60,000 nt of DNA from Bolinopsis microptera (taxonomy: Eukaryota > Ctenophora > Tentaculata > Lobata > Bolinopsidae): positions 20,802,765-20,862,764 of the forward strand of contig NC_087074.1 in the NCBI RefSeq assembly GCF_026151205.1, given 5' to 3'. The notes beneath the pieces are model-generated. The model ran no database searches. It was not told the DNA's origin and saw only the letters and a list, made by a program, of their open reading frames with translations. Below are positions 1 to 60,000 of this stretch, one piece after another. The position numbers and the translations under genes are program-made. The number at the start of each line of letters is the position of its first letter. Within the stretch, counting starts at the first letter, position 1.

Positions 1-2
1 GT

Positions 3-1079
<1,077 letters not shown>

Positions 1080-2281
1080 ATCTAGTTTCCAAGTACATAT
1101 AATGCAAAGTTGATTTGTTCAAAGTTATTTACTTATGTTACTGTTTTATCTAATCCACAAGTTCCTTAATAACTTCAATTTCCTTAGTAAATTTTATATC
1201 AATGTTTTATGTTATGTATCAGTATTTTGTTTTTATAGTTTCTAAAAAAGGTTACTTACAATAATTGATATCACCGCACCACTCGTTCGATAAATATTCG
1301 AGTCCGAATATATCAAATCCAAGAATATTCAAATTAATTTTTTTGAAATGAAGGTTAATTTTCGCATTTATTTGATATGTTAAACATTCAATAGAGCCAA
1401 ATTGTATTTGGCCATTCGAATTTCATTTACCCTGAAAAAATGAGAGTTCTAGCTTCTTAGATGACCGAGATATGAAGCATAGCGAGTTTATTCATTTTGG
1501 TATAAACTTGTTATGCGTAGGTACAGTATGTTGCAAAGCAATAAGTTTCAAATATGAAACACCGCGGTGGTATAAGACCCAACATTAAAAATATTATGTA
1601 CACTGACTTTTGCCCCCCCCCCCCCCCCCCCCTGTACATTTAATCATGAATAGTGACAATATACCAATATTGTCAACTGTTTCATATCGGGGGTTATTAT
1701 TATTCCACTTCCTTAACTGATATGATAACTGTGTAAAGAGCAATATTTAACTACTTTAATAAGGGGCAAGATGGAACATAACATCCCGATGTGTTTGTAT
1801 TGAATCCCTTCGTACTTTTATATACAGCTGACTGATGAATGGAGATACATATCAATGATACAACTTACACACCAAGTCAGTATTGAATATCTGAGAATCA
1901 GATAAGAAAGCTGTTATTACGTGATATTATCATGCCATCAGTGGCAAGTCAGTATTGAATATTTTAGAGTTTTACATATCGTTTTTTGACCGTGCTAACC
2001 GACTTTTATTCGTGTCCTATGATGTTTTATTTTAGGTGATATTTACACTGTGTACACTGTATTTAGTAAACATTTATACTGAATTAAGTAACTTTGAATA
2101 TGTTTCTTAAATGTAAATGTAAATGTCAAAAGTCAATTAATTGAAGTTTGCGGTTTGGCCGTTTGGTGACTGGAATTAAATAAATCCAAAGAATCTCTTT
2201 TTTATTTCTAAGGAATTTGGCTTATTGATATCACTGATCTAAATTAATTTCCTGAATGTATGAATTTTCCTTATTATTAGA
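1080..2281. other. AT-rich intergenic region
   Basis: No convincing coding exon was seen between the helicase-like frame and SLC35F6 exon 1. The only notable structure is a 20-base C-run at 1613-1632. No matching G-run or subterminal repeat was found that would make it the end of a capped element. Confidence 0.6.
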
Positions 2282-4771
2282 ATGATAAAATGGGGTCTGG
2301 TACTGGCTTTGATCATGATGATCACTGGGACAATTAACACAATTTCTGCTAAGTAAGTACACTTTTATCATTGCTTTCAATCGAGCTTTATCAGTGAGTG
2401 ATCTTAAAAGGTTTAACCTTCATCAGAAAGAATGTGAAAATGGCGTTCCGTTTAAGCGGTAAATTGAACTTAGTGCTTATCGGACATAAGGGAAATAAGG
2501 GATATTTGTAAAGTGTAAAATATACGTGTCGAGTGGACACTGTCCAACATATAACAGCCTATTATATTCTAATATTTACAAATTATGGGCATGTGATGAT
2601 ATTCAATACTTTGTGTGACGCAATGGAAGTTTTCTAGTACAGAACTCGCGTGCACCAATCTTGCATATTACATTTCAACTTCCGTTTGTGTATTCTTGTG
2701 ACTTCTCCAGAACTCACGGTTCCATATACTGATACTTTATACTTACAATATGACGTCAAATGTTGCACATCAAAACTCAAAAGTATTAGCAGAAGTCCGA
2801 ACAGCAGGGTCATGGGAAACTAAAACTCACCACTTCATCAAGTTGTTCAGAAATATTTCTAATCTGTAAGAGTCTTTCGCAATTCATTTTATAACAACAG
2901 GAATATGTTAAGAAGAAAGCAACAAACATTAAGATTCAGAGACGAGAATAAAATAAATGTAATTTCCAATCCTTCTAATATTACAGGTTTGCAGACGTGT
3001 CCGCAAGTTATGGTGCTGACAAATGTGAATCCTTTAGGCGCACTTTCTACCATCCCTTCTTTCAAGTGGGTATACTTTAGGCTGGTTTGTTTGTGAACTA
3101 TTATCTGTCAAGACAGTGGACTTTTTCGTCACATAACTCGAGGCGATGTTTTCGCTCAATTTGTAACGTATAGGTAATCATGTAAACAGTAAAGATTTAA
3201 TCATCTGTGAATTAATTAAATTAGGGCGTGAAGCTGTGGTAAGATATTGGACTAGTGCGTGAACTATTCTAAGATATAATCGAAATGTTCTAGGGAACGC
3301 GCATGCGCAACCTATATATGAAGGCAGATTCAGGATGGGGGCAACGTTACAACTCAGTGAAAACATCCTCTGCATAACTCTTGTTTTATAATACCTTCCG
3401 GGAATTATATCCACTAAAAGTCTCGGACACTGAGAGCTGATAATTTGCCGATATATCCCGCAAGGGAAGCCAAGACCTCAGACTGGCTGGCGGCAAGTTG
3501 TAAAACAAATAACACTGGCGTTCTATATATTAGACACTATATTGTATCATGCGCACGTATCGGATTACACCCCTTCCAATTCGGAACCGGAAAATATTAT
3601 AATACATAATACCTCCGGTTCTCCGGGCCGCAAATTCCCTCCAGCAAGCTGTCGGGAATTATCAAGCGGAGCCCGAAGAGCCGAAGGCATTATTATATTA
3701 TAACCCTGTCTGAAGACGCCCCTGAAACGGTCTACTGTATATTTTACTGGAAGACGCAAAGGATAAAGTTGTTTGTTTCATTGCGCTACACGCGCGCGCG
3801 CCGGCCGTCGCGTACATGACAGCCAGATTTTAAGTTTACCGGCTTTAGTTTTACCGTTTTACATCGGTTGCCTATCGGATACTATCAGTGCATATCGCAT
3901 CTGATAGGTAAGATATGCATCCGATATGAAACTATGAACATAAAATCGGTGAAAATGCGGGTCCGTGTCCGCATGCAATGAGTTTACTCGCGCGCCATAA
4001 TTATTACATGTATTAAATTACAAATTTGATGTCAGTCAATTCGATTTATTTCGATGCTCTTCTCTCAGCCGGACTACATGACTATAAAAGCAATCATCTT
4101 ATTTGAGGCTAGCTTATTTTCAGTAAATTTAAAATCTGGCTCGTCCCAAATTCCCAAAAGTTACACCTCGCAAATTTAAAACAGGGGGCTCCGACAAAAT
4201 TAACCAAAACTCCCCTCAGGCGATACTGATGTTTATTGGGGAGTCAGGGTGTTTGGTTGTCTATCATCTAACAGTAGTGGTAGCTAAACGCAAAGGAGAA
4301 GAACCTCAAGTAGCGGGAGAGGGTTTCAAACCTTACTTTTTGCTGGTTCCCGCACTTTGCGATCTCACTGCAACCAGCATGTTGTATCTGGGGCTGAGCC
4401 TCACGTACGCCAGTGTAGCTCAAATGATGAGAGGTAACTTTAACCAATGAGAGGAAGCACACGAGTCTTAACATGGTCACATGACATGGTCACATGACAT
4501 GTTCACATGAGTGTTCTTTTATATCCTGGGGACCTCCGGCTCAAATGTTTGAAAACACTGAACATATGGCAGAGTAATTGTTTTAGTAATCCACCCTAAA
4601 TAGAACAAGTCCTTACTCTCAAACCTTTCTCCCCAGGAGCTGTGATAATATTTACCGGACTACTAGCTAGGGTAGCTCTAAAACAGAGGTTTGAGAGACA
4701 CAATGTGTTGGGAATGTTCATTATTGTCATCGGACTAATCTACGTGGGGCTCTCTCAGACCTTACACTTCC
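2282..4771 (+). CDS. SLC35F6: SLC35F6-type nucleotide-sugar/drug-metabolite transporter, exons 1-4
   Basis: Exons are 2282-2352, 2987-3065, 4220-4433 and 4637-4771, with GT donors and AG acceptors and phases 2, 0, 1 and 1. Exon 1 starts MIKWGLVLALIMMITG and continues TINTISAK, close to the human SLC35F6 start (LMLVTGSINTLSAK). Exon 2 encodes YGADKCESFRRTFYHPFFQ. Exon 3 encodes a first helix region and FLLVPALCDLTATSMLYLGL, matching the family's PALCDMTGTSLMYVAL. Exon 4 begins GAVIIFTGLLARV. The family is a 10-TM member of the drug/metabolite transporter superfamily; human SLC35F6 is reported in lysosomes and mitochondria, and its substrate is not settled. The rest of the gene is 21 kb downstream; together the ten exons total 1206 nt, exactly 402 codons with the stop. 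Confidence 0.93.
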
Positions 4772-4783
4772 GTGAGTACTCAG

Positions 4784-4942
4784 TACACATAATTATTACG
4801 CATAATTATTACACATAATTAATACACATAATTAATACACATAATTAATACACATAATTAATACACATAATTAATGCACATAAATAATACACATAATTAA
4901 TACACATAATTAATACACATAATTAATACACATAATTAATAC
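4784..4942. repeat. 13-bp AT-rich tandem array (ACACATAATTAAT)n
   Basis: About 12 copies of a 13-bp unit with few variants start a few bases after the exon-4 donor of SLC35F6, inside intron 4. Confidence 0.9.
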
Positions 4943-5390
4943 TCGTGAATACTAAGTACACATCTGTTATGAACATATCATACGAATAACACATAATCAA
5001 AGTTGTTAATGTTAAGCGTTTTCTGTTATATTGCAGAACTATTGTAATAACAATAACCCAAAGTGGTTTGTCTGAAAAGTGTTAGATAAGGTTGTGTAAC
5101 TACACAATAATGGTCGACCTGATATCTGTGTTAAGAAATTAGGCGGAGAAATGGAGAAATTGTTGTTTTCTTGAAACTGTTGTTTTTTTTCTTGACATCT
5201 TATACTTTTAGCGGAGTTTGGTTGCCGGTAAATCTCAGCCTCAGGTTTTTCGATCCACAAATTACTTTTACTTTTGAAACTTAAGTCTGTTATCCATTCC
5301 ACATGTAAATGTATGTAATATGTATAATTATATAAGAAACACAACAAATACCCAAAGTATATAATGTTATTTATAATATTTAATAATATA
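4943..5390. other. Intron stretch without recognised feature
   Basis: This AT-rich segment lies between the 13-bp array and the capped element. A 102-codon minus-strand ORF (5039-5347) is present but shows no known motif, no splice context and biased low-complexity composition, so it is not called a gene. Confidence 0.4.
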
Positions 5391-5433
<43 letters not shown>

Positions 5434-5515
5434 CAACCTCATTTTACCTCATGAGGCCAGCCAAAAAAGGCAAAATTGGGATGAGGTAAAATGAGGTAAA
5501 ATGAGGTAAATAAAT
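5391..5515. repeat. Left terminal unit of capped element family 1
   Basis: G-run, arm of ACCTCATTTT repeats, central block with GGCCAGCC and AAAAAAGGC, then the inverse arm (ATGAGGTAAA repeats). The unit can fold into a hairpin. It is matched in the same orientation at 9876-9962, where the cap is a C-run on the other side. Confidence 0.85.
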
Positions 5516-5999
5516 CTAGTTTTCTAAGCCTTTTTTAGAGACAAAAAAGGTTTATTCGAAGTCATTATACTATAATTCGAGGCTGTGCATGGTCTCCCAT
5601 GATATTTAATGGTTTATTAGGGGTGATGTGGTCCCTGGGAAGGGGCATTCCCAGTTTAACCTACTTACTCTCCAAACTTGGGGTAAATACAACTTCGCAT
5701 TATAATTATTGTTTATGAAAAGAAAATTGAACATTTCAATTTCCATGATCCATTAGGAAATTGTTAATAGCACTTGCTAAGTTTTGTAAAGGAATTAGCA
5801 ATAACTTTAGTGTCACTTTGGCAGTTGCCAATTTATGGGGATATTTCCGCATTGCATGACATGGACCATTTAAATAATATCTTAGTTTGATATTGCGATT
5901 ATCGAGTCACTCTGAAACAAATTGTGTCTAACTAGACCAAATTTAAACAACAGTTGTGCATGGAACTGGATTGGATATCTACATGAATTTAGTCGAAAT

Positions 6000-6406
6000 C
6001 AGGAGGTGACCGGGATTGGCAATTTTGAGCTATCCCGGTCCCGGTCAAATGCTGATTTATGATCCGGTCCCGGTCCCGGTTAATTCAGGATTCTTGGTCC
6101 CGGTCCCAGTCCCGGTCAATCACTCAAATTTGCCGGGATTTTGACCGGGATCTTTTACATAATTTCATTCACTGTGATTTTAAGTTTTTCCTTTCATTCA
6201 TTGTGAATTTCATCTTTAAACATCCTCTGAGCCAAATAAAACAATGTTTAAAATTGCTAAACAAGTTTGAGTAATAAATTATGATCAGCAATCGACCAGA
6301 ATTCCCGGTACCGGGATTGGCAATTTTGAGCCATCCCGGTCCCGGTCAAGTCACATTTGTATCCCGGTCCCGGTCAGGCCTGAAATCATGTCCCGGTCAC
6401 CTCCTG
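6000..6406. mobile_element. hAT-like MITE, 407 bp, with 8-bp target duplication
   Basis: The perfect 16-bp terminal inverted repeat is CAGGAGGTGACCGGGA at 6000-6015 and TCCCGGTCACCTCCTG at 6391-6406. The element is flanked by an exact direct repeat GTCGAAAT at 5992-5999 and 6407-6414. An 8-bp duplication and termini starting CAG...G are hallmarks of hAT elements. The subterminal parts are rich in CCCGGTCCCGGT motifs in both orientations, typical of transposase-binding repeats. There is no transposase, so it is non-autonomous. It sits inside the larger capped element and is therefore younger than it. Confidence 0.88.
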
Positions 6407-7034
6407 GTCGAAATTGCATCTAGTGAAAGGTTTCATAATAAATTACTCATATAAACTCATACTTGATACAATTCTAAGTTCTTATCATGTACATGTTCAA
6501 TGTTCATGATTCGCTGTAGAATAAAGGGCGGTTCACAAAACCACTTTTCGTTCAAATAATTAGATATCACCTCTAATTAGTTGCTCTATAGGATCAGGAA
6601 CAACCAAACAATATTTTGTGTCTACGGTTTCGTATAATACTGACTTGGGCCACGCCCATATTTTTCACCAATTTTTAACAGGTAAAATTATCTAAATCGT
6701 CAATTTAGTCACGGAGGAGTTTGGAAGGAGTTATAAATGTGTGCTCCTCTACTATAAACAGTAGGAAATGGTTAACTTTAGTCGAGGTTTCAGGTCTCTA
6801 CAATGTCGGGAAGTTCCTGCAGGAATTTGCGCATTGCGCTGAAGCGCAAGATTCACTGCGCCAAAAGCGAAGGTCGTAGAGACATGAGACCTTGACTAAA
6901 GTTAACCATTTCATACCATTGGTATCAGAGTATGCCACTTTCAGAGTCCTGAACACACTCCTACAGCTCTTAATCGTCAATTATATAAATTTTACCTGTT
7001 AAAATGTATCATCTTTAACTGATACCAATTTAGT

Positions 7035-8592
7035 CCACCCACCTCTGAATATCGGAACAGAACCGTTTACGTTGGATGAGTACAGGAAAGCAAAGTCCAG
7101 CATAAAGGAAGGGAAAGCATGGGGTGACGACAACATAGCCCCAGAAGTCTTAAAACGATGCGACCTTGATCAAATTGTCTTAGACTTCTGTAACAATGCT
7201 CTATTGAAAGGTGAGAAACCAGACCAATGGTCAACTGCCAACATCATACCAATTCCAAAGAAGGGCGACCTTAGCGAACCAATGAACTATCGGGGAATAA
7301 GCTTGTCATCCCTAGTTGCCAAGTCTCTAAACAAGATGGTTCTAAACCGGTTGAAGCCAGAAATCGAGACAATTCTGCGTAGAAACCAGAATGGATTCAG
7401 ACCAGGAAGGTCAACAACTCAACAGATATTGGTACTGAGACGTCTTATAGAGGGTGTCAAGAGTCGGAAACTGCCAGCTGTTCTGACATTTATAGACTTT
7501 AAGAAGGCTTTCGACAGTGTACATCGTGGGAAAATGCTAAAGATTCTAGAAGCTTACGGCATTCCAGTCAAAATCGTGCAGCTTATACGGCTCATGTACG
7601 AGAAGACAATGGCCAAAGTCCTAACTCCAGACGGAGAAACTGAATTGTTCGAGATACTTGCAGGTGTGTTACAGGGTGATACCTTAGCACCTTACCTCTT
7701 TGCAATAGTCATCGACTACTGTATGAGGCAAGCCATAGGCGATGATGCGGAGCGACTTGGACTCACCCTCGAACGTAGAAAAAGCAGAAGAGTGGGGCCC
7801 AAGATCATCACCGATGTGGACTTTGCAGATGATATAGCACTTATATCTGAGGACATGGACAAGGCTAACGAGTTCCTGCTCAGAGTAGAATCGGCGGCAG
7901 CAAGCGTGGGACTACACATAAACGAAGGCAAGACCAAGGTCATGACACTGAATATGGAGGATCGATCTAGCGACCTACAAAGTCGATCCGGGGAAGCCAT
8001 AGAAAATGTAGATGATTTCATCTACTTAGGCTCCTGGATTGAGAGCACAGATAGGGAGATAAGGGTTAGAAAGGGAAAAGCGTGGGGTGCCCTACATAGA
8101 CTGAAGGATATCTGGAAATCCAAACTCTCAAAGAGCCTAAAGATTAGATTGTTCATAGCGGCTTGTGAATCAGTACTGCTCTACGGATCAGAAACCTGGA
8201 CACTGACAAAGGCTCAAGAGAAAAGTTTGGACGGGACATACACAAAGATGTTGCGTATGGTGCTGGGTATCTCATGGAAGGACAAGGTCAGCAATATAAC
8301 TTTGTATGGTAGCCTCCCAAGGCTGTCAAACAAGTTACGAAGCAGGAGATTAAAAATAGCGGGACACTGCATCCGACATCCTGAACTACTTGCCAGTGAT
8401 TTAGTCTTATGGGAACCTACGCACGGTAGAGCACAGCAAGGCCGACCAAGACAAAGCTACTTGTCTATGTTACTGAAGGAAGTTGGGACAAACTCTAAAG
8501 AGGAACTGCGAACCCTGATGCGGGACAGGGATATATGGAGGGGGTTTTCTGGCGTAGATCGGACTTAGCTCCGACATAGTAGTAGTAGTAGT
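7035..8592 (+). mobile_element. 5'-truncated LINE copy with (TAG)n tail
   Basis: The insertion is bounded by the 8-bp direct repeat AATTTAGT at 7027-7034 and 8593-8600. The right foldback arm preserves the uninterrupted site (CAATTTAGTTTAACACTG in reverse complement), so the boundaries are certain to within a base or two. The 3' end is a short TAG microsatellite (about 8576-8592), a feature of several LINE clades. The 5' part, including any endonuclease, is missing. The ORF is still open along its whole length, which suggests a recent insertion. Confidence 0.9.
7036..8568 (+). CDS. LINE reverse transcriptase, 5'-truncated but open
   Basis: The frame is open from the insertion point (PPLNIGTEPFTLDEY) to TAG at 8566-8568, about 510 codons. 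Reverse transcriptase motifs appear in order: NIIPIPKKGD and NYRGISLSS; QNGFRPGRSTTQQ; motif A TFIDFKKAFDSVHRGK; motif B region AGVLQGDTLAPYLF; motif C DVDFADDIALI with the catalytic Asp pair. The C-terminal part (YGSETWTLTK, RRLKIAGHCIRHPE, LVLWEPTHG) is a tail shared by many invertebrate LINEs. The codons before the first plausible start are included because the copy is truncated, so no native start is present. The protein would copy its RNA into the target site; alone it lacks the endonuclease. The exact clade cannot be settled by eye. Confidence 0.92.
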   Translation, partial: HPPLNIGTEPFTLDEYRKAKSSIKEGKAWGDDNIAPEVLKRCDLDQIVLDFCNNALLKGEKPDQWSTANIIPIPKKGDLSEPMNYRGISLSSLVAKSLNKMVLNRLKPEIETILRRNQNGFRPGRSTTQQILVLRRLIEGVKSRKLPAVLTFIDFKKAFDSVHRGKMLKILEAYGIPVKIVQLIRLMYEKTMAKVLTPDGETELFEILAGVLQGDTLAPYLFAIVIDYCMRQAIGDDAERLGLTLERRKSRRVGPKIITDVDFADDIALISEDMDKANEFLLRVESAAASVGLHINEGKTKVMTLNMEDRSSDLQSRSGEAIENVDDFIYLGSWIESTDREIRVRKGKAWGALHRLKDIWKSKLSKSLKIRLFIAACESVLLYGSETWTLTKAQEKSLDGTYTKMLRMVLGISWKDKVSNITLYGSLPRLSNKLRSRRLKIAGHCIRHPELLASDLVLWEPTHGRAQQGRPRQSYLSMLLKEVGTNSKEELRTLMRDRDIWRGFSGVDRT

Positions 8593-9875
8593 AATTTAGT
8601 TTAAAACACTGTTAGTATTAAAAAAGAACATATAACTTCACACCAAACTAACGCACAATATGATAATATAAAAAAGGAAGGTTTTCCTTGGATTCCGAAT
8701 TCAACTTTGATTATATCCTGGCACTGATTATCATTTCTCGATTGTTCTCCATTTTCCAATGCAGTCAGCAAGTTCCAATTTAGGTAGACTAGGTTTTCGA
8801 ATCTTCATATTATGTTCAGAAGCAGGCCAGAAGGGGTTGTTACCAGAGGAATATCTTCTTGGAACAAGGAATTAATGAGGTCTTCATTTATTTCTTCATA
8901 ACTCGTCACTGACAGTCCGGACAGGATGAGCATTGACGACATCCACTGATTACTTCATAGCTCGTCATTGATAGGATCAGTATTAAATGAGGTCGAATGA
9001 TTACTTCATAGCTCGTCACTAACTGGATCAGCATAACATGACTAACAACTAACGAGGTCCAGTGATCTCTTGCTGATACGTCAAAACAAGATAAGTAAAT
9101 AGCTATAAAATCGAAAAAAATAAGCTTAGAAATTACAGAGTACAAATGCCTTCTTCACAACTAACTCTTTGGCCTCATCTTTTTAAATCACTCATTCCCT
9201 CTGAAACAAGATAATGCTTAGGACTAGGAGGAACTTAGTTAACTTCTTGTATAATTCGGTAAGAGGAAAATTCCTTAGTAAGCTAACATTCTTTTGTAGG
9301 ATGTTACCACTTATCATATCTGTTATCCAGCATAATCCCACAACTAGACCCTCTTATTCTGGAGTCTTGACAATGACAGCAGCAATGTACACTATTTTGA
9401 TGGTCCAGGTCTCCAAGAAAACCTTTCTCTTTATATTCTCATATTGTGTGTTAGTTTGGTGCGAAGTATTATTTTCTTTTTTTAAACTAACAGTGTTAAA
9501 CTAAATTGATATCAGTAAAAGATGATATATTTTAACAGGTAAAATTCATACAATTGACGATTAAAAGATATGGGAGTGTGTTTAGGACTCTGAAAGTGGC
9601 ATACTCTTATAGCAATGGTATGAAATGGTTAACTTTAGTCAAGGTCTCATGTCTCTACGACCTTCGCTTTTGGCGCTGTGAATCTTGTGCTTCAAGCGCA
9701 ATGCGCAAATTCCTGCAGGAACTTTCCGACATTGTAGAGACCTGAGACCTCGACTAAATTTAACCATTTCCTACTGTTTATATTAGAGGAGCACACATTT
9801 AGAACTCCTTCCATACTCCTTCGTGACTAAATTGACGATTTAGAGAATTTTACCTGTTAAAAATGTTTGCCGAAA

Positions 9876-9962
9876 TTTACCTCATTTTACCTCATGAGGC
9901 CAGCCAAAAAAGGCAAAATTGGGATGAGGTAAAATGAGGTAAAATAAGGTTGACCCCCCCCC
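9876..9962. repeat. Right terminal unit of capped element family 1
   Basis: Near-identical to 5433-5510 in the same orientation, but ending with AAGGTTGA and a C-run. It begins 12 bp after the end of the foldback element. Confidence 0.85.
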
Positions 9963-10151
9963 AATATAATATGTAATAATATAATATGTAATAATATAAT
10001 ATGTAATAATATAATATGTAATTATATAATATTTAATTATATATTATGTCATTATATAATATTTAATTATATAATATGTAATTATATAATATGTAATTAT
10101 ATAATATATAATTATATAATATGTAATTATATAATATGTAATTATATAATA
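9963..10151. repeat. 15-bp AT-rich tandem array
   Basis: About 12 copies of AATATAATATGTAAT and close variants lie directly between the capped element's C-run and the partial Sushi exon of gene A. They fall in what would be the intron after that exon. Confidence 0.88.
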
Positions 10152-10159
10152 TGTTGTAC

Positions 10160-10270
10160 CTGTGTTACGACTGCAGTCAGGTCCCAGACCATCCGTTTCA
10201 AAACTAGTTCCCCCAACACAAGTCACTACGCTAGCTCCGCCGTTCAGCTGATCCTCTTCTGAACACACAA
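10160..10270 (-). CDS. Gene A: 3' end of a Sushi-domain exon (partial)
   Basis: Read on the minus strand, the first satellite unit runs into unique sequence encoding GASVVTCVGG, TSFETDGLGPDC and SRNT. The exon ends ACACAG with a GTACAA donor after 10160 in phase 1. This matches the end of gene B's first Sushi exon (GDAVVTCSGYNDF, VKPQCQL, also phase 1): AxVVTC holds the third Sushi Cys and the final PxC the fourth. It is most simply exon 3 of the gene whose first two exons lie at 22812-23546. The rest of the exon has become satellite. No later exon was recognised, so the gene may be broken. Confidence 0.55.
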
Positions 10271-13200
10271 CTAGTTCCCCCAACACAAGTCACTACGCTA
10301 GCTCCACCGTTCAGCTGACCCTCTTCTGAACACACAACTAGTTCCCCAACACAAGTCACTACGCTAGCTCCGCCGTTCAGCTGATCCTCTTCTGAACACA
10401 CAACTAGTTCCCCCAACACAAGTCACTACGCTAGCTCCGCCGTTCAGCTGACCCTCTTCTGAACACACAACTAGTTCCCCCAACACAAGTCACTACGCTA
10501 GCTCCACCGTTCAGCTGACCCTCTTCTGAACACACAACTAGTTCCCCCAACACAAGTCACTACGCTAGCTCCACCGTTCAGCTGATCCTCTTCTGAACAC
10601 ACCACTAGTTCCCCCAACACAAGTCACTACACTAGCTCCGCCGTTCAGCTGATCCTCTTCTGAACACACAACTAGTTCCCCCAACACAAGTCACTACGCT
10701 AGCTCCACCGTTCAGCTGATCCTCTTCTGAACACACAACTAGTTCCCCCAACACAAGTCACTACGCTAGCTCCACCGTTCAGCTGATCCTCTTCTGAACA
10801 CACAACTAGTTCCCCCAACACAAGTCACTACGCTAGCTCCGCCGTTCAGCTGACCCTCTTCTGAACACACAACTAGTTCCCCCCAAACCCACAAGTCACT
10901 ACGCTAGCTCCACCGTTCAGCTGATCCTTTCTGAACACACAACTAGTTCCCCCAACACAAGTCACTACGCTAGCTCCGCCGTTCAGCTGATCCTCTTCTG
11001 AACACACAACTAGTTCCCCCACACAAGTCACTACGCTAGCTCCGCCGTTCAGCTGACCTCTTCTGAACACACAACTAGTTCCCCCAAACAAAGTCACTAC
11101 GCTAGCTCCACCGTTCAGCTGACCCTCTTCTGAACACACAACTAGTTCCCCCAACACAAGTCACTACGCTAGCTCCACCGTTCAGCTGATCCTCTTCTGA
11201 ACACACAACTAGTTCCCCCAACACAAGTCACTACGCTAGCTCCACCGTTCAGCTGACCTCTTCTGAACACACAACTAGTTCCCCCAACACAAGTCACTAC
11301 GCTAGCTCCGCCGTTCAGCTGACCCTCTTCTGAACACACCACTAGTTCCCCCCCAACACAAGTCACTACGCTAGCTCCACCGTTCAGCTGACCCTCTCTG
11401 AACACCAACTAGTTCCCCCAACACAAGTCACTACGCTAGCTCCACCGTTCAGCTGACCCTCTTCTGAACACACAACTAGTTCCCCCAACACAAGTCACTA
11501 CGCTAGCTCCACCGTTAAGCTGATCCCTCTTCTGAACACACACTAGTTCCCCCTACACAAGTCATTACGCTAGCCCCCCGTTCAGCTGACCCACTTCTGG
11601 TACACACCACTAGTTCCCCCCAACCAAGTCACTACGCTAGCTCCACGTACAGCTGAATCCTCTTCTGAACACACAACTAGTCCCCCAACACAAGTCACTA
11701 CGTGCTCCCCGTTTAGCTACCTCTTCGAAAAAAAACAAATAGTTCCCCCCCAAAACAAGTCACTCGCTAGCCCGGTTCGCTGACCTCTTTGAAAACCAAT
11801 ATTTCCCCCAACACAAGTCATAGCTAGCTCCCCGTTTGCTGATCCTTTCCCCCCCAACACACAAATAGTTCCCCCAAACCAATTTACTAACCCAGCTCCC
11901 CGTTCGCTGAACCCCTTCTGAAAACAAACTAGTTCCCCAACACAAATCACTACGTATCCCCCCTTCATGACCTCTTTGAACACACAACTGTTCCCCCACA
12001 ATCCTTCGTAGTCCCCGTTCGTGACCTTTCTGAACACACAATAGTTCCCCCAACAAAAGTCACTATCTCCCCGTTCAGCTGACCCCCTTTTAAACACCCA
12101 AATAGTTTCCCCAACCCCCAAAGTCCCCCTACCTGTCCCCGTTACTGATCCTTTTGAACACAAACTAGTTTCCCCCCCAAACAAGTCCCTCCTACTCCGG
12201 GCCCTTCAGCTGCCTCTTTGAACAAACCCAATGTTCCCCCAAAAAAGTCACTCGCTAGCTCCCCGTCAGCTGACCCCCCTTCGAACACAAAATTTTTCCC
12301 CCCCCCACGCCCGGCCCCCCCCCCCCCCTAGTTCCCCCAACCAAGTCACTCGAGCTCCGCGTTCAGCTGACCCTTTTGAACCACCAATAGTTCCCCCAAA
12401 ACATCCTACGCTAGCCCACGTTCAGTGACCCTTTGAACACAAACTAGTTTCCCCCCCAACCAAGTCACTCGCTAGCTCCCGTTCAGGACCCCCTTGAACA
12501 CACAAATTTTCCCCCACACAAGCACTAGAGTCCCCGTTTAGTGCCCCCCCCTTTGAACACACAATAGTTCCCCAAACAAAGTCAAGCCCTATCTCCCCGT
12601 TTGCTGACCCCCTTTTTTAACAACCCAAAAGTTCCCCCCACAAGTCATACGCTAGCCCCCGTTTTAGTAATTTTAACCACAAAACAAAACCCCAAAACCA
12701 AAACACAAACCCCCCCCCACCTTTCCCAAAAAAAAATTTTAAACAATTTTACTATAAAAGGGGGGGTTTGACCTTTAAAAAACAACTTTTTAAACAGTTT
12801 CACCAAAACACCACCGTTTTACAATCCCTTTTAAAACACAAAAGCCCCAAACCAACACCCCAACCCCCTTTAACCTTTAACACCCAAACCCCCCCCCCCC
12901 AACACAAACAATCACAGCCCCCTTCAGGGGGGGGGGGATCCCCTTCTACCAAATAGTTCCCCCCCCCAAAAGCAACCACCCCCCCCACCCCTCTTTGAAA
13001 CCAAACCCCCCCCAATTCCCCACCCCCGGGGCCTTTTTACCCCCCCCCCAAACAACACACGACCCCCCCCCCCCCCCCCAAAAAAACCTTTTTTTTCCCC
13101 TTTTCCCCAACCCAAAATCCCCCTTTTTTAAACCCGGAAAAAACCATCCCCCCCCCCCTTTTTTTTTTTTCTGAAACAAAAAACATTTTCCCCCAAAAAA

Positions 13201-16200
13201 ACCCAGGTCACTTTTCCGAGCTCCCCCCTTCAGGATTTGAACCCCCCTTTTTCTGAAAAACCCAAAAAACTAGTTCCCCCCAACAAAAAAGTCCCTAGCT
13301 AGCTCCCCCTTTTCCGCTGTCCTCCGAACACAAAAATAGTTCCCCCCCAAAACCAAGTCACTAAAATCCCCGTTTTTCTTCCCTTTTTAACACCAAAAAT
13401 TTCCCCCAAAACCTTTCGTAGCTCCCGTTCAGTGATCCTTTTTGGAAACACACAACTAGTTTTCCCCCAAAAAACCCCAAAAACCCACCCAGCTCCCCCC
13501 TTTTTGCTGCCCCCTTCTGAAAAAACAAAAATAGTTCCCCCCCAAAAACAAATTTACGTAGCTAGCCCTCCCGCCTTCAGGGTGACCTTTTTTTTAAAAC
13601 CCCCAACCTTTTTCCCCCCCCACACATCCCCTACCCGCTAGCTCCCCCCCCCGGTTTAGCTGTCCTCTTTGAACACACAATATTCCCCCCAAAATTCACA
13701 AGCCCCCCTACGCTAAACTCCCCCGTTCAGTACCCTCTTCTGGAAACACAAAATAGTTCCCCCAACCCCCAAAGTCATACGCAGCTCCCCCGTTCAGTGA
13801 TTTTTGAACACACAACTAGTTTTTCCCCCAAAAACAAGGGGCCTTTTCGCTCTCCGCCTTCAGTGGGGGGAACCTCTTCTGAACACCCCAACTAGTTCCC
13901 CCCAAAAAAACCCCGTAATACGCTAGGGGTCCCCCTTTTTGTGACCTCTTCGAAAAAACAAACAGTTCCCCCCCCAAACAAGTCACTACGCTTGCCCCCC
14001 AAAACCGTTTTAGCGACCCCCCGACCCAATAGTTTCCCAAACAACAAGGGCCACTCGAGCTCCACCGTTAAAGCTGACCCCCTTTGAAAACACCAAAATG
14101 TTCCCCCCCCCCCAAAACAATTTCCCCCAAAGCTAGCTCCACCCGTTTTAACCTCCAAACCCAACTTTTTCCCCCAAACCGCTCCTATCCCCGTTTTTTT
14201 GACCCTTTTGAACACACAAAATGTTCCCCCCCCAAACAAAATCACTACGCTGTCCCCGTTTTAGTGATCCCCTTCTGAAAAACCCAATTTTGTTTTCCCC
14301 CCCCAAAACAAGTTTCCCCCTACGCTAGCCCCCCCGTTCAGGGCGACCCTTTCTGAACAACAATGTCCCCCCAAAACAAGTTTCCCTGCTACCCCGTTCA
14401 AGCTGACCCCCTTTGAACCACAACTAGTTCCCCCCCCAAAACCCAAATCACTACCAGCTCCCCCGTTCAGGATCCTCTTCTGAAAAACACAAATATTTTT
14501 CCCCCCCCCAAAAATCACTAAAAGCTAGCTCCCCCGTTTTGGTTTCCCTTTTGAACACAACTGTTCCCCCAACACAATCAAATACCCGTTGCTCCCCCGT
14601 TCCCCCGGTCTCTTATAACACACAAAAATAGTTTTTCCCCCCCAAAACCACAAGGTCACTTACGCTTCCCCAAAGTTTCAGTGACCCTCTTTTCGAAACA
14701 CAACTAGTTCCCCCCCAAAACGTCATGACTTTCCCCCCCTTAGTGACCCCTTTGAAACCCCCTAAAACTAGTTCCCCCCCCCCAAAAAGTCCCCCCTACG
14801 CTAGTTCCCCCGTTCGTGAAACCCCTTTTCTCCCAAACCAAACTAAAATTCCCCCAAAACACAAGTCACTAACGCTAGCTCCGCCGGTTTTTTCAGTGAC
14901 CTCTTCTGAACCCCCCCAAAAAAAAAACAGCCCCCCCCAAAACCCCAAAAACCCCTTTGTTGCCCCGCCCGTCCAAATTGCCCTCCCTTCTAAAAACCCC
15001 CCAACTAGTTTTTCCCCAACCCAAACATTCCCCGTCCCCGTTTTTCCCCAAACCTCTTTCTGAAAACAAAAACCGTTTTTTCCCCCCCAACACCAAAATT
15101 AAACCTACCCCCACCCCTTTTCCTGCCCCCCGAACACAACGTCACCCAAAAAAACCCCTTTTTCCCTTGCCCCCCCCCGTTCCCGCTGACCCTCCCCTTT
15201 TGAAACCCAAAAATAGTTCCCCAACCAAGTCACTAGCCCGCTCCCCGTTTTACTGACCTCTTCTGAAACCCCAAACTAGTTTCCCCCCCCAAAAACCAAG
15301 TCCACTCGCTAGCTCCCCCCGTTTTGGGGGACCCTTTCGGAAAACCCCCCCCAAAAAAAGTTTCCCCCCAAAAACAAAAGGGCCCCTCGGGTAGGGGTCC
15401 CCGTTCAGCCGCCTTTCTGAAAAAAAAAAAGTTTCCCCCAAAACAAAGTTCACTCGCTTTTGCTCCGCCGTTAGATCACCCGAAACACCCCCTGTTTCCC
15501 CCCCAAAACCAAAAAGTCACTTCCCCACCCACCCTTTTGCTGAAAAACCCCTTCTGAACAAAACAACAGTTCCCCCAACACAAGTCCCGTAGCTCCCCCT
15601 TCACGACCTCTTTTGGGGAAAAACAAACTATTCCCCCCCCCACAAAGTTTACCCGCTGCTCCCCGTTCACTACCCCTCTTTAAAACCCCAAAAAGTCCCC
15701 CCAAATTTCCCCCCTTCGCCCTTTGCTCCCCCCCCTTCAAGCGACCCCTTTTCTGAATCCCCCTTAAACTGTTCCCCCCCTTTTTCCCCTCACTTCCACT
15801 TTCCCGCCGAAAAAGAAACCCCCCCTTTTATCCCCCTATTCCCCCCAAAAAAGTCACTCGCTAGTCCCCGGGTTCCGCGAACCCCCCGAAAAAAACCCCC
15901 AAAATTTCCCCCCAAACAAATCCCCTCCCCCTTAGGCTCCCCCCAGGGGTTAGCTTTACCCTTTTTCTAAAACCACAAAAACCCCCCCGTTCCCCCCCCC
16001 CCCAAAAAAAAGGGCACTACCCGGGTTTGCCCCCCCCTTGTTTTGCTGACCCCTTTTCTTTTTTGAAACACAACAAAACTTCCCCCCCCAAAAACCCAAG
16101 TCACTTTTTAGCCCCCCGTTAGTGACCCCCTTAACCCCAAAACAAACTTAGTTCCCCAAAACCCCAAATTCACCTTTTCGCTAAGCTCCCCCCCTTTTCA

Positions 16201-19200
16201 GCCCCGATCCCTTCTGAAACACAAAAAACTAGTTTCCCCCCAACAAAGGGGAAATACGCTAAGCCCCCCCTTTTTGGATATCCTCTTTTTTAAAACCCAA
16301 CAACTGTTTTCCCCCAACACCAAGTCAAAATCGCCCCGCTTTAACCGTTAGTGACCTCTTTAACCCCCAACCCGTTCCCCCAAAACACAAGTCACTACGG
16401 GGGTTCCCCCCTTTTTAAATTCCCTCCTTCTGGGAAAACACACAAAAAGTTTCCCCCAACCCAAGTCACCCTTTTCGCTAAATCCCCCGTTTTGCGGGGG
16501 GCCCCCGAAAAACAAAAATAGTTTCCCCACCAAGTCCTACGCTATCCCCCGTTTTTAGGGAACCCCCTTTCCCGAACAAACCACTTGGGGGTTTCCCCCC
16601 CAACCCAAAAAGTCCCAAAAAGGGGTTTGGGGCTCCCCGTTCAAGCTGACCTTTTTGAAACCCCAAACTTTTCCCCAAAACCCAAATCAAAGCTGCTCCA
16701 CGTTTCAGTGACCCCTTTTTTGAACAACCACAACTAGTTTCCCCCCCAAATACAAGTCCAAAACGGCTAGCTTCCCCCGTTAGCTACCTCTTTGAACAAA
16801 AAAACTAGCCCCCCCCCAACAAAATCCTAAAACCTAGCTCCCCGTTTCGCTACCTCCTGATCACCAAAAAAAGCCCCCAACAACAAGCACACCCCTTAGC
16901 CCACGTTCAAACGGACCTTTTTAAAAAAATAGTTTTTCCCCCCCACAAAATCTACGCTAGCCCCCCCCTTACTGACCCCCTTCTGAACACACAAAAAATG
17001 TTTTTCCCCCAAAAACAAGTTTTACTTACCCAGCTTCCACCTTCAGCACCTCTTCTGAAAACCCCAACAATTTCCCCCAACACAAAAATACTACGCAACT
17101 CCCCGTTCGCTGTTTTTCTTTTAACACACAAAAAATTTTTCCCCCAAACCCCAAGCATACGCTAGCTTTCACCCTTTTACTATCCCTTTGAAAACAACTA
17201 CCCCCCCCCAAAATCCCCCCCCGTTCCCCGCCGTTTTTTAGGACCCTTTCCCCCTTTTGAACACACAATTTTCCCCCCAACCCAAACAAGCAACTGCCCG
17301 GCTTCCCCCGTTCAGCCTGACCCTCTTTAAACCCATATTTTCCCCCCCAACCAACACTTTCCAAGTCCCCCCCCGTTTTTGCTGTTTCCTCTTTTTTGAA
17401 AAAAACAAAAACTGTTCCCCCCCCAAAAACCCCCAAAGGGGGGCATTACGTTTTGACACCCGCCCCTTAAAAAACCCCGACCCCCCTTCTGAAAAACAAA
17501 AATAGTTCCCCAAACCAATCCTTTCCTTTCTCCCGTTCACGGACCCCCATTCTTTTAAAAACCACCTATGTTCCCCCCAACACGGTCCTACGCTAGCTCC
17601 CCCGTTCAGGGGAACCTCTTTTTTTAAACAAAAATTAACCAACAAAGTCACTGATCCCTCCCCGGGGTTAGTGAACCTTTTTCTAACCCAAAACCAAACT
17701 ATTCCCCCCAACAAAAAAGTCATCGCTAGCTCCCCCCGTTAGCTGTTTTTTTTTCTTTTTTGAACACACAAAATAGTTTTTTCCCCCCACCCCCAAAAAG
17801 TCATCGCTAAAAAGGGTCCCCCCCCGTTTAAACTGAACCCTTCCCGAACACCAAATTTTCCCCCAACACAAGTTCACTCGCTTGCTCCCCCTTCAGTGCC
17901 TTTTTTTCTGAACACAACTAGTTCCCCAACCCCCAAGTCCCCTTTTTCTCCCCCCCCGTTCAGTGACCCTTTCGAAACACCAACTAGTTCCCCCAAAACC
18001 CAATATGCCAGCTCCCCCGTTCGTGACCCCCTTTTAACACCAAATAGTTTCCCCCCCAAAAAAAAGTCACTACGCCCCTAACATTTCCCGCCTTCAAAAT
18101 TTCCCCTTTTGAACACACAAAAAGCCCCCCAACACAATATACGGCTTTTAGCTCCACCCTTTAGCTGACCCCCTTTTTAACACCCAAATAGTTCCCCCAA
18201 CACAATCACTACGTAGCTCCCCCCCGTTCAGCGATCCCTTCTGAAACACAAAATATTTCCCCCCAAAAAAACCCCACAAATCACTTGCTCCCCTTTCAGC
18301 GAATCCCTTCTTCTGAACACACCAAAAACCCCAGTTTCCCCCCCCAACCACCCAAGGGCCAATGCTCCGCTTGCCCCCTTCAGTGACCCCCTTTTAAACA
18401 AACAGTTCCCCCAAACAAACCCAAATTCACTCCTAGCTCCCCCGTTCAGCTGACCCCCTTTTAAAAAACACAACTAGTTTTCCCCCCCCAAACAAGTCAC
18501 ACCTAGCTCCCCGCCTTTCGTGACCCCCTTCGAAAAAACCCCAATATTCCCCCCCCACAAGGAATTCCTAAACCCCCCCTTCAAAGGTCCTTTTGAACAC
18601 CAACTTGTTCCCCCCCCAAACCCCCCAATCCTAGCCCCGCCGTTAGTTTATTCTTCGACAACACAATAGTTTTCCCCCCAACACAAAACACTACGCTAGC
18701 TCCCCGTTCAGCGAACCTTTTTTTCCCAAAAAAAACTTTTCCCCCCCAAAAACAAGTCACCCTGTCCGCCCTTCACTTTCCTTTTTTAAAAACCCCAATT
18801 TCCCCCCCCACAAGCCTACGCTAGCTCCCCCCCTTTTAGTGACCTTTTTTGAAACCCCAAAAGTTCCCCCCCCCCCAAAGGGTTACTACGCTTTTTTGGG
18901 CCCGGCCGTTCCATCTTTTGAAAACACCAACATTTTCCCCCAAAAACAAGTCACTGGGGTTTTCCCCCCGTTTTCAAGCTGATCTCCCTTTTGAAACCCA
19001 ACCAAGGTTCCCCCCCAACACAAACCTCTAGCTGGGGCCCCCGTTCAGTGATCCTTTTTGAAAAACAAACTATTCCCCCCAACACAAGTCAACACCTACC
19101 CGCCCTTCAGTGATCCCCCTTCGAACCCCAACAAACAATTTTCCCCCAAAACCCAACCCCACTACGCAGCTCCGCCGCCTTTTAGCTGTCCCCTTCTAAC

Positions 19201-20900
19201 CCAACTAGTTTTCCCCCCCACAAGCACTACCTTTCCCCGGGGGGTTCGGGGAAACCTTTTCGAACCACAAAAAAAGTTTCCCCAACCCACCAAGTCACGG
19301 TATGTCCCCTTAAGAAAACCTTTCCCCCCAAAAACCCAATTTTCCCCCAAAAATACAAGCTTCTCCCGTTTCAGGATCCTCTTTGAACCACAAACTATTT
19401 CCCCCCCCACATGTTAAAACGCTACCCCCCCCTTTTCAGGACCCTTTTGAAAAAACAAAATATTCCCCCAAAAAAAAATACTCGTAAAACTCCCGGCCCG
19501 TCAGGTCCTTCTGAAAAACAAACGTTCCCCCCAAACAAGTCACTACCTAGTCCCCCCGTTCGCTGATCCCTTTTTAACCCCACAACTGTTCCCCAACCCA
19601 AAAATCCCTACGCTAACTCCGGTTCAGGACCCTTTACCAAAAAAACATTCCCCAACAAAGACAAAATCAAAACTCCGCCCTTACTGACCCCCTTTTTGAA
19701 ACAAACTATTTTTCCCCAACAAAGTCATACGCTGCCCGCGTTCAGGGTTCCTCTTTTGAACACACAATAGGGCCCCAACACAAGTCACTCGCTGCTACCG
19801 TTCAGCGATCCTTTCGAAACCCCCAAACTAGTTCCCCCCAAAAAAAGTCAATACGGGGAGGTCCCGTTCAGCTGACCCCCTTCTGAACACCCAATAGTTT
19901 TTTCCCCAAACCCCCAAGGTTCCCCTCGCTGTCCCGTTTTAGTTTGATTTTCCCTTTTTTTTAAACAACAAAAAAAAGGGTTTTCCCCAACACACGTCAA
20001 CCCTACCTGCTCCGCCCCTTTTGGATTTTCCCCTTCTGAAAACCACCCATTTTGTTCCCCCAACAAAGTCCCCCCCCCCTACGAAACCCCCCGTTCAGCG
20101 AATTTCCTTTTTGTAACCAACAAAATTCCCCCCAAAAAATCCCCCGCAATTTTCCCGTTACCCCCTTCTTTTAAAAACCAAAAATAGTTCCCCCCCACCA
20201 ATCACTCGCTAGTCCGCCCTTTTTCCTGCCCCCTTCGGGAAAAAAAACCACCAAAAGTTCCCCCCCACAAAGTTTCCCCCCTAGCTGGCTCCCCGTTTTT
20301 AATTGGCCCCCTTTTAACCCACCTGTTCCCCCAAAGTACAGCAGTCCCCCCAAGAACCCCCCAACCCCAAAACAGTTCCCCCCCCCCCAAAAATCACTAA
20401 GGTAGCCCCGGGCCCCCCCTTTCAGCTAATCCCCTTTTTAAACAAACAATGTTTTTCCCCCCCAAAAAACAAAAGTCATACCTGCTCCCCCGTTCAGCTG
20501 AAACCTCTTTTTGAAAAAAACAATATTCCCCCCCAAAAACAAATCCCCCCTACGCTTTCTCCCCCCCGTTCGTGACCTCTTCTGAAAAAAAAAAAAAACT
20601 ATTCCCCCCCAACCAAGTCACTTTCGCAGCTTTCCCCCCCCCCCCCCGGGTTTTTAGCTGACCCCCTTTGAAAAACAAAAACTAGTTCCCCCACCAAAAA
20701 GTATACGCTCTCCCCCCTTCAGCTGACCCTCTTTTTTGAACCCACAATAGTTTTCCCCCCAACACAAGTCCCTACGCCCCAGCTCCACCCTTCGCAAAAC
20801 CCCGCACCAAAATAGTTCCCCCAAAACCAAGGGGCCTTCACGCTAGCTCCCCCCGGGGTTCAGCGGGGTCCTTTTGAAAACAAAACCCCAAACCCCCTTC
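10200..20900. repeat. 67-bp satellite, well ordered to about 11.7 kb and degraded beyond
   Basis: The unit is 67 bp (successive ACTAGTTCCC at 10203, 10270, 10337). It contains three 6-bp palindromes: ACTAGT, GCTAGC and CAGCTG. About 22 copies up to roughly 11,700 are nearly identical apart from C/T and A/G variants. Beyond that, bases are dropped and homopolymers lengthen, but the phrases AGTTCCCCC, AAGTCACTACG, GCTAGCTCC, GTTCAGCTGA and GAACACACA recur to about 20.9 kb. On the minus strand the unit encodes part of a Sushi domain (QLNGGASVVTC). As 67 is not a multiple of three, the frame rotates from unit to unit. Confidence 0.93.
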
Positions 20901-21851
20901 CCCCCCCCCAAAACCCCCTTTTTTAAAAAAGTTCCCCCCCGTCAACCCCCTTTTTCCCCCCCCCCGGTTCCCCCCAAAAAACCCCCGGCCCCCCTTTCCC
21001 CCAAAACCCAAAAACCTTTCCCCCAACCCCCTTTTTTTTTTTTTTCCCCCCCCTTTTTTTAAACCAAAACTAACCCCCCCCCAAAAATTTTTCCCCCCTT
21101 TCCCCCCAAAAAAAAACCCCCCCAAAAAAACCCCCCCCCTTCCCCCCCCTTTTTTTTTTAAAACCAAAAGTTTCCCCCCCCAAAATTTTTTCCCCCTTTC
21201 CCCCCCGGGGCCCCCCCCCCCCCCTTTTTAAAAAACCCCCCGGGGCCCCCCAAAAAAACCCAAAATTTTTTCCCCCCTTTAAACCCTAGGCCCCCCCAAA
21301 AAACCCCCCGAAAACCCCCGGTTTCCCCCCAAAAAACCCCCTTTCCCCCCCCCCCCCTTTCCCCCTTAGCCCCCCCCCAAAAAACCCCCCCCCCCAAAAA
21401 ACCCCCGGGAACCAAACCCCCAAAAAACCCCCCCCCCCCCTCCCCCAAAACCCCCCCAACCTTTTTTCCCCCCCCCCGTTCCCCCCCTTTTTCCCCCCTT
21501 TTTTCCCCAAAAAAACTAACCCCCCACCCAAAACCCCCCCCCAAACCCCCCCCCCCAAAAACCCCCCCCCCCCAAACCCCCTTTTTCCCCCCCCCCCCCC
21601 AAAAATTTTTAAAAATTTTTGGAAACCCAAAAAAAAAAAAAATTTTTTTTAAAAAATTTTTTTTCCCCCCAAAAATTTTTTCCCCCCCGTTGGGGAACCC
21701 TTTAAAACCCCTTTTTTTTCCAAAAAATTTTTTTTCCCCAAAAAACCGGGAAAAAAAAACCCCCCGGGTTTTTAAAAACAACTAACCCCCCCCAAAAAAT
21801 TTCCCCCAATTTTTCCCTTTTTTAAAAAATTTTAAAATTTTTGGGGGCCCC

Positions 21852-21901
<50 letters not shown>

Positions 21902-22811
21902 TTTTTTTTTTTTAAAAAAAAAAAACCCCCCCCTTTTTTAAAAAAAACCCCCCCCCCCGGGGGCCCCCTTTTTTTTTGGGGCCCCCCCCAATTTTAAACC
22001 CCCCCTTTTTTTCCCTTTTTAAAAACCCTGGGCCCCCCCCCTTTTTTTCCTTTCCCCCTTTTTTTTTTTTTTAAAAAAAAAAACCCCCCCCCCCCCCCCG
22101 TTAAAATTTTTCCCCCCCCTTTTTTTTAAAAAAAAAACCCCGGGGGTTTTTTTTAAAAAATTTTCCCCCCCAAAAAAAAAACCCCCCTTTTTTTTTAAAA
22201 CCCCCAAAATTTTCCCCCCCCCCCCAAATTTTTTTAAAAATTTTTTTAAAAAATTTCCCCCAAAAAAAAAAGGTTTTCCCCCCCCCCCCAAAAAAAAAAA
22301 CCCCCCCAAAAAAAAAAAGGGCCCCCCCTTTTAACCCCCAAAAAAACCCCGGCCCCAAAGGGGGCCCCCCCCCCCGGGGGTTCCTTTTCCCAAAAAAAAA
22401 ACCCCGGTTTTTCCCCCCTTCCCCGGGGGGAAAAAAAAGGGCCCCCCCCAAAAAAAAAAAACTTTGGGGTCCCCTTTTGGGAAAAAAATTTTTCCCCCCC
22501 CCCCCCCCCAAAGCCCCTTTTTAAAATTTTGGCCCAAAAAATTTTAAAAAAAATTTTTTTTGGGGGTTTTTTTAAAATTTTTAAAAAATTTTTTTTAAAA
22601 AGCCTTTTTCCCCCGGGAAAGGGAACCCCGGGCCCCCGGGGCCCCCAAAAAATTTTTTTGGGAAAAATTTTTTGAAAAAACCCCCCCAAAAAAAAAAACT
22701 AATTTTTTAAATTTTTCCCTTTTGGGGTTTTTCCCCCCCCCTTTTGTTCCCCCGGGGGAAAAAAAAAAAAAAAACCCCCCCAAAAAACAAAGGGGCCCCC
22801 CCCTTTTTTTA
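11700..22811. other. Low-quality consensus: satellite decaying into homopolymer runs
   Basis: The satellite becomes progressively corrupted rightward. From about 20.9 to 22.81 kb it is almost only runs of C, T, A and G, including a G-run of over 40 at about 21855-21899. Clean complex sequence resumes abruptly at about 22812 in the middle of an exon. The pattern fits an unpolished long-read consensus over a large array, not biology. ORFs here (proline-, lysine- or glycine-rich) are meaningless, and the true length is unknown. Confidence 0.88.
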
Positions 22812-23546
22812 AAATCTCCAAATATTAGCATTTCCGTCGGTCATGATATTTGGATGGAAGTCATCATGTTTATTCATACATTCATTTAGACGGTATTTTG
22901 AGGTACCACTGGAAACCTCTATGTCGATCTTTCCCGCGTTTCCCTCGTTCCCGTAGAAGATGATCCTCAGGTTGCCCTGCGAGTGTGTCTGTATCTCCAG
23001 GGGAGAAGACTCTATGTTGACTTTTGTATCTTTGGTAACTGTTATCCAGCCTGTGGGAATTTAAGTAAGCGGATAGTTAGAATTTGTATTTGGGCATAGT
23101 TACAGCATAGTTACAGCATAGTTACAGCATAGTTACAACATAGTTACAGCATAATTACAGCATAGTTACAGCATAGTTACAGCATAGTTACAGCATAGTT
23201 ACAGCATAGTTACAGCATAGTTACAGCATAGTTACAGCATAGTTACAGCATAGTTACAGCATAGTGTTTAGTGACCCACACGTGCACGACGCACCTCATA
23301 AACTGAAGATTACCAAACGATAGAAATAGACAATTCTGCCAGTATTTATAAAGACAACAACTTACTCGACGAGCAAGCGTTCATTTGCGGAGCGGACGAA
23401 GACTGACACGATAAAACTAATAACAGTGAAGTAATAGTGAAGTCTGAAAACTACTAACCGCTATCAATTCCAGACCCTGAGGTGAAGCCGAATATCCAGT
23501 AGATCACTACAAAGCGCTTTATAGTCATTGTAGAGATCCTCTTCAT
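22812..23546 (-). CDS. Gene A: signal-peptide exon and first domain exon of a secreted protein
   Basis: Exon 1 (23546-23459) encodes MKRISTMTIKRFVVIYWIFG followed by a few residues, a plausible signal peptide (a second ATG is at 23528). It ends in phase 1 before GTTAGT. Exon 2 begins after CCCACAG at 23050 with GWITVTKDTKVNIES and continues through GNLRIIFYGNEGN and YRLNECMNKHDDF to NIW at 22815, where the assembly fails. Gene B has the same architecture: exon 1 ends in G, phase 1, then GWTIP..., GNAFTVWF and ECMTNSFDH. The two are paralogues. The protein is inferred to be secreted and extracellular. It lies antisense within intron 4 of SLC35F6 and probably continues to the Sushi exon at 10160-10270. 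Confidence 0.65.
23094..23268. repeat. 11-bp tandem array (GCATAGTTACA)n
   Basis: About 16 copies of an 11-bp unit with rare variants lie in intron 1 of gene A, which is also intron 4 of SLC35F6. Confidence 0.93.
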
Positions 23547-23949
23547 CCTGATATAATGTTAGAAAAATGAATTTAAAGAATGTCTCTACATATTTTTACT
23601 TTGGGTTAGAAAAATATAGCATTGCAGCAGTGGCTTCTCGAATCCTACGGACTTCAGCATTCTAACACGCTACTTTAAGTAGTTTGCTAGTTTACACGAT
23701 AACATAACAATCTTGAGATACATGCATTAGGTGATAGAACTAATAAACTATGTTTCGGTTACAACTAGAACGTTATATTGCCTCGAGTCATATCGCCTTG
23801 GTAACGCTATGTTCGCGTGCTCAGGTTAAGATAACTACCCAACGACATAACGACTCAAAGGTAAAGATATAAAGATAACGATATAACTAGATAAAGAGAT
23901 AACGAGATATCGAGATAAAGAAATTAATTGTAAAAAAGTCAAAACAACT

Positions 23950-24132
23950 TAGATGGTACTGGTTACAATTAATAGAAATGGCACTGGTTACTGCTAGACC
24001 GGTTAGAAATGGTACTGGTTAGTGGTTACTGCTAGAACAAATAGAAATGGTACTGGTTGCTGCTAGACTGGATAGAAATGGTACTGGTTGCTGCTAGACC
24101 GGTTAGAAATGGTACTGGTTGCTGCTAGAACA
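23950..24132. repeat. Imperfect repeat around AAATGGTACTGGTTGCTGCTAG
   Basis: About five to six diverged copies of a unit of roughly 34 bp (AAATGGTACTGGTTGCTG followed by CTAGACCGGTTAG) lie in SLC35F6 intron 4, about 0.4 kb upstream of gene A exon 1. Confidence 0.8.
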
Positions 24133-24848
24133 GTAATTATATTGCCTAAGTCTCGCGTTGTTAAGCTACTGACTTAGTCCAAATAGAGGTCTACTGACTC
24201 TAGAATTCTGCTTATAGTCCAGCTATACGAAATGCCGACGTGGTTCATTTTAATGAGGTTGTGACCAGCGTATTGGTTGTTGATCTGCTTAACAATAGAC
24301 TAATTGATCAATTGGGGTCTTCTCGTGGTTATGTAGTGGCTAAAGTCATGACAAGGTCACCGTATAATTTACAAATGCTTATAAATTATATAATTGCCAC
24401 TGTTATAAATATTCGGGCCCCAACTTTGTTAACGATTCAATATAATATGATTTGCTTACAAATCATCTCAGTTGAAGAGGGCGAGAAATATAACCAATGT
24501 TAATTTGAATAAGTGAAATAAAAATAGTGTAATAAGTTTTTAGAATATCAAGTTCAGCAACCTTGTGGTCCTAGTAAGTTTGCGAGTTATTTATAAGTGG
24601 GTTGTTTGCCATTATTTTGTGCACTCCTCAGTACATCTGATAACAATAATTAACAATAGTTAAAACCGCCTCTGTTATTACTGGTTATTTTAAATTATTA
24701 TCCATATTTTACTTTATTATAGGTCATAACTAAAAGTGAACGTCTGGTCCAGCTGGACAGCAATTCTGGGAGGTAACCTTTATCAAAATATAAATTAAGA
24801 GTAGTGATTGGGGTAAGAATCAGTCCTAGAATAAGAATAATAAACTAG
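24133..24848. other. Intron stretch without recognised feature
   Basis: This AT-rich segment holds one 87-codon plus-strand ORF (24240-24503) with no recognisable motif or splice context. I see no supported gene. Confidence 0.4.
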
Positions 24849-26004
24849 TAACACCTCCTCTAGTAACACCTCCTCTAGTAACACTTCCTCTAGTAACACT
24901 TCCTCTAGTAACACCTCCTCTTACCTCTAGTAACACCTCCTCTAGTAACACCTCCTCTAGTAACACCTCCTCTAGTAACACTTCCTCTAGTAACACCTTA
25001 TCTAGTAACACCTCTTCTTACCTCTAGTAACACCTTATCTAGTAACACTTCCTCTAATAACACTTCCTCTAGTAACACTTCCTCTAGTTACACCTCCTCT
25101 AGTAACACCTCCTCTTACCTCTAGTAACACCTCCTCTAGTAACACCTCCTCTAGTAACACCTCTTCTAGTAACACCTCCTCTAGTAACACCTCCTCTAGT
25201 AACACCTCCTCTAGTAACACCTCCTCTAGTAAAACCTCTTCTAGTAACACCTCCTCTAGTAACACCTCCTCTAGTAACACCTCCTCTAGTAACACTTCCT
25301 CTAGTAACACCTCCTCTTACCTCTAGTAACACCTCCTCTAGTAACACCTCCTCTAGTAACACCTCCTCTAGTAACACCTCCTCTAGTAACACCTCCTCTA
25401 GTAACACCTCCTCTAGTAACACCTCCTCTAGTAACACCTCCTCTAGTAACACCTCCTCTAGTAACACCTCCTCTAGTAACACCTCCTCTAGTAACACCTC
25501 CTCTAGTAACACCTCCTCTAGTAACACCTCCTCTAGTAACACCTCCTCTAGTAACACCTCCTCTAGTAACACCTCCTCTAGTAACACCTCCTCTAGTAAC
25601 ACCTCCTCTAGTAACACCTCCTCTAGTAACACCTTCTCTAGTAACACCTCCTCTAGTATCACCTCCTCTAGTAACACCTCCTCTAGTAACACCTCCTCTA
25701 GTAACACCTCCTCTAGTAACACCTCCTCTAGTAACACCTTCTCTAGTAACACATCCTGTAGTAACACCTCCTCTAGTAACACCTCCTCTAGTAACACCTC
25801 CTCTAGTAACACTTCCTCTAGTAACACCTCCTCTAGTAACACCTCCTCTAGTAACACCTCCTCTAGTAACACCTCCTCTAGTAACACCTCCTCTAGTAAC
25901 ACCTCCTCTAGTATCACCTCCTCTAGTAACACCTCCTCTAGTATCACCTCCTCTAGTAACACCTCCTCTAGTAACACCTCCTCTAATAACACCTCCTCTA
26001 GTAA
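24849..26004. repeat. 15-bp CT-rich minisatellite (CACCTCCTCTAGTAA)n ending 33 bp before SLC35F6 exon 5
   Basis: More than 70 copies of a 15-bp unit occur, with a few short interruptions (CTTACCTCTAG) at about 24.92, 25.02, 25.12 and 25.32 kb. The array is most uniform from 25.33 to 25.98 kb. Each unit reads CTCCTCTAG, a pyrimidine tract ending in TAG that resembles a 3' splice acceptor. The long minus-strand ORF of LLEEV repeats is an accident of the 15-bp period. Confidence 0.95.
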
Positions 26005-26037
26005 GACCTTTCTCTGTTCACATCGCCACTATTTCAG

Positions 26038-27853
26038 CTGGAGACTCAGCAGCCGCAGCCGCTGGAAATAAGGACGCTAGAAGCCCTATGATAGGATCTG
26101 TGTTGATCCTAGCTGCTCAACTGATAGTCGCCATTCAGATGATAACGGAGCAGAAGTATATCAGTCAGTATGACGTACCCGCTTTGCAGGTTGGTGTATA
26201 TCAGTCAGTATGACGTACCCGCTTTGCAGGTTGGTGTATTACAGCAAGTATACTGTGGAAGTTTTTAGAGTTTGTAGGTACATGTTCTGCTTTCTATTTA
26301 CTTTCTATTTATTCCGGTTATTGATACCAGGCTGCTGACTGACTGCCAGGCTGCTGACTGACTGCCAGGCTGCTGACAGACTGAATTTTCTCAGGTTGTG
26401 GGGTGGGAGGGGACCTGGGGTCTGATATCATCGCTCTTACTAAACCTTATCTTTTACTACATCCCTCAATTCCCTCAACAGATTAGTTCTGTTATCTCTG
26501 ATTTTAACCAGGTCAGAGTCATACTTCTTTATTTGGAATGTTACTTAAAAAAAGACAAAATAGTTTAAGGCATTACTAAATCTTTGCCTCTTGAGTCTTG
26601 ATGTCTTTACTGTCATGGCGTTGTCATGGCGTTGTCATGGCGTTGTCATGGCGTTGTCATGGCGTTGTCATGGCGTTGTCATGGCGTTGTCATGGCGTTG
26701 TCATGGCGTTGTCATGGCGTTGTCATGGCGTTGTCATGGCGTTGTCATGGCGTTGTCATGGCGTTGTCATGGCGTTGTCATGGCGTTGTCATGGCGTAAG
26801 TAACACAGTAGCTTTTGATAACCAACAAAATCGTTAATCAGGACGCAAGTGTCAACATGAGTGATCCTTACTGCAACGAGAGCAACATTAAGGATGTACT
26901 TAATCATCTGGAGAACCCTATAGATGGTCTGCTGCAGGTGGTAGTGATAATATTATGAGATTTCACGAATGATTCGGGCGACTGAGCTATCTGATTTATA
27001 CCATTTTTCTTGGGTTTATGTCACAGTTGCACACATTACATAATCACTAAGGAGCCTCACAAATCACCCTCACCATTGATGTGACGTCACCAAAATACAG
27101 TTTCCCTCTTACATTATACATTATACATTATACATTATATACATTATACATTATACATTATACATTATACATTATACATTATACATTATACATTATACAT
27201 TATACATTATACATTATATACATTATATACATTATATACATTATATACATTATATACATTATATACATTATACATTCCCCTTCAGGTAATACACAGTAAA
27301 CAACTGATACTGGCCTCGGTGGGCCTCATCCTGAGTATCGCTGTGTTTAACTGGTCGGGTGTGAGCGTCACCACCTATCTCAATGCTACTACCCGCATGA
27401 TCATTGGTAATTCAACTATTTCAACTATTTCAAAAGTTCCAACAACAATTTCAAGAATTGTCAGTAACTATAGCAACCAACCAAATATCAATTTCCCCGT
27501 CCTTAAACCCCGACCCTCCTCAGATTCCCTGAGGACGATCCTAGTTTGGGGGTTTGGGCTATGTGTGGGGTGGGAGAACACAAACCCTCGTCGTATTGGG
27601 TACGAGCTTGCTGGGTTCGTGCTACTTCTCATGGGAACATTCATCTACAAAGATATTATAATAGCTCCAGGTTGGTTACTGTATTATATATTCATCTACA
27701 AAGATATTATAATAGCTCCAGGTTGGTAATGGTTACTGTATTATACATTTTATTAAATATTTATTTTGTTGTTTGTTAGGTACACTTTATCTTATAGCTA
27801 CAGTCTATGGATATCATAGTTGCAGTATTTTGTTGTCGACGATATCTGAGTAA
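26038..27853 (+). CDS. SLC35F6: SLC35F6-type transporter, exons 5-10
   Basis: Exons are 26038-26189, 26395-26511, 26842-26937, 27286-27406, 27524-27670 and 27780-27853 (TAA). They encode, in order, LAAQLIVAIQMITEQKYI, VVGWEGTWGLISSLLLN, a hydrophilic loop (NESNIKDVLNHLENP), FNWSGVSVTTYLNATTRMII, DSLRTILVWGFGLCVGWE and a short C-terminus. These match the human protein's IIVAIQMVLEEKFVY, TEGLFGFVILSLLL, FNFAGISVTKELSATTRMVL and DSLRTVVIWALSLALGWE, so the assignment is firm. All phases join without shift and give 401 residues (human 371). Exon 10 is the least certain, since its sequence is not conserved. The donors of exons 5 and 9 are both tandemly duplicated, and minisatellites fill introns 6 and 7. 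Confidence 0.93.
26150..26229 (+). repeat. 40-bp tandem duplication spanning the exon-5 donor of SLC35F6
   Basis: The last 34 bases of exon 5 (TATATCAGTCAGTATGACG through GCTTTGCAG) plus the donor start GTTGGTG are repeated once, giving GT donors after 26189 and 26229. The shift of 40 is not a multiple of three, and TGA appears in frame within the copy. Only the first donor therefore keeps the transporter frame. Confidence 0.9.
26328..26380. repeat. 19-bp repeat (CAGGCTGCTGACTGACTGC), about 2.7 copies
   Basis: A short tandem repeat in intron 5 of SLC35F6 ends about 15 bp before the exon 6 acceptor. Confidence 0.88.
26613..26797. repeat. 11-bp array (GTCATGGCGTT)n followed by GTAAGT
   Basis: About 16 perfect copies lie in intron 6 of SLC35F6. 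The last copy runs directly into GGCGTAAGTAAC, a strong donor-like sequence. The unit resembles no exon of the gene, and the conserved protein does not need it. Confidence 0.93.
27108..27277. repeat. ATTATACATT / ATTATATACATT short tandem array
   Basis: An uninterrupted AT-rich array with units of 8-12 bp fills most of the distance to the exon 8 acceptor of SLC35F6 (CCCCTTCAG ending at 27285). Confidence 0.93.
27639..27740 (+). repeat. 51-bp tandem duplication spanning the exon-9 donor of SLC35F6
   Basis: The block ATTCATCTACAAAGATATTA through GCTCCAG plus the donor GTTGGT and about 15 intron bases is repeated with an offset of 51 bp. Donors lie after 27670 and 27721. The offset is a multiple of three and the copy is open, so using the second donor would add 17 residues (reading ...GWLLYYIFIYKDIIIAP). 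Confidence 0.9.
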
Positions 27854-27985
27854 GGGTTTCATAAGGCGAGACTTTAGAGTGAGGCCATCGGCTAAATGGT
27901 AGGGCTTACCGGCGCGCACTAACAAATTATAGATAGTAGATCTACTACATCTACATGACAGATCTACTACATCTACTATCTCCCA

Positions 27986-30900
27986 CTAATTACCTGGTTT
28001 GACTACACACTGGGGCAGGGCTCTGTACTCCCATTGACGTTTTGTCATACACTTTACCGAGCTGTCGCCTAGCAACAGAAGGTTGTCTTGACTACAGTGT
28101 AGCATCACGTGAGTGCCATGTGACACTGGTAGGGACGGTGTGGTCCTCAGGTAGTCGCTCCAACTGTCCGGTAGAGCTCCGCACTTTTCTGAGATGTTAA
28201 AGAGCGGTTAAGGTCGGGATTAAGAGCTCAAGCTTTCTAAATGAATGGCTGTATTAACTGTACTAAGACAATGTTTAGCGTATTTTTATCTTACAAATTA
28301 CATATACACACTCTTTGTGATAACTGATAAGGCACTATAATCAGATAACAACAATGGAAATGCTGTGGAGTAGCCATGCTTGCTAGAAACCTAAGAAATA
28401 TCCCATACTCACCTAGTTGGCACTGAGGCTTTACTTTGTACACGAAATCATTGTAGCCGGAGCACGTTACCACCGCATCCCCTGTCATCTCGTAACCAGG
28501 GGAACAGGACACTGTGATCACTGCTCCTGGGTCTACAGGGAAGCTTGCGGAGGATGTCACGTGGTCCCATTGTGGTGGTATCTCTGAACAAGGTGCTGTG
28601 GGGATAAAGAGTTGTCAGGGTATTCTCAGCTATCATCTGTTTACAACAAGTCAATTACTATCAGGCTGTCTCTAAGTCTCTCAGATCGGACCCTGAATTA
28701 GCTCAAGTTAAACAGCTGATTTTTACAATCTCTGGGGGGGGGGCCAACCATATTAAAGTATATTAAAGTATATCCCCGGGTCAAAATCGGAAAAAATCCT
28801 ACATTTTAATATACTTTAATATACCTACAATTAGAAGATTTATATTCTTCGTTAAGATTTACATGAAGAACTATATTTTTCACTCAGATTCGCAAGATAA
28901 GCCTGTTTTAGGACTAGTACATGAATTTCCATCCAGATTGGTCAAAAATTGGCTGAGCTATGAGCTTTAAAAAATATGCCCATATTTGGGTATACGCTTT
29001 TGCCCAAATTCGCTTTTGCCCAAATTCGATAAAATTTCAATATTTTTTAATGAGACTAACTCTATGTGAAAGATATAACTCAGTGTTTGTTGAATATAGT
29101 GGATACTAAGTAAAAAGACCTCCATGAACAAAATTGGGAAAATTGCACATAATATCTCGGTTCGGAATACTAGCCAAAATGACTTCATTAAAATTGAAAT
29201 AACTCCATCAGTTTTCAATATTTTTTCAAGAACTTTTTGGAATCGATTAAGAATTGCATTTCAAGCTTATTTTGGGTAACAATTTTTGATGTAGGCCTCC
29301 AAGGAGATAGGGATATATTAAAGTATATTAAAGTACATTAAAGTATATTAAAGTATATCCCCGGGTCAAAATCGGGAAAAATCCTACATTTTAATATACT
29401 TTAATATGGTTGGCCCCCCCCCCAATCTCTCCTGAAAGTAGAGATCTACTTACCAGATTTCCTCACGTACACTGCCCCAGTTTGTAGCCCCTACTTACCA
29501 GATTTCCTGACGTACACTGCCCCAGCTTGTAGCCCCTACTTACCAGATTTCCTTACGTACACTGCCCCAGCTTGTAGCCCCTACTTACCAGATTTCCTGA
29601 CGTACACTGCCCCAGCTTGTAGCCCCTACTTACCAGATTTCCTTACGTACACTGCCCCAGCTTGTAGCCCCTACTTACCAGATTTCCTGACGTACACTGC
29701 CCCAGCTTGTAGCCCCTACTTACCAGATTTCCTGACGTACACTGCCCCAGCTTGTAGCCCCTACTTACCAGATTTCCTCACGTACACTGCCCCAGCTTGT
29801 AGCCCATACTTACCAGATTTCCTCACGTACACTGCCCCAGCTTGTAGCCCCTACTTACCAGATTTCCTCACGTACACTGCCCCAGCTTGTAGCCCCTACT
29901 TACCAGATTTCCTGACGTACACTGCCCCAGCTTGTAGCCCCTACTTACCAGATTTCCTGACGTACACTGCCCCGGCTTGTAGCCCATACTTACCAGATTT
30001 CCTCACGTACACTGCCCCAGCTTGTAGCCCATACTTACCAGATTTCCTCACGTACACTGCCCCAGCTTGTAGCCCATACTTACCAGATTTCCTCACGTAC
30101 ACTGCCCCAGCTTGTAGCCCATACTTACCAGATTTCCTCACGTACACTGCCCCAGCTTGTAGCCCCTACTTACCAGATTTCCTTACGTACACTGCCCCAG
30201 CTTGTAGCCCCTACTTACCAGATTTCCTTACGTACACTGCCCCAGCTTGTAGCCCCTACTTACCAGATTTCCTGACGTACACTGCCCCAGCTTGTAGCCC
30301 CTACTTACCAGATTTCCTGACGTACACTGCCCCAGCTTGTAGCCCATACTTACCAGATTTCCTTACGTACACTGCCCCAGCTTGTAGCCCATACTTACCA
30401 GATTTCCTGACGTACACTGCCCCAGCTTGTAGCCCCTACTTACCAGATTTCCTGACGTACACTGCCCCAGCTTGTAGCCCATACTTACCAGATTTCCTCA
30501 CGTACACTGCCCCAGCTTGTAGCCCCTACTTACCAGATTTCCTCACGTACACTGCCCCAGCTTGTAGCCCATACTTACCAGATTTCCTCACGTACACTGC
30601 CCCAGCTTGTAGCCCAGTTATGGGACTGCCGTTTGAGTCAACTGCTACAGATGTAAACTGGGTTTGCCACACGCTGGCACACTGAGTAAACCCGTCAATG
30701 TAGCTGGAAGGATAGTTCCAGCTCAGAACCGTTACTCCATTACACTGAAGAGTCAAGAAATCCCACCCCCTCGTTACTTTCCACAACTTGTCCCCACCCG
30801 AGGTGGTGGTGAGGTAGCGGTGGTCGAAGGAGTTGGTCATGCACTCTTTCACAACATACGACCACTGAGAACATCCGTCATTATTACACTGCATGTTGAG

Positions 30901-31279
30901 GAAGTATTGAACACTGCTGTAAGGGTGGAACCATACCGTGAAGGCGTTACCGGTACTGAACAGCTCAGTTGTCTTCACCTCCAAGGTCTGATCAAGGGTC
31001 AGTGGAATATGGGTGTTGTCTGGAATCGTCCAACCTATTAAATATATTTTTATCTGGCGCTGAAAAATTTGGAGAAATCGATATAATAGTATTTATCAAT
31101 GTAATGAAGTCGATACTTATAAGTCCATTTCCAAATAGTTTCCATAAAGCCCCCCTTCCCCCCCGGCCCCCTTAAGATGACTCAGTTTATATAATTTACT
31201 ATTACCGAACAATCTCACCTGCTATGAGACCGGAAAGGTAAACCAACAGCAAGTATCTTGACAGCGCCTGACAAGTCAT
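27986..31279 (-). CDS. Gene B: secreted protein with a Cys/Trp domain and two Sushi (CCP) domains
   Basis: Four exons: 31279-31219, 31034-30579, 28595-28413 and 28188-27986, all phase-1 junctions. Exon 1 encodes a signal peptide (MTCQALSRYLLLVYLSGLIA). Exon 2 encodes about 150 residues with GNAFTVWFHPYSS, CNNDGCSQWSYVVKECM, LWKVTRGWDFLTLQCNGV and FTQCASVWQT, and ends LQAGAVYVRKS. I cannot name this domain; the WxxxxxxxxLxLxCNGV stretch recalls farnesoic-acid-methyltransferase-like domains. Exon 3 (APCSEIPPQWDH ... PGYEMTGDAVVTC ... VKPQC) and exon 4 (KCGALPDSWSDY ... KRQWEYRALPQC) are Sushi domains. TAG at 27986-27988 ends the frame (VVKPGN). Sushi domains usually bind proteins or glycans outside the cell. 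The gene is convergent with SLC35F6 and paralogous to gene A. Confidence 0.82.
28734..29422. mobile_element. Poly-G/poly-C-capped element, family 2, with 8-bp target duplication
   Basis: The left end is 10 G (28734-28743) then CCAACCATATTAAAGTATAT; the right end is the inverse, TACTTTAATATGGTTGG then about 9 C. CAATCTCT flanks it directly at 28726-28733 and 29423-29430. A 10-bp motif (ATATTAAAGT) is repeated at both ends around a block CCCCGGGTCAAAATCGG / GAAAAATCCTACA present in the same orientation left (28775-28800) and right (29357-29385). The 689-bp element has no transposase. The interior carries a diverged GCCCAAATTCG repeat. It lies in intron 2 of gene B. Confidence 0.85.
29443..30614 (-). 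repeat. 45-bp minisatellite made of gene B exon-2 end plus splice donor, about 26 copies
   Basis: Each unit on the minus strand reads CTACAAGCTGGGGCAGTG TACGTGAGGAAATCTG and then GTAAGTA, that is, the last 38 or so bases of exon 2 plus the donor. Most of the array has alternating C/G/T at one site (CTCACG, CTGACG, CTTACG) and C/A at another (CCCTAC, CCATAC). The C variant places TAG in frame after GK; the A variant reads KYG and stays open. From the gene side the first unit is open and the second has TAG, so only the first two donors would keep the Sushi exons in frame. Confidence 0.95.
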
Positions 31280-31624
31280 TGTCCTTGGTGTACTACAATA
31301 GAACTGTTACCAAATTGGTGATCATTTTGACGGTTATCACATACATGCACATTACTGTAGCGCTCATATTTTTAGCCGATCAGTGTTTTTTTATTGAACT
31401 GAATAATATCTGGTGATCCAAACGCGTAATGGTTGGGGACGTACTTTTTTCTGGCCTGTCACTATTTGTATTATTGTTAATAAGCTTTAAAACTAGTTAT
31501 ATCTATTTAATTGATATCAACCAATTACCTGACACCTGAGAAATAAGCAGGAACGAATATAAATTTGCTAGACCGATATCATAGCATAGAGTAGGTGTTA
31601 CTTGTTCTGAACCTCTGTTTTATT

Positions 31625-31890
31625 TGTGAAAATGCATGACAAATACTCTTGTATTTGTTGTTTTATTGTTCAACAATTGTTCGAATAGACTGTGAAAATG
31701 CATGAAAAATACTCTTGTATTTGTTGTTGTATTGTTCAACAATTGTTCGAATAGACTGTGAAAATGCATGACAAATACTCTTGTATTTGTTGTTGTATTG
31801 TTCAACAATTGTTCGAATAGACTGTGAAAATGCATTACAAATACTCTTGTATTTGTTGTTGTATTGTTCAACAATTGTTCGAATAGACTG
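31625..31890. repeat. 66-bp tandem repeat, four copies
   Basis: The unit contains TGTGAAAATGCATGACAAAT, ACTCTTGTATTTGTTGTTGT and CAACAATTGTTCGAATAGAC, repeated four times with one or two differences. The unit is a multiple of three, giving a repeated 22-residue minus-strand ORF with no known motif. Confidence 0.93.
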
Positions 31891-32438
31891 AGCAGAGAGT
31901 ATCTTACCAATAGTGACATAGTCTCTGGGAGTAACATAGGCTTAGGACGCCATCCCAGTCGCAATGATTTTAAAGGACATTTAAAAGTCAACTCGGACAT
32001 GATAATCATAATAAAACAGTGTTAAATGTAGTCTGCTGCAGGGTTTTGTCCCATACCACGCATAATGAATAGTCATATTATTCAGATGCATAGCTCCAAT
32101 CCTCGTCCTATACTAAACGTTCCATGGTTCAAATAAAGAAAATGTGTTTGGGAGTTATGACATGTGAGCACAATGGTTGCTCCAGGTTGAGGAGCCTGAT
32201 AGTGCAATAGCCTGTGAGGAACAGATCGTGATAACCAAAGAATTATCTATCTTCGTCGGTTACTAGTGGTCACTAGTGGTCACTAGTGGTCACTAGTCGG
32301 TCACTAGACTGGAATCTAGATGACATACTAAAGCGAAGAATACGCTACATTTATAACGAAAATTGGCAGGAGTCCAAAGCAATAAAAAACATACGTTGGG
32401 TGAAGTGTCATTCGTTTACGTAAGTCAGTAACAAGGAA

Positions 32439-32684
32439 TTAAGTGGAAAAAGTATTAAAACGGGCATTATCCAAGAAGTCTTGACCACTGATGGTAAACA
32501 TCAGAGTAGATATTACTATTAGGATAGACGTTAAGATGGATGCATAAAGTAAAACTAGCTTAACAGAGCGAACAAGGTATGAGTCAGCTGTTCCAGTATT
32601 GTCATAAACAAGAACATCTGATAAAAACCAGCTGTTGCAGCTTTTCTTTTCACGCCACTTTAACACTTCACTGCCACATATCAA
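32439..32684 (-). CDS. Small ORF with one hydrophobic segment, hypothetical
   Basis: An 81-codon ORF encodes a hydrophilic start (MICGSEVLKWREKKSCNSW) and a hydrophobic stretch (LVLLYASILTSILIVISTLM) that could be one membrane segment. There is no conserved motif and no splice or promoter evidence. It could equally be chance in AT-rich DNA. Confidence 0.15.
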   Translation of the reverse strand: MICGSEVLKWREKKSCNSWFLSDVLVYDNTGTADSYLVRSVKLVLLYASILTSILIVISTLMFTISGQDFLDNARFNTFST

Positions 32685-32715
32685 TCAAACAATAAAAGAT
32701 AAAGTGGTAAACAAA

Positions 32716-32785
32716 ATGAGTATCACACTAGGCAGTGAGAAGTTGTTAGTTCTTTTGATAGAGGCCTCACGAGAAGAGAAACACA
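32716..32785 (+). CDS. Possible first coding exon (MSITLGSEKLLVLLIEASRE...)
   Basis: ATG at 32716, preceded by AAACAAA (favourable A at -3), opens 23 codons ending IEASREEKH in phase 1. The exon is followed by a consensus donor, ACACA then GTAAGT at 32786. I do not recognise the protein and found no partner exon. The case rests on start context, composition and donor quality, and on the parallel with gene B, where an exon end and donor were amplified. Confidence 0.3.
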
Positions 32786-33650
32786 GTAAGTCTACTTTAT
32801 AGATGAGAGTTGTTGAACCTGTTAGAGGCCTCACGAGAAGAGAAACACAGTAAGTCTATATTATAGATGAGAGTTGTTGAATGTTGAACCTGTTAGAGGC
32901 CTCACGAGAAGAGAAACACAGTAAGTCTATATTATAGATGAGAGTTGTTGAACCTGTTAGAGGCCTCACGAGAAGAGAAACACAGTAAGTCTATATTATA
33001 GATGAGAGTTGTTGAACCTGTTAGAGGCCTCACGAGAAGAGAAACACAGTAAGTCTATATTATAGATGAGAGTTGTTGAAGCTGTTAACCTCACGAGAAG
33101 AGAAACACAGTAAGTCTATATTATAGATGAGAGTTGTTGAAGCTGTTAACCTCACGAGAAGAGAAACACAGTAAGTCTATATTATAGATGAGAGTTGTTG
33201 AAGCTGTTAACCTCACGAGAAGAGAAACACAGTAAGTCTATATTATAGATGAGAGTTGTTGAAGCTGTTAACCTCACGAGAAGAGAAACACAGTAAGTCT
33301 ATATTATAGATGAGAGTTGTTGAAGCTGTTAACCTCACGAGAAGAGAAACACAGTAAGTCTATATTATAGATGAGAGTTGTTGAACCTGTTAGAGGCCTC
33401 ACGAGAAGAGAAACACAGTAAGTCTATATTATAGATGAGAGTTGTTGAACCTGTTAGAGGCCTCACGAGAAGAGAAACACAGTAAGTCTATATTATAGAT
33501 GAGAGTTGTTGAACCTGTTAGAGGCCTCACGAGAAGAGAAACACAGTAAGTCTATATTATAGATGAGAGTTGTTGAACCTGTTAGAGGCCTCACGAGAAG
33601 AGAAACACAGTAAGTCTATATTATAGATGAGAGTTGTTGAACCTGTTAGT
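32761..33650 (+). repeat. 64-bp minisatellite carrying GTAAGT donors, about 14 copies
   Basis: The unit reads GAGGCCTCACGAGAAGAG AAACACA, then GTAAGTCTATATTATAG ATGAGAGTTGTTGAAC CTGTTA. Most copies are 64 bp; about five central ones are 60 bp (GCTGTTAACCTCACG), and one early copy is 71 bp. Copies are otherwise nearly identical. The first copy coincides with the end of the putative exon at 32716-32785. Confidence 0.93.
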
Positions 33651-34187
33651 TATCATCTGACTGAGATGAGGCAGTATGCGTGGAACTGTTGTTGTCACTA
33701 GTCCTTCTCATTAGTACTAAAAGAGAGGCTAAATACCGGGCAAGTTCTGACATTGGAGATCGAGATGTGACATCAAATAGTTTATTGTTGTGTGGTCTGT
33801 GAAGATTGGTCTGAAATTGCCCCCTCCCCTCATAGAAGAGTCGTCATTTGCCGCTATTGTATCCTCACTCATGATCTAAACCAGGAACGTTATTGGCAGG
33901 GAAATGGTAGAGAGGCCTACTTAAACAAAACATGATCTATTATTTGGGATTGCATGACTAGTAAAAGCTCCCCTTGTAAGGAATGAACAACTCATTATTT
34001 TAACTCATTCGCCTGTAAACATCAGCCTGAACCTGATAACCAGGTTAATTGACAAATCTTATTATAAAATTCAAGATTTGTATACTACACCGCCCAATAA
34101 ATGTCAAAAGAAAAGAAAAACCTGCACTGTTCGGAAGTTCAAATCCCCCTGAAATTCAATAATCTGTCGTTCGAGATCCACTCTATT
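33651..34187. other. Stretch without recognised feature
   Basis: AT-rich sequence in which I see no coding exon, repeat or element boundary. Confidence 0.4.
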
Positions 34188-34414
34188 GTCCGGCAAGTAC
34201 CCTCGTACTTGTGCCGGTGTTCTAAATAGTTACTTCTAGTAACCTAGTAACCAGTTCTAGTAACCTAGTAACCAGTTCTAGTAACCTAGTAACCAGTTCT
34301 AGTAACCTAGTAACCAGTTCTAGTAACCTAGTTACCAATTCCTTCGTATCCCTCATTACTATTGTCCGGCAAGTACCCTCGTACTTGTGCCGGTGTTCTA
34401 AATAGTTACTTCTA
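34188..34414. repeat. 21-bp array flanked by a direct repeat of about 50 bp
   Basis: TATTGTCCGGCAAGTACCCT and the next 34 bases occur at 34188-34237 and again at 34361-34414. Between them lie five copies of AGTAACCTAGTAACCAGTTCT. The layout suggests a duplication whose junction then expanded. Confidence 0.88.
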
Positions 34415-35085
34415 CTCAACAATTAATTACGGGACTTTTTTACCCCCTGTAAGAGCAATTCGAAACTACAATGGATGTTATTGTTTCAAACTTAAATTGT
34501 TTGATTATATTTCTGATGAAAATGTTACAGAGATCAGACTCAATGGTTTATCGTGGTGCTCTAGCTCGGTACTTTGGCAATTGTGTTACAAATTGTACTA
34601 CACAATGAATCCTTATCAATTCTTTATCAAGTCCATTTAACAATTTATCCCATTTTGTCGAACAGTCGTGATGCCCTTTCTCATGCACGTGCGCATGTAC
34701 GTATATAGTAACCATAGTAACCAAATGTCACGAAATAGTAACCAAATGTCACGAACGTACATTTCTTTTGTCTGTTTTAGCTTCACCGACATGAATCGTA
34801 AAGTTATTTCCTATATATAGACCACGATCCGCCTGCATGAAATATCTAAGATCACGTTTTAATTGATGTTGCACTGCATGGCATTGTGAGTAACTGTTTC
34901 ACATTAAATCAAATTACTGTACTGGTATGTTGGTACCTGACCCGTACCTCATTGTGTAGTTTTAGTGATCAGGAGATAGCTATCAACTTGCTTACATCCG
35001 AATTTTTATGTGTGTAAGCCTCTCATAACATGTTTCTTGTTAAAATTTGGTTGTTAATTAAATTTCAAGACATAAAAATCTTTTA

Positions 35086-35216
35086 TCAGGAATATTTCAT
35101 CAGGAATATTTCATCAGGAATATTTCATCAGGAATATTTCATCAGGAATATTTCATCAGGAATATTTAATCAGGAATATTTAATCAGGAATATTTCATCA
35201 GGAATATTTCATCAGA
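35086..35216. repeat. 14-bp array (ATCAGGAATATTTC)n
   Basis: About nine copies with two TTTAAT variants lie about 140 bp upstream of the FABP reading frame. Confidence 0.92.
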
Positions 35217-35353
35217 TCATCGCGATTGAATTGCATTTTAAATATTTTGACAGTCTTCTGTCCAATAACCACTTAACTTGTATTTACTATAAGTGATAAG
35301 GTTGAAAGTTGATATAGTAATTCTCCAACTGGCACTGCAGACCACTGTAGACC

Positions 35354-35767
35354 ATGGGAGAACACAGAAAACTGGCGGGAGACTGGGAAAGTGTTAGCCA
35401 CAAGAACCTGGACCTCTTCCTCAAAAAGCTTGGAACCCCTGCATTTCTTCGTCAGAATGCTGCTCAAATGAAACTGTCGCAAAAGATATCATTTCCGGGC
35501 CACACAATGAAGGTAATCACTGTTCAGAACAGCAAGATTAACAAGAAAGTTATCCCCTTGGACGGGCGTAACTTCAGGGACCAGATTTTCCAAAAGTTTT
35601 ACACGGCTACAGCTGTGATAGGGGGCGACGGTTCAATTAAGATTCAGGGCAAAATGACGGAGAGTGAGGCTATTATCACTATATTAAGAAGGATTGATAA
35701 GTCTGGGAGGATGCGAGTGATAACGGTTCTGGATGGGGTGGAGTGTGTACGTGTTTTTGTGAAGTAA
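35354..35767 (+). CDS. Fatty-acid-binding protein family member (intracellular lipid-binding protein), intronless
   Basis: The 137-codon ORF has the length and pattern of cytosolic FABP/CRABP proteins. It begins LAGDWESVSHKNLDLFLKKL, matching the family signature G-x-W-x(3)-S-x-N-x-[DE]-x-[FY]-[LM]. It ends MRVITVLDGVECVRVFVK, matching the closing strands (L..G.xCxRxFxK), where the Arg usually contacts the ligand carboxylate. The expected protein is a ten-strand beta-barrel that carries fatty acids or retinoids in the cytosol. The ATG context (AGACCATGGG) is good, and ACTGCAGACCACTG lies just upstream. FABP genes normally have about three introns, so the single exon may mean a retrocopy; no poly-A tail is obvious. 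Confidence 0.85.
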   Translation: MGEHRKLAGDWESVSHKNLDLFLKKLGTPAFLRQNAAQMKLSQKISFPGHTMKVITVQNSKINKKVIPLDGRNFRDQIFQKFYTATAVIGGDGSIKIQGKMTESEAIITILRRIDKSGRMRVITVLDGVECVRVFVK

Positions 35768-36087
35768 TGGTTACAGCTGGACGTTTGGTTTAAGTTTTAT
35801 GAACTTTGTAGTCATGACGATATTCTGCCTTTTTAGTGGACTTGGAAATCTGTTACCTATCGTCAACATCTGAGCCAAAATAGAAAGTTAGTTTTTTCTC
35901 TTATAATGTAGAGGGAGTGGCCTACAAATTATTAACTTTGACCATTTTTTGATACAAACAATTTTTTTGTTTTAATGCTCTATCTTATAGTGGTTTTGAT
36001 CTATTCCTTAGTAGTAAAGACCACTGCAACTGCCCCCTACGAAGAAGAAGAAGAGATACAAACAATTGAAATGTTGTATCTTCAGCC

Positions 36088-36412
36088 GTCTCTTAAATAA
36101 GGCTAATAAAGGGTAAAATGTAAAATAAGGCTAATAAAGGGTAAAATGTAAAATAAGACTAACGGAGGGTAAAATGTAAAATAAGGCTAATAAAGGGTAA
36201 ACTGTAAAATAAGGCTAATAAAGGGTAAAATGTAAAATAAGACTAACGGAGGGTAAAATGTAAAATAAGGCTAACGGAGGGTAAACTGTAAAATAAGGCT
36301 AATAAAGGGTAAAATGTAAATTAAGGCTAATAATTAATAAAGGGTAAAATGTAAAATAAGACTAACGGAGGGTAAAATGTAAAATAAGGCTAATAAAGGG
36401 TAAAATGTAACA
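36088..36412. repeat. 28-31-bp tandem array around AAGGCTAATAAAGGGTAAAATG
   Basis: About 11 copies of a unit with two forms (GGCTAATAAAGGG and GACTAACGGAGGG) start about 320 bp downstream of the FABP stop. The alternation suggests a higher-order pattern. AATAAA in several units could serve as a polyadenylation signal for the FABP gene. Confidence 0.9.
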
Positions 36413-36787
36413 TACAATGACAGAGTCATTTAGTTTAAATTATGGTGAATTTTACTGTTAAGTAATGTGTGTTTGTACTGAAATAGAGCAGTCAATTGTT
36501 GAGGTGTTCGGATATATGGATTAGGATGTACAGTGTAAATTATGGTATATGGTTTAGATAATAGAGTGGTTCGACTCTCCAATCTTTATATTTCCTTTTC
36601 CTTTTCCTTGTAAGGTTTAGATCCTCTCTTTTAACGGCAAGTATCTTTAAAATTTGGATCTCCCTGGCGTAGAGCCAATTCCCATCATTTTACCTAAAGC
36701 ATACTCACAATAACCGACTTATCCCAAGTGATAAATTATGTTCTGTTTATCACGTGTAGTATACACTCCTTATATGGGCATCAAGTG

Positions 36788-38800
36788 GGGGGGGGGTGTC
36801 ACGTCCGTCTATGTCCGCTTGTCTCATAGAATCCAAAAAGGACAGGACATAGGCGGACATAGGCGGACATAGACGGACATAGGCGGACATAGACGGACAT
36901 AGGCGGACATAGGCGGACATAGGCGGACATAGGCGGACATAGGCGGACATAGGCGGACATAGGCAGACATTAATGGACACCTAAATTGCTAAATAAAATG
37001 TTCAATTTTTGCTGTTATAGGGGATCATGTTTTTTGTCCGTTCGGTACCCTATATTTTCAAAACGGACAAAAAATAGAGCGGACAAAAACGGACAAAAAT
37101 GGACAAAAACGGACAAAAATGGAAATAACATTTAGCTTCCTCCTCCTACTCTTCCTCCTCCTCCCCCTGGGTCTTCCTGATCTTCCTCAGTCCTCTTCCT
37201 CCTCCCCTCCTCAGTCCTCCTCCTACTCCTCCTCCTCGTCCTCAGTCCTCCTCATCAGTCCTCAACAGTCCTCCTCCTCCCCAGTCCTCCTCCTCCTCCT
37301 GAGTCCTCCTCCTGGGTCCTCCTCCTGGGTCCTCCTCCTCCTCTTCATCCTCCTCCTCTTCCTCCTCAGTCCTCAGTCCTCCTCAGTCCTCCTCCTCATC
37401 CTTCTCCTCAGTCCTCCATCCTCCTCCTCAGTCCTCCCCCAGTCCCCCTCCTCCTCCTCCTATTAAGTCCTCCTCCTCCTCCTCCTCCTTCTCAGTCCTC
37501 CTCAGTCCTCCTCCTCCTCATCCTCCTCTTCCCTCTCAGTCATCCTCCTCAGCCATCCTCCTCAGTCCTCCTCAGTCCTCCTCCTCAGTCCAACTCCTCC
37601 TGGGTCCTCCTCCTCCTCTTCATCCTCCTCCTCTTCCTCCTCGGTCCTCAGTCCTCCTCCTCCTGGGTCCTCCTCCTCATCCTTCTCATCAGTCCTCCTC
37701 CTCCCCAGTCCTCTCCCAGTCCCCCTCCTTCTCCTCCTCCTATTCAGTCCTCCTCCTCCTCCTCCTCAGTTCTCCTCAGTCCTCCTTCTCATTTCTCCTA
37801 AGTTCTCCTCCTGAGTCCTCCTCCTGAGTCCTCCTCCTCCTCCCTCTCAGTCATCCTCCTCAGTCATCCTCCTCAGCCATCCTCCCCAGCCATCCTCCTC
37901 AGTACTCCTCAGTCCTCCTCCTCAGTCATCGTCAGTCCTCCTCCTCAGTCCTCCTCAGTCCTCCTCCTCCTCCTGGGTCCTCCTCCTCTTCCTCCTCCTG
38001 GGTCCTCCTGGGTCTTCCTGATCCTCCCCAGTCTTCTTCCTCCTCCCCTCCTCAGTCCTCCTCCTACTCTTCCTCTTCGTCCTCAGTCCTCCTCATCAGT
38101 CCTCAACAGTTCTCCTCCTCCCCAGTCCTCCTCTTCCTCCTGGGGCCTTTTCCTGGGTCCTCCTCCCCAGTCCTCCTCCTCCTGGGTCCTCCTCCTCCTG
38201 GGTCCTCCTTCTCCTCCTCAGTCCTTCTCCTCCTCCTCCTCAGTCCTCTTCCTCCTCTTCCTCCTCCCTCTCAGTCATCCTCCTCAGCCATCCTCCTCAG
38301 CCATCCTCCTCAGTCCTCCTCCTTCTCAGTCCTCCTCCTGAGTCCTCCTCCTCCTGAGTCATCCTCCTCAGTTCTCCTCCTCCTCCTCCTAGGTCCTCCT
38401 TCTGGGTCCTCCTCCTCCTCCTCCTCCTGGGTCTTCCTGATCCTTCTCCTCCCTCTCAGCCATCCTCCTCAGTCATCCTCCTCAGCCATCCTCCTCAGCC
38501 ATCCTTCTCAGCCATCCTCCTCAGTACTCTTGAGTACTCTTCAGTCCTCAAAATGTTTGTCCGCTAATGTCCACCAATGTCCGCTAATGTCCACCAATGT
38601 CCATCTAAGTCCGCCAATGTCCGTCCGGGTCCGCCAATGTCCGTCCGAGTCCGCCAATGTCCGTCCGAGTCCGCCAATGTCCGTCCGAGTCCGCCAATGT
38701 CCGTCCGTGTCCGCCAATGTCCCAAAAAACACGTCCGTTGTCTCATAGAATCCAAAAAGGACAGGACATAGGCGGACATAGACGGACATGACACCCCCCC
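36788..38800. mobile_element. Poly-G/poly-C-capped element, family 3, with 7-bp target duplication
   Basis: The left end is a 9-base G-run (36788-36796) then TGTCACGTCCGTCTATGTCC; the right end is GGACATAGACGGACATGACA then a 7-base C-run, with one mismatch in about 26 bases of inverse match. TCAAGTG flanks it at 36781-36787 and 38801-38807. A block GTCTCATAGAATCCAAAAAG GACAGGACATAGGCGG occurs in the same orientation near both ends (about 36821-36856 and 38740-38775). Arms are 10-bp repeats (GGACATAGGC) on the left and a 14-bp form (GTCCGCCAATGTCC) on the right. The interior is a 1.4-kb TCC-rich microsatellite. There is no transposase. Confidence 0.8.
37129..38530. repeat. 1.4-kb pyrimidine-rich microsatellite (TCC / CAGTCCTCC)
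   Basis: The plus strand is dominated by C and T: TCC triplets mixed with CAGTCCTCC, GGGTCCTCC and CAGCCATCC. There are long polypyrimidine tracts. It lies inside the family 3 capped element. The 115-codon Ser/Leu/Pro-rich ORF at its start is a by-product of the triplet repeat. Confidence 0.93.
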
Positions 38801-39002
38801 TCAAGTGTAGTATTGTATAAACGTAAATATTGAGAGGAGACGACAAATGTATAACTATAGACTCACGTGAAAAAATCAAATGCCGATTTTATTTATTTGT
38901 AGCTTTAATTTTTCAACTTGAAGCTGTGTTCAGTGTTTTGAGACGATGGTAAGGGTGTAAAAATAGGTCAAAACTTGTGAGATTTATAAATTTCCTTTAA
39001 TA

Positions 39003-39175
39003 AATTTCCCTTACATCGTACCTAATGATATCCCGACTGTAGCAGCACTGTTTTGAGCTTGCGCTTACATCGTACCTAATGATACCCCGACTGTAGCAGC
39101 ACTGTTTTGAGCTTGCGCTTACATCGTACCTAATGATACCCCGACTGTAGCAGCACTGTTTTGAGCTTGCGCTTA
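39003..39175. repeat. 54-bp tandem repeat, about three copies
   Basis: The unit starts TTACATCGTACCTAATGATA and includes GACTGTAGCAGCACTG and TTTTGAGCTTGCGC. Three copies differ at a single C/T site and run directly into a C-rich minisatellite. Confidence 0.92.
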
Positions 39176-39204
39176 CTCGACGGTTCCAAAAGGCCCTATG
39201 TATC

Positions 39205-39520
39205 CTGGCTCGTAGCCCCCCCCCCCCCTGGCTACGTGCCTCCTCTGGCTCGTAGCCCCCCCCCCCTGGCTACGTGCCTCCTCTGTATCCTGCCCCCCCC
39301 CCCTGGCTACGTGCCTCCTCTGTATCCTGCCCCCCCCCTGGCTACGTGCCTCCTCTGTATCCTGCCCCCCCCCCCCCCTGGCTACGTGCCTCCTCTGTAT
39401 CCTGCCCCCCCCCCCCCCCCCGGCTACGTGCCTCCTCTGGCTCGTAGCCCCCCCCCCTGGCTACGTGCCCCCTCTGTATCCTGCCCCCCCCCCCCCCCCG
39501 GCTACGTGCCTCCTCTGTAT
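39205..39520. repeat. C-rich minisatellite with variable poly-C core
   Basis: About nine units of roughly 35-40 bp combine CTGGCTACGTGCCTCCTCTG with either TATCCTG or GCTCGTAG and a run of 9 to 18 C. The long C-runs may be mis-sized in the assembly. Confidence 0.92.
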
Positions 39521-39625
39521 ATCCACATCCCAGTAGATATCATAAACAGCGGCTCACGACTGGCTCCATTTTCTGATGATTTAGAGGAGTATAAATGCAC
39601 AGTAGCATTGCATACTACTACATAA

Positions 39626-42590
39626 TGAATGAAATAACGTTACTGTTATCGTGCTCATTAATTAGCTTGCCGGTATACCGTCTCCAAATTGGAGACGAGT
39701 AACAAAGAAATACTCTTTACATATACAGACCACCACCCATGCAGCACGCTCATCAACTCCAGATACTCTGATTTTATAACGCAGTAGCAACGCAGCATTT
39801 TTCATTATTTTTTCTTCGGGGTATTTTAAAAAGTAACCACTTGTTAGATTGAACGCTAAGTTTATTTATTACTAAATCCGGGAGCAGCTTCAACCCAAGC
39901 TGGGTCCCCCTACAATACTATAGCATGACAATCCTCTAACAGTCTGCCTTAAGGGATTCGCGGTGACTTTGCCAAATGGATCGATTTTGTGCTAATTGAA
40001 CGGATAGTACTGCTAACGTTAAGGAGCCAGGATACAAGGATGTCTGCCAAAATAACCAACACGACAGAGGGAGAACAGTAGGGGTCCTACTGTCCTACTA
40101 GACACGTGAGGAATAATTATCCTGCAATATAATCTGTAAATCTGTCGATATTATGGCCGCCATGTTGGACATATACCATGGATATTACAATTCACACCTC
40201 TAATGATGGCTTTCAGTTCAAGGCGGGCTTCCGTCGATAAAAAGGTAGAATTAGACCAAAATCTCAAGTTTTATTGAATATAACCCTGAACAGTGAACCC
40301 TGTATACTGTTTGTTTTTTTTTCTTAGGGTACCAAGGCAGTTCACATGTAGACTGTAGGTGACGTCCATTATTTACGCGATCTCTATTGGTCACTTGCCC
40401 TTTATTAGTCACGTGACCTATCTTCAATATGAGATATTATATCATTGGGTGCATCAACAGTCTATACTCTATACTGGTAGTCTGTTAGAACGTATAGCTC
40501 TAAGGGAACTTTCCATAACTTAGTGACGTTTTTATTCAGGCTTTCAAGTAATTGTTTATAAATTCTTGGTAAGTTTATGTACAATTACTTATCAGAGAAT
40601 AGGTAAGCGTGATAAGATGACATAATATAGACTTATATAGAGGTACATGTTATAATAGAGTTTGAAGCAGTGTTGCGTTTAGGGGCTTTGTAATACTATG
40701 ACTGCATTGCTTTGAATTTGAATTTCTGATGTTATTGATTTTCAGTGCTATGAAACCTGGCAGTAACGTCTGTAGTCCCCCCGCATAGTATGTTTGTGTT
40801 TCACTGATTTGTAAACTGAAGACGTAAATAGACTTATATAGAGGTACACCATCCCATACTGTAATTTATCTATAATAATAGTTTAACCGTTAAAACGCGC
40901 GCATAAGGAGATACTTATGTTATATTGGGATCACATTATAAAGTCAATAAAAGATGGTTTTCACACGTGCAAAAATTTGGTAAGAGTAGTGGGATACATA
41001 GTAACGACACAGTAATACAGTATCGCGCGTAATACATGGTATGATCAACTATCAAGTTTTTTTCGGAGCAAAATTGACGAGCAGACCAACTAGGGATGAT
41101 ATTAGTGAGACTAGTACGGAACCCGTATAACCGTGGTGTCAGTAAAATGGTACGGATAAACACATCCATATATAATATATATCGTCTCGCTTTATATATA
41201 TAGTGAGATTCTTCAAGGAAAACGACTGGATGCTTGGTGTAACTAACGCCATACCAATGAATTATAATTAATCAATAATTATCGTAAATCTACAGCATAT
41301 ATTCCTCAGCCACCTGTTATTCTCTCTGTTATAACTATTATGTTATCTTACAGCTCTTTGCTCTACTCTTTCTTTTTTCTTGTACCTGTAAACACTAAAT
41401 ATTCATAATATGGCGTTACAAACGAATTTACTTATAATACATCACGCTGCACTTAGACTCGTTAGCTCCCTGGTAGAATTAATTATAGGGTCCCTACTCC
41501 TCATTAGTCACTAAGTTAGTGGTTAATATGTAAATGAGATAAGATAGCACCGGACAGGGTTGTAAATTACAGCAGTGTTTGAAATTAATAATCATCACTT
41601 TTATACTTAACTCTCGTATCTTTGCAGTAGATTTGGTCATATAATATAATCAGTGAAAAATCCGTGGTCGAGTGCGTTCGTTCGCGTGTAACTGTAATGT
41701 ACGAATGACTTAATTTCAAGAAACGGTTATGATACTGGGGTTTTTTCGGTATAATGCTGACGAAATTCTGAGGAAGAAAAATAACTAAAGTTTTTGAAAA
41801 TCAGCCATCGGAAAGTGGTTTAATTGGTGGGTTTACATATCCTCAATAATATGCAGGGTAATTCATCACAGCAGCAGCTCTATCTGGAATATATGCGAGC
41901 TTTAATTTGATCACTTAGCTCACCACCATCACTGGCATTCTGACAACATGTCCGCGTCTCTGGCATTCTGACAACATGTCCGTACCACCTTAGTCATAGT
42001 GGTCCCACTCATATTGAATAATTTTTGGGATGCTGTGAGGATAATGGAACTACTAGTAAAAGTATTGCATAGTAATAGTGGTTTCACTAATATTCAAGCT
42101 GTGAGGGATGCTGTGAGGATAATGGAGCTACTAGTAATAGTATTAGTAATAGTAGTGCATGTATTAAAACACCATGACTTGGTTAAGAAATATTGAAATA
42201 TTGAATTTTAACCGTATTCTGTTTTGTCAAATTATTTGTTGTTCGATATAATTAGGTTTCGTTTTTATAATGGATATTTGGGAAGCCACCGAGAAAAGAG
42301 AAATGTAGAGAAGATTTAATAGATATGGATAAATATTTGATAACTATAATATCTTCACGAACGATTATGCTACTCTAGGCATTAGTTACCCTCAAAGAAA
42401 ATATTCGTGATCAGCATGAGGCTTATTAGTTATTAGCAAAGTTGTGAAATTTGTGCTCATTGTGCAATTTATGCTCATTGTGCAATTTGCACATATAATA
42501 ATATGGTAATGCAGATCGTCTTTGCTTTTATTTTACAAATAACCATTACACAAGTGGGATATGGTCCAGAAAAGAAATGTAATGGTATCT
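39626..42590. other. About 3 kb without recognised gene
   Basis: I see no convincing coding sequence. A possible short first exon (MAFSSRRASVDKK followed by GTAGAA at 40206-40244) is too short to support. A segment around GGGATGCTGTGAGGATAATG occurs twice at about 42028 and 42109. The rest is AT-rich unique sequence. Confidence 0.4.
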
Positions 42591-43075
42591 TTACCAGAGC
42601 TTGTCATCCGGGTTAAGTGCTTGTGCAGTAAGCACATGCTTGCTGACTGTAGACTTGAATGAATTTAGGAATTTGTCTTGTAGGCAAGTCGTGACGTATT
42701 TTATGTCCTTGTTAATAATGTTGACTGTTTTGTTATATAACTTAGGCCCAATGTAAGAAATGCTCTTGTCTGAATAACATAAACGGTTAAATGGTACTGC
42801 AAAGAACTCAGGTTCTCTTCTAGGTGCGTTTAAGTTTGAAGTGGGATATGGTCCAGAAAAGAAATGTAGTGGTATCATTACCAGAGCTCGACCGGGACCC
42901 CTGATCATTAGACGAACCGGTTCATCAATTAATCGCCTGCTTTGGTTTGCCAACTTGACTGTTGTGGTAATGTGATGGATGTTCAAGCTATTGATAGCAG
43001 AGAGGTTATTTTGCCGGTTTTGCCAAGCTTTGCCAGTTCATCGGCCTGTTCGTTGGTCCTCTAACAAATGTGGTA
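42591..43075 (-). pseudogene. Decayed LINE 3' end: RNase-H-like remnant and conserved C-terminal tail
   Basis: Reading the minus strand from 43075, WIPH and, after a one-base frame change, NEQADELAKLG recall the RNase H motif W-x-P-x-H-x(4)-GNExADxLA. Next comes a 131-codon ORF (42986-42591) with REPEFFAVPFNRLCYSDKSI, SYIGPKLYNK and LNSFKSTVSKHVL, a pattern seen in C-terminal tails of LINE polyproteins. A segment around GTGGGATATGGTCCAGAAAAG occurs at 42555 and 42840, so the copy also has an internal duplication. No reverse transcriptase motif survives. Confidence 0.5.
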
Positions 43076-43706
43076 TCCATTAAATATCCGATATGTTATA
43101 GGAGCATAGTGGGCTAGTTTGTTAGGGGAGTCGTTCAAGTCCCCGGACGTTCTACTTAGTGTAATATGGTAAGCTGGTTGCAGCAGGGTTTAGGCTTTTT
43201 AGATCTTTTAGAATATTCTAGTATTAGTGTTAAATAACCGTTAGGATTAGTATAAGATTAGATTAGATTAGTGGAATAGATTATGGATGGTTTTGCGGAG
43301 GATGGCACGTGTTAGTCAGGTTAGCTAGTTAAGTTAGGTTATTGGACAGACTGGGCCGCGCAGTGTCACGTGGTTCGCCATGTGATGTCACGTGACCCAG
43401 TGCTGGTAGGTTTTGCTTGCCCCGTTAGCGGCAGTTCTTCGAGTGGCTTGTTGGGTAAGGTTTATAAAATTACCGTTGCCGAAGAACACTGTAACGTGGC
43501 CGATGTGTCACTAGTATTAGTTTATTGATCAAATAATAATATATTGCCCTTCGAGACTTATTGTTCGAATACCCTGTTTCCTTTGTTCTTACCTAACTTC
43601 GGACTCGATCAAGTCATTCGATCATTTAAAGTTATACGGCACTCAGTAGCCAGTAAGAGCTAAAGTGAAATTGCAGAGCTTGAGAGCTAGAGATTTGCAG
43701 GTATTC

Positions 43707-43872
43707 GTGTACGAGACTTCGATATCGTACCCGTATATTTCTTTAAGTACCGTGTACGATACTTCAATATCGTACCCGTATATATTTTAAGTACCGTGTA
43801 CGACACTTCTCTATTGTGCCCTCGTACACTTTAATTACCCGAGTACGCCACTTCGTTACCGTACCTTTGTGA
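43707..43872. repeat. 45-bp tandem repeat, four diverged copies
   Basis: The units start GTGTACGA and contain ACTTCGATATCGTACCCGTA and TTTAAGTACC. They diverge progressively toward the right end. A GC-richer stretch before them (43300-43560) has a TATA-like TTTATAAAAT. Confidence 0.85.
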
Positions 43873-44857
43873 GCAGGCAGTGTTGACCATTGGTACGCCC
43901 CGGGAGGACTGTTCTGGTTGCCAACCTTATTTTACACTATACTTCTCGGCGAGCTTATGTTGTTTAATTCTTATTGATTAGGAAACGACTAGGAAACGAT
44001 CGGATATCAATCTATTTTCCGGTTTGCCGGATTTTGCCGTGCCGGAAGCGGGTAATAAAAAGAGGAAATTTGAGGCTGCCGGAAGTTGCCGGAAAAAAGT
44101 GAAATGAATACTTCATTATGGGGTTTTATCGATTATAATATTAAAAGCCATGTGGACGCAATAAGAAGAAACAATACAAAAAGAAACTTACAGTCCGATT
44201 ATAAACTGTGTTCATGCCCTATCTCAAATTTCAACAAATTTCCGCACTGCGAGCAGCAGTCACTGGTTGATATGTTGTGCAAACAGTGCAACGGTCACTG
44301 ATTGATCTGTTGTATGACTATGAGCAGAGCTGAGCTAGAAACGAGTTGGAATAAAATCAAAAGGTACATTTCAAGAATTCACTACGTTTTGCGTAGCACA
44401 AATGTAGAAATTGTTTTAGAAGCAAAGCCCAAAATCCAGCTTTCCCACACAAGTTCGTGGCGTCGATATAACCGAGGATAATGTCCATAATTTGTTAATA
44501 GCATAATTTCCTTTGTTTTCAATCTTTAGTATAAGGGGAGTTAGTAATGGGTTTGCTTGCCACATTAAAGAAGGAACCCTCTGCTTGCAATGCTCATGAA
44601 TAAAGCATCATTGTTCTTGGTAATTGGTTTGACTCTTTGTGTTACACAAAATCTCACATGAACGGGTCTATAACATTCGCAGACAGATAACAAGTTACCG
44701 TAAATTCACTGGTCACTGAGAGCACTGACTGGATGCCCATTAGAAAGAATTTAGACAAAAATATGCATTTCAGGAACATTTAAAAAAGAAATTTTCGGTT
44801 GAATAGCCGGCCAAATTCTTAGAAACCGGACCGGAACCGGATACAAAATCCCGGTGA

Positions 44858-45785
44858 CCGACAACTAGGAACCTCTCATTTCGGCCTCCCACAGGTATCA
44901 CATCACATGGCCCAATCAGTGACGTATCATTTGTGATGTGATCCATATTATAACCATCCTAACAGCCGGACAACCAAGAACCTGGGTAGGGTTCACATGA
45001 CAGTTTAGTAAGTAGCTGTGTATTATGAAGTATATTAAGAAGTGTTTGAGCTCTCGGTATGTGTTCACATTACGGACGTGAGCCGGGTCCGAAAGGGGCT
45101 GGTTCTCGTATCCAAGGATGTGAGCCGAGCATGCGGAAAGCTGCTGAACAGCCCTTGTCGGTGACCCAGAACCTCCTCTCTGAAGTCCTAGCAGATTCAA
45201 CCTCAGAAGCTAATCAGACGCCACCAAACATGGAATCCCTCGCTCGGGTGGTACAACGCAGTAGAGCCAAGGCGTCCGGATCTGCACAGCACTCTGAAGC
45301 GAAGACCTCAGAAGAATTCATTCTCCCCTCTACCTGCACCTCCACGAGACGGGACGAGCACATTGTTCTCTTCGACGGAAAGACAGATCGGAACGTACGA
45401 GTCGTTGCCTTCTCTACAGCCCGGAACCTTGCTACGCTGGCAGAGTACAACAACTGGATTGCAGACGGCACGTTTTACGTCGCCCCGAATATATTCACCC
45501 AGAGCTATACGATTCATGCTGTTATTGACCAGAAATGTTTGCCGATGATTTATATTTTGACTGGAGATAAGAAAGGGGACACTTATCAGTATATTTTTAA
45601 TGTGGTGAAGTTCTATTTTGACCAGCATTGTCCAGTGAGGAAAGGGTTCCTCCCAGGTTTCCTTTGACGTTCTGGAATCACTATTCCCCGGACAGAAATC
45701 ACTATTCCCCGGACAGAAATATATACAGCACAGCTGTGAAATCGGTGGACTGCTTAAAGTATCACCAGAGGTTCCTAGTTGTCGG
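44858..45785 (+). mobile_element. MULE-type DNA transposon, truncated, with inverted repeats
   Basis: CCGACAACTAGGAACCTCT at 44858-44876 is matched exactly by its reverse complement at 45767-45785. GGTTCCTAGTTGTC recurs at 45801 and 45873 and, changed, near 45928. Around both sides lie CCGG-rich stretches (44805-44857 and 45885-45935) that partly mirror each other, so the true ends may lie further out, perhaps near 43980 and 45938. No target duplication was identified. The element encloses a transposase fragment. Confidence 0.6.
45059..45667 (+). pseudogene. MULE transposase N-terminal part (truncated)
   Basis: The 202-codon ORF has a disordered first 100 residues. Then come RDEHIVLFDGKTDRNVRVVA, NNWIADGTFYVAP, FTQSYTIHAVIDQKCLPMIY and LTGDKKGDTYQYIF. 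DGTF carries the first catalytic Asp of the MULE (Mutator-like) DDE domain, and FTQxYTIHAxIDxxxxP is the usual following strand pattern in animal MULEs. The frame stops shortly after (PGFL) and the second Asp and final Glu are absent, so the protein cannot be an active transposase. Confidence 0.75.
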
Positions 45786-45939
45786 GGATATGTCATGATT
45801 GGTTCCTAGTTGTCGGAGCTGATTGGATTTCCCAAGCTTGCATGTTAATTAGTTAACTAGGTAAAATTGAAAGGTTCCTAGTTGTCCGTCAGCCCAAAAT
45901 CCGGATATAAAAGCCGGATATCCGGCCGGTTCCTAATTG

Positions 45940-46497
45940 GGTCCAACTCATGTCTATTCGGATAATAATGAATCGTTAAATAATTAATTTCTCTCCAATT
46001 TCGCCCCCAAAAAGTTAAAGTGTCCAAATTTCTATAGTATTACATAAATATTACTTGCTTGATACACCTATGGTACTACAGACAAGGTCTTAACTTTGAT
46101 CTTCGCATAATATATCAGTTATAACTGATAACCGATCTTAACATGTATGACCATCTTTGGTAATTTTATATTGTTATTTGAATGTAAGATTGACCTTGGC
46201 TGACATATAATTGCATTTGTCGCAAGTATTTAGGCGCGACGAATCTCAACAGTCCACTACCGCCTGACTAGCCCCTCGTAAGGGGAGTGTCTTTAAGTCT
46301 AATGGACTCATTTATGATATATTAATACATCATAATCAGTTTTTAAAATATGTGTTTAGTTCTTTAAAAATATAATGATAACAGATTTATCATTCCAGTC
46401 TAATATTTGGCCACTTAATTCGGTCATTACTGTGTATGAGAAACAACTTTAAAATAAACTTATATTCGATCGTCAATTTACTATTAAGTTTCAACAG
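45940..46497. other. AT-rich stretch upstream of the GPCR
   Basis: No coding sequence seen. It ends with a good acceptor (TTTCAACAG at 46489-46497) seven bases before the GPCR start, so part of it may be an intron in the 5' UTR. Confidence 0.4.
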
Positions 46498-46504
46498 GCC
46501 CGTC

Positions 46505-47511
46505 ATGTCACAGACTTATGTCAACTGGATCCAGATCGTGTCCGGACAAATGTCCCTTATTTTGGGAGTGTCTGGGAACCTGTTCGTCCTGTACGCCTCA
46601 ACCGTCCACAACGTCATCAAGCTCGACAGAATGTCCGTCTGGATCATCAAGAACCTGTCAGTGGCAGACATTGGGAACTGTGTCTTGGTTCTAACCCCTA
46701 ATCTCATTACCATGTACAACGAGAGAGGTGGATTTTTGGGAGGGGTTTCTGTTACGTTAACGCAAGTTACAGGTTCTCTTTCTTCGTCGCCAACGTGGTT
46801 CTAGTCAACCTGCTCTCCTTCAACAAGCTACTGAGATGTGTGTTCCCACTCCGCAACTTACACCCTTCAAGACGCCAGCGAGGTCTGGTGACACTGTTCG
46901 TGCTGGTTATGTTCTCTGCTCCCATCCTCTGGATTTGCTACGGGTTCGTGGAGAAGTTCCATTGGATCAGCATCACTGAGTATCCGGATAAAATAGAGAC
47001 TTCTTACAACTGCATCTCATTTGTTGATGCTGACGCTGCTGGTCATTTTAGATATCTACTTAATATGGTGATGGTAACTATCTGCAATCTAATACCCTGT
47101 GTCTCTCTGTTGATTGTGAACTTGGTCCTCATCATGTATGCTATGAAGAAGAGTCACAGGAATGTGAACAAAAAGAACTTGCTGGTGGTTATCTTAGTGA
47201 CATTTAGTTTGTTAGCATCGTTTGTTCCCATGTATGCTGCAATTATATTTCGCTCAGTGACTGGACCTGAGTTTGAGGAACTAACTTGGTCTCTTGCGTA
47301 CTGGTCTTCCTGGAGCAACCCTATCATTTACCTCTTGGTTAATCCCAGTTTCAGGATGTTTACTGTACGAAGAATCAGATTCTGGTTACATCGGTCAAGA
47401 GTCGAACAAGATCAAAGCTTGTATTATGATGTCCGCAAAAATGCAGTTTCAATTAATGTTATTTCCATTAAGGAGATAGGACAGATTGATTATAGTGTTA
47501 AAAGCGGATAA
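46505..47511 (+). CDS. Rhodopsin-family (class A) G-protein-coupled receptor with one apparent frameshift
   Basis: MSQTYVNWIQ starts at 46505; an upstream in-frame ATG (46436) lies before a likely acceptor. TM1 has GVSGNLFVLY, TM2 NLSVADIGNCVLVL, TM3 a Cys in FCYVNASYRFSFF then LVNLLSFNKLLRCVFPL, TM4 LFVLVMFSAPILWICY, ECL2 Cys in SYNCISF, TM6 ILVTFSLLASFVPMYA and TM7 WSSWSNPIIYLLVNPSFRMF. NPxxY, the TM2 Asp and the ECL cysteines are present; DRY is replaced by NKLLRC. The frame changes between GGFLGG and FCYVNAS at about 46738-46750, where one more G in the GGGG run would restore it. It is about 335 residues. The ligand is unknown. The frameshift is either a homopolymer base-call error or a real lesion. 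Confidence 0.8.
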
Positions 47512-48522
47512 AGGAGTAATTGTTGGTTTTATAAAGGAGTTATTGTTCAATGTTCATGTTTGTTTTATGGAAAAAGTAAATGTTCATGTTTGTTTTATGA
47601 AGGAGTAATTGTTCATGTTTATTTTATGTGTAAACTTTTCTATAAATCTAGATTACAGGAAGAGACAGCTTCTGTTGTGAAGGGATTGTTACGGCTACTA
47701 TTTAACAGCCAAACTTAACTGCAGTCCTTATTCCACCCAAGATACCAACAATCTAATTCATATAATGGCATCAGATTTGAGTTAAAACTAGGAAAGAGTG
47801 TATAATGAAGTTCAATTAATTAAATTCTTTTGAATAAATAAAGGTAACCATTATGTGTCGAGATTATTATTTTTCTCTTATAGTATATTCCATCTGATGT
47901 CTGATTGTACCACCATGTCTGTCGTATATTATAGTTTTTTAGACGTTAGTGTTACTAATAAGCAGTTTAAAGGAAAATGAGAATTTTTTGTTGGAGAATT
48001 TTGTTTGGACAGCCGCTCTGACATTAGTAGCTAGTACCATTTTTGGTTACTAGTTGCTAATATGAGCGGGATATAAATACTTTGTTATTATTATTATTAA
48101 ATCCTGAACCTGCAAACCTTTAAATCGAATTGCGATGAAGTGTACGCTGCCGAAGCGACGCAATATTTCCTTGAGTTTTTAATTGTTTAGTGGGATGTAT
48201 CTGTAAATTGTGCAGTAGAGTAAGTAAACTATAATTGGAAATGTTAAAGCTAGATGTATTGTGTTGCTATCGATCAAACATGTGAAATTGTGTACAAATA
48301 ACGGGTTTTCTTATTTTCTTCCTTGAAAGATCTGCTGCCAGCCACAGTCATGTCCAATCAAATAACCTAATTCGCTCATCTTAGCAATGTTACATAGTAA
48401 CGGCATCTCTACTCATATTTCTCTTGAATAATTTTAAGTTCAGCCCATTTACTGTTGCTTCAAATTCAGATCAGGGTCACAAAGGACGATTTTCCAAATC
48501 TAACGAAAAAACGTTGTTCTTC
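47512..48522. other. Downstream of GPCR, no gene recognised
   Basis: AT-rich sequence. Short direct repeats around TGTTCATGTTTGTTTTATG follow the GPCR stop, and AATAAATAAAGG at about 47833 could be a polyadenylation signal. Confidence 0.4.
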
Positions 48523-48611
48523 CTTAGTCAGATCAGTATATTAAATAACAACACTGCTACACTTAGTCAGATCAGTATATTAAATAACAACACTGCTAAA
48601 CTTAGTCAGAC
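48523..48611. repeat. 39-bp tandem repeat, about 2.3 copies
   Basis: Units begin CTTAGTCAGATCAGTATATT and continue AAATAACAACACTGCTA. They end about 30 bp before a possible splice acceptor. Confidence 0.9.
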
Positions 48612-48640
48612 ACCGTAATAACACCTTATCATCCTTTCAG

Positions 48641-48759
48641 CGTTACTAAAAGTGGAGCAGTGGTGGCTGACACGCGGCAGAGATGGTCACGAGACCTTGA
48701 TAAACCCTGAGGATGGTTCTGCTTCTCTCGGTACTTCCATACAAGCCAGACGCCAGTAA
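48641..48759 (+). CDS. Possible terminal exon (LLKVEQWWLTRGRDG...)
   Basis: After CATCCTTTCAG the sequence is open for 38 codons in phase 1 (LLKVEQWWLTRGRDG, HETLINPEDGSASLG, TSIQARRQ) and ends TAA at 48757-48759. It is richer in GC than its surroundings. I do not recognise the protein and found no partner exon, so this could be coincidence. Confidence 0.3.
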
Positions 48760-49010
48760 CACTGATGGGAAGGTCATAATAATCGGGACATGGTGAACTT
48801 CAAATAGTTTTCATATTGTGATGTATCTATATGGAGGATTCTGTATGATTTTTCTTTCCTAATTATCTTGATTATTTTCAATAGCTTTGGCTGATGACAG
48901 GTAATTTATACTTATTGGTGTTTGACTGTGTTGAGATAAACTAGATTATACTGATTTTACTTTGATCACTTATTTTGTACCGATGGTTGTTAAACCATGA
49001 CTTAAAGCTT

Positions 49011-49098
49011 GGTTGTGTAGTACTGGTAGTTTGGTTGTGTAGTACTGTTAGTTTGGTTGTGTAGTACTGGTAGTTTGGTTGTGTAGTACTGGTAGTTT
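49011..49098. repeat. 22-bp tandem repeat (GGTTGTGTAGTACTGGTAGTTT), four copies
   Basis: Four copies with one G/T difference lie about 470 bp beyond the stop of the convergent Gly-Pro-Gly ORF. Confidence 0.93.
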
Positions 49099-49571
49099 GC
49101 TAGGATATTAAAACTTATAAATGTTTACTGTGTAAACTACACAGTAGGTAGAAACTGTAATATACTCAATTATTTTAGCGTGTAATTGTCTCATAATTGG
49201 TTAATTGTGCGAATTAAAGTGCTTTAAATAATGAACGTTTTCAATGATAATGTTGTTAATTTTGAGTATTTTTGTTCAATATTTGTATTGTATCTAAACA
49301 GTTTTGTTGCTAAAGCTAAAGTTGTTATCCAGTTGTATTACTTGTATTTAAAATAAATGGATCACAAAGCTTACCAAATAATTACTCGGGTGATCTTTTG
49401 AAACAAAAAATCAACTCAATTTACAAATAGTAAACAAAACAATACAATTTCCAAAAACCATTAACTTTTTACCACATCGCCCTGTCTAACTCTAACGGTA
49501 CAAATAGTTACTATAAATAATATCTCAGTCACTATTCGCTAATACCAGCTAAATTAAGTTTATAATTGTCC

Positions 49572-52500
49572 CTAATATCTCTGTAGATTGTTGAAGGCTG
49601 TCCCGAATCCGCCCATAGAAGGAGCTCCATAACTACTGGCTGCACTGCTTGCTCCGTTCATTCTTGCATTAACTGCTCCAAATCCGGCATTTGCTGCACC
49701 TGCTCCAAATCCGACGTTTCTAGCTGCAACTCCAGGATTAACTACACCTGCTCCAAATCCGACGTTTCTAGCTGCAAATCCAGGATTAACTGCACCTGCG
49801 TTCACAGAAACTCCCACTCGGTTAGCCACAGGGTTAACGGCTGGTCTGTATCCTTGTTGCTGTACCATGGGATTGGGGGCTGGGTTGAACATACCAGCGT
49901 TACCAGCGTTAATGTTCACTGCAGGTCGAGGTTGCGCCATCGGGTTTATCGCAGGTTTGAACATTCCGGGGTTGAGGTTAGCAGCAGGTCGAGGTTGTGC
50001 CATCGGGTTTATCGCAGGTTTGAACATTCCGGGGTTGAGGTTAGCAGCAGGTCGAGGTTGTGCCATCGGGTTTATCGCAGGTTTGAACATTCCGGGGTTG
50101 AGGTTAGCAGCAGGTCGAGGTTGTGCCATCGGGTTTATCGCAGGTTTGAACATTCCGGGGTTGAGATTAGCTGCAGGTCGAGGTTGTGCCATCGGGTTTA
50201 TCGCAGGTTTGAACATTCCGGGGTTGAGATTAGCCGCAGGTTGTGCCATTGGATTTCTAGCCGGTCTAAAAAGTCCAGCAGGAGCAGGCGCGTTTGGTGA
50301 GAAGGATAACAGGGTGTTAGGAACCATATGTCTTCCACCATTGACCCTTACCACGCTAAAACCCGGACGGCTTCTGGACGGCCTAACATTTTCTGGGAGA
50401 ACTTGCTGTGGCTGTCCGCTTATAGTTACTGAAATCGTTGACCTGTTAGGGGCCGCTGGTGATCCTACCGGTGACCTGATGGGCGATCCCAATGGAGATC
50501 TAATCGGGGATCCTGGCGGAGAGCCGGCAGGAGCTGGTGCAGGTGCAGGTGGTTGAGGCATCTGACAATGAGGAGGCTGTGCACAACCAGGGCATGGCCC
50601 GTCTCCCGGCCTTGGTTGACTCACCTCAACTTGTACAATCACTACAGTAGTGCTTATTGGTCTCCTCAACCCATTTACTTTCACAGAGTACCCTCTTTTG
50701 GGGAGCTTGCGCCTTCTGAAATGTCTGCCTGGTACTATTCGGGTTATTTCTTCAATCGTGATGGTATAGAACTTATGTGGATATATCGGGGTTCCGTTTA
50801 TCACGTACGAGGGTCTGGTTTTAGGAGCACCTGCGGGTGGGTTCATCATAGAGCTTGGAAGAACCACAATTGGTCGTTTGTCGTCGGCTATTGGGTCGAA
50901 TCCTGGTTTTAGAGACTTGTCAGGGTTGAAGAGAACGTAAAGAGGGAAATGTCTAGTGCCTCTAGGCAGTAAAACATTTGACAGTGAATCTGGTAGTGGC
51001 TTCTGTCGAGCGGTAGGATATACCAACTTGTAAGGACAGTCATCTTCATCTGAACTATCATCTGAAGACGTATAGTTTGGATCAGAATCATCATCGCCTT
51101 CTGGGTTACAGTAAGGGCACTTTGGTCCACAAATGCAGTGCTCAAAACACGGGCACTTACTTCCAGGACCACCTGGTCCACCTGGTCCACCTGGTCCACC
51201 TGGTCCACCTGGTCCACCTGGTCCACCTGGCCCCCCAAGTCCGTTTGGACTGTAAGGGCATCTTGGGTCATGTCCACCAGGACCGCCGGATCCACCGGGA
51301 CCGCCAGGCCCTCCAGGTCCTCCAGCACCTGACGGACTATAAGGACATCTTGGGTCATGCCCACCAGGACCTCCTTTTCCCCCAGGGCCTCCAGGACCTC
51401 CTGGGCCATTTGGACTGTAAGGGCATCTTGGGTCATGTCCACCGGGACCTCCAGGGCCCCCTGGCCCACCAGGACCTCCTGGACCACCAGGACCTCCTGG
51501 ACCACCTGGTCCTCTTGGATCACCGGGGCCGTAAGGATTGTCCCCTCCAGGACCACCTGGACCACCAGGTCCTCCTGGACCGTTTGGACTGTAGGGGCGT
51601 CTAGGATCATGCCCACCAGGACCTCCTGGACCACCTGGCCCTCCTGGCCCACCGGGTCCTCCTGGGCCGTTAGGACTGTTGGGGCATCTAGGATCATGTT
51701 CACTGGGACCTCCTGGCCCACCAGGACCATAAGGATTGACTCCTCCTGGACCTCCTGGTCCTCCTGGCCCACCTGGACCTCCTGGACCTCCAGGACTGTA
51801 AGGGCAATCTTCTGGACTGTGAGGCCCTATACCACCAGGTCCTCCTGGTCCACCAGGACCCCCAGGTCCACCTGGACCTCTTGGATCACCAGGACCATAA
51901 GGATTAACTCCTCCTGGTCCTCCTGGTCCTCCTGGCCCTCCAGGACCTCCTGGACCTTCAGGACTGTAAGGGCAATTTTCTGGACTGTGAGGCCCTATAC
52001 CACCAGGTCCTCCTGGTCCACCAGGACCCCCAGGTCCACCTGGACCTCTTGGATCACCAGGACCATAAGGATTGGTTTCTCCTGGACCTCCTGGCCCACC
52101 TGGACCTCCAGGACTGTAAGGGCAATCGTCTGGACTGTGAGGCCCTATACCACCAGGTCCTCCTGGTCCACCAGGACCTCCAGGTCCACCTGGACCTCTT
52201 GGATCACCAGGACCATAAGGATTGACTCCTCCTGGACCTCCTGGTCCTCCTGGCCCACCTGGACCTCCAGGACTGTAAGGGCAATCGTCTGGACTGTGAG
52301 GCCCTATACCACCAGGTCCTCCTGGTCCACCAGGACCTCCAGGTCCACCTGGACCTCTTGGATCACCAGGACCATAAGGATTGACTCCTCCTGGTCCTCC
52401 TGGCCCACCTGGACCTCCTGGACCTCCAGGACTGTAAGGGCAATCGTATGGACTGTGAGGCCCTATACCACCAGGTCCTCCTGGTCCACCAGGACCTCCA

Positions 52501-55500
52501 GGTCCACCTGGACCTCTTGGATCACCAGGACCATAAGGATTGACTCCTCCTGGTCCTCCTGGCCCACCTGGACCTCCTGGACCTCCTGGACCTCCAGGAC
52601 TGTAAGGGCAATCTTCTGGACTGTGAGGCCCTATACCACCAGGTCCTCCTGGTCCACCAGGACCCCCAGGTCCACCTGGACCTCTTGGATCACCAGGACC
52701 ATAAGGATTAACTCCTCCTGGTCCTCCTGGTCCTCCTGGCCCTCCAGGACCTCCTGGACCTTCAGGACTGTAAGGGCAATTTTCTGGACTGTGAGGCCCT
52801 ATACCACCAGGTCCTCCTGGTCCACCAGGACCCCCAGGTCCACCTGGACCTCTTGGATCACCAGGACCATAAGGATTGATTCCTCCTGGACCTCCTGGCC
52901 CACCTGGACCTCCAGGACTGTAAGGGCAATCGTCTGGACTGTGAGGCCCTATACCACCAGGTCCTCCTGGTCCACCAGGACCTCCAGGTCCACCTGGACC
53001 TCTTGGATCACCAGGACCATAAGGATTGACTCCTCCTGGACCTCCTGGTCCTCCTGGCCCACCTGGACCTCCAGGACTGTAAGGGCAATCGTCTGGACTG
53101 TGAGGCCCTATACCACCAGGTCCTCCTGGTCCACCAGGACCTCCAGGTCCACCTGGACCTCTTGGATCACCAGGACCATAAGGATTGACTCCTCCTGGTC
53201 CTCCTGGCCCACCTGGACCTCCTGGACCTCCAGGACTGTAAGGGCAATCGTATGGACTGTGAGGCCCTATACCACCAGGTCCTCCTGGTCCACCAGGACC
53301 TCCAGGTCCACCTGGACCTCTTGGATCACCAGGACCATAAGGATTGACTCCTCCTGGTCCTCCTGGCCCACCTGGACCTCCTGGACCTCCTGGACCTCCA
53401 GGACTGTAAGGGCAATCGTCTGGACTGTGAGGCCCTATACCACCAGGTCCTCCTGGTCCACCAGGACCTCCAGGTCCACCTGGACCTCTTGGATCACCAG
53501 GACCATAAGGATTGACTCCTCCTGGTCCTCCTGGTCCTCCTGGCCCACCTGGACCTCCTGGACCTCCAGGACTGTAAGGGCAATCTTCTGGACTGTGAGG
53601 CCCTATACCACCAGGTCCTCCTGGTCCACCAGGACCTCCAGGTCCACCTGGACCTCTTGGATCACCAGGACCATAAGGATTGACTCCTCCTGGTCCTCCT
53701 GGTCCTCCTGGCCCACCTGGACCTCCTGGACCTCCAGGACTGTAAGGGCAATCTTCTGGACTGTGAGGCCCGATTCCACCAGGTCCTCCTGGTCCACCAG
53801 GACCTCCAGGTCCACCTGGACCTCTTGGATCACCAGGACCATAAGGATTGACTCCTCCTGGACCTCCTGGTCCTCCTGGCCCACCTTGACCTCCTGGACC
53901 TCCAGGACTGTAAGGGCAATCTTCTGGACTGTGAGGCCATATACCACCAGGTCCTCCTGGTCCACCAGGACCTCCAGGTCCACCTGGGCCGTTAGGACTG
54001 TTGGGGCATCTAGGATCATGTTCACCGGGACCTCCTGGCCCACCAGGACCTCCTGGCCCACCAGGTCCTCCTGGACCGTTTGGACTGTAGGGGCATCTAG
54101 GATCATGCCCACCGGGACCTCCTGGCCCACCAGGACCTCCTGGACCACCTGGTCCTCTTGGATCACCGGGGCCGTAAGGGTTGTTCCCTCCTGGACCACC
54201 TGGCCCACCGGGACCTCCTGGCCCACCGGGTCCTCCTGGGCCGTTAGGACTGTTGGGGCATCTAGGATCATGTTCACCGGGACCTCCTGGCCCACCAGGA
54301 CCTCCTGGACCACCAGGTCCTCCTGGACCGTTTGGACTGTAGGGGCATCTAGGATCATGCCCACCGGGACCTCCTGGCCCACCAGGACCTCCTGGACCAC
54401 CTGGTCCTCTTGAATCACCGGGGCCGTAAGGGTTGTCCCCTCCTGGACCACCTGGCCCACCGGGACCACCAGGCCCACCGGGACCTCCTGGACCACCAGG
54501 TCCTCCTGGACCGTTTGGACTGTAGGGGCATCTAGGATCATGCCCACCGGGACCTCCTGGCCCACCAGGACCTCCTGGACCACCTGGTCCTCTTGGATCA
54601 CCAGGGCCGTAAGGGTTGTCCCCTCCTGGACCACCTGGCCCACCGGGACCTCCTGGCCCACCGGGTCCTCCTGGGCCGTTAGGACTGTTGGGGCATCTAG
54701 GATTATGTTCACCGGGACCTCCTGGCCCACCAGGACCTCCTGGACCACCAGGTCCTCCTGGACCGTTTGGACTGTAGGGGCATCTAGGATCATGCCCACC
54801 GGGACCTCCTGGCCCACCAGGACCTCCTGGACCACCTGGTCCTCTTGGATCACCGGGGCCGTAAGGGTTGTCCCCTCCTGGACCACCTGACCCACCGGGA
54901 CCACCAGGCCCACCGGGACCTCCTGGGCCACCGGGACCTCCTGGGCCGTTAGGACTGTTGGGGCATCTAGGATCATGTTCACCGGGACCTCCTGGCCCAC
55001 CAGGACCTCCTGGACCACCAGGTCCTCCTGGACCGTTTGGACTGTAGGGGCATCTAGGATCATGCCCACCGGGACCTCCTGGCCCACCAGGACCTCCTGG
55101 ACCACCTGGTCCTCTTGAATCACCGGGGCCGTAAGGGTTGTCCCCTCCTGGACCACCTGGCCCACCGGGACCACCAGGCCCACCGGGACCTCCTGGACCA
55201 CCAGGTCCTCCTGGACCGTTTGGACTGTAGGGGCATCTAGGATCATGCCCACCGGGACCTCCTGGCCCACCAGGACCTCCTGGACCACCTGGTCCTCTTG
55301 GATCACCAGGGCCGTAAGGGTTGTCCCCTCCTGGACCACCTGGCCCACCGGGACCTCCTGGCCCACCGGGTCCTCCTGGGCCGTTAGGACTGTTGGGGCA
55401 TCTAGGATTATGTTCACCGGGACCTCCTGGCCCACCAGGACCTCCTGGACCACCAGGTCCTCCTGGACCGTTTGGACTGTAGGGGCATCTAGGATCATGC

Positions 55501-57389
55501 CCACCGGGACCTCCTGGCCCACCAGGACCTCCTGGACCACCTGGTCCTCTTGGATCACCGGGGCCGTAAGGGTTGTCCCCTCCTGGACCACCTGACCCAC
55601 CGGGACCACCAGGCCCACCGGGACCTCCTGGGCCACCGGGACCTCCTGGGCCGTTAGGACTGTTGGGGCATCTAGGATCATGTTCACCGGGACCTCCTGG
55701 CCCACCAGGACCTCCTGGACCACCAGGTCCTCCTGGACCGTTTGGACTGTAGGGGCATCTAGGATCATGCCCACCGGGACCTCCTGGCCCACCGGGACCT
55801 CCTGGCCCACCGGGACCTCCTGGCCCACCGGGACCTCCTGGGCTTAAAGTAATTTCACCAGGACTTGACCAAGTTGGACTACTAACGTTTGAGTTGCCAT
55901 TAATATCAATGGTTATTGGGCTATTTGGACAAAGTGGATGGTGGGTTATTAGTCCATTAACGGTTATTACGTATCCACTGTTCGGATCAGGGTTCCCGCC
56001 GGGTCCACCAGGACCTCCCGGACCCCCTGGGCCATTTGGACTGTACGGACACCCTGGTCCACCAGGACCCCCTGGACCTCCCGGTCCTCCTGGGCCATTT
56101 GGACTGTACGGACACCCTGGATTATGTCCACCGGGACCACTTGGTCCACCTGGTCCACCAGGGCCTCCCGGTCCACCTGGTCCTCTTGGATCACCGGGGC
56201 CGTAAGGGCTGTCCTCTTTAGGAGTACCTCCAGGACCTCCAGGACCTCCAGGGCCTCCTGGTCCACCAGCATTTGGAAGAAGAGAGGCTGTACAAAGAGT
56301 ACACCGGCTATCACCTCCTGGTCCACCAGGTCCACCAGGTCCTCCCGGTCCTCCCGGTCCACTTGGTCCTCTTGGATCTCCGGGGCCGTAAGGGTTGTCC
56401 CCTCCAGGACCTCCAAGGCCTCCTGGTACACCAGCACTTGGAAGAAGAGAAGCTGTACAAAGTGGACATCGGCTATTACTTCCAGGTCCACCAGGGCCTC
56501 CCGGTCCTCCCGGTCCACCTGGTCCTGTTGGATCTCCGGGGCCGTAAGGGTTGTCCCCTCCAGGACCTCCAGGGCCTCCTGGTCCACCAGCACTTGGAAG
56601 AAGAGAAGCTGTACAAAGTGGACATCGGCTATTACTTCCAGGTCCACCAGGGCCTCCTGGTCCACCTGGTCCACCTGGTCCATTAGGTGAGTATGGACAT
56701 CCGGGACCATGTCCTCCTGGACCCCCAGGTCCACCTGATCCCCCAGGTCCTCCTGGTCCACCAAGACCTAATGGGCATCCTGATCCGTGCTGGCCGGGTC
56801 CACCTGGACCACCTGGACCACCTGGACCACCTGGACCACCTGGCCCACCAGGCCCTCCAGGTAAAAGAAGTGCTCCACAAATAGGACACCTTCCGTTGCC
56901 TTCTGGAGTGGCTGGTTCGGGAGTGGCTGGCTTCCCGAAGAGTGGGCTAGATACACAGCCTCTACAATGGACACCAGGACTGCTGGGTGCGCCTGGGCAC
57001 CCATTACTGGCTACGGGAACAGGTCTGACATTGGCTCCAACATAATTCCTACTATTAAGAGTAATAATAACAGTTGCAGGGTTTGCCATGTTGGGTCGGA
57101 TAAGTGCCCCGGAGACAGTCTGGTCCCGTCCCATCTCTGGGATGAATACGCTGTAAAGAACTGAAGGATTGAATACTTGAGCACGGTTAGGTTGTAACGC
57201 TATGTTCGGTACAGGCATTGTCAAGGGTGCTGGCCTTGTCATCTGTATGTTCACATTAGCACCGAGTCCTCGAGCTTGGGCTGCGGCCCCAAATCTTGCT
57301 GCTTGGCCGGCTGCCAGACCCACGCCTTGCCCAGAGCTGAAGCTTCCACCTTGAGCTGCACCATTGAAGCCATTGAAACTAAACGCCAT
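49572..57389 (-). CDS. Giant intronless Gly-Pro-Gly repeat protein, 2605 residues
   Basis: ATG at 57389-57387 has a good context (GAAACATGG). Residues 1-170 start [20 protein letters not shown], have no signal peptide, and contain a beta-like stretch ([20 protein letters not shown]) and CxxC pairs ([11 protein letters not shown]). Residues of about 175-2075 are (GPG)n blocks interrupted by short inserts: [34 protein letters not shown] and [14 protein letters not shown]. Next come a Cys-rich knot ([17 protein letters not shown]), an acidic run, beta-like modules ([30 protein letters not shown]), five copies of a 21-residue unit ([20 protein letters not shown]) and a Gly/Ala-rich end. Gly at every third position fits a collagen-like register, but the Y position is Gly, unlike normal collagen. 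A structural or adhesive protein is inferred; no family was recognised. Confidence 0.8.
49921..50240 (-). repeat. 63-bp coding repeat, five copies
   Basis: The repeat encodes [20 protein letters not shown] plus Pro near the C-terminus of the Gly-Pro-Gly ORF. Copies are almost identical in DNA, pointing to recent amplification or homogenisation. Confidence 0.93.
51900..53560 (-). repeat. Higher-order repeat of about 804 bp inside the Gly-Pro-Gly ORF, two copies
   Basis: The variant insert [15 protein letters not shown] occurs at about 51955-51990 and again about 804 bp later, with the same series of EDC, YDC and DDC inserts following in the same order. The offset is a multiple of three. A few differences remain between copies (for example GGINPYG versus GETNPYG). 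Confidence 0.8.
54230..55640 (-). repeat. Higher-order repeat of 705 bp inside the Gly-Pro-Gly ORF, two near-identical copies
   Basis: The modules [21 protein letters not shown] and [10 protein letters not shown] or GDSRG recur in the same order with an offset of 705 bp (235 codons), including rare variants such as EHNPRC and GDSRG in both copies. This indicates duplication of a block rather than of single units. Confidence 0.85.
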
Positions 57390-58806
57390 GTTTCAACATC
57401 AAACTTTAAAATAACGAGATCTTAAAAATGCCGACAAATCAATAATAATATGAAGGAAGTTAACCGCTATATTAATATAATATTGTTATGAAATTTAATT
57501 ATCGCTTGACCCCCTCAGTGATTAGCCAAGGCTGTTATTATGCCATTCTATAAATACCATTAATAAACGATGACTTTAAACTGTTAGCCAAGCAAATTTA
57601 GTCTCAATCAACAGGCTCACACATAAGCCAAGCAAATTTTCGTCCCAATCCAAAGGCTCACTTACCGGCAAAAGGAAAATTTACGGAGTAGTGAACAAAA
57701 TGGATAATTATTCGACCATTGAAAATGATAAATTAAAATGCTTCTTTAGACTATAATTTGTTTCTAGATTTCAGCATTGAATTTATTTTAAGTATCACTT
57801 ATTAGTTAACTTTGTAGTTTGACGGTAATATTGAGGTTTAAAGCGATCAAGATATCCGAAAATGTCAGCACAGTACGAAAGTCTATAGATTATCATGTGA
57901 CACATGAAAATCAAATAACTGTATCCGTTAATTAAACCCTCATCAATTTATGCTAAGTGCTGTGTGATTTTCGTCCAATTATCACGGAAGGCTTTGAAAA
58001 AATAATGCAGTATATACAGTAATAATAATATGTTAGGTCACCTCCACAGTCCACACGATTTGGTTCAAATCAACACAGTTGTTATCCAAATTGGACTATT
58101 GCAGTAATCCTCAAATTTAAGCTCTACAACGTTCTAAACTAATGTCAAAATTTGCTGATAAAATACCTTTCAAATTTTTAGTTTAACCTAAAAAATTCGT
58201 ACTATTTAGCAAAATGTTAGGTCGTACGTGTTCACCCTATAAATTCTTTTAGTCTCTGAATTTCCAGGCGCCGGTAGGCGCACACACTAAACAATTTATA
58301 CCACGTTAAACTTTATTCGAATGTTATATATTATCTAGAAAGCAAATCTTAAATTAAATGTTCTCAAGTTTTTGAGTTTGAATAAATACAATAAATACAT
58401 TTCACAACATCGATATCTCAAATTATGCTAAATAAGACCGCTTTAGCGCAGAGCTATAATATGTGACGCACAGTGACGTTGGTTGCTCGATGACATTACC
58501 GACACTCCGCGAGGTCTGATGCCAAATATGCCAGCTGTTAGCTGTCAAATGGTAATTACAGAGCACAGTTACACCGACCCTCTATAAGTGCACGTCTGTG
58601 AAAAGCTTTGCTGACTATGTGAGCGAGACAGAGAACTGGTTACTGTCGTCAGATTGAAGGACAACATTTGCTCACATGTGGACATGACATTGGTGACAAC
58701 TGCGGTCGTCTGGTCGCGACAAATGGACAAAAATCAATTTAAAATCTAGACAGCGCAAAATGCCCGGGCGAGTCAAATCAATTTAGGAATTCCCTGGTAA
58801 ACAGTT
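57390..58806. other. Upstream region of the Gly-Pro-Gly ORF; no further gene seen
   Basis: AT-rich non-coding sequence of 1.4 kb that should hold the promoter of the giant ORF. No clear TATA box at the expected distance was identified. Confidence 0.4.
57586..57663. repeat. 40-bp direct repeat about 200 bp upstream of the Gly-Pro-Gly ORF
   Basis: AGCCAAGCAAATTT, GTC[TC]CAATC and AGGCTCAC occur in the same order at 57586 and 57626. The position suggests a possible duplicated regulatory module, but nothing in the sequence proves a function. Confidence 0.6.
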
Positions 58807-59590
58807 CTAAGTCTGCCTTTTGGTTAGCTTCTCCACAATAGCCTGGAGGTTGTTGTTGGTGGCCACCAGCCACTCGTTATTCTCCTCCTGACTCCTCAGG
58901 ATCTTCATGTCCGAGGTTAAACTCGCTACCTTCATCACTAATCTGTGCTGCTCCTGGGATGGAATATAATGTTAGTAATCGTGGAGATGACGATTATATT
59001 TAAAAAATCAAAGGGAACTTTTGACGTATAACTTGAATACATTCATAATGTAAAAATAAGAAAATTTTAACGCGGGAACAATAACAAAACTTGACCCATT
59101 AAAAAAACCCTACTATTATTTTCACATGTAAAATCCTCAGTATTCTCACGAAATGAATATTAATACTTTGGTAAATAATACTTGAGAGTTTGGTATCTTC
59201 TTTTTGACATATTTCATTTGTATCGTTTATAACTTATACATTAATCGAAAAGCATAGCCATAAGTATACACTTTACATTACAAAATAAAGTAGAGACTGC
59301 ATTATTAATCAATTAACACTTTGGAAAAAATTAAACTTCAAATGAGGAAGGCATACAAATTACACTTATACAAACTATTTATTTATCGTAAACAAACTGA
59401 ATGAATTATAATTGGTTGCAGGATATTACTTCGTATCGAGTCCACTAAAACTAACATTTTCTCCTGCTCCTTTATAAAAACTAACATTTTGCAGCCGATC
59501 TGTCTTCTGTTCAGCTAGCTCCATCTTTCTTTTTACATTCCGAACTCTCTGTGTTTCCCTTTTTGTGCTTGCTTTCAAATCTTCCAATTC
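58807..59590 (-). CDS. Coiled-coil protein, last two exons
   Basis: Exon n-1 (59590-59486) follows GTTGCCAG and encodes ELEDLKASTKRETQRVRNVK and KMELAEQKTDRLQN, 35 codons in phase 0, before donor GTTAGT. The last exon (58953-58807) follows CATCCCAG and encodes EQHRLVMKVASLTSDMKILR, SQEENNEWLVATNNNLQ and AIVEKLTKRQT with TAG. Both are charged and heptad-like with no Pro, so a coiled coil. If exon n-1 is not spliced, it reads on to TAA after SFSGLDTK (stop at 59430). Earlier exons lie beyond the window. I cannot name the protein; ciliary or cytoskeletal coiled-coil proteins look similar. Confidence 0.7.
59455..59490 (-). repeat. Duplicated donor AAAATGTTAGTTTT at the end of the coiled-coil exon
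   Basis: On the minus strand AAAATGTTAGTTTT occurs twice, about 27 bp apart (donors after 59486 and about 59459). It is a third example, with only two copies, of a repeat that includes an exon end and its GT donor. Confidence 0.7.
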
Positions 59591-59599
59591 CTGGCAACG

Positions 59600-60000
59600 A
59601 TTTAATAAATCATTTATTTATATGACAATCTCAAAATAAAACAAGATTGCTTATGCTATTAGCCACAGTTAACAGTCATATCATATTCATTATTCAACAA
59701 TTAATTCAGTCGCATCCTTGATAGTTAAAGTAACGGAACCAGTGATTAGTAATTGCTAGTGCTATTCATTTTTAAAATGTGAAATTTATTTGAACGATAT
59801 CTAAAACTCTATATTTGATGATAGTTAATTGCAAGAATGCAATACTAAATACCATAGTAACACTACTAGTTACCATAGTTACTAAAATAGTGAAGTCAAA
59901 AATTTCAATAATTTAGGGAGGACCATATTATCGACACAAAATTGTAAACGGCCATAAGTTTTTGTGGCCCTAATTATTTTCACATCAGAGCCGATTAAAA
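59600..60000. other. AT-rich stretch without recognised feature
   Basis: Probably intron of the coiled-coil gene. No exon or element boundary seen. Confidence 0.4.

What the first reader, a model, noticed from the sequence alone, without database searches (positions are those of the whole stretch)
5391..38807. Three sequence-unrelated elements share one unusual plan: G-run cap, 10-bp arm repeats, same-orientation hairpin block at both ends, C-run cap
Elements at 5391-9962, 28734-29422 and 36788-38800 share the plan but almost no sequence. The arm motifs are ACCTCATTTT, ATATTAAAGT and GGACATAGGC, all 10 bp. Each has a central block repeated in direct orientation near both ends, flanked by inverse arms. 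G-runs always cap the left and C-runs the right. Elements 2 and 3 have 8-bp (CAATCTCT) and 7-bp (TCAAGTG) target duplications. I know of no transposon group defined by poly-G/poly-C caps with this subterminal design. An 8-bp duplication would allow a hAT- or Zisupton-like transposase acting in trans. It may be an undescribed class of non-autonomous elements.
Basis: partly seen in the sequence, partly recalled or inferred. Interest (0 to 1): 0.85.

Follow-up and report, generated by a model that had tools for sequence, protein, structure and literature searches.

The report
Poly-G-capped mobile DNA elements
The three look-alike stretches are copies of three abundant families of small mobile DNA elements, belonging to a set of at least six, that share a plan of poly-G/poly-C caps, 10-base repeats and hairpin units but almost no sequence, which suggests an undescribed group of transposons whose enzyme is still to be found.

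Summary
The loci are copies of multi-copy families in a 264.7-Mb eukaryotic genome (size and karyotype fit the ctenophore Bolinopsis microptera, an inference). E1/E2 ends (G8-YCAACC) occur 428 times against 13 for the reversed pattern; G7-TGTCACG (E3) 419 against 1. All 30 E1 and 30 E3 ends sampled carry caps. Target duplications lie outside the caps and are compatible with 6 bp in E1 10/15, E2 16/19, E3 8/8 rows, not 8 and 7; nested copies give empty sites. Three more capped families turned up: E5 (one hairpin; 3 of the 4 scorable copies 6 bp), E6 (full plan, 8 bp in 10/11) and E7 (full plan, 6 bp in 7/12), E7 by a motif designed beforehand to exclude E1 and E2. Units of five families are no more alike than shuffled sequence. 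Same-orientation units can explain one-, two- and three-unit versions, as with solo LTRs. Cap length differs between copies of one insertion. Best reading: non-autonomous, foldback-like TIR transposons mobilised in trans. No transposase was found; hAT and MULE domains are common, but only part of the copies could be checked. New variant of a known kind, possibly a new group.

The parts
5385..5390 (.). E1 left target-site duplication AATATA
   Evidence: read
5391..5432 (+). E1 left G-cap (42 G)
5433..5512 (+). E1 left hairpin unit, TIR TCAACC, arms ACCTCATTTT / ATGAGGTAAA (period 10)
   Evidence: (z -6.4)
5999..6406 (.). nested insertion in E1 (approximate borders), absent from other E1 copies, about 8 bp duplicated
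7034..8593 (+). nested non-LTR retrotransposon fragment in E1 (approximate borders; RVT_1, E 8.8e-34)
9879..9953 (+). E1 right hairpin unit, same orientation as the left
   Evidence: z -5.1
9954..9962 (+). E1 right C-cap
9963..9968 (.). E1 right target-site duplication AATATA
28727..28733 (.). E2 left target-site duplication AATCTCT
28734..28743 (+). E2 left G-cap
28744..28826 (+). E2 left hairpin unit, TIR CCAACC, arm ATATTAAAGT
   Evidence: (z -4.6)
29314..29413 (+). E2 right hairpin unit, same orientation
   Evidence: (z -3.6)
29414..29423 (+). E2 right C-cap
29424..29430 (.). E2 right target-site duplication AATCTCT
36781..36786 (.). E3 left target-site duplication TCAAGT
36787..36796 (+). 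E3 left G-cap
36797..36970 (+). E3 left hairpin unit and arm array GGACATAGGC (12.6 copies), TIR TGTCACG
   Evidence: (z -7.0)
37130..38548 (+). E3 interior: TCCTCC-type minisatellite
38731..38793 (+). E3 right unit, same orientation (hairpin weak, z -1.5)
38794..38800 (+). E3 right C-cap
38801..38806 (.). E3 right target-site duplication TCAAGT

Best explanation
The three loci are copies of three non-autonomous DNA transposon families (E1, E2, E3) belonging to a set of at least six capped families in this genome. Shown on the copies read: they begin with a G-run and end with a C-run, have short terminal inverted repeats and are flanked outside the caps by a short target duplication, mostly 6 bp (8 bp in family E6). 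Inferred: a DDE/D-type transposase encoded elsewhere binds the 10-bp arm repeats, which are phased about one per DNA helical turn, uses the cap plus the following CAAC-like motif as the cleavage signal, and inserts the element through staggered cuts. Shown in part: because the hairpin unit lies in the same orientation at both ends, versions with one, two and three units occur; inferred: homologous recombination between units makes them, as solo LTRs are made. Caps are part of the element but differ in length between copies of one insertion (shown; replication slippage inferred, assembly error possible).
For: Copy number with different flanks. End patterns 428 vs 13 and 419 vs 1 control. Duplications outside the caps: compatible with 6 bp in E1 10/15, E2 16/19, E3 7/7, E5 3/4 rows, one more E3, exactly 6 bp in 7/12 E7 loci; E6 compatible with 8 bp in 10/11. 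Empty sites: E3 in E1 copy L071, the uninterrupted sequence being in E1 copy L152; E3 in E1 copies L152/L037, close to other E1 copies; E6 in E2 copy L133, uninterrupted in the window's E2. Families found afterwards: E5, E6 and, by a motif chosen beforehand, E7. 10-bp arms by TRF in E1, E2, E3, E6, E7, in E5 by reading. One-unit copies with caps and own duplications, L072 and L073; three-unit E2 L133 and three-unit E7 L176. Cap change: L184 vs L186, the same insertion on C10 and C18, G47 vs 13 and C14 vs 24; L128/L129 G16 vs 21 and L130/L131 G22 vs 15.
Against: No transposase was found in the longer E1 copies read (L069, L070, L071, L134) or the longer E2 copy L133: their extra length is nested elements or extra units. 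Not compatible with 6 bp: 5 of 15 E1 rows (one 5 bp, three without an exact match, and L074 with 8), 3 of 19 E2 (7 bp), 1 of 4 E5; 4 of 12 E7 loci show none (L176 and L177 are duplicates of each other) and one shows 7. Six of ten E5 copies could not be scored. The 6-bp and 8-bp families need two enzymes or one flexible superfamily. A family with direct units and 10-bp arms but no G-cap exists (E8), so cap and arms are separable. Excision was not observed. Of 72 hits of the predictive motif, 14 were not CCAACGCC, as many as the 14 control hits, and six of the 58 others lie in one amplified array.
Confidence: 0.8

Rival explanations
1. The families are non-autonomous members of the hAT superfamily, moved by an hAT6-like transposase (6-bp duplication) for E1, E2, E3, E5 and E7 and an ordinary hAT (8 bp) for E6.
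For: hAT is the superfamily described with 5-, 6-, 7- and 8-bp duplications (hAT5, hAT6, hAT7; passages of PMC12730594). hAT dimerisation domains are abundant here: 150 matches, 150 of 365 candidates scored. A candidate hAT element with an 8-bp duplication is present (L174 518-2974).
Against: That candidate begins CAGGGG, not with a G-run. No hAT match listed on C1 or C2 lies within 10 kb of a capped end listed (my comparison; nearest 14 kb; only the first 100 of 428 capped ends are listed). No hAT gene was found between caps.
Confidence: 0.25
2. They are Mutator-like foldback elements: long composite inverted ends with short tandem repeats, moved by a MULE transposase.
For: Most foldback elements are assigned to Mutator (passages of PMC4079207). 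Tm1 has composite TIRs with tandem ~14-bp motifs and MITE-like members (passages of PMC3169594). 88 MULE matches here.
Against: Mutator foldbacks give 8-10 bp, mostly 9 bp, against 6 bp in five of six capped families. Of four listed MULE matches within 10 kb of a listed capped end (C1:12302570, C1:19916372, C1:3879106, C2:1727035), only the first was read; it lies outside the E3 element. The other three were not examined.
Confidence: 0.2
3. The caps and repeats are assembly or library artefacts.
For: The same window holds a homopolymer-stuttered stretch (about 11.3-22.9 kb) that looks corrupt; 10 of the 24 capped pairs found by a plain scan lie in it and are spurious. Cap lengths differ between copies of one insertion.
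Against: Caps occur in 30 of 30 E1 ends found with a query that held no cap base and in 30 of 30 E3 ends found with a query that held two cap bases, with duplications outside the caps and empty sites in nested cases. Only the lengths are doubtful.
Confidence: 0.03
4. The caps are not encoded but are added at each integration, as C-tailing of the transposon 3' ends before joining.
For: Both 3' strands end in C-runs next to the duplication in the families read; G-caps vary from 6 to 48 between copies.
Against: Lower bounds typical of each family: E1 8 or more with mode 9, E3 6 or more with mode 8 (30 ends each), E5 6 in all four tabulated copies, E6 6-7 in 8 of 11. Copies of one insertion also differ, so later slippage suffices.
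Confidence: 0.07

Closest known systems
Foldback elements (Drosophila FB, Tetris, nematode Tm1, Galileo)
   Same: Ends built of short tandem repeats in inverted arms; copies without coding capacity; transposase often not found (Tetris). That Drosophila FB ends contain 10-bp repeats is recalled, not checked.
   Different: 8-10 bp duplications in Tetris and Tm1 (7 bp in Galileo is recalled), long inverted ends, and no homopolymer caps mentioned in the passages seen; here 6 bp (8 in E6), poly-G/poly-C caps, and a hairpin unit repeated in direct orientation at both ends.
hAT5/hAT6/hAT7 groups of the hAT superfamily
   Same: Duplications of 5-8 bp within one superfamily would cover both the 6-bp and the 8-bp families.
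   Different: Classified by transposase; the hAT candidate read here begins CAGGGG; no transposase links them.
IS3EU / GingerRoot
   Same: 6-bp duplication.
   Different: Termini TA..TA (TAYGG..CCRTA) or TG..CA, not G-run..C-run.
Dada
   Same: 6-7 bp duplication.
   Different: Dada has no terminal inverted repeats and inserts at fixed sites in small RNA genes; these have TIRs and varied AT-rich sites.
Solo LTRs (analogy of mechanism only)
   Same: One-unit copies that keep both outer ends and the duplication, as expected from recombination between direct repeats.
   Different: The units are not complete LTRs: their inner edges lack the cap and the TIR.

Membership tests
TIR DNA transposon (non-autonomous, MITE-like) | terminal inverted repeats | tested here: met
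   E2 39 nt at 95%, E3 36 nt at 89%; E7 29 and 31 nt; E1 by reading
TIR DNA transposon (non-autonomous, MITE-like) | target-site duplication of near-constant length, and empty sites | tested here: met
   (with exceptions listed there); empty sites
TIR DNA transposon (non-autonomous, MITE-like) | autonomous partner with a transposase sharing the ends | tested here: inconclusive
   none in the longer copies read; only part of the copies examined
hAT superfamily | hAT transposase between the ends | tested here: inconclusive
   PF05699 abundant but not found in a capped element (against the 100 ends listed)
hAT superfamily | 8-bp duplication (classical hAT) | tested here: not met
   6 bp prevails in E1, E2, E3, E5, E7; 8 bp only in E6
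Zisupton / KDZ | 8-bp duplication | tested here: not met
   E1-E3 are 6 bp; Zisupton-1_PGr (Dileera lineage of KDZ) is described with 8 bp
Mutator foldback | 8-10 bp duplication | tested here: not met
   6 bp prevails in five of six capped families
IS3EU | TA..TA termini | tested here: not met
   G-run..C-run termini; definition from passages
Dada | insertion at a fixed site in small RNA genes, no TIR | tested here: not met
   varied AT-rich duplications and clear TIRs; flanks were not searched for RNA genes
Helitron / Helentron | no target-site duplication (recalled) | tested here: not met
   duplications present

The most novel reading that the evidence does not exclude
A previously undescribed group of eukaryotic DNA transposons defined by homopolymer G/C caps followed by a CAAC-like motif, helically phased 10-bp arm repeats and hairpin units in direct orientation, in which the caps themselves act in recognition or synapsis of the two ends (for example by G-quadruplex pairing of the two G-strands), with a transposase lineage not yet linked to any known superfamily.
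Probability: 0.3. Interest if true: 0.82.

Novelty: new variant of a known kind. Interest (0 to 1): 0.62.

Why it matters
At least five families in one genome keep the same odd architecture (four of the five were compared and are unrelated in unit sequence), and a terminal motif predicted one of them. Such constraint without sequence conservation points to a mechanical requirement of transposition (helical phasing of binding sites, a homopolymer at the cut) that can be tested. The direct-unit design lets these elements shrink to solo units or grow by unit number, and the caps are variable poly-G tracts that may destabilise replication and assembly. If the genome is the ctenophore Bolinopsis, they are also candidates for regulatory material, since chromatin loops of the related Mnemiopsis are reported to be associated with transposable elements (PMC12221973, passages).

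Tried and rejected
Looked for a transposase: longer E1 copies (L069, L070, L071, L134) and a 2.05-kb E2 copy (L133) proved to be standard elements enlarged by nested elements or an extra unit. L070 carries a nested element with about 8 bp duplicated at its borders and a 228-aa transposase-like frame (my reading) without Pfam hit; rejected as partner because its ends are not caps. L091 (G-run TCAACCCCGAG) is single copy, probably chance. 20 of the 24 ends in the list that I could not pair were read and gave E1 or E2 variants, truncated ends or stuttered sequence. hAT loci: L173 shows no capped ends; L174 has candidate CAGGGG ends with 8 bp, the left one in two copies. One MULE match near an E3 lies outside it; three others within 10 kb were not read. 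L053 91-1173 is a longer unrelated inverted repeat. LTR-like reading of the direct units rejected: inner unit edges lack cap and TIR. Helitron reading rejected (duplications). Papers: the listings show no G-capped transposons; two searches returned no paper. I saw passages only of PMC10045372, PMC10232365, PMC11797021, PMC12221973, PMC4079207, PMC3169594, PMC12859917 (nothing relevant), PMC3706591 and PMC12730594, and listings of the rest.
Full report
Observation. The three loci were read directly. Each starts with a G-run and ends with a C-run, carries a unit with inverted arms in the same orientation at both ends, and has arms made of 10-bp tandem repeats (TRF; repeats; folding, where 8 of 9 stretches folded gave z from -3.6 to -7.0 and the right E3 unit gave -1.5). 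Local alignments between the units of E1, E2, E3, E5 and E6 do not exceed shuffled sequence in any of 10 pairs.

Copies. The genome holding the window has 264,652,675 bases in 232 contigs; C1 to C13 are 15.2-26.2 Mb. E2 gave 41 near-full copies at 98-100% with 40 of 1326 candidates scored, plus short matches; eight copies are 98.5-99.7% identical to one another, so the family is young. E1 gave 40 matches with 40 of 196 candidates scored, E3 42 with 40 of 971. The pattern G8-YCAACC occurs 428 times against 13 for the reversed control; G7-TGTCACG, the left end of most E3 copies and both ends of some, 419 against 1. Of the 100 places listed I could arrange 76 as facing pairs. Caps were measured on the best 30 matches. 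The E1 query held no cap base, the E3 query two. 29 of 30 E1 ends have at least 8 G directly before TCAACC; the thirtieth, L026, has a long G-run separated from it by TG. 30 of 30 E3 ends have at least 6 G.

Target duplications. Both flanks were compared base by base, allowing for bases that could belong to flank or cap (first pass). Compatible with exactly 6 bp: E1 10 of 15 rows (13 copies, one one-unit copy, one short version), E2 16 of 19 rows (18 copies and one one-unit copy; a further copy, L106, was not parsed by that script and shows 6 bp), E3 7 of 7, and an eighth. Exceptions: three E2 copies, the window's own among them, show 7 bp; among E1, one shows 5 bp, three have no exact match and the short version L074 shows 8. 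Most E1 pairs were chosen, hence with at least 8 G at both ends. Two E3 copies sit inside E1 copies: for L071 (ATTATA) the uninterrupted sequence is in E1 copy L152; for L152 with L037 (AACAAT) other E1 copies are close but not identical there.

More families on the plan. A scan of the fetched sequence for G-run/C-run pairs with equal 6-bp flanks gave 24 rows: 13 were E1, E2 or E3 copies, 10 lie in the stuttered part of the window and are spurious, and one was new. This is E5, a 113-bp single hairpin with G6 and C6 and TGATCA on both sides. Its search gave 43 matches with 40 of 42 candidates scored, mostly diverged. Of ten E5 copies seen, four had both ends fit for the table and 3 of 4 are compatible with 6 bp. 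The 2.05-kb E2 copy L133 holds a nested 1.4-kb element E6 with arms GTCATTAATG and direct units. E6 has 107 matches with 40 of 473 candidates scored, and 10 of its 11 copies examined are compatible with an 8-bp duplication, 3 of 11 with 6. I then asked for G7-YCAAC followed by letters that exclude E1 and E2. This gave 72 hits against 14 in the control, 58 of them CCAACGCC, six of these in one amplified array. Of 20 loci fetched from these, 12 have both ends; 7 of the 12 show exactly 6 bp, one shows 7, four none; L177 duplicates L176, L186 is the same insertion as L184, and L180 shares one flank with L179. This family, E7, has 10-bp arms GGGGCCTTTT and a 79-nt unit at 94% in direct orientation at both ends. 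The other 14 hits number as many as the control; twelve were read, the other two earlier (L091, L183). Some are corrupted copies of E1, E2 or E7, others may be further families, not followed up.

Unit number. In direct orientation two units can recombine and delete what lies between them. One-unit copies with both caps and own duplication exist (L072 CACAGT; L073 AAATAA), and so do three-unit copies (E2 L133; E7 L176 with 230-bp spacing). I infer homologous recombination; I did not observe it. The one-unit E1 copy L072 carries sequence variants shared with L074 and L116, so independent movement of one-unit forms is also possible, and E5 is known here only as a one-unit form.

Caps. Cap length is not constant: the same E7 insertion on C10 and on the contig C18 has G47/C14 and G13/C24, and duplicated E2 insertions differ by 5 and 7 G. 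The family-specific minimum speaks for a templated cap lengthened by slippage, though assembly error in homopolymers cannot be excluded: the window contains a badly stuttered stretch. L187 shows a flank plus G-cap segment amplified about a dozen times and L195 an inverted repeat of an E7 end around a C-run/G-run junction, which suggests that caps disturb replication or repair.

Enzyme. No capped element with a transposase was seen. hAT domains (150 matches) and MULE domains (88 matches) are common. Comparing listed positions, no hAT match on C1 or C2 lies within 10 kb of a capped end listed (nearest 14 kb). Four MULE matches lie within 10 kb of a capped end listed; the nearest, 4.6 kb from an E3 end, lies outside that element; the other three were not read. 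This covers only the first 100 listed ends of each pattern. Published passages say that hAT includes groups with 5-, 6-, 7- and 8-bp duplications (PMC12730594), that IS3EU has usually 6 bp with TA..TA ends (PMC10045372), that Dada has 6-7 bp, no TIRs and fixed targets (PMC3706591), and that foldback elements mostly belong to Mutator, with 8-10 bp in Tetris and Tm1 (PMC4079207 and PMC3169594). Of these, hAT-type mobilisation would best cover 6 and 8 bp together, but the G..C ends do not fit the CA-type end of the hAT candidate read here.

Species. C1 to C13 hold 97.5% of 264.7 Mb (my sum). Bolinopsis microptera is reported with 13 chromosome-scale scaffolds holding 97.23% of the bases (PMC10232365, passages) and 265 Mb, but 346 scaffolds against 232 contigs here (PMC11797021, passages). 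The identity is inferred from size and karyotype only.

Verdict. In kind these are non-autonomous TIR transposons with foldback-like ends; the cap, the phasing and the direct units make them a new variant. Whether they form a new group depends on the missing transposase.

Noticed in passing
window about 11300-22900: Homopolymer-stuttered sequence (long runs of C, A and T at almost every step), apparently corrupt assembly; similar text in L117, L205, L206 and L207.
   Followed up: partly
L061 988-1414: Family E8: direct-orientation units and 10-bp repeats (TTTGTCGGGG) but no G-cap, ends AAGGCATCATG..CATGATGCCTT; 101 matches with 40 of 142 candidates scored.
   Followed up: partly
L070 478-4192: Nested element inside an E1 copy, about 8 bp of E1 duplicated at its borders, with a 228-aa frame (motifs WSDGCSSQF and HGKGACD) that has no Pfam hit.
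   Followed up: partly
L187 1-640: The left flank, duplication and G-cap of an E7 insertion are amplified about a dozen times into a minisatellite.
   Followed up: no
L195 129-200: An E7 end is mirrored around a C15/G11 junction, as if a hairpin had been copied.
   Followed up: no
L204 and window 28917-28994: The E2 interior is homologous (71% over 164 columns, E 9e-22) to sequence behind a different capped end in L204, so ends and interiors may evolve separately.
   Followed up: partly
G000 C1:3879106/3888245, C4:1930223/1944193, C10:12968812/12979436: Short MULE-domain pieces in diverging orientation 9-14 kb apart recur at three places.
   Followed up: no
L174 518-2974: Candidate hAT element beginning CAGGGG with an 8-bp duplication, carrying inverted arrays of GACAATTGACCCCCC.
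   Followed up: no
window 29430-30700 and 39216-39499: Two tandem arrays, one (CTACTTACCAGATTTCC...) open over 426 codons, one with a C-run in each unit.
   Followed up: no
window 49572-57392, minus strand: A 2606-codon open frame without Pfam hit at E 0.01.
   Followed up: no
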